Source of the DNA: Bacteroides acidifaciens
GTDB taxonomy: Bacteria > Bacteroidota > Bacteroidia > Bacteroidales > Bacteroidaceae
Direction of reading: 5' to 3'
Length of the DNA: 64,000 nucleotides
Assembly (NCBI RefSeq): GCF_903181435.1
Contig: NZ_CAEUHO010000004.1
Location: forward strand, 1,302,001-1,366,000
Shown here piece by piece: positions 1-64,000 of this stretch (position 1 is its first letter; each line of letters starts with the position of its first letter). The notes beneath the pieces are model-generated. The model searched no databases. It saw only the letters and a program-made list of their open reading frames with translations, and was not told the DNA's origin. Both the position numbers and the translations under genes were made by a program.

Positions 1-1283
1 TTCACAATCAGCAGGTAGTAGTACAATGAAATCACTGTATTGACCAATGCGATGAATACCAACAGGTGGAATCCTGCATTGAAAGCTGCCATGAAGATAA
101 AGAACTTGGAGAAGAATCCGGCAAACGGCGGGATACCTGCCAATGAGAACAGGGATAAAGTCATCAGGAAAGCTATTTTCGGATTCGTCTTATAAAGTCC
201 TGCATAGTCTTCGAGCGTGAACTTCTGGCTGCGTAGTGCTACGATGGTGATTACGGCAAATACACCGAGGTTGGCGGCAGCATATACAAGCACGTAATAC
301 ACTAATGCCGTCATTCCCTGTGCCGTTCCGCCGATAACGCCAAGCATGATATATCCCGCTTGTGAGATACTGGAGAATGCCATCAGACGTTTTAGGTTCT
401 GTTGGCGGATGGCGAATATATTGGCGATAGTGATAGAGGCGATAGTCACCCAATAAAGTACTTCCTGCCAGTCGTTTATCATCGGCGCGAATACTTTGAT
501 AAGGATAGCCAGCAGAACGAAAGCTGCCGAACCTTTTGAAACGACGCTCAGATAAGCGGTAACTGTACTCGGCGCACCTTCATATACGTCCGCTGTCCAC
601 AGGTGGAACGGAACGAGTGACAGCTTGAATGCCATACCCGTGAAGAAGAACACGAATGCCATAATTTGTAACGGATTTCCGTCGATATGAGCGGGAAGGT
701 CGTCAAAGTACAATGTCCCGGTAGAGCCGTAAATCATAGACAGACCGAACAGTAACAATGCGCTGGAGAAGAGGGCGGTAAGGATATATTTGGCTCCCGC
801 TTCGGCAGAGTTGTGGCGGTATTTGTCAAAGGCAATCAGAGCGGCCATCGGGATAGATGCCGTTTCCAGTCCGATAAAGAACATCAGGAAATGTCCGGCG
901 GAAATCATAAGATACATACCAAACAGGGTGGAAAGTGTCAGTACATAAAATTCTCCTTGTTTGAATGAGGTATCTTCACGTTTCATCCATTCGTGTGCCA
1001 TCAGGAAGACAATCAACGTACCTACATTCAGGATTGATTTGACAACCGTATGCATGGGTACATAATGGTACATGCCGCCGAATATGTCGCAGGCAGTTTC
1101 CGGAACAAGGTTGATAGCTGTATGAATCGCCATCAAGATGACGGGTAACATGGTGTTCAGCCGTGCCTTCCCATCATTCTTGTGTGCGTCCGGACTCATG
1201 AAGAGGTCGGCCAAAAACAGTAGTATCAGGACAACTACGAGCGACAGCTCTTCTCGCATATGTAGAAATTGTGAATAATCCAT
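1..1283 (-). CDS. nuoN: NADH-quinone oxidoreductase-like subunit N (partial, C-terminus cut by window edge)
   Basis: Antiporter-like membrane subunit of complex I, one of the proton-pumping modules. Reading the minus strand from ATG at 1283 gives an open frame of about 427 codons to the window edge. It begins [15 protein letters not shown] and is made of successive hydrophobic helices. The segments [14 protein letters not shown] and [13 protein letters not shown] are typical of the NuoN/Mrp-antiporter family. It is the last gene of the nuo operon, 38 nt behind nuoM, and that gap holds a short AT-rich direct repeat. The C-terminus lies outside the window. Assignment to NuoN rather than NuoM or NuoL rests on operon order and the family motifs; nuoL and nuoM are both present upstream. 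Confidence 0.93.
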
Positions 1284-1321
1284 ATTGTTAATTTACTATT
1301 TAACGATTTACAATTTACTAT
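1284..1321. repeat. Short AT-rich tandem repeat between nuoM and nuoN
   Basis: The 13-nt word AATTTACTATTTA occurs twice, at about 1290 and 1312, so it repeats at 22 nt. The whole gap can be read as degenerate heptamers rich in TTTA. It resembles the longer heptamer element between nuoCD and nuoH. No function is evident. Confidence 0.5.
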
Positions 1322-2806
1322 TTAGGGTATCAGTTGTGAGACAACCGGCAATACGCTTTCACCAATCATGTGGCTGACCCAGAAAGGAGCCATACCCAGT
1401 CCGGCTACACAAACGATGAGGCAGATGACTGCTACACGCTCGTCCCATGTTGCGTCGGTCAGCTCGAGGTGGTGCTTGTTGGTGCAGGTTCCGTATAGAA
1501 TCTTACCTATCAGGCGCAGGATATAGACTGCTGTAATCACAATCGAAGAGCAGGCGATGATAGTCAACGCGCGATGGAATACTTCGTTGTTCTGGAAAGA
1601 ACCAACGAAGATAGTCATCTCGGCAATGAAACCACTCAGTCCCGGCAGGCCGAGGTTGGCAAGACCGGCAATCACGTAACATACGCTGAGGAACGGCATA
1701 ATCTTCATCAGACCGGCAAGCTCGCGAATGTCACGGGTGTGTGTACGTCCGTAAATCATACCGATAAGGGCGAAGAACAGGGCTGTCATCAATCCGTGCG
1801 AAAGCATCTGAAGGATAGCTCCCGTTGCAGCCGTCTGGTTCAGCATCAGGATAGCGAAGAGAACCAGTCCGCAGTGGGATACGGAAGAGTAAGCATTGAT
1901 ATATTTCAAGTCTGTCTGTACACAAGCGGAGAAAGCTCCGTAGACAACAGAGATACCTGTCAGTATCAAGAATATCCACGAAAGTTCGTTAGCAGCTTCC
2001 GGCATCAGATATATGGCAATGCGGAAACATCCGTAACCGCCCAGTTTCATTAAGACTCCTGCATGGAGCATGGATACTGCTGTCGGGGCGGAAGCGTGAC
2101 CGTCAGGGCTCCAGGTATGGAACGGGAAGAGAGCACCCAGTACGCCAAAACCGAGGAAAGTCAGCGGGAACCAAATGCATTGCTGTGCAAAAGGTATATT
2201 GTGCAGTTGTGCGATTTCGAGCAGGTTCATTGTCGTCGCTCCCGAACCGAAGTAGATTCCGAGGATTCCAATCAGCAGGAAGGCGGAACCGCCCATCAAC
2301 ATCAGTGTCAGCTTCATGGCTGCGTATTCCTTGTGTCCCGAACCCCATACGCCAATCAGCAGGTACATAGGTATCAAGGCTATTTCGTAGAACATAAACA
2401 TGGTGAACAAGTCCACGGATATAAAGAATCCGAACACTCCCATTGACAATAGGGTGAACCAAAGGAAATACTCTTTTGTCAGTGGTTGCAGACGCCAGGA
2501 AGCAAATGTTCCGGTGAATACGATGATGGCGGACAGTAACAGCATGGCTACTGAGATTCCGTCTACGCCTACCGAGTATGAGATATGAAGCGGTGCATAC
2601 CAAAGAGTGTCTGCACGGAAAAGCATTTCTGCTGTGTTTCCGGCACTACGTTCTCCCAAATACATGAATGTCAGTACGACAGAGGCTATCAGGAGTGCCG
2701 ATGCGCCAGTAACCATAACCCCACGGATGGCTTTTATTCCTCGTGCTGCCCAAAGTCCGGCCAGCATCAGGATGGGGATAAGTACGAATATTGATAAGAA
2801 ATTCAT
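1322..2806 (-). CDS. nuoM: NADH-quinone oxidoreductase-like subunit M
   Basis: Proton-translocating membrane subunit of complex I, 494 aa, the usual length for NuoM. The sequence is almost entirely transmembrane helices. It carries the family segments MFYEIALIPMYLLIG, with the conserved membrane glutamate, FHTWSPDGHASAPTAVSML, and YSSVSHCGLVLF. It lies in the operon between nuoL, 13 nt upstream, and nuoN. The ATG at 2806 starts a hydrophobic first helix directly. Electrons come from the peripheral arm encoded by nuoB, nuoCD and nuoI; no nuoEFG is present in the cluster. Confidence 0.96.
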   Translation of the reverse strand: MNFLSIFVLIPILMLAGLWAARGIKAIRGVMVTGASALLIASVVLTFMYLGERSAGNTAEMLFRADTLWYAPLHISYSVGVDGISVAMLLLSAIIVFTGTFASWRLQPLTKEYFLWFTLLSMGVFGFFISVDLFTMFMFYEIALIPMYLLIGVWGSGHKEYAAMKLTLMLMGGSAFLLIGILGIYFGSGATTMNLLEIAQLHNIPFAQQCIWFPLTFLGFGVLGALFPFHTWSPDGHASAPTAVSMLHAGVLMKLGGYGCFRIAIYLMPEAANELSWIFLILTGISVVYGAFSACVQTDLKYINAYSSVSHCGLVLFAILMLNQTAATGAILQMLSHGLMTALFFALIGMIYGRTHTRDIRELAGLMKIMPFLSVCYVIAGLANLGLPGLSGFIAEMTIFVGSFQNNEVFHRALTIIACSSIVITAVYILRLIGKILYGTCTNKHHLELTDATWDERVAVICLIVCVAGLGMAPFWVSHMIGESVLPVVSQLIP

Positions 2807-2819
2807 ATCGTTCTGTGCT

Positions 2820-4709
2820 TTATAAGATTAATAGTAAGATAAGTGCCAGTGCACCGCAAAGGAACACATATGCATATTGCTGTACCTGACCGCTTTGCAA
2901 ACCGCGGATTTCGTCGCTTGTGGTATTGGTAGCCCATGCCAGGAAGTCAAAGAATCCATCTATTACATGACGGTCAAACCATGCGATAGGAGTAGAGATG
3001 CAGCGGAAGATAATCTTATGCGTAATGAACTGGTATATATCATCAATATAGAAACGATTATAAGCAGCCTTGTGCAATCCCTTGAACTGCTTTGCCAGTG
3101 AATCGGCAACAGGCTGTTTGGCATTCTTATACATCCAAGTCGCGATTGCAATAGAAATAATGGCAATAACGACGCTTGTGATAGCTACCGACGGGTCGAG
3201 ATGGATTGAGTAAGACTCACCGTTCGAACTGATGAAATGTCCGAAAGGAATAAATCCGGCACCACAGGTAACGGCTGCCAGGAACATCAATGGGAATGTC
3301 ATAGCCAACGGACTTTCATGGGGCGTGTGGTGAGCATGAAGCTCTTTATTTTCCTTGCCCCAGAAGATGCCGTAGTAAAGGCGGAACATATAGAAAGCAG
3401 TCATTGCGGCAATTACCGTCATCACCCACCCCATTACAGGACTGTATTGGAAGCAGGCAGCCAAAATCTCATCTTTCGAGAAGAAACCGGAGAACGGGGG
3501 GATACCTGCAATGGCAAGGCAGGCAATCAGGAATGTCCAGTGAGTGACAGGCATATATTTGCGTAATCCGCCCATGGCTGACATCTCATTGGAGTGTACC
3601 GCATGAATGATGCTACCTGCGCCCAGGAAGAGCAATGCTTTGAACATGGCGTGTGTGAAAAGGTGGAACATGGATGCCATGTATCCCAATCCGCCTTCGT
3701 GTGGGTTTATCGAAGTACAAACGCCTAAAGCTACCATCATAAAACCAATCTGAGAGATAGTAGAGAAAGCGAGTACCCGCTTGATATCCGATTGTACACA
3801 AGCTACACTTGCTGCATAGAAAGCGGTGAATGCCCCCACCCAGGCTACCATATGCAATGTATTCGGAGCATAAGCAATGAAAAGCGGGAACATACGTGCC
3901 ACCAGATAAACTCCGGCAACTACCATCGTAGCCGCGTGAATCAAAGCGCTGACCGGAGTAGGGCCTTCCATTGCGTCGGGCAACCATATATGCAATGGGA
4001 ACATCGCACTTTTACCGGCACCGCCCACGAACATCAATCCGAGAGCTAACGGAAGCATGGCAGCTCCACCGCTGACCAACGATACCGTATCCGGAGTGAA
4101 ACCGAACGTTCCGCCATAATATCCGTAAATCAGGATACCGAGCAGGAAGCCCAAGTCGGCAAAACGAGTGACAATAAATGCTTTCTTTGAAGCGGAGATT
4201 GCAGCAGGTTTTGTATAGTAGAATCCGATTAATAAATAAGAACTTACACCCACCAATTCCCAAAAGAGATACATTTGGAAGATGTTTGTCGCTACTACCA
4301 GTCCCAGCATAGACATGGTAAACAGGGAGAGGAAAGCGTAGTAACGTTGAAAACCAGTCTCGCCTTTCATGTAGCCGAAGGAGTAGATATGCACCATCAG
4401 TGACACGGTAGAGATGACAATCAACATCATCACAGATATAGGATCGAGCAGGATGCCCAGGTCGAAGTGTAATGTCTCTGTAAAAGGAAGCCACGTGAAA
4501 TTGTAAGGTATCAATGTGGCAAATGTTCCGTCTTCCAGCCGTGGGGCGGAGAAATATTGGAAAGCAGTCACATAAGACAGTACTGCTACCGTTCCCAGTA
4601 TCAGAGTACCGATGGTACCCGCTGTCCGATGCGACATCCATTTTCCCCCGATTCCCAATATGAGAAAGGAGAAGAAAGGAAGAAGGAGTATTAGAATTGT
4701 TAGTTCCAT
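2820..4709 (-). CDS. nuoL: NADH-quinone oxidoreductase-like subunit L
   Basis: Largest antiporter-like membrane subunit of complex I, 629 aa, full length for NuoL and including the C-terminal extension that forms the lateral helix. Diagnostic segments are FWELVGVSSYLLIGFYY, LPDAMEGPTPVSALIHAAT, with the conserved lysine and histidine region, and FSTISQIGFMM. It is followed after 13 nt by nuoM and separated from nuoK by 108 nt. That gap contains a small hairpin (GTGGCA/TGCCAC near 4804-4818) and no gene. Confidence 0.97.
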   Translation of the reverse strand: MELTILILLLPFFSFLILGIGGKWMSHRTAGTIGTLILGTVAVLSYVTAFQYFSAPRLEDGTFATLIPYNFTWLPFTETLHFDLGILLDPISVMMLIVISTVSLMVHIYSFGYMKGETGFQRYYAFLSLFTMSMLGLVVATNIFQMYLFWELVGVSSYLLIGFYYTKPAAISASKKAFIVTRFADLGFLLGILIYGYYGGTFGFTPDTVSLVSGGAAMLPLALGLMFVGGAGKSAMFPLHIWLPDAMEGPTPVSALIHAATMVVAGVYLVARMFPLFIAYAPNTLHMVAWVGAFTAFYAASVACVQSDIKRVLAFSTISQIGFMMVALGVCTSINPHEGGLGYMASMFHLFTHAMFKALLFLGAGSIIHAVHSNEMSAMGGLRKYMPVTHWTFLIACLAIAGIPPFSGFFSKDEILAACFQYSPVMGWVMTVIAAMTAFYMFRLYYGIFWGKENKELHAHHTPHESPLAMTFPLMFLAAVTCGAGFIPFGHFISSNGESYSIHLDPSVAITSVVIAIISIAIATWMYKNAKQPVADSLAKQFKGLHKAAYNRFYIDDIYQFITHKIIFRCISTPIAWFDRHVIDGFFDFLAWATNTTSDEIRGLQSGQVQQYAYVFLCGALALILLLIL

Positions 4710-4817
4710 ACAGTTTTATTTAATTACTTGTTTTATTATTACTTATATTATAATATCTCACAAATTCATCCGTCCGTCTATTCATCCGAATGAAAACCTG
4801 GAAGTGGCACCTTGCCA

Positions 4818-5132
4818 CTACCATTTCAAGTCGTCGAGGTTGCGGACTTGGATGCTTCGGAGATTACGGTAGATATTGATCATGATGGCGATAGCTATTG
4901 CAGTTTCCGCGGCTGAGATGGCGATGGAGAACAGTGCAAAGAAATAACCTTCCATTCCTCCCGGGAAGAGAAAACGATTGAACACGGCGAAGTTGATGTC
5001 CGTGGCGTTCAGCATTAACTCTACGGAAATCAGGATAGCCAGCGTGTTACGGCGGGTAAAGAATCCATAGATTCCTGCAAACATCATGATGGTAGAGACT
5101 ACCAGATAATATTCCATGTGTATCATATTCAA
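4818..5132 (-). CDS. nuoK: NADH-quinone oxidoreductase-like subunit K
   Basis: Small three-helix membrane subunit of complex I, 104 aa against about 100 in the family. Conserved acidic residues sit in the membrane in the segments ISVELMLNATDINF and ISAAETAIAIAIMI, as in other NuoK proteins, where these glutamates take part in proton transfer. The ATG at 5132 gives MNMIHMEYYLVV; a second methionine at residue 6 is an alternative start. It lies in the nuo operon, 30 nt after nuoJ. Confidence 0.95.
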   Translation of the reverse strand: MNMIHMEYYLVVSTIMMFAGIYGFFTRRNTLAILISVELMLNATDINFAVFNRFLFPGGMEGYFFALFSIAISAAETAIAIAIMINIYRNLRSIQVRNLDDLKW

Positions 5133-5162
5133 TTCAATGTTTGATAGTTAATACTTTCGTTC

Positions 5163-5675
5163 TTATCTCTTTCGGGCAATCATGATACCACCGATGATAC
5201 AAGCTAGTAATAAGATACTGACTGCTTCGAAAGGCAATACATAGCCGTATTTGTCACTACTCAGCAAGGCATGTCCGATAGCGTGGATGTTTATCTCCTG
5301 CGGGGCAAGGTTCGCTGTCTGCATAAAGTTATGTTTCAGCGTGATAAACAGGATAATTGCCAAGCCGGCAACCATTGTAAAAAGTCCTGCCAGGAACCTG
5401 CTTCGTTTTAGTTTCTCGGCTCGGTCGCCCTCGCCACTGGTCAGCAGGATGGAGAATACATAAAGCACAACGATACCACCAGCGTAAACCATAATTTGGA
5501 CGGAGCCTAAAAAGGTGTAGCCCAGCAAGAAGTAGATGCCGGCCGTGCCGAAGAGCACGAAGAGCAGGTAAGTAGCCGAGCGGACAATACGTTGGGTAGT
5601 CACCGTCATGATGGACATAGCAGTAATAAATGCTGCCAAAAAGTAGAATACTACTGTTTCAAGAGTTGCTCCCAT
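5163..5675 (-). CDS. nuoJ: NADH-quinone oxidoreductase-like subunit J
   Basis: Membrane subunit of complex I, 170 aa, within the family range. Five hydrophobic helices are visible. The conserved helix-3 segment LGSVQIMVYAGGIVVLYVF is intact; in solved complexes it undergoes conformational change during coupling. It starts 2 nt after the nuoI stop and is clearly co-transcribed. The C-terminus ends in a short basic tail (IMIARKR). Confidence 0.95.
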   Translation of the reverse strand: MGATLETVVFYFLAAFITAMSIMTVTTQRIVRSATYLLFVLFGTAGIYFLLGYTFLGSVQIMVYAGGIVVLYVFSILLTSGEGDRAEKLKRSRFLAGLFTMVAGLAIILFITLKHNFMQTANLAPQEINIHAIGHALLSSDKYGYVLPFEAVSILLLACIIGGIMIARKR

Positions 5676-5677
5676 AT

Positions 5678-6166
5678 CTAAACTTCTTTTTTCTTTTCTA
5701 TTACTTTACTACCGTCATGATTCAGTTTCAAGACGAGCTTGGAACGGTCGAATACTGCATGCTCGAAGTTCTGGTCGAACATGATAGCATCGTGCGGACA
5801 AGCATTTACACAAAGTTGGCAGAATATACAAGCGCCCAGGTCATATTCATAGGTCGCCAGGATTTTCTTCTTCTTGCCGTCTTCTGTTTCAATCGTTTCG
5901 CTGGTCACTTTGATTGTGTCGTTCGGACAAGCCATCTGACATAATCCGCAGGCAACACAGCGATGTTCATTATTCTCATTGTGGGGCATGTTCAGCGTTC
6001 CGCGGAACCGGTCGAACATCTTCAGCTCCTTCCGGTTTTCGGGATATTGCTCGGTCACTTTCTTGCGGAAGTAAACCTTGATGCTGGTTTTCATACCCGT
6101 TGCCAGTGTACTGATGCCATGCACCAGACCACCTAAGTACGTATATTTTTTATCTTTATATTCCAT
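5678..6166 (-). CDS. nuoI: NADH-quinone oxidoreductase-like subunit I (2x[4Fe-4S] ferredoxin-like)
   Basis: Peripheral-arm subunit carrying two [4Fe-4S] clusters, 162 aa. Both cysteine motifs are complete: CVACGLCQMACP around residue 72 and CIFCQLCVNACP around residue 112. The protein passes electrons toward cluster N2 in NuoB. Because nuoE, nuoF and nuoG are absent from this cluster, NuoI is the likely docking point for an electron donor other than NADH, such as reduced ferredoxin or flavodoxin; that is inference from related eleven-subunit complexes. Its neighbours are nuoH and nuoJ. Confidence 0.96.
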   Translation of the reverse strand: MEYKDKKYTYLGGLVHGISTLATGMKTSIKVYFRKKVTEQYPENRKELKMFDRFRGTLNMPHNENNEHRCVACGLCQMACPNDTIKVTSETIETEDGKKKKILATYEYDLGACIFCQLCVNACPHDAIMFDQNFEHAVFDRSKLVLKLNHDGSKVIEKKKEV

Positions 6167-6177
6167 AATCTAATCTG

Positions 6178-7254
6178 CTAGAAGTGAAAGCCGAAGGCTA
6201 CGCAACATGCCATTAATAATAGATTTACCATAGAAATAGGAACCAGGTACTTCCATTCCAGATTCAGAATCTGGTCGATACGTAGACGGGGGAATGTCCA
6301 TTTAATCCACATCAGCAGGAATACCACAAAGAACGCTTTGCCGAAGAACCAGATAAATCCGGGGATATAATCCATTACGGCATTAAATCCGTCCAAACCG
6401 ACGATGTGCAACGGCATCCATCCTCCCAGGAAAATGGTGGCAGCAACACTGGCTACGATAAACAGGTTCAAGTATTCTGCCAGATAGAAGAAACCGAAAC
6501 CCATACCGGAATATTCGGTGTGGTATCCGGCAGTCAGCTCACTTTCCGCTTCGGGAAGGTCGAACGGACCACGGTTACATTCGGCGTTTCCGGCAATCAG
6601 GTAGATGATAAAGGCAATCACGGCGGGGATATGTCCCTTGAAGATAAACCAGCCATTGGCTTGCCCTTCCACAATTTCAGAAAACTGCATGGTTCCCATC
6701 AACACGACCATTGTCATAATGCTCATACCAACAGAGAGCTCATAACTGATAATCTGCGCGCCACTTCGCATAGCACCAATCAGAGAGAACTTATTGTTAC
6801 TACCCCAACCGGCAAGCAAAATACCAACTACTTCGATGCTGGAAGCTGCCAACAGAAAGAATACCCCTACATTGAAATTCAGAATTTCCGCTCCCTTATT
6901 AAAAGGAATACAAGAGAAAGTAAGGAACGAGGCGATAATCACCATGAACGGAGCCAGATTGTAGAGGAAATGGTCGGCACCTTTTGGCATGAAAATTTCC
7001 TTGGTCATCATTTTGAGCACGTCGCATACTACTTGGATAGAACCCCATTTGCCCACCCGGTTCGGACCGAGACGACACTGGAAGAACCCGCAGACCTTGC
7101 GCTCCATGTAAATCAATATGATAGCGAGGATGGCATACAATGCAACAATGCACACGCCGACAGCCACACATTCTATAAATACAGCCACTCCCTCAGGCAT
7201 AATGGAGAGAAGCAGCTCATGTATCCAATTTGTTACTATACTAAAGTCGAACAT
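6178..7254 (-). CDS. nuoH: NADH-quinone oxidoreductase-like subunit H
   Basis: Membrane subunit joining the peripheral and membrane arms of complex I and forming much of the quinone channel; 358 aa, normal for the family. Conserved segments visible are [20 protein letters not shown] near residue 50, [20 protein letters not shown] near residue 230, and [15 protein letters not shown]. It is preceded by a 93-nt gap after nuoCD that contains a heptamer-type repeat element, and followed after 11 nt by nuoI. Confidence 0.97.
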
Positions 7255-7260
7255 ATTTAA

Positions 7261-7345
7261 TTAGTGTTTAGTGTTTAATGATTAGTAATTAACATATTGA
7301 TGCATTCTTTTCCGTTAATCGTTCATCACTAAACGTTAATCGTTA
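7261..7345. repeat. Heptamer-built inverted repeat between nuoCD and nuoH
   Basis: One arm reads as 7-nt units TTAGTGT, TTAGTGT, TTAATGA, TTAGTAA. The other arm reads GTTAATC, GTTCATC, ACTAAAC, GTTAATC. The arms are roughly complementary, so the transcript could fold into a long imperfect hairpin inside the nuo operon. No T-tract follows, so it is unlikely to be a simple terminator. Confidence 0.6.
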
Positions 7346-7347
7346 AC

Positions 7348-8940
7348 TTACCGGTCTATATCCGGAACCACATAGTCCAGCGTTCCGCCAATGGCAATCA
7401 GGTCGGCAATCTTCGCTCCACGACAGATCGTGTCGATGGCGGCTACAAGCGGCAGCCCCGTGGCACGATAGTGCAGGCGATACGGCATCTTGTCACCCTG
7501 GCTTTCGAGGAAAACACCGAATTCACCGCGGCTTCCTTCCACAGCAGCATAGTAGCTGCCTTCGGGAACACGGATGATAGGTTTCATCTTCTCCTGATAC
7601 GGCCCTTCGGGGATATTATCTATTAATTGCTCAATGATGTTCAGACTTTCCATGATTTCGTCCATACGCACCAGATAGCGGGCGAAGCAGTCGCCTTCCG
7701 TATAAATGATTTCTTTGAAATCCACTTTGTCATATACACCGTACGGTATCCGCTTGCGCACGTCGCAGGCCCAGCCCGAAGCACGGCCTGTACCACCGGT
7801 GCAACCGAAAGAAATAGCATCCTCGCGACTTAGTACACCCACGCCTTTCATACGGCTTTGAGCAATGATATTGCCTGTGAATATATCGTGATATTCGTGA
7901 ATAATACCTCTCATATACGGAATAAATTCTTTCACCCGTTTGACGAAGTTCGGGTGAAGGTCAGCCTGTACACCGCCAATCGTATTGTAGTTCATAATCA
8001 AGCGTCCGCCACAAGTCTCCTCAAAAATATCAAGAATCTTTTCACGGTCACGGAATCCGTAGAAGAAAGCCGTCAGTGCTCCGAGGTCCATGGCAAGGGC
8101 GGAAAAGAATAACAGGTGAGAGTCGATACGTTGCAACTCATCCATAATCGTACGGATATATTGTACACGCTCGCTGACTTCGATACCCATCGCCTTCTCG
8201 ATGCACATACATAATGCATGCCGGTTCTGATGCGCACCCAAATAATCAAGACGATCTGTAAGAGCCAATGTCTGAGGATAGGTAAGACTCTCGTTCATCT
8301 TCTCGATACCCCGATGGATATATCCGCAGTTTGCGTCAATCTTACGGATGATTTCACCTTCGAGAGAAACACGGAAACGCATTACACCGTGAGTTGCAGG
8401 GTGTTGCGGGCCGATATTGACTACGTATTCTTCTTCTCCGAAGAGTTTTGTTTCTTTGTTTTTGATTGTTCCGTCCGGGTTGAGTTCTATTTCCTGAGTC
8501 GTGTCGAACGTTTCCTCATTGGTCATGCAGAGCGGATTATCTTTTTCCGGATCATTGTCTTTGCGCATCGGATAACCTATCCAGTCGTTACGCAGATACA
8601 GACGACGCATATCGGGATGACCGATAAAGGTGATGCCGTAATAATCGAAAACTTCGCGTTCGTAGAAGTCTGCTATCTTCCATATATCGCTGACAGACGG
8701 TATTTCCGGCAAGTCACGGTTGGTTGTCGCAGTTTTCAGCGCCATCCGTTCGCCCGTGACGGTAGATTCCAGATGATAGACTACGCCTAAACCGCGGAGT
8801 TTCTCCGGAGCGTCTTTCTCATCCGCTGCTCCCCAGTCCATGCCGGTGAGGCTTTCGAGAAAGTCCATCTGCTTTTCATTTCGCAAGCGCAGCATCTCGT
8901 CGTGTAATGCTGCAGGAGCTATAAATTGTATTTCTTGCAT
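7348..8940 (-). CDS. nuoCD: NADH-quinone oxidoreductase-like fused subunit C/D
   Basis: Fusion of the 30-kDa (NuoC) and 49-kDa (NuoD) subunits, 530 aa. The NuoC part covers about residues 1-150, with the segment DFYEREVFDYYGITFIGHP. The NuoD part begins near residue 165 with YVVNIGPQHPATHGVMRF, followed by GYIHRGIEKM, and ends DYVVPDIDR. NuoD forms the quinone-reduction site together with NuoB. The same fusion is known in enterobacteria. It lies 27 nt downstream of nuoB and 93 nt upstream of nuoH. Confidence 0.97.
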   Translation of the reverse strand: MQEIQFIAPAALHDEMLRLRNEKQMDFLESLTGMDWGAADEKDAPEKLRGLGVVYHLESTVTGERMALKTATTNRDLPEIPSVSDIWKIADFYEREVFDYYGITFIGHPDMRRLYLRNDWIGYPMRKDNDPEKDNPLCMTNEETFDTTQEIELNPDGTIKNKETKLFGEEEYVVNIGPQHPATHGVMRFRVSLEGEIIRKIDANCGYIHRGIEKMNESLTYPQTLALTDRLDYLGAHQNRHALCMCIEKAMGIEVSERVQYIRTIMDELQRIDSHLLFFSALAMDLGALTAFFYGFRDREKILDIFEETCGGRLIMNYNTIGGVQADLHPNFVKRVKEFIPYMRGIIHEYHDIFTGNIIAQSRMKGVGVLSREDAISFGCTGGTGRASGWACDVRKRIPYGVYDKVDFKEIIYTEGDCFARYLVRMDEIMESLNIIEQLIDNIPEGPYQEKMKPIIRVPEGSYYAAVEGSRGEFGVFLESQGDKMPYRLHYRATGLPLVAAIDTICRGAKIADLIAIGGTLDYVVPDIDR

Positions 8941-8967
8941 AAATCAAATTAAATTAAGAACGTAGAG

Positions 8968-9570
8968 TCATTCTTCATTTTTTATATAATCCGGTTTCTT
9001 CTCTTTCCTGTTTACTCCACCAAAGAACTTTTCTATTTTCACTTTGCGTTGCAACTGCATCATGCCATAATAGAAAGCTTCGGGACGCGGCGGACATCCG
9101 GGGATATATACATCTACCGGAAGAATCTTGTCCACTCCGTTCACCACATGGTAGGACTTCTTGAAAGGACCGCCGCTGACAGCACATCCGCCTACGGCAA
9201 CCACATATTTCGGGTCGGGCATCTGGTCGTACAGACGTTTCAGTACCGGAGCCATCTTGTTCGTGATTGTTCCGCATACCATAATCATGTCGGCCTGGCG
9301 CGGACTGGCACGGGCTACTTCAAACCCGAAGCGGGCCATATCATAACGCGCGGCACCCAGTGCCATAAATTCGATACCGCAACAACTGGTAGCGAAAGTA
9401 AGCGGCCACAGCGAATTGCTGCGTCCCCAGTTGATAAAGTCATCAAGAACTCCGAGAGCGACGTTTGCCCCTCCTGCATTAAGTTCCCTGACCAACTTTT
9501 CCAATGATTCATTGTCGATGAACTCCTCATACGGAATTGATTTTATTTTTGGCTTTTTGGTTATTTCCAT
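8968..9570 (-). CDS. nuoB: NADH-quinone oxidoreductase-like subunit B (cluster N2)
   Basis: Peripheral-arm subunit that holds the terminal [4Fe-4S] cluster N2, which donates electrons to quinone; 200 aa. The ligand cysteines are all present: the tandem pair in [11 protein letters not shown], the single one in [15 protein letters not shown] and the one in [11 protein letters not shown]. The start at 9570 overlaps the 3' end of nuoA by 10 nt, which indicates translational coupling. The C-terminal tail is lysine-rich and poorly conserved. Confidence 0.97.
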
Positions 9571-9911
9571 TCCAAAGCTCCTTTCCTCCAGGCATAAGCA
9601 AGACCCAGAACTAGAATGATAAAGAAGAAGAGAATACTAATAAGTCCCTGTGGTCCCATGTCGCGCATGACCACTGCCCACGGAAACAGGAAAGCTGTTT
9701 CAACGTCGAACATCAGGAACAGGATAGCAAACAAGTAGTAACCTACACGGAACTGCATCCATGATTTACCACGTGTCGGTATACCACATTCGTAAGCTTC
9801 AAACTTTTGCACATTGTACGAACGGGGTGAAATAGCACGTGAAAGAGCTATCACTACACCGACAAAAGCAAGCGCTGTCAGTAAAACAACAACTAAAAAT
9901 GTAAAATTCAT
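9561..9911 (-). CDS. nuoA: NADH-quinone oxidoreductase-like subunit A
   Basis: First gene of the nuo operon; small membrane subunit with three helices, 116 aa. The segments [16 protein letters not shown] and [16 protein letters not shown] are the NuoA signatures. The 3' end overlaps nuoB. The 118-nt leader up to position 10029 contains a G/C-rich patch near 9970, but I could not find a clear TAnnTTTG box there, so the operon promoter is not assigned. Confidence 0.96.
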
Positions 9912-10029
9912 AATTCAATAGCTGTTTAGATTGAATATTATAGAAATAAACAACTGGATTATCCACCCTCTGGGGGACGAAACCAACTGTAATATAAGTG
10001 ACGGGTTAAAAAGCCGACTGTACTGTCGT

Positions 10030-10407
10030 CTAAACCACAATCTTTCTTAACCCATATATATAATAGGAGATAGGATCGTAGTAACAGGTGGGAGCGTGGA
10101 GCGATATAGGGTAAGGCGGAATTTGAAGTTTGTAATGCTCGCGGAAATAGGCTATTAGCAATAACACACTCTTGTCTGCCGGAACATGTGCAACTTCCGT
10201 ATGACTCATATCGCAGGATTGGGTAGAATAAAAGTTATAAAGGCGTTCCAAAGCATTGTGTGCCGGATGGTCTTGGGATACATAGCACTTCTCCTGCCTG
10301 TAAGCCGGGGAAGAAACCTTGCAAATATTTTCTATTGCTCCATTTGTTGTGCAATGAATAAGCAAAGTCAGTACCAAAAGTAGTCCGAATTTTAAGCTTT
10401 GTTTCAT
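10030..10407 (-). CDS. Small exported protein of unknown function
   Basis: A 125-aa protein with an N-terminal signal peptide (MKQSLKFGLLLVLTLLIHC followed by a polar mature region). The mature part has several cysteines and aromatic residues (CYYDPISYYIYGL near the C-terminus). I do not recognise a family. Support for a real gene comes from a good -7 box (TATATTTG, 10427-10434) about 20 nt upstream of the ATG, and from the signal sequence. The cysteine at residue 19 could be a lipidation site, but the preceding residues LLIH are not a good lipobox. It lies on its own between nuoA and trkH. Confidence 0.65.
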   Translation of the reverse strand: MKQSLKFGLLLVLTLLIHCTTNGAIENICKVSSPAYRQEKCYVSQDHPAHNALERLYNFYSTQSCDMSHTEVAHVPADKSVLLLIAYFREHYKLQIPPYPISLHAPTCYYDPISYYIYGLRKIVV

Positions 10408-10426
10408 CTTTTCCTTTTAACGGCTG

Positions 10427-10434
10427 CAAATATA
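10427..10434 (-). promoter_or_regulatory. -7 box upstream of the exported 125-aa protein
   Basis: The minus strand reads TATATTTG, a full match to the Bacteroides TAnnTTTG -7 element. A TTTG lies about 22 nt upstream. The expected start of transcription is near 10420, giving a leader of about 12 nt. Confidence 0.6.
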
Positions 10435-10487
10435 GGACTAATATTTATACTTTTTGCAAAGTCCGGGTAGCAAAAAAGGTTTTTTTA

Positions 10488-10519
10488 GCACTCGACTTGA
10501 TACAAATCAAGTCGAGTGC
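10488..10519 (-). terminator. Hairpin directly after trkH
   Basis: A perfect 14-bp inverted repeat (GCACTCGACTTGAT and its complement) with a 4-nt loop begins immediately after the trkH stop codon. In the minus direction it is followed by an A-run and then a T-run. It probably ends the dxs-trkA-trkH transcript. Confidence 0.75.
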
Positions 10520-11971
10520 CTAGTTTTTCTTCCAGAAGTCGGAAGTGAAAAGCAACAGTACCGTAAATAATTCCAAACGTCCCAAAAGCATTAAGAAGGA
10601 AAGCAGCCATTTGGCAAGAACTGGTAATTCGCTCCAGGAGAAAGCAGGGCCGCATGTACCGAGTCCCGGTCCCATATTACCCATACTTGAGATGACTGTT
10701 CCGATTGATTCAAGGAAACCTACCCCAAGTCCCATCATGATAAGTATGCTGATAAGGGCAATCACTGCATACAAAAAGGTGAAAGCCAATACTGTGGACT
10801 GGATGGAAGGGGAGATAACCTGCTTGTTTACACGTACCGGAAGCACGGCATTGGGATGCAGGATATGTTTGAATTCATTTTTCACTACCTTAAATAAGAT
10901 CACCATACGGATACACTTGATACCACCTGTCGTACTACCGGCACAGGCTCCGATAATCATCACAATAAGAAGGCATCCCCAAAGAATGGAAGGCCAAAGC
11001 ATATAGTCGGCTGTGGCGAATCCTGTGGAAGTCTGCAATGAAATTACTTGGAAAAGTGATTTACGGAATGCTTCTTCCGCACCCATCGAAGATGTCTGGT
11101 AGAGCCAGGCTGCAATAAATAGGGTGAAGAAGGAAACGCATATAAAATAGAACTTCAATTCCGCGTCATGGATAAACTTCTTTATCTTGCCGTTGAACAT
11201 TAACAGTAGCAGTGTGAAGTTGATCCCTGACAAAAACATGAAGATAGAGATTACATAATCTATATAGGGAGAGTGATAGTATTCAATACTGGTTTGCTTG
11301 GTAGAGAAACCACCGGTACTGGTCGTTGTGAAAGCATGGCATATACTGTCGAATACGCTCATGCCGCCAAATACTAACAATACAATGAGAGTTCCCGTCA
11401 TTCCTGCATAAATACCCCAGATCCATTTGGCGGTAATGCCAATGCGGGGATGCACTTTGTCATGAGTAGGACCGCTGGCTTCTGCCGCAAATACCTGAAT
11501 ACCACCGACACCGAAAATAGGCAGGACGGCAATGGTAAAGAATACAATACCTAAACCGCCAATCCATTGCGTCATGGCGCGCCAGAAGAGTATTCCGTGC
11601 GGCATTGATTCGATGTTATTTAAGATAGTGGCTCCCGTACTGCTGAAACCCGACATGGTTTCAAAGAATGCGTTGGTGATACTTGGAATATATCCTCCTA
11701 TATAATAAGGTAACATTCCGAAAAGAGAGAACGTGACCCATGCTACGCTGACAATGACATATCCGTCACGTCGGTTGAGTGATTTTTCCGCACCTTTGCC
11801 GATGGCAAGCAATACAATACCGACACCGGCAGTAATAGCCGATGAAACCAGAAAACTCTGCAAGTCATTCTCTTTGTAGAATAAAGAAACAACACCGCAG
11901 CATAGTAACATCGCAGTTTCTATGAGCAGCAGAAAACCCAGAATCCGGTATATCATCTTCGAGTTGATCAT
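10520..11971 (-). CDS. trkH: Trk-type potassium uptake channel subunit
   Basis: Membrane pore subunit of the Trk/Ktr potassium uptake system, about 483 aa. The four pore-loop motifs of the family are visible: SGFSSTGATIL, TTSTGGFST, QTSTGFATAD and SSMGNMGPGLG. Their glycines line the selectivity filter. The protein works with the cytoplasmic gating subunit TrkA, encoded immediately upstream. The open frame allows a TTG start two codons earlier; the ATG giving MINSKMIYRILG is preferred. It is followed directly by a hairpin terminator. Confidence 0.93.
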   Translation of the reverse strand: MINSKMIYRILGFLLLIETAMLLCCGVVSLFYKENDLQSFLVSSAITAGVGIVLLAIGKGAEKSLNRRDGYVIVSVAWVTFSLFGMLPYYIGGYIPSITNAFFETMSGFSSTGATILNNIESMPHGILFWRAMTQWIGGLGIVFFTIAVLPIFGVGGIQVFAAEASGPTHDKVHPRIGITAKWIWGIYAGMTGTLIVLLVFGGMSVFDSICHAFTTTSTGGFSTKQTSIEYYHSPYIDYVISIFMFLSGINFTLLLLMFNGKIKKFIHDAELKFYFICVSFFTLFIAAWLYQTSSMGAEEAFRKSLFQVISLQTSTGFATADYMLWPSILWGCLLIVMIIGACAGSTTGGIKCIRMVILFKVVKNEFKHILHPNAVLPVRVNKQVISPSIQSTVLAFTFLYAVIALISILIMMGLGVGFLESIGTVISSMGNMGPGLGTCGPAFSWSELPVLAKWLLSFLMLLGRLELFTVLLLFTSDFWKKN

Positions 11972-11998
11972 AAACAAATGTCAAGTATTACTTACTAC

Positions 11999-13339
11999 CT
12001 AATGAAAGAATTTCTCGATTTTCTTAATCATCATACTCAAGCAGAACACTACTACATGGTCGCCCGGTTGAATCAGCGTATCACCGGTAACCAGTATTCC
12101 TTCTCCGTTGCGAATCATACCGCCGATAGTCGTCCCTTTCGGTAGTCCGAGGTCTTTGATCAGATGCTTTGTTATTTTTGCTCCGGCGGGTACAGTAAAT
12201 TCTGCGACATCCGCATTGGCAAACGTCAGACATTTCACATTGGAGACGTCGGCATCCAGCATCATTTGATAAATATGGCTGGCGGCAATCATCTTCTTGT
12301 TGATGACCGTACCGATGTCAAGGCTTTCCGCCATGCCGATATAGTCGATATTTTCGACTTCTGCTACGGTCTTTTCCACCCCCATGCGTTTGGCGGCAAG
12401 ACAAGCCAGTATGTTGGTTTCGGAATTTCCGGTCAGGGCAACGAAGGCTTCGGTATTCTTCAATCCTTCTTCGATGAGCAGATCCATGTCACGACCGTCC
12501 CCGTTGATAATCATCGTTTTGTCGTCCAACAGTTCTGTCAGCCGGTTGCAACGGTTAATGTCATTGTCTACGATTTTCACTTGCATATAGTCCGGCACGT
12601 ATTGGGCGGTACGGACTGCGATGCGGCTTCCGCCCATAATCATCACGTTACGCACGTCGGCATAATCTTCCTTGCCGGCTATCTTACGTATATAAGGAAT
12701 ATATTTGCGGGTGGTGGTGAAATAAACAATGTCATGCAGTTTTATCACATCGTCTCCACGCGGAATAATGGTTTCCGTTCCGCGTTTGATGGCTACTACG
12801 TGATAAGGAATGTCCGGTGCCCCCAACTCATAAAGGGGAATATTCAGTATCTCCGCTTTTTCGCGCATCTTCGTACCGATCAGTACGAGTGCTCCGTCAC
12901 AGAATTCCCACCATTGGCGTACCCAGCTCATGCGCATGGAAGATACGATTTCTTTGGCAGCCAACATCTCAGGGTAGATTAACGAATCCACTCCCAACTT
13001 TTGGAAGAACTCTTTGTTTTTGGGCAGAAGATATTCGTAATTATCGATACGTGCCACTGTCTTTTTAGCTCCCAGATTGGTAGCCAGCATACAGGCAGTC
13101 ATGTTTCGGCTTTCGTCCGGAGTAACTGCAATGAAGAGGTCGGCTTCTTTGACACCTACCTCTTTCAGGCCGGAGATAGAAGAAGGAGAGGCGGCAACTG
13201 TCAGCAAGTCGAAATTGGAGCTGAGAGCACTTAGTTTCTCTTCGTCATCATCCATCAAGATAATATCTTGCTTTTCGCGCGATAACAGTTTTGCCAAATG
13301 GGTGCCTACGTTGCCGGCACCGGCGATAATAATCTTCAT
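11999..13339 (-). CDS. trkA: Trk system potassium uptake regulatory protein
   Basis: Cytoplasmic NAD(H)-binding gating subunit for TrkH, 446 aa, arranged as two tandem RCK units. The first Rossmann motif is canonical (IIAGAGNVGTHLAK at the N-terminus). The second, near residue 232, is degenerate (VMIMGGSRIAVRTA). TrkA_C domains follow each. The ATG at 13339 lies 1 nt from the dxs stop, and trkH follows after about 25 nt, so the three genes form one transcription unit. Confidence 0.95.
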   Translation of the reverse strand: MKIIIAGAGNVGTHLAKLLSREKQDIILMDDDEEKLSALSSNFDLLTVAASPSSISGLKEVGVKEADLFIAVTPDESRNMTACMLATNLGAKKTVARIDNYEYLLPKNKEFFQKLGVDSLIYPEMLAAKEIVSSMRMSWVRQWWEFCDGALVLIGTKMREKAEILNIPLYELGAPDIPYHVVAIKRGTETIIPRGDDVIKLHDIVYFTTTRKYIPYIRKIAGKEDYADVRNVMIMGGSRIAVRTAQYVPDYMQVKIVDNDINRCNRLTELLDDKTMIINGDGRDMDLLIEEGLKNTEAFVALTGNSETNILACLAAKRMGVEKTVAEVENIDYIGMAESLDIGTVINKKMIAASHIYQMMLDADVSNVKCLTFANADVAEFTVPAGAKITKHLIKDLGLPKGTTIGGMIRNGEGILVTGDTLIQPGDHVVVFCLSMMIKKIEKFFH

Positions 13340-13340
13340 G

Positions 13341-15245
13341 TCAATTGATAAATTCTTTTATTTTAGTCAGAATGCCTTCCTCGTCCATGCCGCAGATGTG
13401 ATAAAGTTCGGCCACTGAACCGTGTTCCACAAATATATTGGGGATACCGATACGCTTCACTGTCGGTTTGTATTCATTGTCTGCCATAAATTCGAGGATA
13501 GCGCTGCCCATACCGCCTTTGATAATGCCGTCTTCAACGGTAAGGATACGCTCGAATTTGCGACCTATTTCATGCAGTAACTCCTCATCCAGCGGTTTTA
13601 GGAAACGTAAATCATAATGGGCGATGGATTTACCAAGCTTGGCTTCTGCCTGGGCAATGGCGCGGGCGGCAGTGTTTCCTATCGGTCCGATAGTAATAAC
13701 CGCAAGGTCGTCACCATCTTTCAACTTTCTTCCTTTTCCTACCGGAACTTCTTCTAGCGGACATTTCCAGTCCACCAACACGCCGCGTCCCCGTGGATAA
13801 CGAATCACGAACGGACCTTTGTCCGGCAGTTGTGCTGTGTACATCAACCGGCGTAACTCGTGTTCGTCCATTGGCGAAGAAATAGTCAAGTTAGGTATCG
13901 GGCGCAGGCAAGCCATGTCAAAAGCTCCGTGATGTGTAGGCCCGTCCTCACCGACAAGTCCGGCACGGTCGAGACATAGTATCACAGGAAGATTCTGTAT
14001 CGCTACGTCATGTATGATATTATCCTGTGCCCGTTGCAAAAAAGAAGAATAGATATTGCAGAACGGCAGCAATCCGTCTTTCGCCATACCGCCAGAGAAA
14101 GTCACGGCATGCCCTTCGGCAATACCGACATCAAATGCGCGTTTCGGCATTTTCTCCATGAGGATGTTCATCGAACAGCCGCTGGGCATGGCGGGAGTTA
14201 CACCGACAATCTTCGGGTTGGCTTCGGCAAGCTCTACCAGTGTATTTCCGAATACATCCTGGAAGAGAGGCGGCATTCCTTCCGTGTTGGCAATGAAACG
14301 TTTGCCGGTGACGGGGTCGAACTTGCCCGGAGCATGCCATTCGGTAGCATGTTCTTCTGCCGGGGCGAACCCTTTTCCTTTTATAGTGTGTAAATGCAGG
14401 ATTTTAGGTCCTTGCAAATCTTTAATATCATGCAGTACTCGGGCAAGATTCCTAACATCGTGCCCGTCTATCGGACCGAAATAACGGATATTCATCCCTT
14501 CGAAAATATTCTGTTGCTGTGCAGCCATCGACTTCAGGCTGTTGCCAAAACGTATCAGTGCTTTGCGGCGTTCCTCATTCAAGATACCGAGTTTGAACAA
14601 CACACGTGACATGCTGAAACGCAACTGGTTGTAACGGTTGGTGGTCGTCAGGTTGAAAAGATACTGTTTCATGCCACCGACGCTGCGGTCGATAGCCATA
14701 TCATTGTCATTCAGTATAATAAGCAGATTGTTCGGGGTGACAGATGCATTGTTCAACCCTTCAAAAGCCAGTCCGCCACTCATGGAACCGTCACCGATGA
14801 TGGCTACCACATGACGTTTGGAATCTCCTTTCTGAGCGGCGGCAACAGCCATGCCAAGGGCAGCGGAGATTGAATTAGAAGCATGCCCGCATGTAAAAGT
14901 ATCGTATTCGCTCTCTTCCGGTGATGGAAAAGGGCGTATTCCGCCAAACTTCCGGTTGGTGGAAAAAACTTCGCGACGTCCTGTCAGAATTTTATGGCCG
15001 TAAGCCTGATGTCCCACATCCCATACAATACGGTCATAGGGCGTATTGTAGATGTAGTGCAGAGCTACCGTCAGTTCCACTGTCCCCAGACTGGCGGCAA
15101 AATGTCCCGGATTGCAGCAGAGTTCTTTAATAATGTCTTGCCGCAGTTCATCGCATACTTCCGGCAGTTGGTCTACGTTTAGTTTCCGTAGGTCTTCGGG
15201 GTAATTAATAGCGTTTAGCAAGTTATATATCGGTTCATTCTTCAT
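13341..15245 (-). CDS. dxs: 1-deoxy-D-xylulose-5-phosphate synthase
   Basis: Catalyses thiamine-diphosphate-dependent condensation of pyruvate with glyceraldehyde 3-phosphate, the first step of the MEP isoprenoid pathway; cytoplasmic. It is 634 aa, close to the family norm. The cofactor motif [16 protein letters not shown]...NDN lies near residues 152-180, and the transketolase pyrimidine-domain motif [11 protein letters not shown] is present. It starts at ATG 15245, with a -7 box 20 nt upstream, and is the first gene of a unit with trkA and trkH. No functional link to potassium uptake is implied. Confidence 0.97.
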
Positions 15246-15264
15246 GATTCGAGAAAATTTAGTG

Positions 15265-15272
15265 CAAAAGTA
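15265..15272 (-). promoter_or_regulatory. dxs promoter -7 box
   Basis: The minus strand reads TACTTTTG, a perfect TAnnTTTG match. It lies 13 nt from a second perfect box facing the other way (15286-15293), forming a compact divergent promoter pair between dxs and the GSCFA gene. Confidence 0.75.
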
Positions 15273-15285
15273 CGAAAAGAAAGTC

Positions 15286-15293
15286 TACTTTTG
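15286..15293 (+). promoter_or_regulatory. Promoter -7 box for the GSCFA-murF-alr unit
   Basis: TACTTTTG on the plus strand matches TAnnTTTG exactly. Transcription should begin near 15300, which rules out the in-frame TTG at 15291 as a translation start. Confidence 0.75.
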
Positions 15294-15314
15294 CATACGA
15301 AATGTAATAAAGTG

Positions 15315-16316
15315 ATGGAAAATCGTATGAACTTTCAAACATCTGTGGAATTACCTGCCGGGCTTCCGCCTGTCAGCCATGCAGACCATATCCTTCTGAT
15401 GGGCTCTTGTTTTGCCGAGAATATAGGCGCTTTGCTAATGGATGCCAAATTCCGGCTGAACCTGAATCCTTTCGGCATTCTTTATAATCCTTTGTCTATC
15501 TTATCCGCTTTGCGGGAGATTGCAACGAAAAAAGAATACACGGAGAAAGACCTGTTTGCTTATAGAGGACTGTGGCATAGCCCTATGCATCACGGCTCCT
15601 TTTCCGCATCCACTCCGGAGGAAACCTTGCAGAATATCAATGACCGTTTGCAGCAAGCCTGTCAGGTTATGCAACAACTTGATTGGCTGATGCTGACTTT
15701 CGGTACGGCTTATGTCTACGAACAAAAAGAAACGGGAAAAGTTGTTGCCAATTGCCACAAACTGCCTGAGAACAACTTCAGCCGCAGGCTTCTTCTTGTA
15801 GACGAAATTGTCGATGAATACACTTCGCTGATTACCAGTCTGGCAGCCTGCAATCCGAATCTGAAGATTCTGTTTACGGTGAGTCCCATCCGTCATATCC
15901 GCGACGGGATGCATGCCAACCAACTAAGCAAATCCACTTTATTACTCGCTATCGACCGCTTGCAGCAACTCTTCCCGCAGCAGGTCTTCTATTTCCCTTC
16001 CTACGAAATAGTACTGGACGAATTGCGTGATTACCGCTTTTATGCGGACGATATGTTGCATCCGTCTCCATTGGCAGTCCGTTACCTGTGGGAACGCTTC
16101 TCTGAAACTTTCTTTTCAGCTGACACAAAGCAGGTTATGGCAGAAGTCGAAGATATCTGGCGCGACCTGGCTCATAAGCCCTTTCACCCCGGTTCAGAGG
16201 CCTATCAACGCTTTTTAGGACAAATAGTGTTAAAAATAGAACGACTTATCGGAAAATACCCGTACTTAGATTTTCAAAAAGAAACAGAACTATGTCATAT
16301 GCGATTAAATCCATAG
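15315..16316 (+). CDS. GSCFA domain-containing protein
   Basis: A protein of about 333 aa of the GSCFA family, named for its N-terminal motif, seen here as LMGSCFAENIG about 30 residues in. The family is usually considered related to SGNH/GDSL hydrolases; its substrate is unknown to me. The sequence ends with a C-terminal LRLNP. No signal peptide is visible, so it is probably cytoplasmic. The start is ATG 15315 or ATG 15327 (MNFQTSVELPAG); both lie downstream of the mapped -7 box. Its last 25 nt overlap the start of murF-alr, so the two are translationally coupled and may share a role in the envelope. Confidence 0.88.
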   Translation: MENRMNFQTSVELPAGLPPVSHADHILLMGSCFAENIGALLMDAKFRLNLNPFGILYNPLSILSALREIATKKEYTEKDLFAYRGLWHSPMHHGSFSASTPEETLQNINDRLQQACQVMQQLDWLMLTFGTAYVYEQKETGKVVANCHKLPENNFSRRLLLVDEIVDEYTSLITSLAACNPNLKILFTVSPIRHIRDGMHANQLSKSTLLLAIDRLQQLFPQQVFYFPSYEIVLDELRDYRFYADDMLHPSPLAVRYLWERFSETFFSADTKQVMAEVEDIWRDLAHKPFHPGSEAYQRFLGQIVLKIERLIGKYPYLDFQKETELCHMRLNP

Positions 16317-18832
16317 CCCAAAGTATCGGTGCCCGCCGTGTGGGCGACTACGAAGCGACTATTGATTGGCTGTTAACAGACAGCCGTTCCCTGAGTTTTC
16401 CTGAAGAAACTCTTTTTTTTGCTTTAGCTACCAAACGAAATAGTGGTGCCCGCTATATCCCTGATTTATATGACAGGGGAGTGCGCAATTTTGTTGTCTC
16501 CGAAGAAGACTTTAAAGAAATTGAGAGTGGAGAATTGAGAATTGAGAAATCTGTGCAGCATGATGGCGCGCAGCCAATTCTCAATTCTCAATTCTCAATT
16601 CTCAATTTCCTCATCGTCCCCAATCCCTTGAAAGCTTTGCAGAAGCTTGCCGAAGTGCATCGTGAGAAATTCAAGATGCCGGTTATCGGCATTACCGGTA
16701 GTAACGGAAAGACGATTGTGAAAGAATGGTTGCACCAGTTGCTCAGTCCGGACCGCTGCATTGTCCGTTCTCCGCGCAGCTATAATTCACAGATTGGTGT
16801 TCCTCTTTCTGTATGGCAACTGAATGAAGAGGCGGAGTTAGGAATCTTTGAAGCCGGCATTTCCGAAATGGGAGAGATGGGAGCTTTGAAGCGGATGATA
16901 AAGCCTACTATCGGTATCTTGACCAACATAGGCGGTGCCCATCAGGAGAATTTCTTCTCATTGCAGGAGAAATGTATGGAGAAGCTGACGCTTTTCAAAG
17001 ACTGTGATGTCGTAATCTACAACGGTGATAATGAACTAATCAGCAATTGCGTTGCAAAATCAATGCTGACAGCCCGTGAGATTGCCTGGAGCCGTACCGA
17101 TATCGAACGTCCGCTGCACATCAGCCGTGTGACAAAGAAGGAAGACCACACCATTATTTCCTACCGTTATCTGGATATGGATAATACTTTCTGTATCCCT
17201 TTTATTGATGATGCTTCCATCGAAAATGCGCTGAATTGTCTGGCAGCCTGTCTCTACCTGATGACTCCTGCCGACCAGATAACAGAACGTATGGCACGTC
17301 TCGAACCGATTGCGATGCGTCTGGAAGTAAAAGAAGGAAAGAACAACTGTGTGTTGATAAATGATAGCTATAATTCGGATTTGGCATCTTTGGATATAGC
17401 CCTAGACTTCCTTGTCCGCCGCTCTGAAAAGAAAGGGTTGAACCGGACGCTTATCCTCTCGGACATACTGGAAACCGGACAAAGCACGGCAACACTCTAT
17501 CGGCGTGTAGCCCAACTGGTGCAAAGCCGTGGAATCAATAAACTGATTGGCGTAGGACCGGAGATTTCTTCGTGTGTCGCCCGGTTTGATGCCGGCATCG
17601 AACGCTATTTCTTCCCCAATACCGAAGCTCTTCTGGCATCAGACGTGCTTAAATCCCTTCATTCGGAAGTAATTCTGATAAAAGGTTCCCGTATATTCAA
17701 CTTCGACAAGGTATCCGAAGCGCTGGAACTGAAAGTGCACGAAACTATCTTGGAAGTAAACCTGCATGCCATGGTCGAAAATCTGAACCATTATCGTTCC
17801 ATGCTCCGCCATCCCGAAACGAAGATGATATGTATGGTGAAAGCTTCTGCCTACGGAGCCGGTTCATATGAAATTGCCAAGACCTTGCAGGAACATCATG
17901 TCGATTACCTGGCGGTGGCCGTTGCCGACGAAGGCTCCGAACTTCGCAAAGCGGGCATCACTTCCTCTATCATGATTATGGACCCGGAACTTACGGCGTT
18001 CAAAACCATGTTCGACTATAAACTGGAACCGGAAGTGTATAATTTCCATCTGCTCGACGCACTTATCAAAGCCGCCAAAAAAGAAGGAATTACCAACTTC
18101 CCGATTCACATCAAACTGGATACAGGTATGCACCGTCTCGGCTTTGCCGTGGAAGATATACCTTTGCTTATCCGTCGCCTGAAGAACCAGAGCGCGGTGA
18201 TTCCCCGTTCGGTATTCTCTCATTTCGTAGGAAGTGATTCTCCCCAGTTCGATGCCTTTACACGCCGGCAGATAGAATTGTTTGAAAAGGGCTCGCAGGA
18301 GTTGCAAGCCGCTTTCCCGCATAAGATTTTGCGTCATATCTGCAATACGGCGGGAATCGAGCGTTTCCCCGGTGCGCAGTTTGACATGGTACGGTTGGGA
18401 ATCGGGCTTTACGGAGTCAGTCCGATAGACAATTCGATTATACATAACGTAAGTACCCTCAAGACAACGATACTTCAGATTCGTGATGTGCCCGAAGAAG
18501 ATACCGTAGGGTATAGCCGTATGGGGCATCTGACACGTCCTTCGCGTATCGCCGCCATTCCTATCGGTTATGCCGACGGGCTGAACCGTCATTTGGGACG
18601 TGGAAATGCCTACTGCCTGGTGAATGGGAAGAAAGCGGTTTATGTAGGCAATATCTGTATGGATGTCTGTATGATAGACGTAACCGACATCGACTGCCGC
18701 GAAGGCGACCAGGCGATTATTTTCGGTGATGACCTGCCGATAACGATTCTCTCCGACAAGCTGGATACGATTCCTTACGAAGTTCTTACCAGTATATCGA
18801 CACGGGTGAAACGGGTATATTATCAGGAATAA
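16292..18832 (+). CDS. murF-alr: Fused UDP-MurNAc-tripeptide:D-Ala-D-Ala ligase / alanine racemase
   Basis: Bifunctional peptidoglycan enzyme of 846 aa. The MurF part (about residues 1-465) has the ATP-binding loop GITGSNGKTIVKEW. The alanine racemase part (about 475-846) has the PLP lysine in CMVKASAYGAG (K517), the tyrosine region VGYSRMGHL and IPIGYADGLNRH. The racemase makes D-Ala and MurF adds D-Ala-D-Ala to the UDP-MurNAc-tripeptide. This fusion is known in Bacteroidetes. It overlaps the GSCFA gene by 25 nt. An unusual feature is that residues 77-106 are encoded by a heptamer inverted-repeat element inserted in frame just before the ligase core. Confidence 0.96.
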   Translation: MSYAIKSIAQSIGARRVGDYEATIDWLLTDSRSLSFPEETLFFALATKRNSGARYIPDLYDRGVRNFVVSEEDFKEIESGELRIEKSVQHDGAQPILNSQFSILNFLIVPNPLKALQKLAEVHREKFKMPVIGITGSNGKTIVKEWLHQLLSPDRCIVRSPRSYNSQIGVPLSVWQLNEEAELGIFEAGISEMGEMGALKRMIKPTIGILTNIGGAHQENFFSLQEKCMEKLTLFKDCDVVIYNGDNELISNCVAKSMLTAREIAWSRTDIERPLHISRVTKKEDHTIISYRYLDMDNTFCIPFIDDASIENALNCLAACLYLMTPADQITERMARLEPIAMRLEVKEGKNNCVLINDSYNSDLASLDIALDFLVRRSEKKGLNRTLILSDILETGQSTATLYRRVAQLVQSRGINKLIGVGPEISSCVARFDAGIERYFFPNTEALLASDVLKSLHSEVILIKGSRIFNFDKVSEALELKVHETILEVNLHAMVENLNHYRSMLRHPETKMICMVKASAYGAGSYEIAKTLQEHHVDYLAVAVADEGSELRKAGITSSIMIMDPELTAFKTMFDYKLEPEVYNFHLLDALIKAAKKEGITNFPIHIKLDTGMHRLGFAVEDIPLLIRRLKNQSAVIPRSVFSHFVGSDSPQFDAFTRRQIELFEKGSQELQAAFPHKILRHICNTAGIERFPGAQFDMVRLGIGLYGVSPIDNSIIHNVSTLKTTILQIRDVPEEDTVGYSRMGHLTRPSRIAAIPIGYADGLNRHLGRGNAYCLVNGKKAVYVGNICMDVCMIDVTDIDCREGDQAIIFGDDLPITILSDKLDTIPYEVLTSISTRVKRVYYQE
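16521..16608 (+). repeat. In-frame heptamer inverted repeat inside murF
   Basis: The left arm contains GAATTGA-type heptamers; the right arm has at least four tandem copies of AATTCTC. The arms are complementary around a central section of about 27 nt. The element keeps the frame open and encodes roughly 30 residues with the sequence character ILNSQFSILNF. It resembles the intergenic heptamer elements elsewhere in the window. Confidence 0.75.
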
Positions 18833-18890
18833 AACCGAGGGAGATAAACAAAAACAGAGAACCGATAATTGGATAATCAGTAAATAACAA

Positions 18891-18976
18891 AATGGTAGAC
18901 AGTAAACGGTAAATGATGAATGAAAGTGAACTAACATAAATAATTCATTGTTTACCGTTTACAGTTTGCCGTTTTT
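18891..18976 (+). repeat. Heptamer-built inverted repeat upstream of tatA
   Basis: The arms of at least 20 bp (18902-18921 and 18943-18962) match at 18 of 20 positions and extend imperfectly to about 33 bp. Each arm consists of 7-nt units, GTAAACG, GTAAATG on the left and GTTTACC, GTTTACA, GTTTGCC on the right. It ends a few bases before the tatA -7 box. The remaining 58 nt after murF-alr shows nothing notable. Confidence 0.7.
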
Positions 18977-18979
18977 CTT

Positions 18980-18987
18980 TATATTTG
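18980..18987 (+). promoter_or_regulatory. tatA promoter -7 box
   Basis: TATATTTG on the plus strand is a perfect TAnnTTTG match, 37 nt before the tatA ATG. It contains the TTG at 18985 that would otherwise open the reading frame. Confidence 0.7.
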
Positions 18988-19023
18988 CACCAACTAATAA
19001 AAACCTCTTTATCGAATAAACGT

Positions 19024-19242
19024 ATGACAAACTTATTATTATTAGGTTTCTTGCCTAGTGGTTCCGAGTGGATTATTATTGCTTTGGTTATTCTCCTGCT
19101 CTTTGGTGGAAAGAAAATTCCCGAACTGATGCGCGGCTTGGGCAAAGGAGTGAAGAGCTTCAAAGATGGAGTGAATGATGCAAAAGAAGAAATAAATAAG
19201 GCAAAAGAAGACCTGGATAAACCGGCGGACTCAAGTAAGTAA
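19024..19242 (+). CDS. tatA: Twin-arginine translocase subunit TatA/TatE
   Basis: Pore-forming subunit of the Tat system, which exports folded proteins; 72 aa. It shows the standard plan: short N-terminus, one transmembrane helix (about residues 12-27), [21 protein letters not shown] with the hinge and amphipathic helix, then a charged tail. The start at ATG 19024 is chosen because the upstream in-frame TTG lies inside the promoter. tatC follows after 11 nt. No tatB is seen, as in other minimal TatAC systems. Confidence 0.94.
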
Positions 19243-19253
19243 AATAAGTACCG

Positions 19254-20078
19254 ATGGCAGAAATGACCTTTTGGGATCATTTGGATGAACTGCGCAAGGT
19301 ACTTTTTCGGGTGATTGGAGTTTGGTTTGTATTGGCAATAGGTTATTTTATTGCTATGCCTTATCTTTTCGATCATGTGATTTTGGCGCCATGCCACAAT
19401 GATTTCATATTCTACGATTTATTACGGCATATCGGACAGACATTCGATTTGACCGATGACTTTTTCACACAAGAATTTCAGGTGAAGCTAGTCAATATAA
19501 ACTTGGCGGCTCCCTTCTTTATACACATGTCGACAGCCTTCTGGATGTCGGTCGTGACCGCCATGCCTTATATTTTCTTTGAAGTATGGCGTTTTATCAG
19601 TCCCGCTCTTTATCCTAACGAAAGGGAAGGAGTACGCAAGGCATTAACCATCGGGACAGTGATGTTCTTTATCGGTGTCTTGCTGAGCTATTTCATGGTT
19701 TATCCGTTGACGCTCCGTTTTCTTTCCACCTATCAGCTAAGTTCGGAAGTGGAGAACATTCTGTCACTAAATTCCTATATCGATAATTTCATGATGCTGA
19801 TTCTCTGCATGGGGCTGGCATTTGAATTGCCATTAGTGACGTGGTTGCTTTCATTGCTGGGAGTAGTCAATAAGTCCTTCTTGCGGAAATACCGCCGCCA
19901 TGCCGTTGTCATCATCGTGATAGCTGCTGCCATTATCACTCCGACGGGCGACCCGTTTACGCTGAGCGTTGTAGCTATCCCGCTTTATCTGCTCTACGAA
20001 ATGAGTATTCTGATGATAAAGGATAAAAAGAAAACAGAAGAAGAGATTGAAGATGAAGTTGCCTTGTCAGAAAAGTGA
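19254..20078 (+). CDS. tatC: Twin-arginine translocase subunit TatC
   Basis: Receptor subunit of the Tat system that binds RR signal peptides; 274 aa, with six predicted helices. The family signatures MTFWDHLDELRKVLFR at the N-terminus and FFEVWRFISPALYPNER near residue 110 are intact. A charged C-terminal tail rich in K and E follows the last helix. It is co-transcribed with tatA, and its last codons overlap the start of the nuclease-helicase gene. Confidence 0.96.
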   Translation: MAEMTFWDHLDELRKVLFRVIGVWFVLAIGYFIAMPYLFDHVILAPCHNDFIFYDLLRHIGQTFDLTDDFFTQEFQVKLVNINLAAPFFIHMSTAFWMSVVTAMPYIFFEVWRFISPALYPNEREGVRKALTIGTVMFFIGVLLSYFMVYPLTLRFLSTYQLSSEVENILSLNSYIDNFMMLILCMGLAFELPLVTWLLSLLGVVNKSFLRKYRRHAVVIIVIAAAIITPTGDPFTLSVVAIPLYLLYEMSILMIKDKKKTEEEIEDEVALSEK

Positions 20079-23000
20079 AGCGATAGAATCTTATGAGTTA
20101 CTTTTGGCTGTTTGCCGGGTGGAAGACACCCGGCTTGCCGTAGGGTACAAGCAAATGCGTGACTTGCTTGAACGCGTCTGTCGGTCACAAATGCAAAATG
20201 AAAGTTTGCAGATGACCGACCTCTCCGCACGAATCAGCTTTATCGCTGCAAAGATAGACCTTTCGGCAGGAGAACAAAACCGGCTGCATACTTTCCGCCT
20301 GACTTCCAACCAAATTCTGAACCGCCGTCTCGAACCGACTAGGGAGAACCTGTTGCGGGATGCTAAAACACTGGCTTTCTTAATCCGTAAACTTTCGGAA
20401 GAAGACATACCCGAAGAACTGTACCGATTGCTTCCGAAAGCGGATGCTACTTATCTGGCAGCCCCTCCCGCCCGTAAACGTGTGCAACGGATGCGCGTAT
20501 GTTTTCAGTATGCAGATGAGCAATACCTGTATGTAACTCCATTGGACGAAGTTTCGGAAACCCCGTGGCTTGTCCGTTACAATATCCCTCAAATAAATGA
20601 AGAGTTTGCGGAGACATGCAAACTACTCTGGCGTCACACCCAACTGAACTTATTAGACGTAGCCATTGACGATGAGGGAATACTGACCCCCTCGTTTATC
20701 GTTCTCGAACCGGATTACCTGATTGACATCAGTTCCCTTGCCGAGTGTTTCCGCGACTACGGGCATCATCCGGCAAATTATTACCTTTCCCGTCTCCAGC
20801 CGATTGAGAATGCACGCCCCCTGTTATTGGGAAATATAGCGAATCTTTTCCTTGATGAATGGATTCACGCGCAGGATGAAGAAATAGACTACCGGACTTG
20901 TATGCAGAAAGCCTTCCGACGCTATCCTATCGAGTTGGCAGCCTGCCCCGATTTGCGGGATAAGGAAAAAGAACGCCAATTCTTTGACGACTGCAAACTG
21001 CACTTTGAGCATATTCGCGAAACGGTGAATGACACCTTTTATGCCGCCGGATACGAACTTGATAAGACGGACGCTGTGCTCGAACCCTCTTATATCTGCG
21101 AAGCACTCGGACTACAAGGGCGCCTCGACTATATGCAGCGGGATATGTCTTCTTTCATAGAAATGAAGTCCGGCAAAGCCGACGAGTACGCCATTCGCGG
21201 CAAAGTAGAACCCAAGGAAAACAATAAAGTGCAGATGCTTCTCTATCAGGCTGTTCTCCAATATTCTATGGGGATGGACCACCGGAAAGTAAAAGCCTAT
21301 CTGCTCTATACCCGTTACCCGCTTCTTTATCCGTCCCGTCCTTCCTGGGCAATGGTGCGCCGGGTAATTGACTTGCGCAATCGGATTGTAGCCAATGAAT
21401 ACAGCATCCAATTACGGAACAGCCTGGAATATACGGAACAGAAACTGGCAGAAGTCAATGCCGCCACCTTGAATGAACGAGGACTGCAAGGACGCTTCTG
21501 GGAAACCTGGCTACGTCCGTCTATCGACAACTTCCAAGAGAAACTGAAAGCTCTTTCGCCACTGGAAAAGAAATATTTCTATGCCGTATATAACTTCCTT
21601 ACCAAAGAACTTTATACTTCCAAATCCGGCGATGTAGACTATGAAGGACGCACGGGAGCCGCTTCTTTATGGCTTTCCACATTAGCTGAGAAGTGCGAGG
21701 CAGGGGAGATTATCTATGATTTGCGAATAAAGGAAAATCATGCTGCTGATGAACATAAAGCCCACTTGTTGCTGACACGTTCACGAAACGGAATACAAAA
21801 CGTACTTCCCAACTTCCGCCAAGGCGATGCCATCATCCTCTATGAACGAAACCATGAGACGGATAACGTAACCAATAAAATGGTATTCAAGGGGAATATC
21901 GAGTTTTTGGCAGATGATGAAATCTGCATCCGTCTGCGCTCTACGCAGCAGAATCCTTCCGTACTTCCTGCAGGAAGCCTTTATGCCATAGAGCACGATA
22001 CGATGGACACCACTTTTCGTTCCATGTATCAGGGATTGTATGCTTATCTCTCTGCTAGACAAGACCGCCGTGACTTGTTGCTTTCGCAACGTCCGCCGAG
22101 GTTTGACGAATCACTGGATACCCTTATCTCTCAAGCAAAAGATGATTTCACCCGTATTGCGTTGAAAGCCAAAGCCGCACAGGACTATTTTCTTCTTATC
22201 GGCCCTCCGGGAACGGGCAAGACTTCCTGCGCACTAAAGAAAATGGTAGAGACTTTCCATGCCGACAAGGATACTCAAATACTGTTGCTTTCATATACCA
22301 ACCGTGCCGTTGACGAAATATGCAAGTCGCTGGCTTCTATCCGTCCGATTGTCGATTTTATCCGTGTCGGAAGTGAATTGTCCTGTGACGAGAGCTACCG
22401 TTCACATCTGATAGAAAACGAACTGTCGTCTTGCAACCGTCGTTCGGAAGTCTACGAACGTATCCGGAACTGTCGTATTATTGTAGGAACAGTCGCTGCT
22501 ATTTCCGGTAAACCGGAACTATTCCGTCTGAAACATTTCAATGTCTCTATCATAGATGAGGCTACCCAGATACTCGAACCTCAATTATTAGGAATTCTTT
22601 GTGCCCGCGGCGAAGATGACCGGAACGCCATTGATAAGTTTATCCTGATTGGCGACCATAAACAGCTTCCTGCCGTTGTGCTCCAAAATACAGAACAGTC
22701 TGCTATTTATGATGAAACATTACTGTCGGTTGGTTTGACAAATCTGAAAGACTCGTTGTTTGAGCGCCTTTACCGGAATTGTTCTTCTAGCAACGATAGC
22801 ACACCGTCTGTTATTGCCGACAGCGCATCATCCGTTACTGCCGATAACACATTGTCAGCTACCGGTCGTTCATTCGACATGCTTTGCCGTCAAGGGCGCA
22901 TGCATCCCGAAGTTGCTTTGTTTGCCAACCGTGCTTTTTATGGCGGTCGTCTGATTCCCGTCGGATTACCTCACCAACTGGAAGATTCCGAGCATATTTC

Positions 23001-23478
23001 CCGTGTCGCCTTCTATCCTTCCGTGCCGGAGCAAGCAGGAACGTCTGTCAAGATAAACTCTTCGGAAGCTCGGATTGTTGCCAAACTAGCTTCCCGGATT
23101 TACGAAAGCAACCGTGCGAATTTTGACGAATCCCGCACATTAGGAATCATAACCCCTTACCGGAGCCAGATAGCTCTTATTAAAAAAGAAATAGAAACAT
23201 TAGGTATTCCCGCCCTCAATCGGATACTGGTAGATACTGTCGAACGTTTTCAAGGCAGCGAACGGGATGTGATTATCTATTCCTGCTGTATTAATAGTTA
23301 TTATCAGTTAAAATTTGTCTCTAATTTAACAGAAGAGGATGGAGTACTGATAGACCGAAAACTGAATGTAGCCCTTACCCGTGCGCGGAAACAGATGTTT
23401 CTGACGGGTGTACCAAAGTTCTTGAAAGCTAGTCCGCTTTACCAAAGTTTATTAAAATTAATAGAGAACCGGGAGTGA
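20053..23478 (+). CDS. Dna2-like fused PD-(D/E)XK nuclease / superfamily 1 helicase
   Basis: A large cytoplasmic protein of about 1141 aa. The middle region (near residues 355-400) has a Cas4/RecB-type nuclease signature: GRLD, then IEMKSGK about 15 residues on, then QMLLYQ. The C-terminal half is a DNA2/NAM7-type helicase with Walker A GPPGTGKTS near residue 718, Walker B IIDEATQ, GDHKQLPAVV, QGRMHPE, and the terminal VERFQGSERDVII and LNVALTRARKQ motifs. By family it probably acts on DNA ends or flaps in repair or replication. ATG 20053 lies inside tatC (26-nt overlap); later starts cannot be excluded. A Ser/Thr/Ala-rich stretch of about 30 residues (DNA 22785-22865) interrupts the helicase core before QGRMHPE and looks like an insertion. 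Confidence 0.85.
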   Translation: MKLPCQKSEAIESYELLLAVCRVEDTRLAVGYKQMRDLLERVCRSQMQNESLQMTDLSARISFIAAKIDLSAGEQNRLHTFRLTSNQILNRRLEPTRENLLRDAKTLAFLIRKLSEEDIPEELYRLLPKADATYLAAPPARKRVQRMRVCFQYADEQYLYVTPLDEVSETPWLVRYNIPQINEEFAETCKLLWRHTQLNLLDVAIDDEGILTPSFIVLEPDYLIDISSLAECFRDYGHHPANYYLSRLQPIENARPLLLGNIANLFLDEWIHAQDEEIDYRTCMQKAFRRYPIELAACPDLRDKEKERQFFDDCKLHFEHIRETVNDTFYAAGYELDKTDAVLEPSYICEALGLQGRLDYMQRDMSSFIEMKSGKADEYAIRGKVEPKENNKVQMLLYQAVLQYSMGMDHRKVKAYLLYTRYPLLYPSRPSWAMVRRVIDLRNRIVANEYSIQLRNSLEYTEQKLAEVNAATLNERGLQGRFWETWLRPSIDNFQEKLKALSPLEKKYFYAVYNFLTKELYTSKSGDVDYEGRTGAASLWLSTLAEKCEAGEIIYDLRIKENHAADEHKAHLLLTRSRNGIQNVLPNFRQGDAIILYERNHETDNVTNKMVFKGNIEFLADDEICIRLRSTQQNPSVLPAGSLYAIEHDTMDTTFRSMYQGLYAYLSARQDRRDLLLSQRPPRFDESLDTLISQAKDDFTRIALKAKAAQDYFLLIGPPGTGKTSCALKKMVETFHADKDTQILLLSYTNRAVDEICKSLASIRPIVDFIRVGSELSCDESYRSHLIENELSSCNRRSEVYERIRNCRIIVGTVAAISGKPELFRLKHFNVSIIDEATQILEPQLLGILCARGEDDRNAIDKFILIGDHKQLPAVVLQNTEQSAIYDETLLSVGLTNLKDSLFERLYRNCSSSNDSTPSVIADSASSVTADNTLSATGRSFDMLCRQGRMHPEVALFANRAFYGGRLIPVGLPHQLEDSEHISRVAFYPSVPEQAGTSVKINSSEARIVAKLASRIYESNRANFDESRTLGIITPYRSQIALIKKEIETLGIPALNRILVDTVERFQGSERDVIIYSCCINSYYQLKFVSNLTEEDGVLIDRKLNVALTRARKQMFLTGVPKFLKASPLYQSLLKLIENRE

Positions 23479-23555
23479 TTTGCTAATTTTTGCAGATGTT
23501 AGTCTTTATTCTCTCTTTATGCGATTCATTAACACCTCTATAATGAACAAACGCC

Positions 23556-23563
23556 TATATTTG
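23556..23563 (+). promoter_or_regulatory. -7 box in the gap after the helicase
   Basis: TATATTTG matches TAnnTTTG. No reading frame follows; instead a terminator hairpin lies about 50 nt downstream, which points to a short untranslated transcript. Confidence 0.5.
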
Positions 23564-23569
23564 CAGCAC

Positions 23570-23637
23570 GTTTTTTTCATAGAGATTTAGATTTAAGGTT
23601 AGAAGAATTGTGGAAGTCGTGAGACTTCCCTTTTTTT
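23570..23637 (+). ncRNA. Candidate small RNA of about 65-70 nt
   Basis: The candidate is bounded by the -7 box at 23556-23563 and by an intrinsic terminator: stem GGAAGTC/GACTTCC at 23612-23629 with a GTGA loop and seven T residues after it. The body is A/T-rich and carries no open reading frame with a plausible start. I recognise no named RNA family. An alternative is that the hairpin merely terminates the tat-helicase transcript and the -7 match is chance. Confidence 0.4.
23612..23637 (+). terminator. Intrinsic terminator
   Basis: A 7-bp G/C-containing stem (GGAAGTC with GACTTCC), a 4-nt GTGA loop and a run of seven T residues on the plus strand. Confidence 0.75.
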
Positions 23638-23746
23638 CATCTTAACGTTTACTATTCTTCATTATTGGAATGCAAAGACACTGCTTTATTAGTGTTTCAA
23701 TTCCTTTTTATAGTTGCAGGATGGTGATGCAGGGTAAGTAAACCTA

Positions 23747-23777
23747 AAAAGCCTTCTTCGTGAGAAGAGGCTTTTTT
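23747..23777 (+). terminator. Intrinsic terminator
   Basis: Stem AAAAGCCTTCTTC with GAAGAGGCTTTT (one bulge), GTGA loop and a T-rich tail. It may end a second short transcript from the 23640-23745 interval, which also contains an imperfect inverted repeat near 23668-23704. Otherwise the interval holds nothing I can name. Confidence 0.75.
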
Positions 23778-23812
23778 GTTTTTTCATTGAAATAAAATTT
23801 TGTGAAATTAAT

Positions 23813-23841
23813 AGAGGGCGGCTCGTGATGAGTCGCCCTCT
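23813..23841 (-). terminator. Hairpin after the MFS transporter gene
   Basis: A 12-bp G/C-rich stem (AGAGGGCGGCTC with GAGTCGCCCTCT) and a 5-nt loop, 34 nt downstream of the transporter stop. The T-tract is weak on both strands, so the direction is inferred from gene orientation. Confidence 0.6.
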
Positions 23842-23874
23842 TACATTATTATAATAATCTTGAGATTGGATTGC

Positions 23875-25323
23875 TTAGTCCAATACGATAGGTTTGTACT
23901 TCGGTACTAATGCCTTCATGATTATCCAGCCCACCAGATAAGCTACGGCACAGATACAGAACATGATGAAATATCCGGCAGGTTTGCCTTCAAATCCCAT
24001 AAATGTCATGTGTGTTTCGTCAGCGTGAACAAACAGAAGACCTGCGCCGAACTGCATCAGCATAGAGCCTACGCCACCGGCCATACCGCCGATACCTGTA
24101 ATACTTGCAATCGCTGTTTTCGGGAACATATCACCTACGGTAGAGAAAATGTTAGCCGACCATGACTGGTGGGCAGCGCCACCGATACCGATAAGGATAA
24201 CTGGGAACCACGGAGAGAACGTACCCAACGGTTGTGCCAGCAATACTACCAACGGGAAGAATGCGAAAATCAACATCGCCTTCATACGCGCAGCATACGG
24301 ATTCATACCCGTCTTATTGATAAAGATAGTCGGAAGTTTACCACCATAAATAGACAGCATAGTCACAGCGTAAAGTGTGAAAATCAATGCCATACCCAAT
24401 CCGTCGGAAGTCTTGATATCAAATTGGGTGTTCAGGTAAGACGGAGTCCAGAATAAGAAGAACCACCACACACCGTCCGTCATAAACTTACCGGCAGCAA
24501 AAGCCCATGTCTGCTTGTAAGTGAAACATTGAAGGAAGCTCATCTTCTTTTCGTCTTTCTCTTCAACAGCTACAGGGGCAGCACCTTCTTCGTATTTATC
24601 CTGCTCGATGTAATCCAATTCGGCTTTGTTGACGTGCTTACTCTTTGACGGAGCATCGTACATGAATACCCACATACCCATCCAGACGAAACCGAGTGCA
24701 CCGATAACGATAAATGCCATTTCCCATCCCCATGCTTTCGCAATCAGCGGGATAGAAACCGGAGCAATCAAGGCACCGATAGAAGCACCGGCGTTGAAGA
24801 TGGAAGTAGCGTAAGCGCGGTCTTTCTTAGGGAAGTATTCTGCTGTTACTTTGATAGCAGCCGGGAAGTTACCCGCTTCACCGAGAGCCAGGATACAGCG
24901 TGCGGCAAGGAAACAGTACATACTTACGGTAGCCAGTACCACCACTACGTCGCCCGTAGCCGCCATCAGTTCGGCTGCGCTATGCAGACCTACATATTGT
25001 TCGGTTACGATTCCGCAAAGTGCGTGCATACAAGCACCTGCCGACCATACACCGATTGCCCAGAGGTATCCCTTCTTCGTGCCCATCCAGTCGATAAAGC
25101 GACCGGCGAACAACATACATATTGCATATACAATAGAAAAAACGGAAGTAATCGTACCGTAGTGAACTTCGTTCCAATGAAATTCCGGCTTAATAAACTC
25201 GTCCCAGGTAAGGGAAAGCACCTGGCGGTCGAGATAGTTAACTGTAGTAGCAAAGAATAGCATAGCACAGATAGTCCATCTGTAGTTTGTCATTTTCTCG
25301 CCTGTTTTTTGAAATGCATTCAT
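23875..25323 (-). CDS. MFS transporter, hexuronate (ExuT-like) type
   Basis: An inner-membrane transporter of 482 aa with twelve hydrophobic segments. The anion:cation symporter signatures are visible: NYLDRQVLSL in helix 1, ALGEAGNFPAAIKVTAEYFP around residue 145, and FNAGASIGALIAP. These match the ExuT/GudP/RhmT branch that imports hexuronates and similar sugar acids. The start is ATG 25323; the in-frame TTG 36 nt upstream is rejected because it adds a polar stretch. Placement beside kduI and the pectin genes supports galacturonate or a derivative as substrate. Exact specificity is inferred. Confidence 0.85.
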   Translation of the reverse strand: MNAFQKTGEKMTNYRWTICAMLFFATTVNYLDRQVLSLTWDEFIKPEFHWNEVHYGTITSVFSIVYAICMLFAGRFIDWMGTKKGYLWAIGVWSAGACMHALCGIVTEQYVGLHSAAELMAATGDVVVVLATVSMYCFLAARCILALGEAGNFPAAIKVTAEYFPKKDRAYATSIFNAGASIGALIAPVSIPLIAKAWGWEMAFIVIGALGFVWMGMWVFMYDAPSKSKHVNKAELDYIEQDKYEEGAAPVAVEEKDEKKMSFLQCFTYKQTWAFAAGKFMTDGVWWFFLFWTPSYLNTQFDIKTSDGLGMALIFTLYAVTMLSIYGGKLPTIFINKTGMNPYAARMKAMLIFAFFPLVVLLAQPLGTFSPWFPVILIGIGGAAHQSWSANIFSTVGDMFPKTAIASITGIGGMAGGVGSMLMQFGAGLLFVHADETHMTFMGFEGKPAGYFIMFCICAVAYLVGWIIMKALVPKYKPIVLD

Positions 25324-25503
25324 GATAATGGATTTAAATAGATTTTGATTCGTTGACAAAGGTCGGTATTTCGACTGGATTTCATTTGTAAAATTTGGTC
25401 GAATTCATGTATTATTCGTTACATTTATATGCTATTTGTTTCAAAGAGTATATTTATCGTTTCATAACACGTCTAGTCTGTAACGTTGGGGGGAGGTTGA
25501 AGT

Positions 25504-25572
25504 ATATAAAACCCGGAAAACTTCATCCCTTCTCCCGGCGGGGGAAAGGATGAAGTTTCTCGGATTTTATAT
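25504..25572 (-). terminator. Strong hairpin after kduI
   Basis: A long inverted repeat with an inner stem AAACTTCATCC/GGATGAAGTTT and flanking complementary TATATAAAA arms lies 25-90 nt past the kduI stop. It separates the IIC-kduI unit from the downstream MFS gene. The 147 nt between here and the MFS start is AT-rich and holds no clear -7 box. Confidence 0.75.
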
Positions 25573-25596
25573 ATGTAATGCAGAGCCGCGCAACGA

Positions 25597-26517
25597 TTAG
25601 CGCATTTCTGTATATTTGAGCTTGTCCATGTCTCCGTAGTCGAGGTTTTCACCAGCCATACCCCAGATGAACATGTAGTTGCTTGTTCCGGCAGCAGCGT
25701 GGATAGACCATTCCGGTGACATGATAGCCTGTTCGTTCTGCATCCATACGATGCGTTCTTCCTGAGGTTCGCCCATGAAATGACAGATGGCGTTGTCGGC
25801 AGGCACATTGAAATAGAAGTAGGCTTCCACACGACGGCTGTGAGTATGAGCCGGCATTGTGTTCCATACGCTACCCGGTTTCAGTTCGGTCAATCCCATT
25901 TGCAGTTGGCAAGGGCCTTCTTCAAGTACATTGTTCACAATCAACTGGTTGATAACGCGGTCGTTACTTTCTTCCATCTTTCCTGCTGCGAAAGAGTTAG
26001 CTTTCAGAGAACCTTTGCGTCCGTCGATAGTAATCAACTGAGTCTTGTATTCCTTGTGGGCAGTAGCGGAGTTGATATAGAACTTGGCGGGATTACTTGA
26101 ATCTTTGCTTTTGAAAGTCACCTTCTGCTTGCCTCTACCTACGTACAGAGCATCTTTGAATTTCAAAGTATATTCTTTTCCGTCAACAGTTACGATACCT
26201 TCGCCACCAATGTTGATGACACCCAGTTCGCGACGTTCCAGGAAGAATTTAGCTTTCAGCGGGTCGATAGTTTCCAGTACCAGTTCTTTAGTTGTAGGAA
26301 CAGCACCACCGAAGATAAGGCGGTCGTACATAGAATAAGTAAGGTTGATTTCGTTCGGAGCCATTACTTTTTCCATCAGGAAGCTACTACGCAGGCGGTT
26401 TGTATCATACGTTTTCACGTCTTGCGGACTGCAAGCCACTTGCATCTTGTAATTCACCTGGGCAGAAGCAGACATAGCTGCGATGCCCAACATCATTGCA
26501 ATTGCTAATTTTTTCAT
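25597..26517 (-). CDS. kduI: 5-dehydro-4-deoxy-D-glucuronate isomerase with signal peptide
   Basis: KduI interconverts 4-deoxy-L-threo-5-hexosulose uronate, the sugar released from unsaturated pectin ends, and 3-deoxy-D-glycero-2,5-hexodiulosonate. The zinc ligands are present: H224 and H226 in [11 protein letters not shown]231, and H273 in WSIHAAAG. The segment [15 protein letters not shown] is typical of the family. The odd feature is the N-terminus: 306 aa against about 278 in E. coli, the extra residues being a good Sec signal peptide ([19 protein letters not shown], then Q). This implies a periplasmic enzyme. A methionine at residue 25 could give a cytoplasmic form. It lies 63 nt downstream of the PTS IIC-like gene. 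Confidence 0.93.
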
Positions 26518-26580
26518 CTTTCGAATTTTTATTTGGATTATATATTATATACTACTCATTGTCAGTTACGGGTTTTCAAC

Positions 26581-27987
26581 TTATTCCTTGTTACCGTTCA
26601 ATGCATTTTTCGCATCGTTTCTAGTCATGCGGATACGGTTGTAGATTGCCATTCCGAGTGCAAGAACCACGAGGATGGCAGGACCGATAATCTTCAAACT
26701 GTAAGTCAGGTGGAAGATACCCCAGCAGAAAAGGCTGGAAGCGAAGTCGAGTGCGCCGCCTTCAAAGCCTGCGGGAATATTCACTGTCGGGTCGCCCGTA
26801 GCGGCATATACGTCTTTAGCAGCCAAAGTGAAGAATCCTGCAAGTTCAGTCACGAAATACAGACCGACGATTAATGCTACCAAGCCGATAATGAATGACT
26901 TCACTACGTTACCTTTTGTAATAGGCAGAATCATCGGGAACAAATAGAACATACCTGCCAGGGAAGCCAACGGTAAGAAACGATTGCCCGGGAGGATAAC
27001 TGCAAGGAAAATGGTTACAGGAATCAAAAGCAATGAAACCACCAGCGTAGTCGGATGACCGATAACCAGTGCGGGGCTCATACCGATGCTCAGACCTGTA
27101 TTGCTCTTATATTTTTTAGCGATAAGTTCGCGGGTAGCGTCAGAGATAGGTTTCAAACCTTCGATGAAAAGACTGGTGATACGGGGAATCAATTCCATTA
27201 CCGCACCCATCTTGATACCCAGTCCGAGAATGCCCGGAATACTGTCTACCACTTCTTTCCAGCTTCCGCAGCCCAATGCCCCGATAGCGCAACCAATCAC
27301 GATACCCAGGAACAACGGCTCGCCCATCAGACCGAATTTCTTCTTCATACCTTCCGAGTCGATATTCAGTTTGTCGAATCCCGGAATCATATCGAGCAGT
27401 TTGTTGATAACAATAGCGAACGGAACAAAACTTTGGCAGAACGGTTGAGGAATAGAGATACCGTCCATTTTATCATAGAACTTCTGGAAAGCGGGAGCGG
27501 TCATATCAGCCATTACCAGCGTAATGATGTAGCAGATGATGGCAGCGAAGAATCCCCAGTAGATATTGTCGGAAGCAAAATAAACGATGGCTCCGATAAA
27601 TGCGAAGTGCCAATAGTTCCAAAGGTCGATATTGACGGTACGTGTTGTCTTGGTAACCAACATAAGGATGTTGACACCCAAGCAAACCGGGATAATGAAA
27701 GCACCGACCGAAGTATTGTAGGCTACTGCTGCCGCAGAAGGCCAACCCATGTCGAAAATACCCAGTTCCAATCCGTAGATTTCTACCATTTTACTTAGTG
27801 CAGGGCCCAGGCTGCTGGTGAGCAACGCTGTCACTACCGACAATCCGACGAAACCGACACCTACTAATAAACCGCTTTTCAGCGCTTTAGCAAATTTAAT
27901 TCCGATACATACTCCTAAAATTGTGAAAATGACCGGCATCATCACTGCCGCCCCAAGACCGATAATGTACTTGAATACTTCTTCCAT
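26581..27987 (-). CDS. PTS galactitol-type IIC (GatC-like) membrane protein, orphan
   Basis: A 468-aa integral membrane protein with the character of the galactitol family IIC: GLELGIFDMGWPSAAAVAY near residue 80, NIDLWNYWHFAFIGA near residue 120, and KKFGLMGEPLFLGIVIG near 230. In classical PTS the IIC channel works with IIA and IIB phosphoryl carriers. None are encoded nearby, and Bacteroides are generally regarded as lacking the PTS. It may therefore work as a facilitator or secondary carrier. It lies immediately upstream of kduI in one operon, which suggests transport of an unsaturated-uronate product rather than galactitol. Start ATG 27987; -7 box at 28063-28070. Confidence 0.85.
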   Translation of the reverse strand: MEEVFKYIIGLGAAVMMPVIFTILGVCIGIKFAKALKSGLLVGVGFVGLSVVTALLTSSLGPALSKMVEIYGLELGIFDMGWPSAAAVAYNTSVGAFIIPVCLGVNILMLVTKTTRTVNIDLWNYWHFAFIGAIVYFASDNIYWGFFAAIICYIITLVMADMTAPAFQKFYDKMDGISIPQPFCQSFVPFAIVINKLLDMIPGFDKLNIDSEGMKKKFGLMGEPLFLGIVIGCAIGALGCGSWKEVVDSIPGILGLGIKMGAVMELIPRITSLFIEGLKPISDATRELIAKKYKSNTGLSIGMSPALVIGHPTTLVVSLLLIPVTIFLAVILPGNRFLPLASLAGMFYLFPMILPITKGNVVKSFIIGLVALIVGLYFVTELAGFFTLAAKDVYAATGDPTVNIPAGFEGGALDFASSLFCWGIFHLTYSLKIIGPAILVVLALGMAIYNRIRMTRNDAKNALNGNKE

Positions 27988-28062
27988 TCTGTTCTATTTT
28001 TTCTCTGTTTTAAATGATAAATAACTGTGTTTCCCCCAGAGGGTATTAGTTGTAAACCGTGC

Positions 28063-28070
28063 CAAAAGTA
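28063..28070 (-). promoter_or_regulatory. -7 box for the IIC-kduI operon
   Basis: TACTTTTG on the minus strand, a perfect TAnnTTTG match, about 76 nt upstream of the IIC start codon. Confidence 0.65.
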
Positions 28071-28143
28071 CGACCTTTTCCGCTTTCTTCCAAAACGAAA
28101 CTATTAATTTATTAGATATTGCATCAAAAATGGACATTTTTGA

Positions 28144-28178
28144 CGTTTACGTGCACAAAATTAGTCGTTTCCGTGCAC
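28144..28178 (+). promoter_or_regulatory. Direct repeat, candidate operator for the pectin HTCS
   Basis: Two copies of CGTTT(A/C)CGTGCAC(A/G)AAA begin at 28144 and 28166, that is 22 nt apart (two helical turns). They lie in the 302-nt divergent gap between the IIC-kduI operon and GH105, about 60-95 nt upstream of a near-consensus -7 box for GH105 (TACTTTCG, 28239-28246). AraC-type HTCS outputs bind direct repeats of this sort; assignment to this HTCS is inference. The rest of the gap is AT-rich without further structure. Confidence 0.45.
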
Positions 28179-28289
28179 GAAAAACAAAAAATGCACCTAC
28201 TTGATTAAAAAATCCAACTGGCTTTGGCGGAAAAACACTACTTTCGTACCGTGAAAGACTCGTATGTTTAATCCTTAAAATAACAAACC

Positions 28290-29489
28290 ATGAGACGAAC
28301 CCTTTTTTATAATTTTTTTATATTGGCTCTACTGGTCTCAATAGCCCTTCCGGCATTCTCCCAGCAGGTAGACAGCAAACTGCCCTGGTCTGTACGGATG
28401 ACTGAATCGGAGATGATTCGCTATCCCGAATCCTGGCAACTCGACTTCCAGCCGAAGTTGAAGTGGGATTATTGCCACGGACTGGAACTGGGAGCCATGC
28501 TCGACGTTTACGATACGTATGGCGACAAGAAAATTCGCGATTATGCCATCGCGTACGCAGACACGATGGTGCACGATGACGGAACGATTACCGCTTATAA
28601 ATTAACCGATTACAGTCTCGACCGCATCAACTCCGGAAAGATTCTTTTCCGTATCTATGAGCAGACGAAGAATCCTAAATATAAGAAAGCGCTCGATTTG
28701 CTTTACAGCCAGTTCGCGGGACAGCCCCGCAACGCGGACGGCGGTTTCTGGCACAAGAAAATTTATCCCCATCAGATGTGGCTGGACGGACTTTATATGG
28801 GGGCTCCTTTCTATGCGGAATATGCGTTCCGCAACAATCTTCCGCAGGACTATGCGGACGTAATCAACCAATTTATCACTTCTGCTCGTCATACATACGA
28901 CCCGAAAAACGGTCTGTACCGTCACGCTGCCGACGTAAGCCGCACCGAACGCTGGGCAGACCCGGTGACCGGACAATCCAAACACAGTTGGGGACGTGCT
29001 ATGGGTTGGTATGCCATGGCTTTGGTGGATGCTTTGGAGTTTATCCCGAAGCATGAGGCCGGAAGAGATTCCCTGCTTGCCATTCTGGATAACATTGCCG
29101 TTCAAGTGAAGAAACTGCAAGACCCGAAGACCGGGGGATGGTATCAAGTGCTTGACAAGAGCGGTGAGAAAGGGAATTATCTCGAATCATCCTGTTCTGC
29201 CATGTTTGTTTATTCCTTATTCAAGGCAGTTCGTTTGGGCTACATTGATAAGTCTTACCTCGATGTAGCGCTGAAAGGATACAAAGGTTTCCTTGATAAC
29301 TTTATCGAAGTGGATAAAAACGGATTGGTGACCATCACCAAAGCCTGTGCCGTAGCCGGACTGGGCGGGAAGGTGTACCGTTCTGGTGATTATGAGTATT
29401 ATATCAACGAAACTATCCGCAATAACGACCCCAAAGCAGTAGGACCGTTTATCATGGCAAGCTTGGAATACGAACGCTTACAAAAATAA
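28290..29489 (+). CDS. GH105 unsaturated glucuronyl/galacturonyl hydrolase
   Basis: Removes the 4,5-unsaturated uronic acid from the non-reducing end of oligosaccharides made by pectate or rhamnogalacturonan lyases. It is 399 aa with a Sec signal peptide (MRRTLFYNFFILALLVSIA...FSQQ), so periplasmic. Family segments are SLDRINSGK, PHQMWLDGLYMGAPF (catalytic Asp about residue 166) and SWGRAMGWYAMALVD; the (alpha/alpha)6-barrel pattern is clear. It is the first gene of the plus-strand unit; the CE8 gene follows after 9 nt. Substrate (galacturonan versus rhamnogalacturonan ends) cannot be fixed from sequence alone; the surrounding CE8 and PL1 genes favour homogalacturonan. Confidence 0.92.
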   Translation: MRRTLFYNFFILALLVSIALPAFSQQVDSKLPWSVRMTESEMIRYPESWQLDFQPKLKWDYCHGLELGAMLDVYDTYGDKKIRDYAIAYADTMVHDDGTITAYKLTDYSLDRINSGKILFRIYEQTKNPKYKKALDLLYSQFAGQPRNADGGFWHKKIYPHQMWLDGLYMGAPFYAEYAFRNNLPQDYADVINQFITSARHTYDPKNGLYRHAADVSRTERWADPVTGQSKHSWGRAMGWYAMALVDALEFIPKHEAGRDSLLAILDNIAVQVKKLQDPKTGGWYQVLDKSGEKGNYLESSCSAMFVYSLFKAVRLGYIDKSYLDVALKGYKGFLDNFIEVDKNGLVTITKACAVAGLGGKVYRSGDYEYYINETIRNNDPKAVGPFIMASLEYERLQK

Positions 29490-29498
29490 TTTCTACCG

Positions 29499-30470
29499 AT
29501 GAAAAGGGCATTTTTTAAAGGAATGATGTTGTTGCTCCTGCTTGGTGCGGGGGGAACATCGGTCTATTCGCAACAACAGCAACGCAAAGATACGTTAGTT
29601 GTCGCACGCGACGGGACAGGAGATTATCGGATTATTCAGGAAGCAGTGGAAGCCGTCCGCGCTTTTATGGACTACACGGTGACTATTTATATCAAGAATG
29701 GCACGTACAAAGAAAAACTGGTGATTCCCTCTTGGGTGAAGAACGTGCAGTTGGTGGGCGAGAGTGCTGAAAAGACGATTATCACGTATGATGACCATGC
29801 CAATATCAACAAAATGGGAACATTCCGCACCTATACTGTCAAGGTGGAAGGCAATGACATCACTTTCAAAGACCTGACGATTGAGAATAATGCGGCTCCT
29901 TTGGGGCAGGCAGTGGCCCTTCACACCGAAGGCGACCGGCTAATGTTCGTCAATTGCCGTTTTCTCGGCAATCAGGATACTATCTATACAGGTTCGGAAG
30001 GAGCCCGTCTTTTATTTACCAACTGCTATATAGAAGGTACTACCGACTTTATTTTCGGTCCTTCTACGGCACTTTTTGAATATTGTGAGCTGCATAGCAA
30101 ACGTGATTCGTATATCACCGCCGCTTCGACTCCTCAAAATGAAGAGTTCGGCTATGTCTTCAAAAACTGTAAACTGACCGCTGCTCCGGGAGTGAAGAAG
30201 GTATATCTAGGTCGCCCTTGGCGTCCGTACGCCGCTACGGTGTTTATTAATTGTGAGTTTGGCGGCCATATCCTCCCCGAAGGATGGCATAACTGGAAGA
30301 ATCCGGAGAATGAAAAGACAGCCCGTTATGCGGAATTTGGAAATACAGGCGAAGGTGCAGGTACATCGGGACGTGTGGCATGGGGGAAACAGCTCACAAA
30401 AAAGGAAGCATTGAGGTACACACCGGAGAATATCTTTAAAGAAAGCAGTAACTGGTATCCTTATAAGTAG
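29499..30470 (+). CDS. Pectin methylesterase, CE8
   Basis: Hydrolyses methyl esters of galacturonic acid in pectin, opening the chain to lyases. It is 323 aa with a signal peptide (MKRAFFKGMMLLLLLGAGG). The right-handed beta-helix family motifs are all there: VARDGTGDYRIIQEAV, GQAVALH, NQDTIYTG (catalytic Asp near residue 160), TTDFIFGPS (second Asp near 183) and LGRPWRPYA (Arg near 238). It is translated in series with GH105. Downstream lies a 449-nt gap containing a 22-nt palindrome array. Confidence 0.95.
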   Translation: MKRAFFKGMMLLLLLGAGGTSVYSQQQQRKDTLVVARDGTGDYRIIQEAVEAVRAFMDYTVTIYIKNGTYKEKLVIPSWVKNVQLVGESAEKTIITYDDHANINKMGTFRTYTVKVEGNDITFKDLTIENNAAPLGQAVALHTEGDRLMFVNCRFLGNQDTIYTGSEGARLLFTNCYIEGTTDFIFGPSTALFEYCELHSKRDSYITAASTPQNEEFGYVFKNCKLTAAPGVKKVYLGRPWRPYAATVFINCEFGGHILPEGWHNWKNPENEKTARYAEFGNTGEGAGTSGRVAWGKQLTKKEALRYTPENIFKESSNWYPYK

Positions 30471-30525
30471 AAACATTAGCGCTTCTGATAGGTTCTACGC
30501 TACGAAATGTTTGTTTCCATTACTT

Positions 30526-30695
30526 GAAACTTGAGTTTCTTCAGCGTGAAACTAAAGTTTCTATTGCTTGAAACTAGAGTTTCATCAGTAGGAAACTAAA
30601 GTTTCTGACGCTTGAAACTAATAGTTTCAAAGCAGAAAACGAAGTGTTTCAAGCCTTGAAACACTTTGTTTCACGGCATTGAACACTTTGTTCCA
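30526..30695. repeat. 22-nt-period palindrome array (core GAAACT-N2-AGTTTC)
   Basis: Five palindromes of the form GAAACTNNAGTTTC start at 30526, 30548, 30570, 30592 and 30614, exactly 22 nt apart; the last has one extra central base. The 8-nt spacers differ from one another. A larger near-perfect palindrome follows (GTGTTTCAAG, one base, CTTGAAACAC at 30644-30664), then a decayed copy with CACTTTGTT. Nothing is coded. It lies between two esterase genes of the pectin locus. Confidence 0.9.
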
Positions 30696-30774
30696 ATAAG
30701 GATGAGCAAACTTGGATACGAGAGAAATGTAGCTTCCGGTAGCTTTTGGAAATAAAGAAATAAAGAAGGTTGGG

Positions 30775-30880
30775 AAGCGGTGATAGGTGATAGATTGGGT
30801 GATAGGTTGAAAAACAACCTATCACCGCTTGAAATGCCGATGAATAGGGCGTTTGATGGATGTCGGTGATAGGTGAAAGA
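30775..30880 (+). repeat. Hairpin and scattered GGTGATAGGT copies
   Basis: The word GGTGATAGGT occurs near 30779, 30798 and 30865. The middle copy forms a perfect 12-bp hairpin (30798-30809 with 30815-30826, 5-nt A loop). No T-tract follows. It completes the contents of the 449-nt gap; no -7 box was found before the next gene. Confidence 0.6.
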
Positions 30881-30919
30881 TAAAAATGATTTTTTTATTA
30901 TAGTGTATAGTATAAAGAA

Positions 30920-32659
30920 ATGAAAGAAAATAGAAGTAAATTAGTACTGTTGTTGGCAGTTGCCTTTGTTCTCTGCTCTGCATTTCGCGCGGACAAACCT
31001 GTCGTAACTATCTTTATGATAGGGGATTCGACTATGGCTAACAAGAAGTTGGACGGCGGAAATCCCGAACGTGGCTGGGGAATGGTACTTCCCGGATTTT
31101 TCTCCGAAGACATAAAGATAGACAATCATGCCGCCAACGGACGCAGTTCCAAGAGTTTTATCTCCGAAGGGCGTTGGGCAAAAGTCATCTCCAAAGTGAA
31201 GAAAGGTGATTATGTCTTTCTCCAGTTCGGACATAATGATGAAAAAGCGGATTCTATCCGACACACCGAACCGGGAACTACTTTCGATGACAATCTCCGC
31301 CGTTATGTAAACGAAACCCGCGCGAAAGGTGGCATCCCCGTATTGTTCAATTCCATCGTCCGCCGTAACTTCGTCCAACCGCAAGATGCTTCCATCACTA
31401 AGGATATCCGCCGGACACCGGGGGAAAAAGAGCAACCCAAAGAAGGAACGGTCTTGTTCGATACGCATGGAGCTTATCTGGATTCTCCACGCAATGTAGC
31501 GAAAGAGCTCGGAGTCGTATTTATTGATATGAACAAAATCACTCACGACTTGGTGCAAGAGCTTGGACCGGTAGAATCGAAAAAGCTTTTTATGTTTGTC
31601 GCCCCCAATCAGATTCCCGCTTTCCCGAAAGGTCGTGAAGATAATACTCACTTGAATACCTACGGAGCGCGAACCATCGCAGGCCTGGCTGTTGATGCCA
31701 TCGGCAGGGAAATTCCCGAACTGGCAAAATATATCCGTCATTACGATTATGTGGTAGCCCAAGACGGTAGCGGTGATTTCTTTACCGTGCAGGAAGCAAT
31801 CAATGCCGTCCCCGACTTCCGTAAAAATATCCGTAGCACGATTCTAGTTCGTAAAGGCACTTATAAAGAAAAGATTATCATCCCTGAAAGTAAGATTAAC
31901 ATCTCCTTGATAGGAGAGGATGGCGCAGTATTGACTAATGACGATTTCGCCAATAAGAAAAACGTATTCGGTGAAAATATGGGAACTTCCGGCTCATCCA
32001 GTTGTTATATCTATGCCCCGGACTTCTACGCGGAAAATATCACATTCGAAAACTCATCCGGTCCCGTAGGGCAAGCTGTCGCCTGCTTTGTCTCTGCCGA
32101 CCGTGCATTTTTCAAGAATTGCCGCTTCTTAGGCTTCCAGGATACCCTCTACACTTACGGCAAACAAAGCCGCCAATATTACGAAGACTGCTACATCGAA
32201 GGAACCGTTGATTTTATCTTCGGCTGGTCTACCGCTGTGTTCAATCGCTGCCATATTCACAGTAAGCGTGACGGCTATGTGACCGCCCCTTCTACCGACA
32301 AAGGAAAAAAATACGGTTATGTCTTTTACGACTGCAAGCTCACCGCAGAACCGGAAGCTACAAAAGTATATCTTTCCCGTCCTTGGCGTCCATATGCGCA
32401 AGCTGTATTTATCCGTTGTGAACTGGGAAAACATATTCTTCCCGAAGGATGGAACAACTGGGGTAAAAAGGAAAACGAGAAAACTGCCTTTTATGCCGAA
32501 TATGAGAGCTGTGGCGAGGGAGCCAATCCAAAAGTGCGTGCTGCTTTCTCCCGTCAGTTGAAGAACCTGAAGGGATATGAGATAAAAACAGTCCTGGCAG
32601 GAGGTGATGATTGGAATCCGGTAGAAGATGGAAATAAGTTGTTGGATGTAAAACGTTGA
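30920..32659 (+). CDS. Two-domain pectin acetylesterase (CE12-like) and methylesterase (CE8)
   Basis: A secreted protein of 579 aa with two catalytic modules. The N-terminal module (about 28-270) is an SGNH/GDSL esterase of the CE12 type: IGDSTMAN with the nucleophile Ser, NHAANGRSSKSF, LQFGHND and the Asp-His dyad in DNTHLN. The C-terminal module (about 275-560) is CE8: VAQDGSGDFFTVQEA, GQAVAC, FQDTLYTYG, TVDFIFGWS and LSRPWRPYAQ. It probably removes both acetyl and methyl groups from pectin. A signal peptide lies at the N-terminus (LVLLLAVAFVLCSAF). It is preceded by the repeat-rich gap and followed by the HTCS gene. Confidence 0.92.
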   Translation: MKENRSKLVLLLAVAFVLCSAFRADKPVVTIFMIGDSTMANKKLDGGNPERGWGMVLPGFFSEDIKIDNHAANGRSSKSFISEGRWAKVISKVKKGDYVFLQFGHNDEKADSIRHTEPGTTFDDNLRRYVNETRAKGGIPVLFNSIVRRNFVQPQDASITKDIRRTPGEKEQPKEGTVLFDTHGAYLDSPRNVAKELGVVFIDMNKITHDLVQELGPVESKKLFMFVAPNQIPAFPKGREDNTHLNTYGARTIAGLAVDAIGREIPELAKYIRHYDYVVAQDGSGDFFTVQEAINAVPDFRKNIRSTILVRKGTYKEKIIIPESKINISLIGEDGAVLTNDDFANKKNVFGENMGTSGSSSCYIYAPDFYAENITFENSSGPVGQAVACFVSADRAFFKNCRFLGFQDTLYTYGKQSRQYYEDCYIEGTVDFIFGWSTAVFNRCHIHSKRDGYVTAPSTDKGKKYGYVFYDCKLTAEPEATKVYLSRPWRPYAQAVFIRCELGKHILPEGWNNWGKKENEKTAFYAEYESCGEGANPKVRAAFSRQLKNLKGYEIKTVLAGGDDWNPVEDGNKLLDVKR

Positions 32660-32671
32660 TTGTACCCGAAA

Positions 32672-32704
32672 GGATATTATTTTCTATTAGAGATATTAAT
32701 ATCC
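32672..32704 (+). terminator. Possible terminator hairpin after the CE12-CE8 gene
   Basis: GGATATTA pairs with TAATATCC across a 17-nt loop, 13 nt past the stop codon. It is A/T-rich and without a clean T-tract, so the call is weak. Confidence 0.35.
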
Positions 32705-32815
32705 AAGGGTTGAGTTTTTCCACCATTATTAGCTATTATTCTTTTTGAATGTTTTAGTCTCGTTTTCTCTCATGGCTTGGATTTTCTGTTTTAAGGTCGT
32801 ATCTTTTGTTTTGGT

Positions 32816-32848
32816 ATCCACTGGATTTTAATATGAAATTCGGTGGAT
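32816..32848 (+). promoter_or_regulatory. Palindrome upstream of the HTCS gene
   Basis: ATCCAC-T-GGATTT pairs with AAATTC-G-GTGGAT around a 7-nt centre. It lies about 95 nt upstream of the HTCS -7 box and could be a regulator site. The rest of the 331-nt gap shows nothing else. Confidence 0.35.
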
Positions 32849-32942
32849 GCTTATAGGTAAAAGAACGATGTCTCCATTTAAAAGAATCTCCTGATTCTGT
32901 TAAATAGCTGGTAAGGATTGTGTTAAACTACTGTTATTTTCT

Positions 32943-32950
32943 TATATTTG
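32943..32950 (+). promoter_or_regulatory. HTCS promoter -7 box
   Basis: TATATTTG matches TAnnTTTG, with TTG about 22 nt upstream. The start ATG at 32991 is preceded by an unusually good AAGGA ribosome-binding site at 32979-32983. Confidence 0.65.
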
Positions 32951-32990
32951 TTCCTTTGTTATAGCACCATTAATTATTAAGGACATAATA

Positions 32991-35900
32991 ATGATAAAAA
33001 AAATCTTATATCTAGCTATTTCGAGTTTACTAGTCTGGACAGCGGTACAGGCGCAGACAAACAGCTTTTTCACCCATTATTCTACAGAAGACGGATTATC
33101 ACAAAATACGGTGATGAACATCTTGCAGGACCATAAAGATAATCTCTGGTTTGCTACCTGGGACGGAATCAACCGTTTCAACGGATACACATTTAAGACG
33201 TACAAGGCACGTCAGGGAAATTATATCAGCCTGACAAACAACCGGGTGGACCGCCTGTATGAAGATTGTTATGGTTTTATTTGGCTATTAACCTATGATA
33301 ACCGTGTCCATCGTTTTGACCCGAAGACCGAGACTTTCGAACAGGTTCCGGCTGCCGATGAAGAGGGGAGTACCTATTATGTGGGAGCTATCAAAGTATT
33401 GTCGAATGGTATCGTTTGGTTATTGACCGAGAGTGACGGTGCTATCCGTGTCAGCACGAATCCCGAAAAAGGGCATCAACTGGATATTGATATATACTCC
33501 CGGAAGTCGGGCTTGTTTCCCGCCACTCACGTATATCAGGTCTATGAGGATAAGGCAGGCAATGACTGGCTGCTGACCGATAACGGACTGGGCATGATAC
33601 CCTCCGGTGAGAAAACACCGGTTTCTTATTTTGTCGATACCAAAGGAAAGTCCGGCGGGATGAACCAGGCTTTTTATGCGGTTCAGGAGCGTGACGAGGA
33701 TATTTGTTTTGCTTCGGACAAAGGAAGAGTCTGGCGTTATCAGAAAAGTAACGGTGAGTTTCATTTGCTCGAGATTCCTACCAAAGCCAATATTACCGCT
33801 ATCTATGCCGAACAGGAAAAGGCAGTCATGGCGACAGATACAGACGGGTTCTTCACCTATGACATGAAAACCGGAGAGAGTGTGCACTACTCCCATGTGA
33901 CTTGCAAAGACTTACCCGATAAACCGATTCTTTCCATGTATGTGGACCGTGCTTCGGAGATTTGGTTCGAACAGGAAGAACTCGGTGTGGTGGTTCATTT
34001 CAACCTTGCCACCGGAGTGGTGAAGCGGGAACAGATGAAAGTGGAATATAGCAATGCCGACCGTTCCCGTCCTGCTTTTCACATCCACGAAGATGTGAAC
34101 GGATATTTGTGGGTGCATCCGTATGGCGGCGGTTTCTCTTATTTCGACCGCGAACGGAACTGCCTCGTTCCTTTTTATGATGATTTGGACAGTCATAACT
34201 GGCGTTTCTCTAATAAGATTCATATTGCTTTCTCGGACAAACAGGGTAATCTGTGGCTTTGTACCCATTCGAAGGGATTGGAAAAGGTCACTTTCCGCAA
34301 TGTCCCTTTCTCCATGCTGACCCCGGTTCCTCACGAATATGAATCGTTAAGCAATGAGACGCGGGCTATCTGTGAAGATAAGCTGGGTAATCTGTGGGTA
34401 GGGCTGAAAGATGGAATCGTGCGTATTTATGATTCCAACCGTCAGTATAAAGGTTATTTGACGGAGAGCGGAACGATTGCTCTTTCCGGTGCTCCGATGC
34501 AGGGGACTGCTTACTTTATTATGCAGGATTCAAACGGCGTAATGTGGATTGCTACGAAAGGTAACGGACTGGTTTCCGCACGTCAGACTTCACAGACCGG
34601 TATGTCGTATCGGCTGACACGCTACCAGCACAATAAGGATGATATGTATAGCCTGAGCGACAATAATGTATATTGTGTGTACGAAGACCATCACGGACGC
34701 ATCTGGGCGGCTACCTTTGGCGGCGGTATCAATTACATTACTCAAAATCAGGAAGGGGAGACGCTCTTCATCAATCACCGCAATAATCTGAAAGGGTATC
34801 CCATTGACTTGTGCTATCGAACCCGCTTTATCACTTCCGATAACAACGGGCGTATATGGGTGGGTACGACAACAGGGGCTATCGCGTTCGACGGGAATTT
34901 CAAGAAGCCGGAAGATATACAGTTTCATCATTTCTCGCGTGTACCTAATGATACGAACAGCTTGAGCAACAACGATGTGCACTGGATTATCCCGACTAAA
35001 AAGAAAGAACTTTACCTGGCTACTTTCGGCGGCGGACTGAATAAACTGTTGTCTATCGACAAAGACGGTCACGGAGAGTTTAAGTCTTACTCGGTGCTCG
35101 ACGGGCTTTCTTCGGATGTGTTGCTCTCCATTCGCGAAGACCATAAGCAGAATCTTTGGATTAGCACGGAGAACGGCATCTGTAAGTTCATCCCTTCCGA
35201 AGAGCGTTTTGAAAATTACGACGAACGGAGTATCAGCTTCCGGGTTCGTTTCAGTGAGGCGGCTTCGGTATTGACTTCCAAAGGGAATGTGATGTTCGGC
35301 ACCAGTAACGGGGTATTTATGTTCAATCCGGACTCGATACGGAAAAGCAGTTATGTGCCGCCGATTGTTTTCGGCAAATTGATGGTGAATAATGAGGACG
35401 TCACTCCGGGAAAAGCATCTATACTGAAAGTAGATTTGGATGAAACGGAAAAACTGGTGCTTTCGCATGACGAGAATATTTTCTCTCTTCAGTATGCGGC
35501 ACTTGATTACACGAATCCGCAGAATATACAATATGCCTATATTCTCGATGGATTTGAGAAGCAGTGGACGTTTGCGGATAAACAGCGGAGTGTGACTTAT
35601 ACCAATCTACCGAAGGGCGAGTATGTATTCCGTGTCCGGTCTACCAATAGCGACGGGGCGTGGGTGGAGAACGAGCGTACGCTGGATATTGTTATTCTTC
35701 CCTCTTTCTGGGAGACTCCGGTGGCGTATGTGCTCTATGTATTGTTTATACTGATTATTATTCTTGTGGCTGTTTATATCCTGTTCACAATTTACCGGCT
35801 TAAACATGAAGTATCCATCGAACAGCAGATTTCGGATATAAAGCTGCGTTTCTTTACCAATATTTCCCATGAGCTCCGTACACCGCTTACGCTGATAGCG

Positions 35901-37493
35901 GGTCCCGTGGAGCAAGTGTTGAAGAATGATAAGTTGCCGGAGGATGCCCGTGAGCAGTTGGTGGTGGTAGAACGGAATACCAACCGTATGCTTCGTCTTG
36001 TCAACCAGATTCTGGACTTCCGTAAGATTCAGAACAAGAAGATGAAGATGCAGGTGCAGCGTGTGGATGTCGTTCCGTTTGTACGCAAGGTGATGGATAA
36101 CTTCGAAGCCGTTGCCGAGGAACACCGGATTGATTTCCTGCTCGAGACGGAGAAGCAGCATTTGTATCTTTGGGTAGATGTGGATAAGTTGGAAAAGATT
36201 GTGTTTAACCTGCTTTCCAATGCTTTCAAGTACACACCGAACGGGAAAATGATTACAATTTTTATCCGCGAAGATGAGAATACTGTTTCTATCGGTGTGC
36301 AGGACCAGGGTATCGGTATTGCCGAGAATAAGAAGAAATCGCTGTTTGTCCGTTTTGAGAATCTGGTGGACAAGAATCTTTTCAACCAGGCGAGTACGGG
36401 TATCGGGCTTTCATTGGTGAAGGAGCTTGTGGAGATGCACAAGGCAACTATTTCTGTCGATAGCCATTTGGGAGAAGGAAGTTGCTTCAAGGTTGATTTC
36501 CTGAAAGGAAAAGGGCATTATGATGAGGAAGTCGAATTTATCCTTGATGATGCGGAAGCTCCCGTAAGAATGGGGCAGGTGGTGGATATTGCCAATGCGT
36601 CGCTCCAGTCTGAAACTTTGGCGGCTAATTCCAAAGAGATGATGTTGCTGGTTGAAGATAATCAGGAATTGCGTGAGTTCCTGCGTAGTATATTTACTCC
36701 GATGTACAGGGTGGTGGAAGCTGCCGATGGTATGGAAGGTTGGAGCAAGGCGTTGAAATATCTGCCGGATATTATTATCAGTGACGTGATGATGCCCGAA
36801 AAAGACGGTATTGAGATGACCCGGGAACTGCGTGCGGATATGACGACCAGCCATATACCTATTATCCTGCTTACCGCCAAGACTACTATCGAAAGTAAAT
36901 TGGAAGGGCTGGAGTACGGTGCGGATGATTATATAACGAAGCCTTTCAGCGCTACGTATCTGCAAGCCCGTGTGGAAAACCTGCTGATGCAGCGCAAGAA
37001 GCTGCAGAGTTTCTACCGCGATAGCCTGATGCATATCAACATGTCTGCTGTCCCCGAAAATTTGCCTGTACCGGCAGAGGTTGTATCAGAGGAAGCAAAC
37101 GAGGTTGAATCGGGGCAGGGAGCGCAGCCTCAACCTCAACCTACTGTTCCCGATATGTCTCCCAACGACCGTAAGTTTATGGATAAACTGGTGGAACTGA
37201 TGGAGCAGAATATGGATAATGGCGACTTGGTAGTAGATGATTTGGTACGCGAACTGGCTGTCAGCCGTTCGGTATTCTTTAAGAAACTGAAAACGCTTAC
37301 CGGGCTGGCGCCTATCGAGTTTATCAAGGAAATCCGTATTAAGCGTGCCACCCAACTGATTGAAACCGGAGAGTTTAATATGACTCAAATTTCGTATATG
37401 GTCGGTATTAATGACCCGCGTTATTTCAGCAAATGCTTCAAGGCGCAGGTGGGGATGACGCCGACAGAGTATAAGGAGAAGGTAGGCAGGTAG
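32991..37493 (+). CDS. Hybrid two-component system sensor/regulator (HTCS)
   Basis: A 1500-aa one-protein signalling system of the inner membrane. Order: signal peptide; a periplasmic sensor of repeated beta-propeller motifs (many LWFATWDGINRF-like strands, residues about 25-790); a Y_Y_Y domain; a transmembrane helix near 905-930; HisKA with the phospho-acceptor His in ISHELRTPLTL (H960); an HATPase with NLLSNAFKYTPNG and STGIGLSLV; a receiver with VEDNQELREF, the phospho-acceptor Asp in IISDVMMPEKDG (D1265) and the lysine in YITKPF; and a C-terminal AraC-type helix-turn-helix (about 1395-1500). By family it binds a pectin oligosaccharide in the periplasm and activates neighbouring genes. 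It is convergent with the PL1 genes. Confidence 0.97.
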   Translation: MIKKILYLAISSLLVWTAVQAQTNSFFTHYSTEDGLSQNTVMNILQDHKDNLWFATWDGINRFNGYTFKTYKARQGNYISLTNNRVDRLYEDCYGFIWLLTYDNRVHRFDPKTETFEQVPAADEEGSTYYVGAIKVLSNGIVWLLTESDGAIRVSTNPEKGHQLDIDIYSRKSGLFPATHVYQVYEDKAGNDWLLTDNGLGMIPSGEKTPVSYFVDTKGKSGGMNQAFYAVQERDEDICFASDKGRVWRYQKSNGEFHLLEIPTKANITAIYAEQEKAVMATDTDGFFTYDMKTGESVHYSHVTCKDLPDKPILSMYVDRASEIWFEQEELGVVVHFNLATGVVKREQMKVEYSNADRSRPAFHIHEDVNGYLWVHPYGGGFSYFDRERNCLVPFYDDLDSHNWRFSNKIHIAFSDKQGNLWLCTHSKGLEKVTFRNVPFSMLTPVPHEYESLSNETRAICEDKLGNLWVGLKDGIVRIYDSNRQYKGYLTESGTIALSGAPMQGTAYFIMQDSNGVMWIATKGNGLVSARQTSQTGMSYRLTRYQHNKDDMYSLSDNNVYCVYEDHHGRIWAATFGGGINYITQNQEGETLFINHRNNLKGYPIDLCYRTRFITSDNNGRIWVGTTTGAIAFDGNFKKPEDIQFHHFSRVPNDTNSLSNNDVHWIIPTKKKELYLATFGGGLNKLLSIDKDGHGEFKSYSVLDGLSSDVLLSIREDHKQNLWISTENGICKFIPSEERFENYDERSISFRVRFSEAASVLTSKGNVMFGTSNGVFMFNPDSIRKSSYVPPIVFGKLMVNNEDVTPGKASILKVDLDETEKLVLSHDENIFSLQYAALDYTNPQNIQYAYILDGFEKQWTFADKQRSVTYTNLPKGEYVFRVRSTNSDGAWVENERTLDIVILPSFWETPVAYVLYVLFILIIILVAVYILFTIYRLKHEVSIEQQISDIKLRFFTNISHELRTPLTLIAGPVEQVLKNDKLPEDAREQLVVVERNTNRMLRLVNQILDFRKIQNKKMKMQVQRVDVVPFVRKVMDNFEAVAEEHRIDFLLETEKQHLYLWVDVDKLEKIVFNLLSNAFKYTPNGKMITIFIREDENTVSIGVQDQGIGIAENKKKSLFVRFENLVDKNLFNQASTGIGLSLVKELVEMHKATISVDSHLGEGSCFKVDFLKGKGHYDEEVEFILDDAEAPVRMGQVVDIANASLQSETLAANSKEMMLLVEDNQELREFLRSIFTPMYRVVEAADGMEGWSKALKYLPDIIISDVMMPEKDGIEMTRELRADMTTSHIPIILLTAKTTIESKLEGLEYGADDYITKPFSATYLQARVENLLMQRKKLQSFYRDSLMHINMSAVPENLPVPAEVVSEEANEVESGQGAQPQPQPTVPDMSPNDRKFMDKLVELMEQNMDNGDLVVDDLVRELAVSRSVFFKKLKTLTGLAPIEFIKEIRIKRATQLIETGEFNMTQISYMVGINDPRYFSKCFKAQVGMTPTEYKEKVGR

Positions 37494-37519
37494 GAAGTAA
37501 TAATTGTGACATAATAAAA

Positions 37520-37555
37520 AAAGAGGAATTAACTTTGTTGAAAGTCTTCCTCTTT
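37520..37555. terminator. Bidirectional terminator between HTCS and PL1 genes
   Basis: AAAGAGGAA pairs with TTCCTCTTT across an 18-nt loop in the 76-nt convergent gap. A-tracts and T-tracts flank both sides. Confidence 0.75.
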
Positions 37556-37569
37556 AATAATTATCTATT

Positions 37570-39078
37570 CTATTTTTTAGGGAACAGGTGATTGACCAGG
37601 CTGTTCATATATACTTCAAGATTCGTATATTCCGAGCTTAAAGTATATTTGGCTCCGTCTGAAGGGTCATTAGGGTTCAGATTGTGCTTCTTTTCCCATT
37701 CGTCAGGAATACCGTCTCCGTCTGTGTCTGGCAAAACCGTCCCGGATTTGTATTCGGGCCATCCGCCTACATCGGACGGCTGGTCAATCATTCCGTTCGT
37801 ACTTCCGTGAGAACCTTCGTAGGTATAAGTTCCTTTTTCGGTTTCTTCTACGATACGTTGGTCTACGGCATCACGGCGATAGGAAGCGCCTGCAAATTGG
37901 AGAACGTCCTTATAGGCTTTCTTTGCCGGTTGTAGGGAAGTATGTTCCGCTATATCAAATGCTTTCTTAGACAACATCTCTTTCTCGGTTGCGAAGTCTT
38001 TTTTGATAACTAAGCCGTAGGTATTGTCCATATTCACTTTATAAAGAGCTTCTTTCTGTTTGTCTGTCAACTTAGAACAAGTAGGGTCCATATAGTTTCC
38101 TTTGAAGTGGAATACTCCGTGAACGCCTGCGGCATTCTTGTTTTTGCCGTCATCGGCATAAGCTGTGAATAGGCGTTTGAAAGAACCTTTCGTTGCGCTG
38201 AAAGGGCCGGGCTTGTAGTAGTTATTGATGAAGTTGTAAGAACCGCCTTCGCCGGCATAAGCGCCGTCGCTACCGTAATTGTAAATCACGTTATTGAATA
38301 GCTCTACCTTTTCATCTTCCGGTCTGCCTGTATAACGGCTTCCGCAAAGGCGGGGAGTGCGGTTGGTGTGATGGGCGAGCAGATTGTGGTGGAAAGTGGC
38401 AGGTTGTCCGCCCCAAATGCCGCCATAGCCGTGTGCTCCTTTCTCATGGATAGAGTTGGCAAGGCTTTCGCTGATAATGCACCATTGAAGGGTAAAGTTG
38501 CGGTTGTCGTAGAAAGTGGCACATTCATCCGTACACCAGCTCATGGAGCAATGGTCGATGATTATGTTTTGGTGAGCTTTCGTGCCGTTTATGGCATCAT
38601 CACCTTTCTGTTTGATGTCGACTCCCATACGCGAGCGGATGAAGCGGACAATCACGTTGTCCGCCTGGATAGAGAATGTATAGTTCTTCAGACAGATGCC
38701 ATCTCCGGGAGCAGTTTGTCCGGCAATGGTGACATCTCCGTTATTGACCCTTAGCGGTTTTTGAAGTTCAATGATTCCGCTAATGGCAAAGACAATGGTA
38801 CGGGGGCCTTTCTTACCGATAGCCCAGCGGAAGGTTCCTTCGGAGCCGTCGTCAGCCAATGAGGTGATTGTGTAGACTGCACCGCCGGCGCCGCCTGTTG
38901 TGTACTTTCCGGCACCGTCGGCACCGGGGAAAGCTACGACTTTGCTACGGTCGGGAGCAGGATATTCATTCAATCTTTTTTCATCTGAAATAGCTGCTTG
39001 CATGGCGTGCCCCAACAAAGGAAAAGCTAGTACAAAGCTACAGAACGCGATTATATTCTTTTTCATTCTTATTTTCAT
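37570..39078 (-). CDS. Pectate lyase-like protein, PL1 family (copy 1)
   Basis: A secreted beta-helix lyase of 502 aa that would cut polygalacturonate by beta-elimination. The N-terminal lyase core shows [44 protein letters not shown] and [12 protein letters not shown], with the likely catalytic arginine. The C-terminus carries a calcium-binding [12 protein letters not shown] motif and a YTNLEVYMNSLV tail, as in its two neighbours. It has a Sec signal without a clear lipobox; M1 or M5 could be the start. It is the last gene of the minus-strand unit, 21 nt after copy 2, and ends at a bidirectional terminator. Confidence 0.88.
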   Translation of the reverse strand: MKIRMKKNIIAFCSFVLAFPLLGHAMQAAISDEKRLNEYPAPDRSKVVAFPGADGAGKYTTGGAGGAVYTITSLADDGSEGTFRWAIGKKGPRTIVFAISGIIELQKPLRVNNGDVTIAGQTAPGDGICLKNYTFSIQADNVIVRFIRSRMGVDIKQKGDDAINGTKAHQNIIIDHCSMSWCTDECATFYDNRNFTLQWCIISESLANSIHEKGAHGYGGIWGGQPATFHHNLLAHHTNRTPRLCGSRYTGRPEDEKVELFNNVIYNYGSDGAYAGEGGSYNFINNYYKPGPFSATKGSFKRLFTAYADDGKNKNAAGVHGVFHFKGNYMDPTCSKLTDKQKEALYKVNMDNTYGLVIKKDFATEKEMLSKKAFDIAEHTSLQPAKKAYKDVLQFAGASYRRDAVDQRIVEETEKGTYTYEGSHGSTNGMIDQPSDVGGWPEYKSGTVLPDTDGDGIPDEWEKKHNLNPNDPSDGAKYTLSSEYTNLEVYMNSLVNHLFPKK

Positions 39079-39099
39079 TTGGGTTCGAATATACTAAAA

Positions 39100-40764
39100 T
39101 TATTCCACAACGTTACCACCTGTTGCGCCATTTACCATGATTTCGTGTACCAGGCTATTGAGATACATTTCCAGGTTGGTGTACTTTCCATTTTTGTCGA
39201 TAGTCGTTTCTTTGCCGTCAGCGGATTTTTTTGGATTCAGCCCATACTCTTCTTCCCAATAATCGGGGATACCATCGCCGTCCGTATCTTTTATGTTTGC
39301 GTTGGTAACAGATTTCAATATATCATAAGGGTTATTGACTCCTAATGCACTACAAACATCTGACGGGGAATTGATATATCCCTTCTTGTTTTGTGAATAG
39401 CCGGATAGATTGCTCCATTTTGTTGCATCACCTGTGCTGCTCGCCGCTCTGTTTTTAACGTCGCTGATTATCAAGTCATCAATTTTGTCCCGATAGTTGC
39501 TTGCTCCTGCATATGCCATTACGCGTTCATAAGCTATGTCTGCCGTGTGGGTAGTAACTTTACCTGCTTCAATAACCGGTGAAGTTGATTTGATTTGGGT
39601 ATGTTGGTTCCACAGTTCGGTGGTTCCGCAGTTCTTGTTGTCCATTTGTTCAAATACACCTTTTGTCCAGTTGTCACTGCTTACTGTTGCATTGTCTGCT
39701 ACTTTATTTCCGTTGATATAGAATTTACCCCATTTTTGAAACCATTGGGTATAGGCTGTGCCTGAGTAATTTTGGGGATATACATCCGGTTTGGCAATGC
39801 GATAGGCACGTCCTGCTTTGTTGGTTTCGTCAGTTCCGGGTCCCGGTTTATAATAATTATTCACGATATTTGTATGTTGCGCTTCACCGCCGTAACAACC
39901 TTCGCCTCCCCAATTGTAGTAGATGTTGTTACGGATATCTACCCGTTCTCCATCGTTATTGTTCAGTGCCAATGTGGTATATCGTGGACCGAGACGCGGA
40001 ACGCGGCTTTCACAATGGGCTATCAAGTTGTGATGATAAGATGCATGATGTCCTCCCCAGTTACCTCCATATCCGTGAGATGAGAATTTGCCCTTGGCTG
40101 CGGTAATTTTGGCATCTGTCACACGTAAGGCTTGGGCGGCTATGCACCATTGTACGGTGGAGTTTTGCATTCCATAGACAGAAAGACATTCGTCACTGCA
40201 CCAGCTTGTCGAACAGTGGTCGACAATGATATTTTGCTTGTCACTTCCTCCTAATGCGTCACAGTCGATGGCTGTATTTCCCGGCCGGAAGCGCATGAAT
40301 CGGATGATAACATTGTTGGAATTGATGGTCAATGGATAGTCGGCTATACAGATTCCCCCCGGTGAGGTTTGTCCGGCAATAGTCAGATTGTCTTTCTGCG
40401 TCTTCAATTCCGCTTTCAGATAAATGGTACCCGATACATCAAATACAATCGTCTTGGGACCATCTTGTTTCATTGCCCAACGTAGGGTTCCGCTGGTGCT
40501 TCCGCTAGCGTCATCTTCAAGGCTGGTGACATGATAGACTTTACCGCCACGTCCGCCGGTTGTGTTGCGACCATGACCTTCGGCATAAGGGAAAGCAAGA
40601 AGTTCTCCATAATCCAGTTGTTTGATGTCGGAAGATGAGTTGCCGGGATTGTCTGTCCCACCACCCGGATTGTCTGTTGGGTCGTCAGAAGAGCACGATA
40701 CTGCGCATTGTCCTGTCATACCGAAGAGTATGGCTAGGTAAAACAAGGATATTTTCTGTTTCAT
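39100..40764 (-). CDS. Pectate lyase-like lipoprotein, PL1 family (copy 2)
   Basis: A 554-aa predicted lipoprotein; the signal sequence ends in AVSCSSDD with the lipidated Cys, followed by a Gly/Asn-rich linker, so it is probably anchored at the outer membrane. The lyase core has FPYAEGHGRNTTGGRGG, IAGQTSPGGICIADY, IIVDHCSTSWCSDE and SRVPRLGPRYT. The same C-terminal [12 protein letters not shown] calcium motif occurs. It is the most divergent of the three tandem copies and has a longer insertion around residues 330-420. Gene spacing is 21 and 31 nt to its neighbours. Confidence 0.88.
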   Translation of the reverse strand: MKQKISLFYLAILFGMTGQCAVSCSSDDPTDNPGGGTDNPGNSSSDIKQLDYGELLAFPYAEGHGRNTTGGRGGKVYHVTSLEDDASGSTSGTLRWAMKQDGPKTIVFDVSGTIYLKAELKTQKDNLTIAGQTSPGGICIADYPLTINSNNVIIRFMRFRPGNTAIDCDALGGSDKQNIIVDHCSTSWCSDECLSVYGMQNSTVQWCIAAQALRVTDAKITAAKGKFSSHGYGGNWGGHHASYHHNLIAHCESRVPRLGPRYTTLALNNNDGERVDIRNNIYYNWGGEGCYGGEAQHTNIVNNYYKPGPGTDETNKAGRAYRIAKPDVYPQNYSGTAYTQWFQKWGKFYINGNKVADNATVSSDNWTKGVFEQMDNKNCGTTELWNQHTQIKSTSPVIEAGKVTTHTADIAYERVMAYAGASNYRDKIDDLIISDVKNRAASSTGDATKWSNLSGYSQNKKGYINSPSDVCSALGVNNPYDILKSVTNANIKDTDGDGIPDYWEEEYGLNPKKSADGKETTIDKNGKYTNLEMYLNSLVHEIMVNGATGGNVVE

Positions 40765-40795
40765 AATCTTTTGAAGTGTTTGGGGATATAAAATC

Positions 40796-42370
40796 TTATT
40801 TGTCAGGATATGAGTTTTCTACCAGACTGTTGAGGTAAACCTCCAGATTGGTATATACTTTGCTCAATGTGTATTTGGCACCGTCGGCGGCACTTTTGGG
40901 ATTTAGTCCATTGGCTGTTTCCCATTCGTCGGGGATACCGTCCCCGTCGGTGTCTTTCGGACCCGTTTCTTTTTTATAGTCCGGCCAGCCGCCTACATCA
41001 CCTGCTTTATCGATAAGGCCGTATTCACTGCCATTACTACCGGCCGCTGTATAGTCTCCGTTGATGACATTGGCAATGATGCGTTTGTCTACATCGTCAT
41101 ATCTTAAGGAAGCTCCGGCATACTTTAGTACTGAATTGTAAGCATCTTTAGCTGATTGGGTAAATTCGGATGTATTGTCGCCAATCGTAAATTCATTGTT
41201 GGATTGGATTGCTGTTTTTCCGCCACTAGGCAGGGGGACTGCTTCTGTCGCTTTAGGTTGTAATCCTATCCAGTTGTCATTGTTTACGGAAGTAAGCAGA
41301 GATTGATATTCAGCTTTCAATTCAGGACATGTGCCATCGAAGTAGTTTCCTTTCAAATAAAAATTTCCCCATACTCCTTTGGCATTCTTATTTGTACCGT
41401 CGTCACCATTCGGTTGGAAAATACGGTTTACAATGTCTTTCTTGGTATTGGTGACGGGACCGGGTTTATAATAGTTATTTACGAAATTGTAGCTTCCGCC
41501 TTCTCCGGCATAACCGCCATTGGTAGGTCCCCAGTTGTAGAATACATTGTTACGTAAATCGACTTTCTCATTTTCCGGTTTGCCGGTGTAGCGGCTACCG
41601 CATAAACGGGGGGTACGGCTACTATGATGAGCTAACAGGTTGTGATGGAACGTGGCAGGAGAACCACCCCAGATACCTCCATAACCGTGGTTTCCTTTGG
41701 TATGTACCGAACGGTTCAAACTTTCGCTGATAATACACCATTGCATCGTGAAGTTGGTGTTGTCATAGAAAGAGGTACATTCGTCGGTGCTCCAACTCAT
41801 AGAGCAGTGGTCAATGATAATGTCTTTATGCTGTTTTCCCCATAAAGCGTCACCGCTGTCTGCTTCCTCTTCGGTCTTAAAATTATCTGACCCCATGCGG
41901 AAGCGCATGAAACGGATGATTACATTGTCTGCTTGTACGGAGACGGGATGACCTTTCAGGCAAATGCCAGCTCCCGGTGCGCTTTGACCGGCAATTGTTA
42001 CATCTCCATTGGTTATCTTTAGGGGGCTTTGTAATTCTATCAATCCGCTGACTGAAAATACTATCATGCGTTTTCCTGTACGGCTTAATGCATAGCGTAG
42101 TGTTCCCGGTGTCATGTTGTCTTCAAGCGAATTGACAGTATATACTGTTCCGCCTGCGCCGCCGGTGGTGTAACGTCCCGCACCGTAAGCACCCGGAAAG
42201 GCATAGCGCGTTTCGTCAGGTGTGTTTCCACCGCCTTCGTTCTCATTACCACCGTTGCCGGTACTTTGTCCCGGTGTCTCATCGGTGGTAACCGGATCTT
42301 CACTGCTGCAGGCAACTGTCAAGTTGAGCATGCAGAAACATACCAGTCCTATTTTAATTAAATTGAGCAT
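40796..42370 (-). CDS. Pectate lyase-like lipoprotein, PL1 family (copy 3)
   Basis: A 524-aa predicted lipoprotein (signal ending LTVACSSED). It is close to copy 1: [57 protein letters not shown] and [12 protein letters not shown] are shared almost unchanged. By family it is an endo-acting lyase on de-esterified homogalacturonan. Surface anchoring would place it beside SusC/D for the first cuts; that location is inferred. A strong hairpin lies upstream, separating it from the CE8-like gene. Confidence 0.9.
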
Positions 42371-42394
42371 ACAAATATTATCGTTTTAAAAAAC

Positions 42395-42447
42395 AGAGTT
42401 CTTTGTCTCACACACTGTGTTTTACTGATGATGTGACAAAGAACTCT
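42395..42447 (-). terminator. Hairpin terminator after the CE8-like gene
   Basis: A perfect 13-bp stem (AGAGTTCTTTGTC with GACAAAGAACTCT) around a 27-nt loop. On the minus strand it is followed by a run of six T residues. It probably terminates or attenuates the susC-led transcript before the three lyase genes. Confidence 0.8.
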
Positions 42448-42466
42448 TTATAAAATCTTATTGGTT

Positions 42467-44110
42467 TTATTCGCTTACCGTACCGTACTGGCTTACGGTT
42501 TTCACTGTATAGATATTGCTTTCGTCGGTATTAGTCAGTGTAACGGTTGTGTCAGTAGTCTGGCCTGCATAGTTACCGTTCATAAAGATGAGGTAACCGG
42601 AAGCGCCTGATACGGCATCCCATGACAGTTCGTTGCCACTCAGATTGACGTTGCCCGGTGCTGCGAGAGGAGTTTCCATATATTCTTTCGGATTCCAGCC
42701 ATTGGTTCTCACGATCTTTTCATAAGTGTATTCTGCTGCTTCTGTTGCTGTAAGTACCGTACTTGTGAAGCTGTACTCACCGTTTCCAACAGTTTTTCCT
42801 TCGGTAGAAATGACGGTTCCGTTTTTGTCAACCGTATTGTATTCACCATAAAGTGCAGGTATGCTTGACCAGGAAGACCAGTGTGAGGCTATAATATCCA
42901 TTTTCAGAGTGGTATTAATCCAAACGGTTTTGGTATTTGGCTTGTACGGACGTCCGAAGGAGAAGGCGGTTATGCCACTTTCGCCATCCACTGTACAGTC
43001 TTTCATTATGTATCCCCAAGTTCCTGTTTCACCGGATGCAGTAATATAAGCGCCATCTCCTGTATTGTAGAACTTGCTGTTTTCTATGAATACATTGCCG
43101 CTTCCCCAAATATAGTCTGTACGGCCTTCAATTAATGTATTGCTGAGATAAGCAAGATTCTCGGAGTAAGCAGTGTGGCGACACCACCATGTATCCTGGA
43201 AAGATACGAGTACGCAATTGTATAAAGAGAAGCGGTCGTTGCGTGTAATCAAGGCTTCCGCTTGTCCGTCTTTGCCTAAACCGCCTGTATAGCGGCTGGG
43301 CAATGCACCGTAGAGATTGATGATTGAGAGATTTTCGGCATAGAAATCTGTGGCTTCAACTAATACAACACAGTTTTGGTCTTTGGTATATCCTGCTTTC
43401 CGAACGGCAGAGTTCGGATTATTACTGGAATATTTCCATGCATCGTCTGTTGCATTTCCTTGTGTTTCATCATTGTAGTTTCCTGCACGGTTCAAAGCAT
43501 ACTGAATTTTTACGCCATCGCGGCTTTCACCAATCAAATGGATAAAAGTTTTATTTTTAGTGATTCGGATACATTCATTGTATGAACCATTAGTGATGAA
43601 GATTTTGTAAGGACTGGTCTTTTCTCCGGGAACAGCGTCAATCGCAGCCTGAATGGTGGTAAAGTCACCGTTTCCCTTAGAATCAACAACTGCGTCGAAT
43701 ACCTTTCCACCGCCTGAAATTTCAGATTTTGCGGTGAAGGTAAGAAAGAAGTCTTCATCATAAGCTCTTCCCTGCATATCAGTCAATGCTCCTGCAGGAA
43801 TTTCGAATGTGCATTCTTTGTTCTCCATGCCGGAGAATGTATAACGTACTCTTTCGTAATTGATAGATACACGTACTATTCCTCCGTTAAAGTAGATTTC
43901 TGTATCCGGTGCCTGGCGCATGGCTTTGCTGAAGGTCAGTTCTACATATCCGTTCGGGCCTACTACATCGCCTTCATTTATGTTCTGTGAAATTAGGACA
44001 GGAATACTTGTGTCTTCTGCGTCATCGTTGTCGCTACAGGCAACTCCTGTGAAAATCAACAGGAACAGAAGTAAGTATTTACTTATTGTATAGATTGAAT
44101 TTGTATTCAT
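42467..44110 (-). CDS. CE8-like pectin methylesterase lipoprotein with Ig-like and FN3 domains
   Basis: A 547-aa predicted lipoprotein (signal ending TGVACSDND). An Ig-like domain covers about residues 35-130, a CE8 beta-helix about 135-455, and a fibronectin type III-like domain about 460-547. The catalytic residues are conserved in altered surroundings: GQAEAL, SFQDTWW, GRTDYIWGSG and FGRPYKPNT, where typical CE8 enzymes have FIFG and GRPW. It may therefore be an active methylesterase with changed substrate preference. It lies downstream of the surface lipoprotein gene and before the lyases. Confidence 0.85.
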   Translation of the reverse strand: MNTNSIYTISKYLLLFLLIFTGVACSDNDDAEDTSIPVLISQNINEGDVVGPNGYVELTFSKAMRQAPDTEIYFNGGIVRVSINYERVRYTFSGMENKECTFEIPAGALTDMQGRAYDEDFFLTFTAKSEISGGGKVFDAVVDSKGNGDFTTIQAAIDAVPGEKTSPYKIFITNGSYNECIRITKNKTFIHLIGESRDGVKIQYALNRAGNYNDETQGNATDDAWKYSSNNPNSAVRKAGYTKDQNCVVLVEATDFYAENLSIINLYGALPSRYTGGLGKDGQAEALITRNDRFSLYNCVLVSFQDTWWCRHTAYSENLAYLSNTLIEGRTDYIWGSGNVFIENSKFYNTGDGAYITASGETGTWGYIMKDCTVDGESGITAFSFGRPYKPNTKTVWINTTLKMDIIASHWSSWSSIPALYGEYNTVDKNGTVISTEGKTVGNGEYSFTSTVLTATEAAEYTYEKIVRTNGWNPKEYMETPLAAPGNVNLSGNELSWDAVSGASGYLIFMNGNYAGQTTDTTVTLTNTDESNIYTVKTVSQYGTVSE

Positions 44111-44131
44111 AATATCTGTTGCTTTTTAGAG

Positions 44132-44170
44132 AAGGCTCTTCGTCAGCTTTTGTTTCTGACGAAGAACCTT
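44132..44170 (-). other. Intergenic hairpin in the susC operon
   Basis: AAGGCTCTTCGTCAG pairs with CTGACGAAGAACCTT around a 9-nt loop, with a single mismatch, in the 74-nt gap after the surface lipoprotein gene. No T-tract follows on the minus strand, so it may protect or punctuate the transcript rather than end it. Confidence 0.6.
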
Positions 44171-44184
44171 GTGGGGTTATTTAG

Positions 44185-46074
44185 TTATTTGTTCCAACGT
44201 GGATCGCCAATTTTATATTGTTCGGGTACATCTGCTCCATAGATAAGGTTAAGTCCATCTGTTCCTGTACTTGTAAATATCTGGTCTGTTGACATTGGAA
44301 TCTCATTAATTGTCAGATTATCCCATATGTTGGAAAGTTTACAGTCAGAACTTACATATACATTGCTTCCTATTGTCGTAGCAGGCTTTTCATCTGCCTT
44401 ATTCAATATTTTCAAACCTGAACCACTAAACAGTACATTCGATATTTTCAATGTTGCGAGATTGAGTTCTCTAAATAAAGTTTGTCCAGAAACACATTTA
44501 TAGAATGTACATTGCTCAATTGTTGTAGTAACTGTTTGGGTTTTAAGGAAACGGATCAGAGGGCCGGTTGCGTATGCATTACTGCTCGGACTGAATGTTG
44601 TACGAGTCATACTGAATGTAACTGTTGTTAATGCGCTACTGCCACTTGTATCAATAATACCATATATTCCTGAACCGGAAGCCGTATGATAACCTAAATC
44701 TTCAATTATACAATCGTCTATTTGAATTTCCATTGCCGGCTTGGCATTTGACCTCATGCGAATCAACCCGCGTTGATTTTTTAATGTACATGAAGTAAAT
44801 TTCAATACATCAGCAGAACCGGCATTGCTGTTGTGATTAATAAGTATGTTGTTGCCGGTTGATGCAATATTCAAATTGTAAAACTCTACTTCTTGAAGTT
44901 GTCCGCCGAAATTAAACTCACCAGTATAAGTTAATGTCGGTTGAGTTTCACCTTCACCCCAGAACAGGATTTTGGTTACATTTGTAGGAATCATTTTTTC
45001 ACCAAATGTAATATCACTGTCTATTGTAATAAGTATACTACCTGATAATGTACTCCATTTACTTTCTGCTTCGCTTAATGTTAATGATTCATCATAGTCA
45101 GTCGGCTTACCTTTTTTCGTCGTAAACGTGATACGTGAACAAATAGAACCGTTTGCAAATGCATAAGCTGTATATTCTGTACTGGAAGCCAGACCTGTAA
45201 TGGTTACTTTATGTGCAGCGATTTCTTCTGCTGATAATTTAATACCCGATTCAGGCACTCCTTCGGTAGAAGGAACACAAGCATATTCATTTACGTCAAC
45301 TGTTTCTTCCCAAGAGAATATAGCCGAATTAGCTGTAATATCACTGATTGCAGATTCGATTTCCAATCCGGGAATAGTAACAGTCTGCGAACCGCGCAAA
45401 GTGTTTCCGTTATAAATACTGATTGTATATTCTGTGAACGATTTCAGATTTTCAATCCATGCTTCGCCTGCTGCAACTTCTGTCGAAGATATGTCACGTG
45501 AGGTTACATCTGTAGAGCCGGTTGCTACGATCTCGAAGTGGTCTACTGCTAGTCCGGCTTCCCATGACATACGTACCTTTCCCTGACCTTGCGGCAGATC
45601 TTCAGAGGATGGAATATTCAGGATTGCTTCTTCCTTAACGGAAGCAAAAGTCTTTTTATAATTCACCCAAAGAGATTCTTTACCACCTGAAACAGACTTG
45701 ATACGCAGATAATAAGTTGTATTTGCGCTCAGATTATCTATGGTGTAAGGTGACTTCGTGATGCGGTTTGTCGGATCGTTTCCATATACCTGGCTGTCGT
45801 TTTCGTCTGAACCCATCGGAGTTTCATCCGTCATTTCATTCGGGCTGATTTCGATAAGGTAATAGTCCGTGTTCGGTGTTGCACTCCATGTCACTACCGC
45901 TCTGGCTACTTTGCTATCAGTTTCTACACCGATTCCGTTTTCATCAGTTCCGAAAGGGCGGCTGTAAGAAGAGTCGATGTCCCAATCACTTTTCTCTGTA
46001 CACGAAGATACAGCTAGAGAGGCAAGGAGCATGAAAGCTCCCGTTCCCAATATGTTTTTTATATTCTTCATCAT
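44185..46074 (-). CDS. Surface lipoprotein, FN3 domains plus beta-helix-like C-terminus (SusE/F position)
   Basis: A 629-aa predicted lipoprotein (signal ending LAVSSCTEKSDWD). The N-terminal half contains two to three fibronectin type III-like domains, with repeated TTYYLRIKS, SFTEYTISIYNG and SSTEYTAYAFAN strands. The C-terminal half looks like the DUF4957/DUF5123 type often encoded beside pectin SusC/D pairs. It has no catalytic motif that I can see. By position, directly after susD, it is probably a surface glycan-binding protein. Confidence 0.8.
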   Translation of the reverse strand: MMKNIKNILGTGAFMLLASLAVSSCTEKSDWDIDSSYSRPFGTDENGIGVETDSKVARAVVTWSATPNTDYYLIEISPNEMTDETPMGSDENDSQVYGNDPTNRITKSPYTIDNLSANTTYYLRIKSVSGGKESLWVNYKKTFASVKEEAILNIPSSEDLPQGQGKVRMSWEAGLAVDHFEIVATGSTDVTSRDISSTEVAAGEAWIENLKSFTEYTISIYNGNTLRGSQTVTIPGLEIESAISDITANSAIFSWEETVDVNEYACVPSTEGVPESGIKLSAEEIAAHKVTITGLASSTEYTAYAFANGSICSRITFTTKKGKPTDYDESLTLSEAESKWSTLSGSILITIDSDITFGEKMIPTNVTKILFWGEGETQPTLTYTGEFNFGGQLQEVEFYNLNIASTGNNILINHNSNAGSADVLKFTSCTLKNQRGLIRMRSNAKPAMEIQIDDCIIEDLGYHTASGSGIYGIIDTSGSSALTTVTFSMTRTTFSPSSNAYATGPLIRFLKTQTVTTTIEQCTFYKCVSGQTLFRELNLATLKISNVLFSGSGLKILNKADEKPATTIGSNVYVSSDCKLSNIWDNLTINEIPMSTDQIFTSTGTDGLNLIYGADVPEQYKIGDPRWNK

Positions 46075-46089
46075 TTTACGATTTTAAGA

Positions 46090-47994
46090 TTAATCCGAAT
46101 AACCATATGAGTTATGTAGTTTACCGTTTGAGGTAGATATTGTAGTGGAAGCTATCGGCAATAAGTAACGATTCTTCACAGATTTATTCAGTCCTCCTGA
46201 AATGCTAGGCAAGTTTATTTTCAGATTTTTCTGTTCCTTGTCAGTCGTTTCAGCCCCGAAGAAACTCTTGTTTTCATATCCACTCACTTTGGCTCCAAAT
46301 ACAAGAGAAGTCATATCTATATACATCGGATTGTCCGTGCGATATTTGTAGTTTACATACTGCGGATATGTACCGTTGTATACAGCATTTGTATATTCAG
46401 TCTTGAACTCGTCTATTTTTTCACTCAACAGATTCCAACGAATCAGGTCGAACTTACGAACACCTTCGCCTGCCAGTTCCCATGCATTTTCGTCAACGAT
46501 AGCGTCGAAGAAATTTTTCTGCATTAAGGCAGTCCAGGCTGCGTCGCGTTTATTGGCATCGGTATAAGCACGATCGTGTACTTTTTTCAGTGCTCCTGTG
46601 GCTGTCAACGTACAACCTTCGGCTGTCGCATCTTTACCGTGAAGTTCGTTTACCACTTCAGCATACATCAGTAATACTTGTGCGTAACGCATTTTCACTA
46701 CATTGATTCCGGAACATACTTTCTGGTCACTGGCAAGTACGGCTGCATACCATTCTGTATTTTCCATCATCTTGCGATAATCCCATTTGCCACAGTAAAT
46801 GCCGAAAGGTGAATTGCCCAACATAGATTCTTTAAATTCTTTGGTATTCTTATCGGTAGAGAGCTGTGAGATGGCACAAGTCAGTTCGCGGCGAATATCT
46901 CCTTCACCGAATGACAGATAATAAGGAGCAGTCAGTTTCAACTTGCCGGATGAGTTGCCTTTCGGACCGAACAAAGTGCTGGCACCATTTATACGGTATC
47001 CGATAGTATATCCCAACTCTCCGCTTTTATTCAGTCCCATCGGTATTTCAAACAGGTTTTCCTGATAAGTCTGGTCAAGTCGTCCGATATTCATCAAACG
47101 CCAGTATTCTTCAACAGAAGGATTCAAGTTATGCTTTCCCGAACCGATGACAGCAACAAGGTGTTTTTCTGCCAATTTGAATAGTTCCTGACGTTCGGCA
47201 TTACTGCAACGTTGGGTAGGGTAGGTGTCATCACTGTTATTTCCTCTGATATACCCGTCTTTCGCTTGTTCGCGGATAGCATATCCGGCGCGTGTCATTG
47301 CGATGTTAGCCAATAATGCGTGAGCATAACCTTTACTGACGTGTTCGGTAGTATGACCGTCTTCACCCGCCCAGGGTAAATATTCGATAGCTTCGTCGAG
47401 TTCGAGCATCAGTTCGTCCATGATATCGTCACGGTCTGTCTTGCCGATATAAACATTAGACAAGTCGCTTTGGGAAGTTTCAGTCTTGAAAGGGATATCT
47501 CCGAACAGACGAATCATGTCGAAATAGACCATAGCACGCAAGGTCATGGCTTCGGCACGGAACCTCATCATGCTAGTGCGGGTTGCTCCCGGTTGTTGTA
47601 TCAGTTGGCTGTTGTTGATACCATCCACTACGAGATTGGCATTCTCGATCACTCCGTACATCGCATCCCATACCTTTGAGAGTTGTGCCCATCCCGGATT
47701 AGCATTGTAGTTCATATTACCACGTTCGCTTGAAGTATTGCTGGCATCGGCACCCAAACCGTCAATTAATTCACAATCGGTGTTGGTTCCTGCGATGATA
47801 GGCATGAAGTTAGAGTAAGTCTGGTCTTGCGTCAGGCTACCGTAAACTTTATTGAGTGCCAATTCTGCATAATAGGCATTATTAAAAGTTGATTCATTAT
47901 CCAGTTCAGACGGTGAGGTCTGATTTAGGAAATCCGAACAGGAAGACAGGGCAATGAGGCCTATCCCCAGGAATAATGTCTTATATATTTTCAT
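46090..47994 (-). CDS. susD: SusD-like outer-membrane glycan-binding lipoprotein
   Basis: Starch-utilisation-type SusD homologue of 634 aa that caps its SusC transporter and binds glycan at the cell surface. The lipobox is LIALSSC. The N-terminal helices FLNQTSPSELDNESTFNN and YFDMIRLFGDIPF are family-typical, and the C-terminus ends ...NKSVKNRYLLPIASTTI, as in many SusD proteins. I prefer ATG 47994, which gives a standard lipoprotein signal; an in-frame ATG at 48012 adds six residues. The gene follows susC by 25 nt (7 nt with the earlier start). Confidence 0.95.
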   Translation of the reverse strand: MKIYKTLFLGIGLIALSSCSDFLNQTSPSELDNESTFNNAYYAELALNKVYGSLTQDQTYSNFMPIIAGTNTDCELIDGLGADASNTSSERGNMNYNANPGWAQLSKVWDAMYGVIENANLVVDGINNSQLIQQPGATRTSMMRFRAEAMTLRAMVYFDMIRLFGDIPFKTETSQSDLSNVYIGKTDRDDIMDELMLELDEAIEYLPWAGEDGHTTEHVSKGYAHALLANIAMTRAGYAIREQAKDGYIRGNNSDDTYPTQRCSNAERQELFKLAEKHLVAVIGSGKHNLNPSVEEYWRLMNIGRLDQTYQENLFEIPMGLNKSGELGYTIGYRINGASTLFGPKGNSSGKLKLTAPYYLSFGEGDIRRELTCAISQLSTDKNTKEFKESMLGNSPFGIYCGKWDYRKMMENTEWYAAVLASDQKVCSGINVVKMRYAQVLLMYAEVVNELHGKDATAEGCTLTATGALKKVHDRAYTDANKRDAAWTALMQKNFFDAIVDENAWELAGEGVRKFDLIRWNLLSEKIDEFKTEYTNAVYNGTYPQYVNYKYRTDNPMYIDMTSLVFGAKVSGYENKSFFGAETTDKEQKNLKINLPSISGGLNKSVKNRYLLPIASTTISTSNGKLHNSYGYSD

Positions 47995-48019
47995 ACGATA
48001 AATCTGTTTCATGTTTTAA

Positions 48020-51000
48020 TTAGAATGTAACGTTAATACCACCGACGAATGTACGGCTCTTAGGATAAGCAGCGTAATCGATACCCGGAGTCATTGCATT
48101 TTTCTTGCTGCTGGTGTCGACTTCAGGGTCTGCACCACTGTAATTAGTCCAACAGAACAGGTTGTATCCTGTCAGATAGATTCTTACATTCTGGATAAAT
48201 GCTTTCTTAACGATGGTTTTCGGAAGAGAATATCCGATAGTTATGTTGTTCAAACGCAGGAACGAAGCTTTCTCTACAGCATAATCTATCAGTTGCATGG
48301 TAGTGGCGCTGGCTGGATTGTACATATTGGCATTAGCGTTTATTTCATTCAGGCGTAATCCTGCGGCATTCATGTCACCATAAGTGTTAAGTACGTCTGT
48401 GGAGCTAGAAGACAAGTTCAAACCAGTTTCCGGGTCAATCCAAGTGTAGCGGTTGGACAATCTGAAATCATTGTTGAGGTTGTAACCGGTTCTTGAGCCT
48501 GACCGGAAAGAGGAAGCCAGTTTCGTACCATTGACAATTACGTTTCCAACAGAATAGTTGAAGAATACGTTGAAGTCAAAGTTGCCTACACGACCATCAA
48601 ATCCGAAACCGCCGGTTGTCGGAGCAATTGTGTTACCTAGACGTTGTTTGAGAGGGTTGCCGTCTTTATCACATTCCAGTTTCAGCCCGCCCGGATAGTA
48701 TTTACCACCTGTGATGGTAGGACTGTTGTCCTGCATACCGTCTTTCAATGTCCATTCACTGCCACCCCAGACAAGTTCGCCGGTAGGGTTGCTGACAGGA
48801 TCATATACAGTATAGTGACCGTTGGTCTTATATCCCCAAACTTCGCCCAAACGTCCGCCTTTCTCTACGCGGAAGTCTTCGTATTTAGCCATTGTACTAC
48901 CTGACCAGTTACTGCTTTGCCAGGGAGAATCAGTGTTCAGTTTATCAATGTGGTTACGGTTGTAAGAGATGTTGGCGTTAAAGTTCAAAGAAAAGTTCTT
49001 CTTGTCAAACAGGACCGCGGTGACAGAGAGTTCCACACCCTTGTTGGATGTTTGTCCGAAATTCTTATATTGGTAGTTGTAACCGGAAAGAGAAGGGATT
49101 TCAGTACGCATCAACAAGTCTTTGGTAGTATTCCAGTATAAGTCGATAGCACCGGAAATACGGTTATTCCAGAATCCGTAATCAATACCGAAGTTACGGG
49201 TTACTGTAGTTTCCCATTTTAGGTCGGGATTATAAAGGTTAGTACCATGCTCGAGCATAGTGGTGTTTTCGCCGTTGAAGAACGGGTTGCGCGCGTCATT
49301 GCCACCCAATGAATAAGTCGTGGCAAGCAAACCGGAGTTGATGCGGTTATTACCGGCGGTACCGAAGCTCAAACGCAGTTTCAATGCCGACAGCCAGTCT
49401 TGAGTGTTTCTCATGAAGGCCTCGTCGGATACACGCCATGCCAAAGCGGCTGACGGGAAAACACCCCAACGGTTTCCTGAACTGAACTTGCTGGAACCGT
49501 CCGCGCGTACTGTAACGGCAAGCAGATATTTATCCATCATGCTATAGTTTACACGACCGAAAAAAGATAGTATGTTTTCTTTTGCAGCAATAGTGGACTG
49601 GTTGGCAAGAGCTTTGCCCGCCCCCATATTGGCTTTCATATCATCAAAATTCATGGTAACAGGGAAAGCGACAGATACATTTTCTATTGATTTTTTCTGG
49701 CTGCTGCTTATTTCGTGTCCTAACAGTACATTCAGTTTGTCGCGACCCTTAAATAACTTCTTGTTATCATAAGTCACAGTGTTGGCATTACGCCAGTTCA
49801 TAGTTTTCTCTCTTAATAAATAAGCCTGTGGCTGGCCATTGTATCCGTATTTAGAGTTGGATACTGCGTCTACTCCCCAATATTGTTCCGTATCGTCATA
49901 CTTCCATCCGTAACCGAATTCAGAACGGAATGTCCAGTTCTTGAATGGTTTCCAGTTTAAACCTACGTTATAGTTTTGGTTGAAAGTGTTGCGTGCCTTA
50001 TCTGTCGCAAGCAAGCGTTCCAATGGAGACTTCTGTTGTGCCGAACTGTTCTCTTCATCATCGTCACTGTATTTCAGTGAATTAACCGGACGGAATACAA
50101 CTGCGTTGGCTACTGTTGAGTTGGCTGCGTTGGATTCGTTTGTATCGGCTCCACCACCCAAACCGTCGATAGTGGAATAACTTAAACGGGCGTTAAAGTC
50201 CAATGTCATCCATTTGCTCAACTCTGATTTGATTTTAGCGTTTACATTATCTTTCTTGAAGCCGGAATTGAGCATGATGCTCTTCTCTTCATTGTGAGCG
50301 TAGCTGACACTGTAAGTCAGTTGTTTTGTTCCGCCGCTGACGTTCACATTATATTGTTGTTGGTTTCCTGTACGTCCGAACATCTCATCCTGATAGTCGA
50401 TACCGCCAATAGAACGCCAAATGTCCATATCGGCAAAGTTACCATAATCTAAGGAACCGATTTCACGCTGGTAAGCAACAAAGTCGTACGGGCTTAACAC
50501 TTCAGTCAGTTTTGTTACCTGCTTGAAACCGAAAGAAGCACCGAAATCTACTTGTGTCTTACCTTCCTTGCCGCTCTTGGTAGTAACGATGATAACACCA
50601 TTAGCACCACGGGCACCATAAATCGCAGTAGAAGACGCATCTTTCAGAACGTCAATGCTTTGGATTTCGGAAGGAGCGATATCACTGATACTTGAAACGG
50701 GAAATCCATCTACTATATAGAGAGGAGAGTTATCCTGCGACAACGAACCGCCACCACGAACACGAATTTTAATATCTGCATCAGGAGAACCTTCTGTAGT
50801 AGTGATGCTTACACCGGCAAGTTTGCCGGTAAGAGCTTCTGTGGCACTTGCTACAGGAACGGCAGCCAAGTCTTTTGAGCTTACGGATGCTACGGAACCC
50901 GTCAGGTCTCTTTTGTTCACCGTGCCATAACCTATAACTACGACTTCGTCCAATGCTTTTGAGTCATCGACCATCTGTACGTTGATTGTCTTTCTACCTT

Positions 51001-51277
51001 GAACGGCTATTTCCTGTGTTTTCATACCTATATATGAAATCACTAATGTTTTCTTACCGTCTACTTTAATAGAGAAATTACCATCTAAATCTGTAATCGT
51101 ACCGTTGGTCGTATTACCTTTTTCTACAACAGAGGCTCCAATGACAGGCTCTCCGCTGGTGTCTTTCACGTTACCTTTTACGGTAATCGTTTGCGCAGAT
51201 ACGCTAAGCGATATTGCTGAAAATAGCATTAGCAATAAAGAGCGCATGTTTTTCACTTTGTTAGACATTCTTTGCAT
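48020..51277 (-). CDS. susC: SusC-like TonB-dependent outer-membrane transporter
   Basis: A TonB-dependent transporter of 1085 aa importing oligosaccharides across the outer membrane. Order: signal peptide (about 1-28); a carboxypeptidase-regulatory-like domain with VKGNVKDTSGEPVIGASV; the plug domain with EVVVIGYGTVNKRDLTGSV and the IDVLKDASSTAIYGARGANGV signature; a 22-strand barrel ending in VGGINVTF with a terminal aromatic residue. It leads the minus-strand pectin operon and precedes susD. Substrate is inferred as pectin-derived oligogalacturonide. Confidence 0.97.
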   Translation of the reverse strand: MQRMSNKVKNMRSLLLMLFSAISLSVSAQTITVKGNVKDTSGEPVIGASVVEKGNTTNGTITDLDGNFSIKVDGKKTLVISYIGMKTQEIAVQGRKTINVQMVDDSKALDEVVVIGYGTVNKRDLTGSVASVSSKDLAAVPVASATEALTGKLAGVSITTTEGSPDADIKIRVRGGGSLSQDNSPLYIVDGFPVSSISDIAPSEIQSIDVLKDASSTAIYGARGANGVIIVTTKSGKEGKTQVDFGASFGFKQVTKLTEVLSPYDFVAYQREIGSLDYGNFADMDIWRSIGGIDYQDEMFGRTGNQQQYNVNVSGGTKQLTYSVSYAHNEEKSIMLNSGFKKDNVNAKIKSELSKWMTLDFNARLSYSTIDGLGGGADTNESNAANSTVANAVVFRPVNSLKYSDDDEENSSAQQKSPLERLLATDKARNTFNQNYNVGLNWKPFKNWTFRSEFGYGWKYDDTEQYWGVDAVSNSKYGYNGQPQAYLLREKTMNWRNANTVTYDNKKLFKGRDKLNVLLGHEISSSQKKSIENVSVAFPVTMNFDDMKANMGAGKALANQSTIAAKENILSFFGRVNYSMMDKYLLAVTVRADGSSKFSSGNRWGVFPSAALAWRVSDEAFMRNTQDWLSALKLRLSFGTAGNNRINSGLLATTYSLGGNDARNPFFNGENTTMLEHGTNLYNPDLKWETTVTRNFGIDYGFWNNRISGAIDLYWNTTKDLLMRTEIPSLSGYNYQYKNFGQTSNKGVELSVTAVLFDKKNFSLNFNANISYNRNHIDKLNTDSPWQSSNWSGSTMAKYEDFRVEKGGRLGEVWGYKTNGHYTVYDPVSNPTGELVWGGSEWTLKDGMQDNSPTITGGKYYPGGLKLECDKDGNPLKQRLGNTIAPTTGGFGFDGRVGNFDFNVFFNYSVGNVIVNGTKLASSFRSGSRTGYNLNNDFRLSNRYTWIDPETGLNLSSSSTDVLNTYGDMNAAGLRLNEINANANMYNPASATTMQLIDYAVEKASFLRLNNITIGYSLPKTIVKKAFIQNVRIYLTGYNLFCWTNYSGADPEVDTSSKKNAMTPGIDYAAYPKSRTFVGGINVTF

Positions 51278-51342
51278 GTTTATTAATTAATGGTTGTTGT
51301 TTGATAATTCATAAAACTCCTGAAAGAGTTCATTCATCGCTA

Positions 51343-51350
51343 CAAAAGTA
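51343..51350 (-). promoter_or_regulatory. susC promoter -7 box
   Basis: TACTTTTG on the minus strand, a perfect match, about 66 nt upstream of the susC ATG. Upstream of it the word TTGTTTTT recurs at 21-nt spacing (near 51382 and 51403), a weak candidate HTCS site. Confidence 0.65.
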
Positions 51351-51638
51351 TGATAATACAGATACAGCTATGTGCAATATTTGTTTTTCACCTAGTATTT
51401 TTTGTTTTTAGTTGGCTACAAGGTGTAAGAATCTGTTTTGAAGCGTGCTATTTGTGGTTGTGAATTGTGGCAAATATACGAATCCGGGATTTATTAATTG
51501 ATTTTTTTATCGGTTTTTATCCGCTATTCATCAGCTTTTTAACCCGGAATCGACAGAAAATACTGTAGAAGCATAAAGAAATCCTTAGAAAAGATTCATT
51601 CCGGTGCTGGGATGAATCAAAGCAGTACTGAAGTAAGC

Positions 51639-51740
51639 CGAGCCATGTATTTGACTTACTCAAGTCTCCTATATCATTTCATTGAGTGTAGTACTTGTTG
51701 CAGTCAAGTCTCCTACTTGTTACAGCTAAATCTCCTACCA
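51639..51740. repeat. 22-nt-period repeat array (core AAGTCTCCTA)
   Basis: CAAGTCTCCTA occurs at 51661 and 51705, and a one-base variant in the same register at 51727. Degenerate copies occupy the intervening and preceding 22-nt positions (51683, 51639). Each unit contains an inverted GACTT/AAGTC pair (clear at 51653-51666). It is more decayed than the other arrays. Confidence 0.65.
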
Positions 51741-51878
51741 AATATAAAAAGTAAAAAAACGCCTTCAGCTTTCAGTTCTTCAAAAAAGTCCCTTTTCATC
51801 GGTGTTTTTGGCTGAAGTCACTCCTGAATGCAAAAGTGTATAATTTAACCACGTGCCACCCACTTTTACCTGGGTGAT

Positions 51879-51957
51879 GGATCTATATACCCCGCGTGGT
51901 GGGCATATAGATCCAGTACGGTGAGTATATATACCTACCACGGTGAATATATAGCTC
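51879..51957. repeat. 22-nt-period repeat array (core GGTGNNTATATA)
   Basis: The word GGTG(G/A)(G/A)(C/T)ATATA occurs at 51898, 51920 and 51942, exactly 22 nt apart. A perfect 10-bp inverted repeat (GGATCTATAT at 51879-51888 with ATATAGATCC at 51905-51914) overlaps the first unit. It is non-coding and about 140 nt from the previous array. Confidence 0.7.
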
Positions 51958-51998
51958 TATTGTCAAGTCTGAAAAAGCTGAATGCGCTGAAAGCACTT

Positions 51999-52038
51999 TC
52001 CCCTGGCTACAACCTATTCTCGCAGGGGATTTTTTTTC
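51999..52038 (+). terminator. Plus-strand intrinsic terminator without an upstream gene
   Basis: TCCCCTG pairs with CAGGGGA around a 17-nt loop and is followed by eight or more T residues. No plus-strand gene lies between 51290 and here, so it may end an unannotated transcript that crosses the two arrays. Confidence 0.55.
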
Positions 52039-52039
52039 C

Positions 52040-52560
52040 GCCTTCAGCCGCTATCCCCTTTTGCCAAGGCGTTTGCGAATAAAACTGAAACGGCTGAAAC
52101 CGGATTATAGCATAAAAATCAGTAAGAGAGTTTTTAGCTAGTTTGGATACAGATAATTGGAGATTTGGTTTATTTCCGCATGGGGATGAATCAATTTTTA
52201 GGGATATGGCTGTGTCCTGAACCAAATCCCCCAAGAATTACAATTGCGCCCTGACTTTATTGAAACTTAAATAAACGATAGTTATTTAAACCAAAATCCC
52301 CTTTATATTCTTATTAGGAATATAAAAGGGATAATTTTATTGACAAGAGTTGCATGGGGTATGGTGAGATGAAATCATAATTGGGGAATAAATTGCACAA
52401 GACTTTCACAAGTATCCTCCCGTCAATGCCTAAAATCAAGGCAAAGCTAACTAAATAGTTTTTTGAAATGCAATAATTATTAAAATATCTTATGCTATTT
52501 ATGATTATTTTGATATATTGAAGATATTTTGGGGCATCTTTTTTTACCTCGTTGATTTTT
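52040..52560. other. Gene-free AT-rich stretch
   Basis: It contains an inverted TTCAGCCG/CGGCTGAA pair at about 52042 and 52091, and a 15-bp hairpin with one mismatch at 52296-52332 (ATCCCCTTTATATTC arm, 7-nt loop). The short frames here (such as 75 codons on the minus strand at 52007-52234) have no homology I recognise. No other structure was seen. Confidence 0.6.
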
Positions 52561-52562
52561 CT

Positions 52563-52570
52563 TATGTTTG
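52563..52570 (+). promoter_or_regulatory. -7 box for the radical SAM gene
   Basis: TATGTTTG matches TAnnTTTG. The predicted transcription start near 52577 leaves only about 9 nt before the first ATG at 52586, so ATG 52595 or 52601 could be the real start. Confidence 0.6.
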
Positions 52571-52585
52571 TAGATTAAATAATGA

Positions 52586-53572
52586 ATGAACAGAATGGAT
52601 ATGTCAACTTCTTTTCTATATAATGATTTTCCGGCTTTCTTGCGTAAGTATTTTCCTTACAAAGTACAAAAGATTTCATTGAATGCTGGTTTTACCTGTC
52701 CCAACCGGGACGGGACGAAAGGGTGGGGTGGTTGTACTTATTGCAACAACCAGACTTTCAACCCGGATTATTGCCGGACGGAGAAATCCATCGCTACCCA
52801 ACTGGAGGAAGGCAAATGTTTTTTTGCCCATAAATATCCGGATATGAAATATCTGGCCTATTTTCAGGCTTATACCAATACTTATGCGGAATTGGAAGGA
52901 TTGAAACGTAAGTATGAAGAGGCGCTAGAGGTGAAAGATGTCGTAGGTTTGGTGATAGGAACGCGTCCGGATTGTATGCCGGAAGGCTTGTTACGCTATT
53001 TGGAAGAGTTGAACAGGCATACTTTTCTCATGGTGGAATATGGAATAGAAAGTGCTTGCGACAAGACTCTGCAACGTATAAATAGGGGGCATACTTATGC
53101 GGATACAGCAGAAGCGGTCGGGCGGACTGCTGCTTGTGGTATCCTGACAGGCGGACATGTCATCCTCGGACTTCCGGGAGAAACACATGACACGATGGTG
53201 GAACAGGCGGAAATACTTTCGGAGCTGCCGTTGAGCACTCTGAAAATTCATCAGTTGCAACTGATTCGCGGCACGCGCATGGCTCATGAATATGCTGAGA
53301 ATCCCGTTGATTTTCATTTGTTTGCGGAAGTGGACGAATATATTGATTTAGTGATTGACTATGTAGAACATCTCCGTCCCGATATAGTAGTGGAGCGCTT
53401 TGTCTCCCAATCTCCTAAAGATTTATTAATAGCTCCTGACTGGGGGCTGAAAAATTATGAATTTGTAGCGCGTTTACAAAAAAGAATGAAAGAAAGAGGT
53501 GCTTATCAAGGAAAGAAGTACAAGGATTCGGAAAAAAGGATTATTTTTGCAGACGATAAATTTACTACCTGA
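52586..53572 (+). CDS. Radical SAM protein, YhcC/TIGR01212 type
   Basis: A cytoplasmic radical SAM protein of up to 328 aa. The [4Fe-4S] cysteines have the wide spacing typical of this subfamily: C-X11-C-X2-C in TCPNRDGTKGWGGCTYC near residue 38. A further segment, GLPGETHDTMVEQ, fits the barrel. The exact reaction is unknown to me. It is followed after 59 nt by the flavodiiron gene, but a shared role is not evident. Confidence 0.9.
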   Translation: MNRMDMSTSFLYNDFPAFLRKYFPYKVQKISLNAGFTCPNRDGTKGWGGCTYCNNQTFNPDYCRTEKSIATQLEEGKCFFAHKYPDMKYLAYFQAYTNTYAELEGLKRKYEEALEVKDVVGLVIGTRPDCMPEGLLRYLEELNRHTFLMVEYGIESACDKTLQRINRGHTYADTAEAVGRTAACGILTGGHVILGLPGETHDTMVEQAEILSELPLSTLKIHQLQLIRGTRMAHEYAENPVDFHLFAEVDEYIDLVIDYVEHLRPDIVVERFVSQSPKDLLIAPDWGLKNYEFVARLQKRMKERGAYQGKKYKDSEKRIIFADDKFTT

Positions 53573-53631
53573 TAAATATCTATTTGGGGAATATCGGGTG
53601 GTGAGAGAGACTTTTTAATGTAACTTAAAGA

Positions 53632-54828
53632 ATGGAACATAAAACAAGAATTAAAGGAAATGTCCACTATGTGGGAGTAAATGACCGTAACAAGCATAGA
53701 TTTGAGGCGATGTTGCCATTACCCTATGGGGTTTCATACAACTCTTATCTGATTGATGATGAAATGGTGGCATTGGTGGATACGGTGGATATCTGTTATT
53801 TTGAAGTCTACTTGCGTAAGATTAAGCAGGTGATTGGAGAACGTCCCATTAACTATTTGATTATAAATCATATGGAACCTGACCACTCCGGTTCTATCCG
53901 ATTGATTAAGCAGCACTATCCGGAAATTATCATTGTAGGCAACAAGCAGACATTCGGTATGATTGAAGGTTTTTATGGCGTGACCGGAGAACAATATCTG
54001 GTGAAAGACGGAGACTTTCTGGCTTTGGGACGTCATAAACTACGTTTTTATATGACTCCGATGGTACACTGGCCGGAAACGATGATGACATTTGACGAAA
54101 CGGATGGAATTCTTTTCTCCGGTGACGGATTCGGATGTTTCGGTACGCTGGACGGCGGTTTCTTGGATGCCCGTATGAATGTAGATAAGTACTGGGGAGA
54201 AATGGTTCGCTACTATTCAAACATCGTTGGTAAATATGGAAGCCCCGTGCAAAAAGCGTTGCAGAAACTCGGCGGACTTCCTATTTCTGCTATTTGCTCT
54301 ACCCACGGTCCGGTATGGACGGAGAATATAGCCAAAGTGATAGGTATCTATGACCGTTTGAGCCGTTATGATGCGGACGAGGGCGTAGTTATCGCATACG
54401 GAAGCATGTATGGAAATACGGAACAAATGGCTGAGGCTATTGCGGCGGAACTTTCGGCACAGGGAATCAAGAACATCGTTATGCACAATGTGACGAAGAG
54501 TCATCCTTCTTATATCATAGCGGATATTTTCCGTTATAAGGGATTAATCATCGGTTCTCCTACTTACAGCAACCAGATTTTCCCAGAAGTGGAAGCGTTG
54601 CTTTCAAAGATTCTGTTGCGTGAGGTGAAAGGTCGCTATTTAGGCTATTTCGGTTCTTTCACATGGGCAGGTGCTGCTGTGAAGCGTCTGGCTGAATTTG
54701 CAGAAAAGAGCAAATTTGAGTTGATAGGCGACCCGGTAGAGATGAAGCAGGCGATGAAAGACATTACCTATACCCAATGCGAAAACCTGGCGCGTGCAAT
54801 GGCGGAGCGCTTGAAGAAAGACCGTTAA
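53632..54828 (+). CDS. fprA: Flavodiiron protein (FprA/ROO type)
   Basis: A cytoplasmic enzyme that reduces oxygen to water (or NO to N2O), protecting an anaerobe. It is 398 aa: a beta-lactamase-like diiron domain (1-250) with NHMEPDHSG (about residues 78-86), VHWPETM, FSGDGFGCFG and CSTHGPVW supplying the iron ligands; and a flavodoxin domain (255-398) with AYGSMYGNTEQMAEA for FMN. It needs a rubredoxin or similar donor, not encoded nearby. Confidence 0.94.
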   Translation: MEHKTRIKGNVHYVGVNDRNKHRFEAMLPLPYGVSYNSYLIDDEMVALVDTVDICYFEVYLRKIKQVIGERPINYLIINHMEPDHSGSIRLIKQHYPEIIIVGNKQTFGMIEGFYGVTGEQYLVKDGDFLALGRHKLRFYMTPMVHWPETMMTFDETDGILFSGDGFGCFGTLDGGFLDARMNVDKYWGEMVRYYSNIVGKYGSPVQKALQKLGGLPISAICSTHGPVWTENIAKVIGIYDRLSRYDADEGVVIAYGSMYGNTEQMAEAIAAELSAQGIKNIVMHNVTKSHPSYIIADIFRYKGLIIGSPTYSNQIFPEVEALLSKILLREVKGRYLGYFGSFTWAGAAVKRLAEFAEKSKFELIGDPVEMKQAMKDITYTQCENLARAMAERLKKDR

Positions 54829-54879
54829 AACAGTGAATGAGATAATATATTTATTACTAACCTATAAAACAATCGACTT

Positions 54880-55692
54880 ATGAGATTAATTATTCAACCG
54901 GACTACCAGTCCGTATCTCAGTGGGCTGCACATTATGTTGCTGCAAAAATAAAGGCTGCTAATCCGACTCCTGAAAAACCATTTGTATTGGGTTGCCCTA
55001 CAGGTTCTTCTCCTCTGGGTATGTACAAAGCGTTGATTGACTTGAATAAGAAAGGTATCGTTTCCTTCCAAAATGTAGTGACATTCAACATGGACGAATA
55101 TGTAGGATTGCCGAAAGAACATCCGGAAAGCTACTATTCTTTTATGTGGAATAACTTCTTCAGCCATATCGACATCAAACCGGAGAATACAAATATCCTG
55201 AATGGCAACGCTCCTGACTTGGATGCTGAATGTGCACGTTATGAAGAAAAGATTAAGTCTTACGGTGGTATCGACTTGTTTATGGGTGGTATTGGTCCCG
55301 ACGGACATATCGCATTCAACGAACCGGGTTCTTCCCTGACTTCACGCACTCGTCAGAAGACATTGACAATGGATACTATCATTGCCAACTCACGTTTCTT
55401 TGATAATGACATCAACAAAGTTCCCAAGACTTCATTGACAGTGGGTGTGGGTACTGTACTTTCTGCAAAAGAAGTGATGATTATCGTGAACGGTCATAAC
55501 AAGGCACGTGCTTTGTATCATGCTGTAGAAGGTGCCATCACTCAGATGTGGACTATCAGTGCTTTGCAGATGCATGAAAAGGGTATTATCGTTTGTGACG
55601 ATGCTGCTACTGTTGAATTGAAAGTGGGCACTTACCGCTACTTTAAGGATATCGAGTCTACTCACTTGGACCCGGAATCTTTGATTAAGTAA
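54880..55692 (+). CDS. nagB: Glucosamine-6-phosphate deaminase
   Basis: Converts glucosamine 6-phosphate to fructose 6-phosphate and ammonia; cytoplasmic, 270 aa, full length against E. coli NagB (266 aa). The motifs [25 protein letters not shown] (general-base Asp) and [17 protein letters not shown] are intact. It lies 51 nt downstream of fprA and ends at a strong bidirectional terminator. No allosteric conclusions can be drawn here. Confidence 0.96.
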
Positions 55693-55712
55693 GACGAGGA
55701 TAAACTCTATAA

Positions 55713-55754
55713 AAAATGGGCTGCATCAGTGTTTAATTGATTGCAGCCCATTTT
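55713..55754. terminator. Bidirectional terminator between nagB and the YciO/YrdC gene
   Basis: A perfect 13-bp stem (AAAATGGGCTGCA with TGCAGCCCATTTT) around a 16-nt loop between convergent genes, with A- and T-tracts within the stem ends. Confidence 0.85.
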
Positions 55755-55785
55755 GTTATAATTGAATTTCCGGCAGGAGAAGAGA

Positions 55786-56400
55786 TTAGTTCTCTTCCAG
55801 CCAGCCTTTCCCTTGACGTACGATTTCCGGCTCGTCCTCTGTGCATTTTACTACGGTCGAGGGTTCTATTCCCCCGATTCCCCCGTCAATGACCAAATCT
55901 ACTATATCACCGAACTTTTCGTCTATAAGTTCGGGGTCAGTCATGTATTCCAAATCCTCATGTTCTTCATATGGTAGGGTGGTAGTCATAATGGGAGCGT
56001 CGAGCAACCGGGCAATCTCACGGATAATGTTATTGTCCGGCATGCGGATACCGACTTCTTTCCGGTTGCGGAAAATCTTGGGCAAACGGTTCGTACCGTT
56101 CAGGATAAAGGTGAATGGTCCCGGAAGATTATGCTTCATAAGCTTGAATACGCTATTGTCTACTTTAGCATATTCGCTGATACTGCTCAAGTCATAACAG
56201 ATGATAGACAGGTTGTTCTTTCGCGGGTCTATCTCTTTAATTCGGCATATCCGCTCTATTGCACGCTCTTTCAGACCGTGGCAGCCGATGGCGTACATCG
56301 TATCGGTAGGATAGATGATGAGTCCGCCGTCATTCAGGATATCAATTACTCGTTGTAAATCCTGCGGGTTGTTATTTTTATCATATAGCTTCAGAAGCAT
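55786..56400 (-). CDS. Sua5/YciO/YrdC-family protein (threonylcarbamoyl-AMP synthase-like)
   Basis: A cytoplasmic protein of 204 aa. The family core GLIIYPTDTMYAIGCHG near residue 28 and the segment LPGPFTFIL are present. True TsaC/Sua5 enzymes make threonylcarbamoyl-AMP for tRNA t6A modification. The basic segment here, KEIDPRKNNLSIICYDL, and overall length resemble YciO, so t6A activity is likely but not certain. It follows the AsmA gene by 24 nt on the same strand. Confidence 0.85.
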   Translation of the reverse strand: MLLKLYDKNNNPQDLQRVIDILNDGGLIIYPTDTMYAIGCHGLKERAIERICRIKEIDPRKNNLSIICYDLSSISEYAKVDNSVFKLMKHNLPGPFTFILNGTNRLPKIFRNRKEVGIRMPDNNIIREIARLLDAPIMTTTLPYEEHEDLEYMTDPELIDEKFGDIVDLVIDGGIGGIEPSTVVKCTEDEPEIVRQGKGWLEEN

Positions 56401-56424
56401 AACTTCTTCTCCTTCCCATCTTCT

Positions 56425-58950
56425 TTATTTAAGTTTCTTCTTTAGGAAATCCAGCGCCTTTTCAGCAGCTTTTTCCGTTACTTTCTGCTTGATTGAGTCT
56501 TTGTTGGCAGTAGCGGCAGAATCCAGACCCAGTTTCTGACCGAGTTTGCTGATAGCCTCATCGGCTACGGCTTCAACAGCCTGGCTTGCCATACTCTTGG
56601 TATCGACACTGACTTTGGGAGAAGTAAACGAACCGCCGATTTTTAGGTCGAGAGTCATTAGTTTGGAGATATTTCCCGCGGATGCAGGCAACTTGATTTT
56701 TCCTGTATAATCAATGGTTTGGTCAAGTCCCGTGCTGCCGGAAAGATTCAGATTGTAATCTCCCATCTTAATATCGAACGGTTTCGTTTCTACACGTCCG
56801 TCTTTGATGATGAAATCAAGTGTCATATCTTTCACCTTCATATCTTTCAGGCTTGGTTGCTTCACAGCATCGGCAATCTGGTCGATTGCTTTCACTCCGC
56901 TTAAACTGAGGTCGCGGGTAGAAAGGCTGCCATCGCCTTGCATCGTATCCAATACAGGGCTCATGGCTGCATCCAAATCTGTCAATACATTGATGCTGCC
57001 GGAGAAATTTCCTTTCAGGTTTTCGAAGATAGGAGCCATCTTCTGTACCATATCCAGTTCTTTATAAGCCTGAGCGAAGACGATATTCGACAGTTTGAAT
57101 CCGGCTTTCAGTTCCGGTTTCTTCACGTTCGCGGTCGAATAATATCCGTTCATGACCACGTTTCCGCCCATAGTACTCATGGATAAATTCTTCATGTCTA
57201 CCTTACCGTCTTTTACGATAAGTTTGCCGTTCATATTGTTGAAAGACATCTTGTCGAATAATACCTGTTTCAGATTGGCATCCATCTGGAAGTCAATGTT
57301 GCGCGGCACTTCAACAATTCCGGTGGAAGTAGGTACAGAATCGGTAGCCGCTGCGTCCGGTGTAGCAGTTTCATCTGCGGAAGCAGTCATGAAATCATTC
57401 AGGTTGAAATAGTTGGAACGGATATTCAGCGTACCTTTTAAGGTCGTTCCTTTCAGTACGTAACCGATATAATTTTCAAACCGGCTGTCGGCAGTGATGT
57501 CGTTCTTGCCTATATTGACAGTCGTTTCGCTCAACTGGAGATATTTCGGAGTGAAAGTGAAAAGTGACTTCTTAATCTCTACATCCGGCATATCTTTCAT
57601 TTTCAGCTTCATACCCGTCAGTCCGATGGTGCCGGCAGCCTGCATACGTTCATACTGTTCCTGTTCGATGTAGGAGAGACGTCCCGACATTTGCATATCG
57701 GCGTCGATTGTCCCGTTCAATTCCATGTCTCCAAGCGGATATACCTGCTTAATCATGCCCAAGTTGAGAATACCTTTTGCTTCGGCTTTAAAGTCCGGGT
57801 CGCTGATTGGAGTTTTCACGTTGGCAGTCAGACTGAACGGATTGTTAGCCAGACGGAAGCTGAACGGATTAATGTCAACGGTAGTCAGGTCAATATTTCC
57901 ACCCGGATTCTGAACGTTAGCGCTAATATTGATTTGGTCTACGCCTGCCGGTAAAGCCGGATAGCGGAACATGGCATTTTTGACTTGCATATCAATATTG
58001 AATGAAGGAACGGTGTCTCCTTGCAGGATACCTTTGGCTGTTGCGGTAAGGGTGGCGGTTCCGTCTGTTTTCAGGCTGGAGAACTCAGTCGCGTAGATAG
58101 CAGGAATCAACGAAAGAATTTCCTTGAAACCGATATCATTCGTATTAAGTTTCAAATCCATGTCGATAGCCGGGTCTTTCAAGGCTACCCAGCCGTCGAT
58201 GCCGGCTTGGATGGCGTTAAGACGAATCGTATTATCCTTTAATGTGTATTTGTTGTTGGCGAGGTCGGCATCTACATCCATCTTTGCGGAGATATTGGCA
58301 TTTGCCAGGAAAGGAATCCCGTTCATCTTGTAAGTCAGGGATTTAGTTTCCGCTTCCAGTTTCAGGGTAGTATGTTCACTTCCCAAGTCTCCTGCGCAGA
58401 TAGCGTTGAAGTCGCGGATATCAGCATACATTTTCCCTTGTTGGTCATCATAGACCAGATTCATGTTTTTGATGACGAAACGTTGTAGCTTCACTTTGAA
58501 AGGAGAAGATTCTTCTTCGTCAACGGCTGGTGTTTCGTCGGTTGCGGTCGTGTCCGGTTTCATGATGTCCCAGTTGACTTGACCGTCCGGCAATACAATG
58601 GCGTGCAGCTTGGTGTCTTCAATGAAGATTTTAGAAATATCATAGCCACTATCTCCGAAAAGTGAGAATAGATTAATGGCGGCAGTAACTTCTCCGGCTT
58701 GTACAAGGGTATCGTTTGCGAATTCTCCCGTACCTTTCAGCCAGAAATCTTCGAGAGTGACAGAAGCCTGCGGGAAGTTACGGAACAGGCTAATGTTGAG
58801 TTTCTTAAAGTCAAATTGAGCGTTGAGCATCTTGTTGCCTTCTGTCTTTACGATATCGGCTATCTTACCCTGGAAGGCGAAAGGAAGAAGGAGCATCAGA
58901 ATGATAATTACTCCTACGGTGATAGCTGCGATTTTCAAACCTTTTTTCAT
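56425..58950 (-). CDS. AsmA-family envelope protein
   Basis: A large protein of 841 aa with a single N-terminal transmembrane anchor (about residues 7-26, IAAITVGVIIILMLLLPFAF) and a long periplasmic beta-rich body. Repeated amphipathic strands, and a C-terminal segment with LNLSGSTGLDQTIDYTGKI, fit the AsmA/AsmA_2 family. Such proteins are now linked to bridge-like lipid transport between the membranes; that role is inferred. The acidic low-complexity stretch near residue 140 (ATDETPAVDEEESS) is a linker. A -7 box lies 38-45 nt upstream. Confidence 0.88.
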   Translation of the reverse strand: MKKGLKIAAITVGVIIILMLLLPFAFQGKIADIVKTEGNKMLNAQFDFKKLNISLFRNFPQASVTLEDFWLKGTGEFANDTLVQAGEVTAAINLFSLFGDSGYDISKIFIEDTKLHAIVLPDGQVNWDIMKPDTTATDETPAVDEEESSPFKVKLQRFVIKNMNLVYDDQQGKMYADIRDFNAICAGDLGSEHTTLKLEAETKSLTYKMNGIPFLANANISAKMDVDADLANNKYTLKDNTIRLNAIQAGIDGWVALKDPAIDMDLKLNTNDIGFKEILSLIPAIYATEFSSLKTDGTATLTATAKGILQGDTVPSFNIDMQVKNAMFRYPALPAGVDQINISANVQNPGGNIDLTTVDINPFSFRLANNPFSLTANVKTPISDPDFKAEAKGILNLGMIKQVYPLGDMELNGTIDADMQMSGRLSYIEQEQYERMQAAGTIGLTGMKLKMKDMPDVEIKKSLFTFTPKYLQLSETTVNIGKNDITADSRFENYIGYVLKGTTLKGTLNIRSNYFNLNDFMTASADETATPDAAATDSVPTSTGIVEVPRNIDFQMDANLKQVLFDKMSFNNMNGKLIVKDGKVDMKNLSMSTMGGNVVMNGYYSTANVKKPELKAGFKLSNIVFAQAYKELDMVQKMAPIFENLKGNFSGSINVLTDLDAAMSPVLDTMQGDGSLSTRDLSLSGVKAIDQIADAVKQPSLKDMKVKDMTLDFIIKDGRVETKPFDIKMGDYNLNLSGSTGLDQTIDYTGKIKLPASAGNISKLMTLDLKIGGSFTSPKVSVDTKSMASQAVEAVADEAISKLGQKLGLDSAATANKDSIKQKVTEKAAEKALDFLKKKLK

Positions 58951-58987
58951 TTGCTTCTATTTTAAGAGTCTGATTATATGCAAGGAA

Positions 58988-58995
58988 CAAAATTA
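58988..58995 (-). promoter_or_regulatory. -7 box for the AsmA-family gene
   Basis: TAATTTTG on the minus strand matches TAnnTTTG, about 38 nt upstream of the ATG at 58950. Confidence 0.6.
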
Positions 58996-59197
58996 ATAAA
59001 ACTTTTTGATAATAAGGGGTAAAAGAGTTTTTTTTAGGGATTCTTATTTTTAAATTAGCAGAATCCAAAGTACGGGATTGTGTTAGGGACGGTTGAGGAT
59101 AGAGAGTAGGGGATGATAACTTAATCTGTAAATATATTTGCGTGTAGCTCTCCAAAGTAGACAATGGCTTTCCAAGGCGTTGTAAGTGGGGGATTCG

Positions 59198-59296
59198 TTC
59201 CTCGGTGAGCAACGACCTTTTCCTCGGTGGGGAACGGGGCTTTCCTCGGTGAGGAACGATGTGTTGGTCGGTGAGGAAGAAAACGGTCGGTTTCCG
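59198..59296. repeat. 22-nt-period palindrome array (core TTCCTC-GGT-GAGGAA)
   Basis: Copies of TTCCTCGGTGAGGAA, with at most a few changes, begin at 59198, 59220, 59242 and 59264, exactly 22 nt apart, and a decayed copy follows at 59286. Each core is a 6-bp inverted repeat around GGT. The array ends about 25 nt from the stop codon of the minus-strand helicase gene. The rest of the 369-nt gap has two TCCAA-containing words near 59151 and 59171 and the AsmA promoter; nothing else was seen. Confidence 0.9.
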
Positions 59297-59319
59297 TCTT
59301 TTTCATTTATATAGATTTA

Positions 59320-61317
59320 TTACTTTCTCTTTTTCTTCAGTTCCTCTGCGATTCTCCATTGTAACGCAGCTTCCACTTCTTTTCCTGCTTTCAGCAAAGC
59401 GTCACCGAATAGTTCATGTGCACCGGCATGCTCCGGTTTCAGGCTTGTCGCTTTATCCAGGTCGGCAATGGCTCCTTCCGTATCTTCTGTTTTTAGTCGA
59501 AGCTTTCCCCGGTTATAAACAGCTTTGAAATTTGCCGGATGAAGATTTACAGCCGTATTGAAACAGTTCTCCGCATCAAAATATTCTTTGTTGTTAAAGA
59601 GCGTGATTCCTTTTCGTATCCAGGCATCCACGTAGTTCGGGTCGAGACTGAGCGCCTTGTCATAGTTGGCAAGGGCGGCACGTGCGTCGTGTGCCTGAGT
59701 GATACACTCATTTCCCATTAACAGATACTCATGTGCGTATTGGCGCAGACGTTCCTGCTGTTCCTTCATCTGTTCCTTGAGCTTTTTATTCTGTTCTTTC
59801 AAGGTGTTGATGACACCGAGTTTCCGGCGGATGAAGCGGCGCGGGACAGGTTTTTCTATATCATAGCGGGAATGAATAGCTCGGAAAAATTGTTCCAGAC
59901 ACTCTTCCATATCTCCTTTGTCGAAAGCACGTGCGGCTGCGGCATATTGTACATCTGCCTGTGCCTGTTTCAATGCCTTGTCAATGGCTTGTCGGTTATT
60001 GAAACGTCCTGCAAAGTTCACAATCTCGGGACGGACGAAAACATCTGCCCTGTTAATCGGCTTTTTGAGCTGGATACCATCCAGTGAAGTGCAACGGCTA
60101 AGTGCGACATACGCTTGTCCACCAGCAAATACTCCGCCTGTAAAGTCAATGACTACCCGGCTGAAAGTCAATCCCTGGCTCTTGTGAACAGTAATAGCCC
60201 AAGCCAACCGGATAGGATATTGCGTGAAACTACCCAGTACTTCTTCCTCAATCTCTTTCGTCTTTTCGTTGTAACGATAGCGGATATTGCGCCATGAATC
60301 CCGTTTCACGTCACATTCTTTTCCGTCATCAGTGATAACGTATATCGTTTCCTCTTCCTCATCAATGCCGGCAATGACACCAATCGTACCATTCACCCAA
60401 CGACGGTCAAAGTCGTTCTTGATAAAGATAATCTGTGCACCGGGTTTTAATACAAGCTCTTGTGAGGTAGGTAGACTACTTTCGGGAAAGTCTCCTTCGA
60501 TTACTCCTTCAAAAGTAATCGGTTCTCCCGGAAGTTCGGCCAGTTTCTTCTCATTGATTGAATCTACCGTATCCCTTCGGGTAGCAAGCGTGATATACAT
60601 ATCCGCTTCCGATTCTTCAATCTGACTTCCATATCGGGTATTCAACAGTTGCAAATCCGCAGCTCCGGCAGTATTAGTACGAATGTGGTCAAGGACACCG
60701 ACAAAAACAGGGTCAGTCTGCCGATAAACCTTTTGTAGTTCGATAGACACCAAATCTATCTGACCGAATACCCGTGCAGAGAAAAAGTAGGGAGTAGGGT
60801 AGAATCGGTTTAATATTTCCCGCTCATCGTTCTTCACGACAGGTTCCAACTGGAAGACATCGCCTACCAATAACAACTGTTTTCCACCAAAAGGCTCACG
60901 TAAGTTATGGGAATATACGCGCAGGATACGGTCGATGGCATCAATAATATCCGCCCGCACCATTGAAATCTCGTCAATAATCACCAGTTCTATCTGTTCC
61001 AGTAACTTCCGGTGTGGTTTGGTATATTTGAAAAACTCGTGGATGCGTCCCCGTTGCAGGCTGAGGTTCGGGTCGTCCGGCAATAGCGGATAAAAGGGAA
61101 GTTTAAAGAAACTATGCATCGTGCTTCCCCCGGCATTGATTGCGGCAATACCCGTCGGAGCAAGTACGACATGTTTCTTTTTCGTATTCTCGCAGACGTA
61201 ACGCAGGAATGTAGATTTCCCTGTCCCCGCCTTTCCGGTCAGAAAGACCGACTGGCGTGTATATTGAATCAAGTTCAGGGCATCCTGAAACTCAGCGTTG
61301 TTAGTGTCTACGCTCAT
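59320..61317 (-). CDS. Pif1-like helicase fused to tetratricopeptide repeats
   Basis: A 665-aa cytoplasmic protein. The N-terminal two-thirds is an AAA/SF1B helicase of Pif1/RecD type: Walker A LTGKAGTGKSTFL near residue 30, Walker B IIDEISMVRAD near 113, LLVGDVFQLEP, and AWAITVHKSQGLTF with YVALSRCTSL near 385-415. A coiled-coil of about 25 residues (QNKKLKEQMKEQQERLR) leads into C-terminal TPRs (about 530-660: YDKALSLDPNYVDAW, FNTAVNLHPANFKAVY, DKATSLKPEHAGA). The fusion suggests a helicase tethered to a protein partner. It lies 24 nt downstream of the HAD gene. Confidence 0.92.
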   Translation of the reverse strand: MSVDTNNAEFQDALNLIQYTRQSVFLTGKAGTGKSTFLRYVCENTKKKHVVLAPTGIAAINAGGSTMHSFFKLPFYPLLPDDPNLSLQRGRIHEFFKYTKPHRKLLEQIELVIIDEISMVRADIIDAIDRILRVYSHNLREPFGGKQLLLVGDVFQLEPVVKNDEREILNRFYPTPYFFSARVFGQIDLVSIELQKVYRQTDPVFVGVLDHIRTNTAGAADLQLLNTRYGSQIEESEADMYITLATRRDTVDSINEKKLAELPGEPITFEGVIEGDFPESSLPTSQELVLKPGAQIIFIKNDFDRRWVNGTIGVIAGIDEEEETIYVITDDGKECDVKRDSWRNIRYRYNEKTKEIEEEVLGSFTQYPIRLAWAITVHKSQGLTFSRVVIDFTGGVFAGGQAYVALSRCTSLDGIQLKKPINRADVFVRPEIVNFAGRFNNRQAIDKALKQAQADVQYAAAARAFDKGDMEECLEQFFRAIHSRYDIEKPVPRRFIRRKLGVINTLKEQNKKLKEQMKEQQERLRQYAHEYLLMGNECITQAHDARAALANYDKALSLDPNYVDAWIRKGITLFNNKEYFDAENCFNTAVNLHPANFKAVYNRGKLRLKTEDTEGAIADLDKATSLKPEHAGAHELFGDALLKAGKEVEAALQWRIAEELKKKRK

Positions 61318-61341
61318 TCTTGTAAGTATAGTAAATCCTTT

Positions 61342-62130
61342 TTATTCAATGATTCCGAAATGTTTCATCGCTTTGCTGATTCCGTCCTCGTCAATGGGAG
61401 CCGTCACGTAATCGGCGGCAGCTTTTACATCATCCTTTGCCTGTCCCATAGCTACTCCGATAGCGGCATGGCGAAGCATACTGATGTCGTTTCCACCATC
61501 TCCGAATGACATCGTATCTTCCAACTTAATATCAAAGTAACGGATGATTTCATCAATCCCCTTTTGCTTTGTATCTCCTTTCGCGGTTACGTCGGCAAAA
61601 GATGGATACCAGCGACCTATCTCACATGTCGGGATAGACGGGCGGATTTCTTTTTCTTCTTCCTCTGTGATAAAAGGTGTCATTTGTATAATCTCTTTGC
61701 TGGTCGCTTCTTCAAAAGAAACAGTCGGGATAACATTCACATGCAGGAAATCATAGAATGTCTTTTTCACTATCTCGTCAGGCTGGCAAACGGATATGTT
61801 ATGTTCCTCTACAAAGATACAAGGCACTCCTTTCTTTTCGCAGAAAGCTGCCATTGCTTTTACTTCCTCTTGGGGGATGGCACTTTTATAAATAACTTGC
61901 TCACCGACAAAACAATAAGCCCCGTTCATGGTTATGTATCCATCTATGAGATTCCGGTCTTGTAGTTCGGAAAGGTTGTTGATAATAGCTTTCGGGCGTC
62001 CGGTAGCGATAAATATTTTGTGCCCTTTTGCATGGGCGGCTTCCAATGCCTTGATGGTAGAAGTCGGGATGCGGTGAGTTTCAAAACTGACCAGCGTTCC
62101 GTCTATATCAAAAAATAATGCTTTCGTCAT
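61342..62130 (-). CDS. Cof-type HAD-IIB phosphatase
   Basis: A cytoplasmic sugar-phosphate or nucleotide phosphatase of 262 aa. HAD motif I is ALFFDIDGTLVSF at the N-terminus with the nucleophile Asp; motif II lies around IFIATGRP, and motif IV is MSFGDGGNDISML near residue 208. The cap is of the IIB type. The actual substrate is unknown. Transcription starts from a -7 box about 25 nt upstream that abuts the promoter of the divergent aminotransferase gene. Confidence 0.93.
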   Translation of the reverse strand: MTKALFFDIDGTLVSFETHRIPTSTIKALEAAHAKGHKIFIATGRPKAIINNLSELQDRNLIDGYITMNGAYCFVGEQVIYKSAIPQEEVKAMAAFCEKKGVPCIFVEEHNISVCQPDEIVKKTFYDFLHVNVIPTVSFEEATSKEIIQMTPFITEEEEKEIRPSIPTCEIGRWYPSFADVTAKGDTKQKGIDEIIRYFDIKLEDTMSFGDGGNDISMLRHAAIGVAMGQAKDDVKAAADYVTAPIDEDGISKAMKHFGIIE

Positions 62131-62152
62131 AGGTTCCTTTTTGAATTGAATA

Positions 62153-62160
62153 CAAAAGTA
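62153..62160 (-). promoter_or_regulatory. -7 box for the HAD-helicase unit
   Basis: TACTTTTG on the minus strand, perfect TAnnTTTG, one base away from the opposite box at 62162-62169. Confidence 0.7.
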
Positions 62161-62161
62161 C

Positions 62162-62169
62162 TATTTTTG
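62162..62169 (+). promoter_or_regulatory. -7 box for the aminotransferase gene
   Basis: TATTTTTG on the plus strand, perfect TAnnTTTG, about 30 nt before the ATG. The two divergent boxes are back to back, so RNA polymerase cannot occupy both at once. Confidence 0.65.
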
Positions 62170-62198
62170 TCTCACATAACATAATAACATCATGCAGT

Positions 62199-63371
62199 AT
62201 GAAATATAATTTTGATGAAATAATAGACCGTAACGGTACAGACTCCGTTAAATGGGACGGAGTGGAAGGGCGTTGGGGACGCAAGGACTTGATTCCGATG
62301 TGGGTAGCTGATATGGATTTCCGTACAGCCCCTTTTGTGATAGACGCTTTGAAAAAACGCCTGGAGCATGAAGTGCTCGGATATACTTTTGCCTGCAAAG
62401 AATGGTCGGAATCCATAATCAACTGGTTACAGGCACGCCACGGGTGGACGGTAAGTGAGGAGATGCTGACATTCACTCCCGGCATTGTCCGTGGATTGGC
62501 TTTTGCTATTCACTGCTTTACGCAGAAAGGGGATAAAGTCATGGTGATGCCGCCTGTTTATCATCCTTTCTTTTTGGTAACTCAGAAGAATGAACGCGAA
62601 GTTGTATTTAGCCCGTTAGTGCTGAAAGACGGACAATATTATATTGATTTTGACCGTTTTCGCCAAGATATTCAGGGCTGCAAACTGCTTATTTTAAGTA
62701 ACCCTCATAATCCGGGCGGACGTGTATGGACAAAAGAGGAGCTGGCTCAAATAGCCGATATTTGTCATGAAAGCGGTACATTAATCATCTCTGACGAGAT
62801 TCATGCCGACTTGACTTTGCCGCCATACAAGCATCCTACGTTCGCTCTTATCTCGGAAAAAGCGCGGATGAATTCACTCATCTTTATGTCTCCGAGTAAA
62901 GCGTTCAATATGCCGGGACTGGCAAGCTCTTATGTAATTATAGAAAATGAGGAGCTTCGTCACCGTTTCCAAACATATATGGAAGCAAGTGAGTTCAGCG
63001 AAGGGCATCTGTTTGCTTACTTGAGTGTAGCAGCTGCTTACAGTCATGGTACTGAATGGCTTGAACAAGTACTTGCTTATATCAAGGAAAATGTGGACTT
63101 CACCGAAAACTATCTGAAAGAGCATATTCCTGCCATCAAGATGATTCGTCCGCAAGCTTCCTACCTTATCTTTTTGGATTGCCGTGAATTAGGACTAAAT
63201 CAGGAAGAACTGAACCGCCTTTTCATAGAAGATGCTCATTTGGCATTGAACGATGGAGCAACATTTGGCAAGGAAGGCGAAGGCTTCATGCGGTTGAATA
63301 TTGCTTGTCCGCGTACTACATTGGAACGTGCGTTGAAGCAGTTGGAGCAGGCAGTAATAAGCTTAAAGTAA
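62199..63371 (+). CDS. PatB/MalY-type PLP aminotransferase (probable cystathionine beta-lyase)
   Basis: A fold-type I PLP enzyme of 390 aa, cytoplasmic. The family signatures are DLIPMWVADMDFRTAP near residue 30, LSNPHNPGGRVW near 168, SDEIHADL, and MSPSKAFNMPGLASS with the PLP-binding lysine near 234. PatB/MalY proteins are often C-S beta-lyases acting on cystathionine; ordinary aminotransferase activity remains possible. It is monocistronic and followed by a palindrome array and a terminator. Confidence 0.92.
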   Translation: MKYNFDEIIDRNGTDSVKWDGVEGRWGRKDLIPMWVADMDFRTAPFVIDALKKRLEHEVLGYTFACKEWSESIINWLQARHGWTVSEEMLTFTPGIVRGLAFAIHCFTQKGDKVMVMPPVYHPFFLVTQKNEREVVFSPLVLKDGQYYIDFDRFRQDIQGCKLLILSNPHNPGGRVWTKEELAQIADICHESGTLIISDEIHADLTLPPYKHPTFALISEKARMNSLIFMSPSKAFNMPGLASSYVIIENEELRHRFQTYMEASEFSEGHLFAYLSVAAAYSHGTEWLEQVLAYIKENVDFTENYLKEHIPAIKMIRPQASYLIFLDCRELGLNQEELNRLFIEDAHLALNDGATFGKEGEGFMRLNIACPRTTLERALKQLEQAVISLK

Positions 63372-63403
63372 CCTCTTTGAAATGGGATTATACACTAGAA
63401 TTA

Positions 63404-63509
63404 TTCTCACCGAAATGAGAAATAATTCTCATCAATATGAGAACTTTTTCTCATCGCAGTGAGAATTATTTCTCATCACGATGAGAATATTTTCTCATAG
63501 GCATGGAAA
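63404..63509. repeat. 22-nt-period palindrome array (core TTCTCAT-N4-ATGAGAA)
   Basis: Five units of the form TTCTCAT NNNN ATGAGAA begin at 63404, 63426, 63448, 63470 and 63492, exactly 22 nt apart; the last is decayed. Spacers between units are only 4 nt, so the array can equally be read as half-sites alternating every 11 nt. It begins about 32 nt after the aminotransferase stop codon. Confidence 0.92.
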
Positions 63510-63621
63510 TATTTTGAGAAAAATAAGAGCGTAATCAGTTGATTACTATGTAGCTAGAAATGCTTGTGTATTGTCCTGTAATCAGAGATAAAGAAGTAGA
63601 GACTAACCTAAATTATAAAAT

Positions 63622-63656
63622 AAGCCCCTTTTCTACGAAATTCGGAAAAGGGGCTT
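63622..63656. terminator. Terminator in the convergent gap
   Basis: A 12-bp stem (AAGCCCCTTTTC with GAAAAGGGGCTT), an 11-nt loop and a following T-rich stretch. It probably serves both the aminotransferase and the opposite partial gene. Between the array and this hairpin nothing else is seen. Confidence 0.85.
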
Positions 63657-63701
63657 GTCTTTTAGGATAAGAAGTTTAAGAAATCAAATAAAGATAAACA
63701 C

Positions 63702-64000
63702 TTACTTCTGTATCAAATCTACCGGAATCAACCGCACTTCACTATTCAAGCCGGAAGGCAGCGGACTCCAATGCCCGTAATTAGCCGGGCGATAGTTTAA
63801 ATCGACAATATTGATTTCTTTAAACTTGCGCCACTGCACTCCCTGCCTGTCCAGTTCTGCTATTCGGTTTGCAGAAAGGTTCGTGACTTCTATTTCGATG
63901 TGGTTTTTTCCGGATTTCAGCAGATGACCTACTCTCAACTGATAAGGCACTGCCCACACACAACCCGCTTCCTGTCCGTTGATGCGGACACGGGCACTTT
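63702..64000 (-). CDS. C-terminal fragment of a probable GH106-like rhamnosidase (partial)
   Basis: About 98 residues of open frame run in from the right edge (beginning SARVRINGQEAG on the minus strand) to the stop at 63702. The segment WAVPYQLRVGHLLKSGKNHIE, then VTNLSANRIAEL, resembles the beta-sandwich end domain of large secreted glycosidases of the GH106/GH2 type. The ending LPSGLNSEVRLIP is typical of alpha-L-rhamnosidases. The N-terminus and catalytic domain are outside the window. A rhamnogalacturonan locus beyond this edge would fit the B. thetaiotaomicron layout as I recall it. The family call is tentative. Confidence 0.5.
   Translation of the reverse strand, partial: SARVRINGQEAGCVWAVPYQLRVGHLLKSGKNHIEIEVTNLSANRIAELDRQGVQWRKFKEINIVDLNYRPANYGHWSPLPSGLNSEVRLIPVDLIQK

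Follow-up and report, generated by a model that had tools for sequence, protein, structure and literature searches.

The window analyzed here, a 64-kb stretch of a Bacteroides acidifaciens genome, raises the question of why several intergenic tandem repeats with different cores should share a repeat length of exactly 22 nt, and what such arrays might be for.

Detection and structure of the 22-nt arrays

Arrays were called in the window as regions with an autocorrelation of at least 0.66 over 44 nt, all periods from 12 to 50 being scanned. Period 22 yielded five regions above this threshold (Table 1), and every other period at most one strong region, except for the multiple 44 with three, which upholds the pitch recognized in the original prediction. 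Tandem Repeats Finder (TRF) concurs, recovering repeats at 30513-30640, 30645-30696, 59198-59259 and 63397-63498. Four of the five arrays initially listed are solid, while the one placed at 51639 is a weak two-copy repeat that lies under the autocorrelation threshold. The intergenic location of the arrays holds both in the window, where all fall between likely genes (the gene calls being mechanical), and in the nearest genome compared, in which 1.6 Mb contains 43 intergenic arrays and none in coding sequence. Inverted-repeat cores, originally claimed for the three best arrays, prove to be a stronger feature than supposed: all five window regions exceed their column-permuted versions in palindromy (p 0.003-0.010), and in the genome-wide count 41 of 50 arrays are palindromic.

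Table 1. Repeat arrays and associated segments of the window
Feature	Position	Evidence
22-nt array, GTTTC/GAAAC family, loop 8 / spacer 4 type	30510..30611	autocorrelation 0.73; palindromic p=0.007
22-nt array, GTTTC/GAAAC family, GAAACACTTTGTTTC type, adjoining the 30510 array	30624..30693	autocorrelation 0.68; palindromic p=0.007
Segment like a VapE-element terminal inverted repeat	30778..30880	80%/107 nt to G001:1987984-1988086; 79%/105 nt to 1983674-1983776, the opposite arm
Weak two-copy 22-nt repeat (listed as 51639)	51692..51738	TRF 2.1 copies, 84% matches
Segment resembling the inverted-repeat arms of array-bearing element G001:728331	51746..51822	flank matches
22-nt array, core TATATA..CCNNCACGGTG	51884..51960	autocorrelation 0.68; palindromic p=0.003
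22-nt array, unit GTTCC-TCGGTGA-GGAAC + 5 nt	59189..59290	autocorrelation 0.75; palindromic p=0.010
22-nt array, TTCTCAT-4-ATGAGAA-4	63396..63520	autocorrelation 0.75; palindromic p=0.003

Sequence families of the arrays

The proposal that the arrays share a period and not a sequence stands in so far as different cores occur at the common 22-nt pitch, but needs amendment in that cores group into dispersed families, such as GTTTC-N7-GAAAC-N5. The arrays at 30510-30693 are members of this dispersed GTTTC/GAAAC family, and the array at 59198, with 10 more similar places in genome G001, has a unit that by eye resembles the GTTTC-TCGGTGT-GAAAC of the same family. Loop and spacer lengths of 7 and 5 nt occur 62 times in the GTTTC family and lengths of 8 and 4 nt 22 times, and this co-variation indicates that the period is held at 22. 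The original emphasis on fixed pitch and symmetry is thereby borne out, the pitch being most naturally interpreted as two helical turns, and the main 22-nt class is accompanied by minor 21- and 23-nt period classes upstream of some VapE genes. The picture of separate, sequence-unrelated objects has to be given up: many arrays belong to families, their presence varies from species to species at the two gaps compared, and like arrays stand beside a predicted primase-helicase gene. The 59189 array, for instance, was seen in the nearest species only, most of the others compared having no array there.

Association with BT4734/VapE genes and inverted-repeat elements

The BT4734/VapE gene (PF08800) codes for a predicted primase-helicase; outside G001 we examined 69 VapE loci in two sets of 29 and 40. 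Arrays lie upstream of the BT4734/VapE gene at 19 of 29 loci in the first set and 13 of 40 in the second, the remaining 27 of which have no 22-nt array, as against 68 of 1123 control genes. Gap length alone accounts for part of this rate, since 26 of the 132 G001 gaps of 250-1000 nt that do not adjoin VapE also carry arrays. The gene-family enrichment within G001 (3/6, p 0.008) would not survive correction on its own, and fine-scale co-divergence of array and VapE sequence was not seen. Of the arrays without a neighbouring VapE gene, 50 in all (45 from G001 and five from the window), 26 have no match at p<0.05 to a sampled VapE-linked array. In the modules read, no cutting or joining enzyme was recognized; the AlphaFold model was poor (mean pLDDT 57.1).

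A second line of evidence comes from inverted repeats. Some VapE modules are flanked by long inverted repeats, and flanks resembling these occur at 13 of the 45 G001 arrays not beside VapE, compared with 3 of 150 control gaps; paired terminal inverted repeats were found at 10 of 50 G001 arrays. Module 184624 has the inverted repeats and no array at threshold (p22 0.59). In one family of 0.5-kb inserts, four copies are bounded by 12-nt direct repeats, which are imperfect and were judged by eye, and a search for a clean empty site found none.

Within the window, the VapE, HU and DUF6078 queries found no homologue, and the arrays differ in how closely they can be tied to such elements. The connection is closest at 30510, where the array matches that of the VapE element G001:1983667-1988091 and other VapE-linked arrays, while the top match of the adjoining 30624 array is the VapE-linked array V383. 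The terminal-repeat-like segment that follows likely represents the right end of a gene-less copy of the VapE element, this locus having one matching arm only. At 78% identity, the left flank of the 51884 array aligns with a segment at each arm of G001 728331 (over 60 and 64 nt) and with a flank of 604837 (over 83 nt); no inverted-repeat pair was found in a search of the window's own gap there, nor in the gaps of the 59189 and 63396 arrays. These three arrays have no sampled VapE-linked match at p<0.05: the 51884 and 63396 arrays gave no match, and the 59189 array was borderline in one comparison (p=0.059) and without a match in another (p=0.41).

Probable function and origin of the arrays

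Taken together, we regard the 22-nt arrays as predicted iteron-like DNA-binding arrays that would act in the replication or mobility of a BT4734/VapE element family, itself likely mobile, with the window arrays likely being gene-less copies, and assign this reading a probability of about 0.55. The initiator, or an HU-HIG or DUF6078 partner, would bind one palindromic unit per 22 bp, always on the same face of the helix, and the bound protein might open the origin of the element or form a mobilization complex. Each element lineage would have its own unit sequence, such that the pitch is kept and the sequence varies, and gene-less derivatives would retain the array because the protein could work on it in trans. 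More tentatively, Bacteroides chromosomes may carry an unrecognized superfamily of satellite-like elements, comprising long inverted repeats, an HU-HIG or DUF6078 partner, a primase-helicase with a winged-helix tail and a 22-bp iteron array. This possible superfamily could have left as many as a couple of hundred orphan origin arrays in a genome, every one fitted to its own initiator and nearly all at two helical turns, the orphans being parasites of parasites amplified in trans.

Alternatively, the arrays might be binding sites of an HU-HIG repressor in the divergent gap between the HU and VapE genes, the dispersed arrays being relics or recruited regulatory sites. Many VapE-linked arrays do sit between divergently transcribed HU-HIG and VapE genes, and a DNA-binding domain is predicted in HU-HIG, which combines HU with a winged helix. 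This is nevertheless improbable: a single HU query gave no match adjoining the array in GTTTC-type modules, divergent gaps are the poorest in arrays in G001 (2.35 per 10 kb, against 3.86 in co-directional and 7.06 in convergent gaps), and the inserts of about 0.5 kb that carry an array and inverted repeats contain no gene to regulate.

Functionless minisatellites, generated by a replication or repair process whose duplications each span two helical turns, would account for a pitch common to different cores and for relatives that differ by whole units, the 63396 array being exactly 44 nt shorter in G001 than in the window and the 30510 array showing a 22-nt difference between the two, with a further 43 nt at the edge. 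We hold this to be unlikely in view of the prevalence of palindromes, the conservation of arms while spacers vary, with one arm sequence common to dozens of units in each of three species, and the siting of arrays beside one gene family, VapE.

The original prediction had also envisaged a chain of RNA hairpins. Placed in 3' untranslated regions, such a chain might stabilize or end transcripts. The units can pair as hairpins, as judged by eye, and array density peaks in convergent gaps. Against this, the loop TCGGTGT occurs 4 times in one orientation and 5 in the other among arrays between co-directional genes, G-T and A-C stem mismatches are near equal at 7 and 6 (small numbers in both cases), the arrays have no Rfam family at gathering score, and the VapE-linked arrays lie upstream of genes, making this account very improbable. 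Chance or an assembly artefact is already refuted, as the same arrays recur in separate assemblies and the shuffled-sequence check suggested at the outset gave no region at the six periods checked in block-shuffled versions of 65 related loci, against 32 regions at period 22 before shuffling.

If the iteron-like reading is correct, traces of a mobile-element family would become readable in unannotated intergenic DNA of dominant gut bacteria, and some species-variable gaps of Bacteroides would be explained by inserts and not by regulation. For the BT4734/VapE proteins, seen here solely as domain families, initiation in such elements would be a function open to test, and the arrays would offer a natural experiment on an initiator site that changes sequence at constant pitch.

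Comparison with known repeat systems

Short intergenic palindromes dispersed within one genome are typical of REP/BIME elements, and this much the Bacteroides arrays share with them; we know of no fixed 22-nt tandem pitch in REP/BIME, and it distinguishes the arrays. CRISPR arrays alternate a constant part with a variable part of fixed length, with identical repeats and unique spacers of ~30 nt. The arrays differ from these in their 22-nt unit, their palindromic arms, their spacers of mostly 4-8 nt and the trade-off between repeat and spacer lengths, and were not assigned to this class.

The original statement that no named class fits is nearly right, the nearest named relatives being the iterons of plasmids and SaPIs and, in Porphyromonas gingivalis, the BrickBuilt MITE with its 23-nt unit. 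In the portion of its description available to us, BrickBuilt is an intergenic, multi-copy minisatellite with a part-conserved, part-variable unit within an inverted-repeat element (PMC4596501), and the Bacteroides arrays are alike in location, copy number and unit structure and, for a part of them, in the inverted repeats. The same text reports P. gingivalis elements with near-identical ends that bear unrelated internal repeats, and mentions 22-nt tandem repeats for strain W83 without giving their places (PMC4596501). Assignment to BrickBuilt was rejected, in that its unit is 23 nt and of one sequence family with IS5-like ends, whereas the Bacteroides arrays have a 22-nt unit, many cores and other ends; by eye, the ends of nine elements differ from the GAGACC..GGTCTC of table 2 in that article, the available part of which mentions no VapE link (PMC4596501).

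The arrays depart from iterons in being chromosomal, many per genome and mostly distant from any VapE gene. According to the accessible text of one source, iterons are 17 to 22 bp long, with 22 in R6K and pPS10, and a shift by half a helical turn abolishes cooperativity (PMC4980987); that of another has SaPI Rep helicases binding iterons that adjoin their own gene (PMC7581432). Like iterons, the 22-nt arrays repeat directly and in tandem with a spacing of whole helical turns, and those at VapE loci resemble the iterons of plasmid- and SaPI-type origins as fixed-pitch repeats adjoining a predicted primase/helicase gene.

Period-22 arrays in the window

Sliding autocorrelation at every period from 12 to 50 recovered five regions of period 22 in the window, with every other period yielding at most one, the multiple 44 excepted. 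Of the five arrays in the original prediction, those at 30526, 51898, 59198 and 63404 were recovered, while that at 51639 amounts to a weak repeat of two copies. The claimed 22-nt period is nevertheless real and broader than noted, extending genome-wide in the nearest comparison genome, G001. The palindromy of all five regions exceeds that of column permutations, going beyond the three best arrays for which inverted-repeat cores had been proposed. Of the two proposed readings, same-face protein binding and a chain of RNA hairpins, predicted protein binding is favored. One protein of the window matches B. congonensis at 99% and B. xylanisolvens at 98%, pointing to close Bacteroides relatives. 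Positions 23568-23777 match the Bacteroides sRNA family BTnc231 (133 bits).

Arrays of 22-nt pitch detected in the window
Feature	Position	Context	Basis
Array pair, two adjoining types	30510-30692	between likely genes	period-22 autocorrelation
Array	51884-51959	between likely genes	period-22 autocorrelation
Array	59189-59289	between likely genes	period-22 autocorrelation
Array	63396-63519	between likely genes	period-22 autocorrelation

Prevalence and symmetry across genomes

In 65 related loci with their flanks (1.24 Mb), with a region defined as 0.70 over 44 nt, there were 32 regions of period 22, 11 of 21, 10 of 14, nine of 44 and seven of 42, with 7-mer repeats making up part of the period-21 and period-14 counts. 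Block shuffles of these loci gave no regions at six checked periods; 22-nt arrays at similar frequency in shuffled sequence, the alternative raised at the outset, were not found. A scan of 1.6 Mb of G001 returned 43 intergenic and no coding period-22 regions, followed by intergenic periods 44 (18), 66 (six) and 21 (five). As the same 1.6 Mb holds 50 arrays at a threshold of 0.66, about 200 are extrapolated for the whole 6.8-Mb genome. Palindromy (p<0.05) was seen in 41 of these 50 arrays and in 18 of the 30 taken from other loci; for arrays with periods other than 22 the figure was 12 of 53.

The largest array family seen has the form GTTTC-loop-GAAAC-spacer. Its strict two-hairpin pattern is found 52 times in G001 (reversed-pattern control, 0). 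Across the order, just 2 of 148 genomes have it, as do 4 of 11 additional genomes, including those of B. cellulosilyticus (49 copies) and B. bouchesdurhonensis (30). Period 22 is found in 85 of 107 arm triples, with loop/spacer lengths of 7/5 in 62, 8/4 in 22 and one other; the period is thus held while loop and spacer vary. By eye, the loops form a small recurring set in both orientations.

Gain and loss between relatives

The window's array after gene 59320-61317 is also present in the nearest species; period 22 reaches at least 0.60 in this gap in 4 of 65 loci, and in most of the remainder the gap is short and lacks an array. In Bacteroides sp. GM023 the same gap contains a different array within an insert with inverted repeats. 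The gap after 62199-63371 bears an array in 3 of 31 loci, each with a core different from the window's. Array lengths in the window and G001 differ by 44, 22 and 43 nt.

At one gap, each of three genomes has its own, different insert with an array (G001:6171630-6172215, G165:C1:209259-209542 and G201:C8:98987-101376; sampled loci L193, L272, L273 and L281), the G201 insert including a transposase-like gene, named by eye. G001:2834490-2835400, the orthologue of the window gap at 51.3-52.6 kb, has an additional array, CCTCTGTTTCACTAAAATAGAGG, absent from the window; by eye, the missing piece seems flanked by CCCACGTGCC repeats.

VapE modules and probable copies away from them

Comparison of array flanks in G001 uncovered common segments and inverted repeats. 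The ends of a 0.5-kb gene-less family are 77-80% like those of G001:91907-95046, which contains a BT4734/VapE gene (PF08800, a predicted primase-helicase), a DUF6078 gene and an array of that family's type. Arrays lie in or near the module of 10 of the 14 VapE genes of G001, comprising by eye about seven or eight kinds, three of them of the GTTTC type. In 9 of the 14 the array is at most 1336 nt upstream, and two further genes have upstream repeats of period 21 and 23. Four modules (92259, 184624, 1984039 and 6765927) are bracketed by inverted repeats 110 to 138 nt long, with arms 72-91% identical; 184624 shows no array at threshold. By eye, the terminal repeats of different element families in G001, and window 30778-30880, seem to have a box like ATTCATCGG in common, each also repeating its own 8-10 nt motif in both orientations. 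In 3 of 11 cases in G001, genes of the predicted AAA-ATPase/PDDEXK family sit next to arrays.

Ten of the 50 G001 arrays (8 separate sites) are enclosed by inverted repeats 40 nt or longer, compared with none of 150 control gaps. Among the 45 G001 arrays not beside VapE, 13 have a flanking sequence that resembles the repeat of a VapE element, as do 3 of the 150 control gaps. The profile of a VapE-linked array was matched (p<0.05, uncorrected) by 24 of 50 arrays not beside VapE (45 from G001, five from the window). The window's array at 30510-30696 and the flank at 30778-30880 match, respectively, the array and the repeat of the element at G001:1983667-1988091, where an HTH/IrrE-like gene and a small gene are also present. 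For the remaining three arrays of the window, none of the sampled VapE-linked arrays gave a match at p<0.05, and the VapE, HU-HIG and DUF6078 queries found no homologue in the window. Two 'Bacteriophage sp.' faecal records (MT838283.1 and MT838931.1) have arrays like that at 30510; an AAA-ATPase/PDDEXK protein and an integrase-core protein are among the products encoded by these records.

Association with VapE in other genomes

A first set took the 30 loci listed for PF08800 across 60 Bacteroides genomes and dropped the one in G001, leaving 29. Period 22 reached 0.64 or more upstream of VapE in 19 and period 23 in one; no other period did so upstream, and the gene side gave no such region. Period 22 scored best in 24 of the 29. 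By cluster, 10 of 17 had an array versus 68 of 1123 G001 control genes, a comparison that concerns arrays rather than inverted repeats. Among long gaps away from VapE in G001, 26 of 132 bear arrays. The second set comprised 40 additional loci, picked non-randomly from the listed matches in 13 long-contig genomes, the remaining listed matches being omitted; it had period 22 in 13 of 40 (6 of 23 clusters), other periods in zero to two, and 22 as best period in 18. Loci elsewhere, 25 of 27 from other genera, had no array (0 of 27).

Some VapE genes are preceded by repeats of 23-nt pitch with a core like ACACCCGGGTGT (L307, L311, L315, L321 and L224), and others by repeats of 21-nt pitch (G001 4479356 and L290). 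At L239, which comes from a different family within the order, three copies of a 40-nt repeat (0.86) containing TTTCGACTGTACTCGAC lie upstream of the PF08800 gene.

On the whole, the association of arrays with VapE is real but not universal, being weaker in the second set than in the first.
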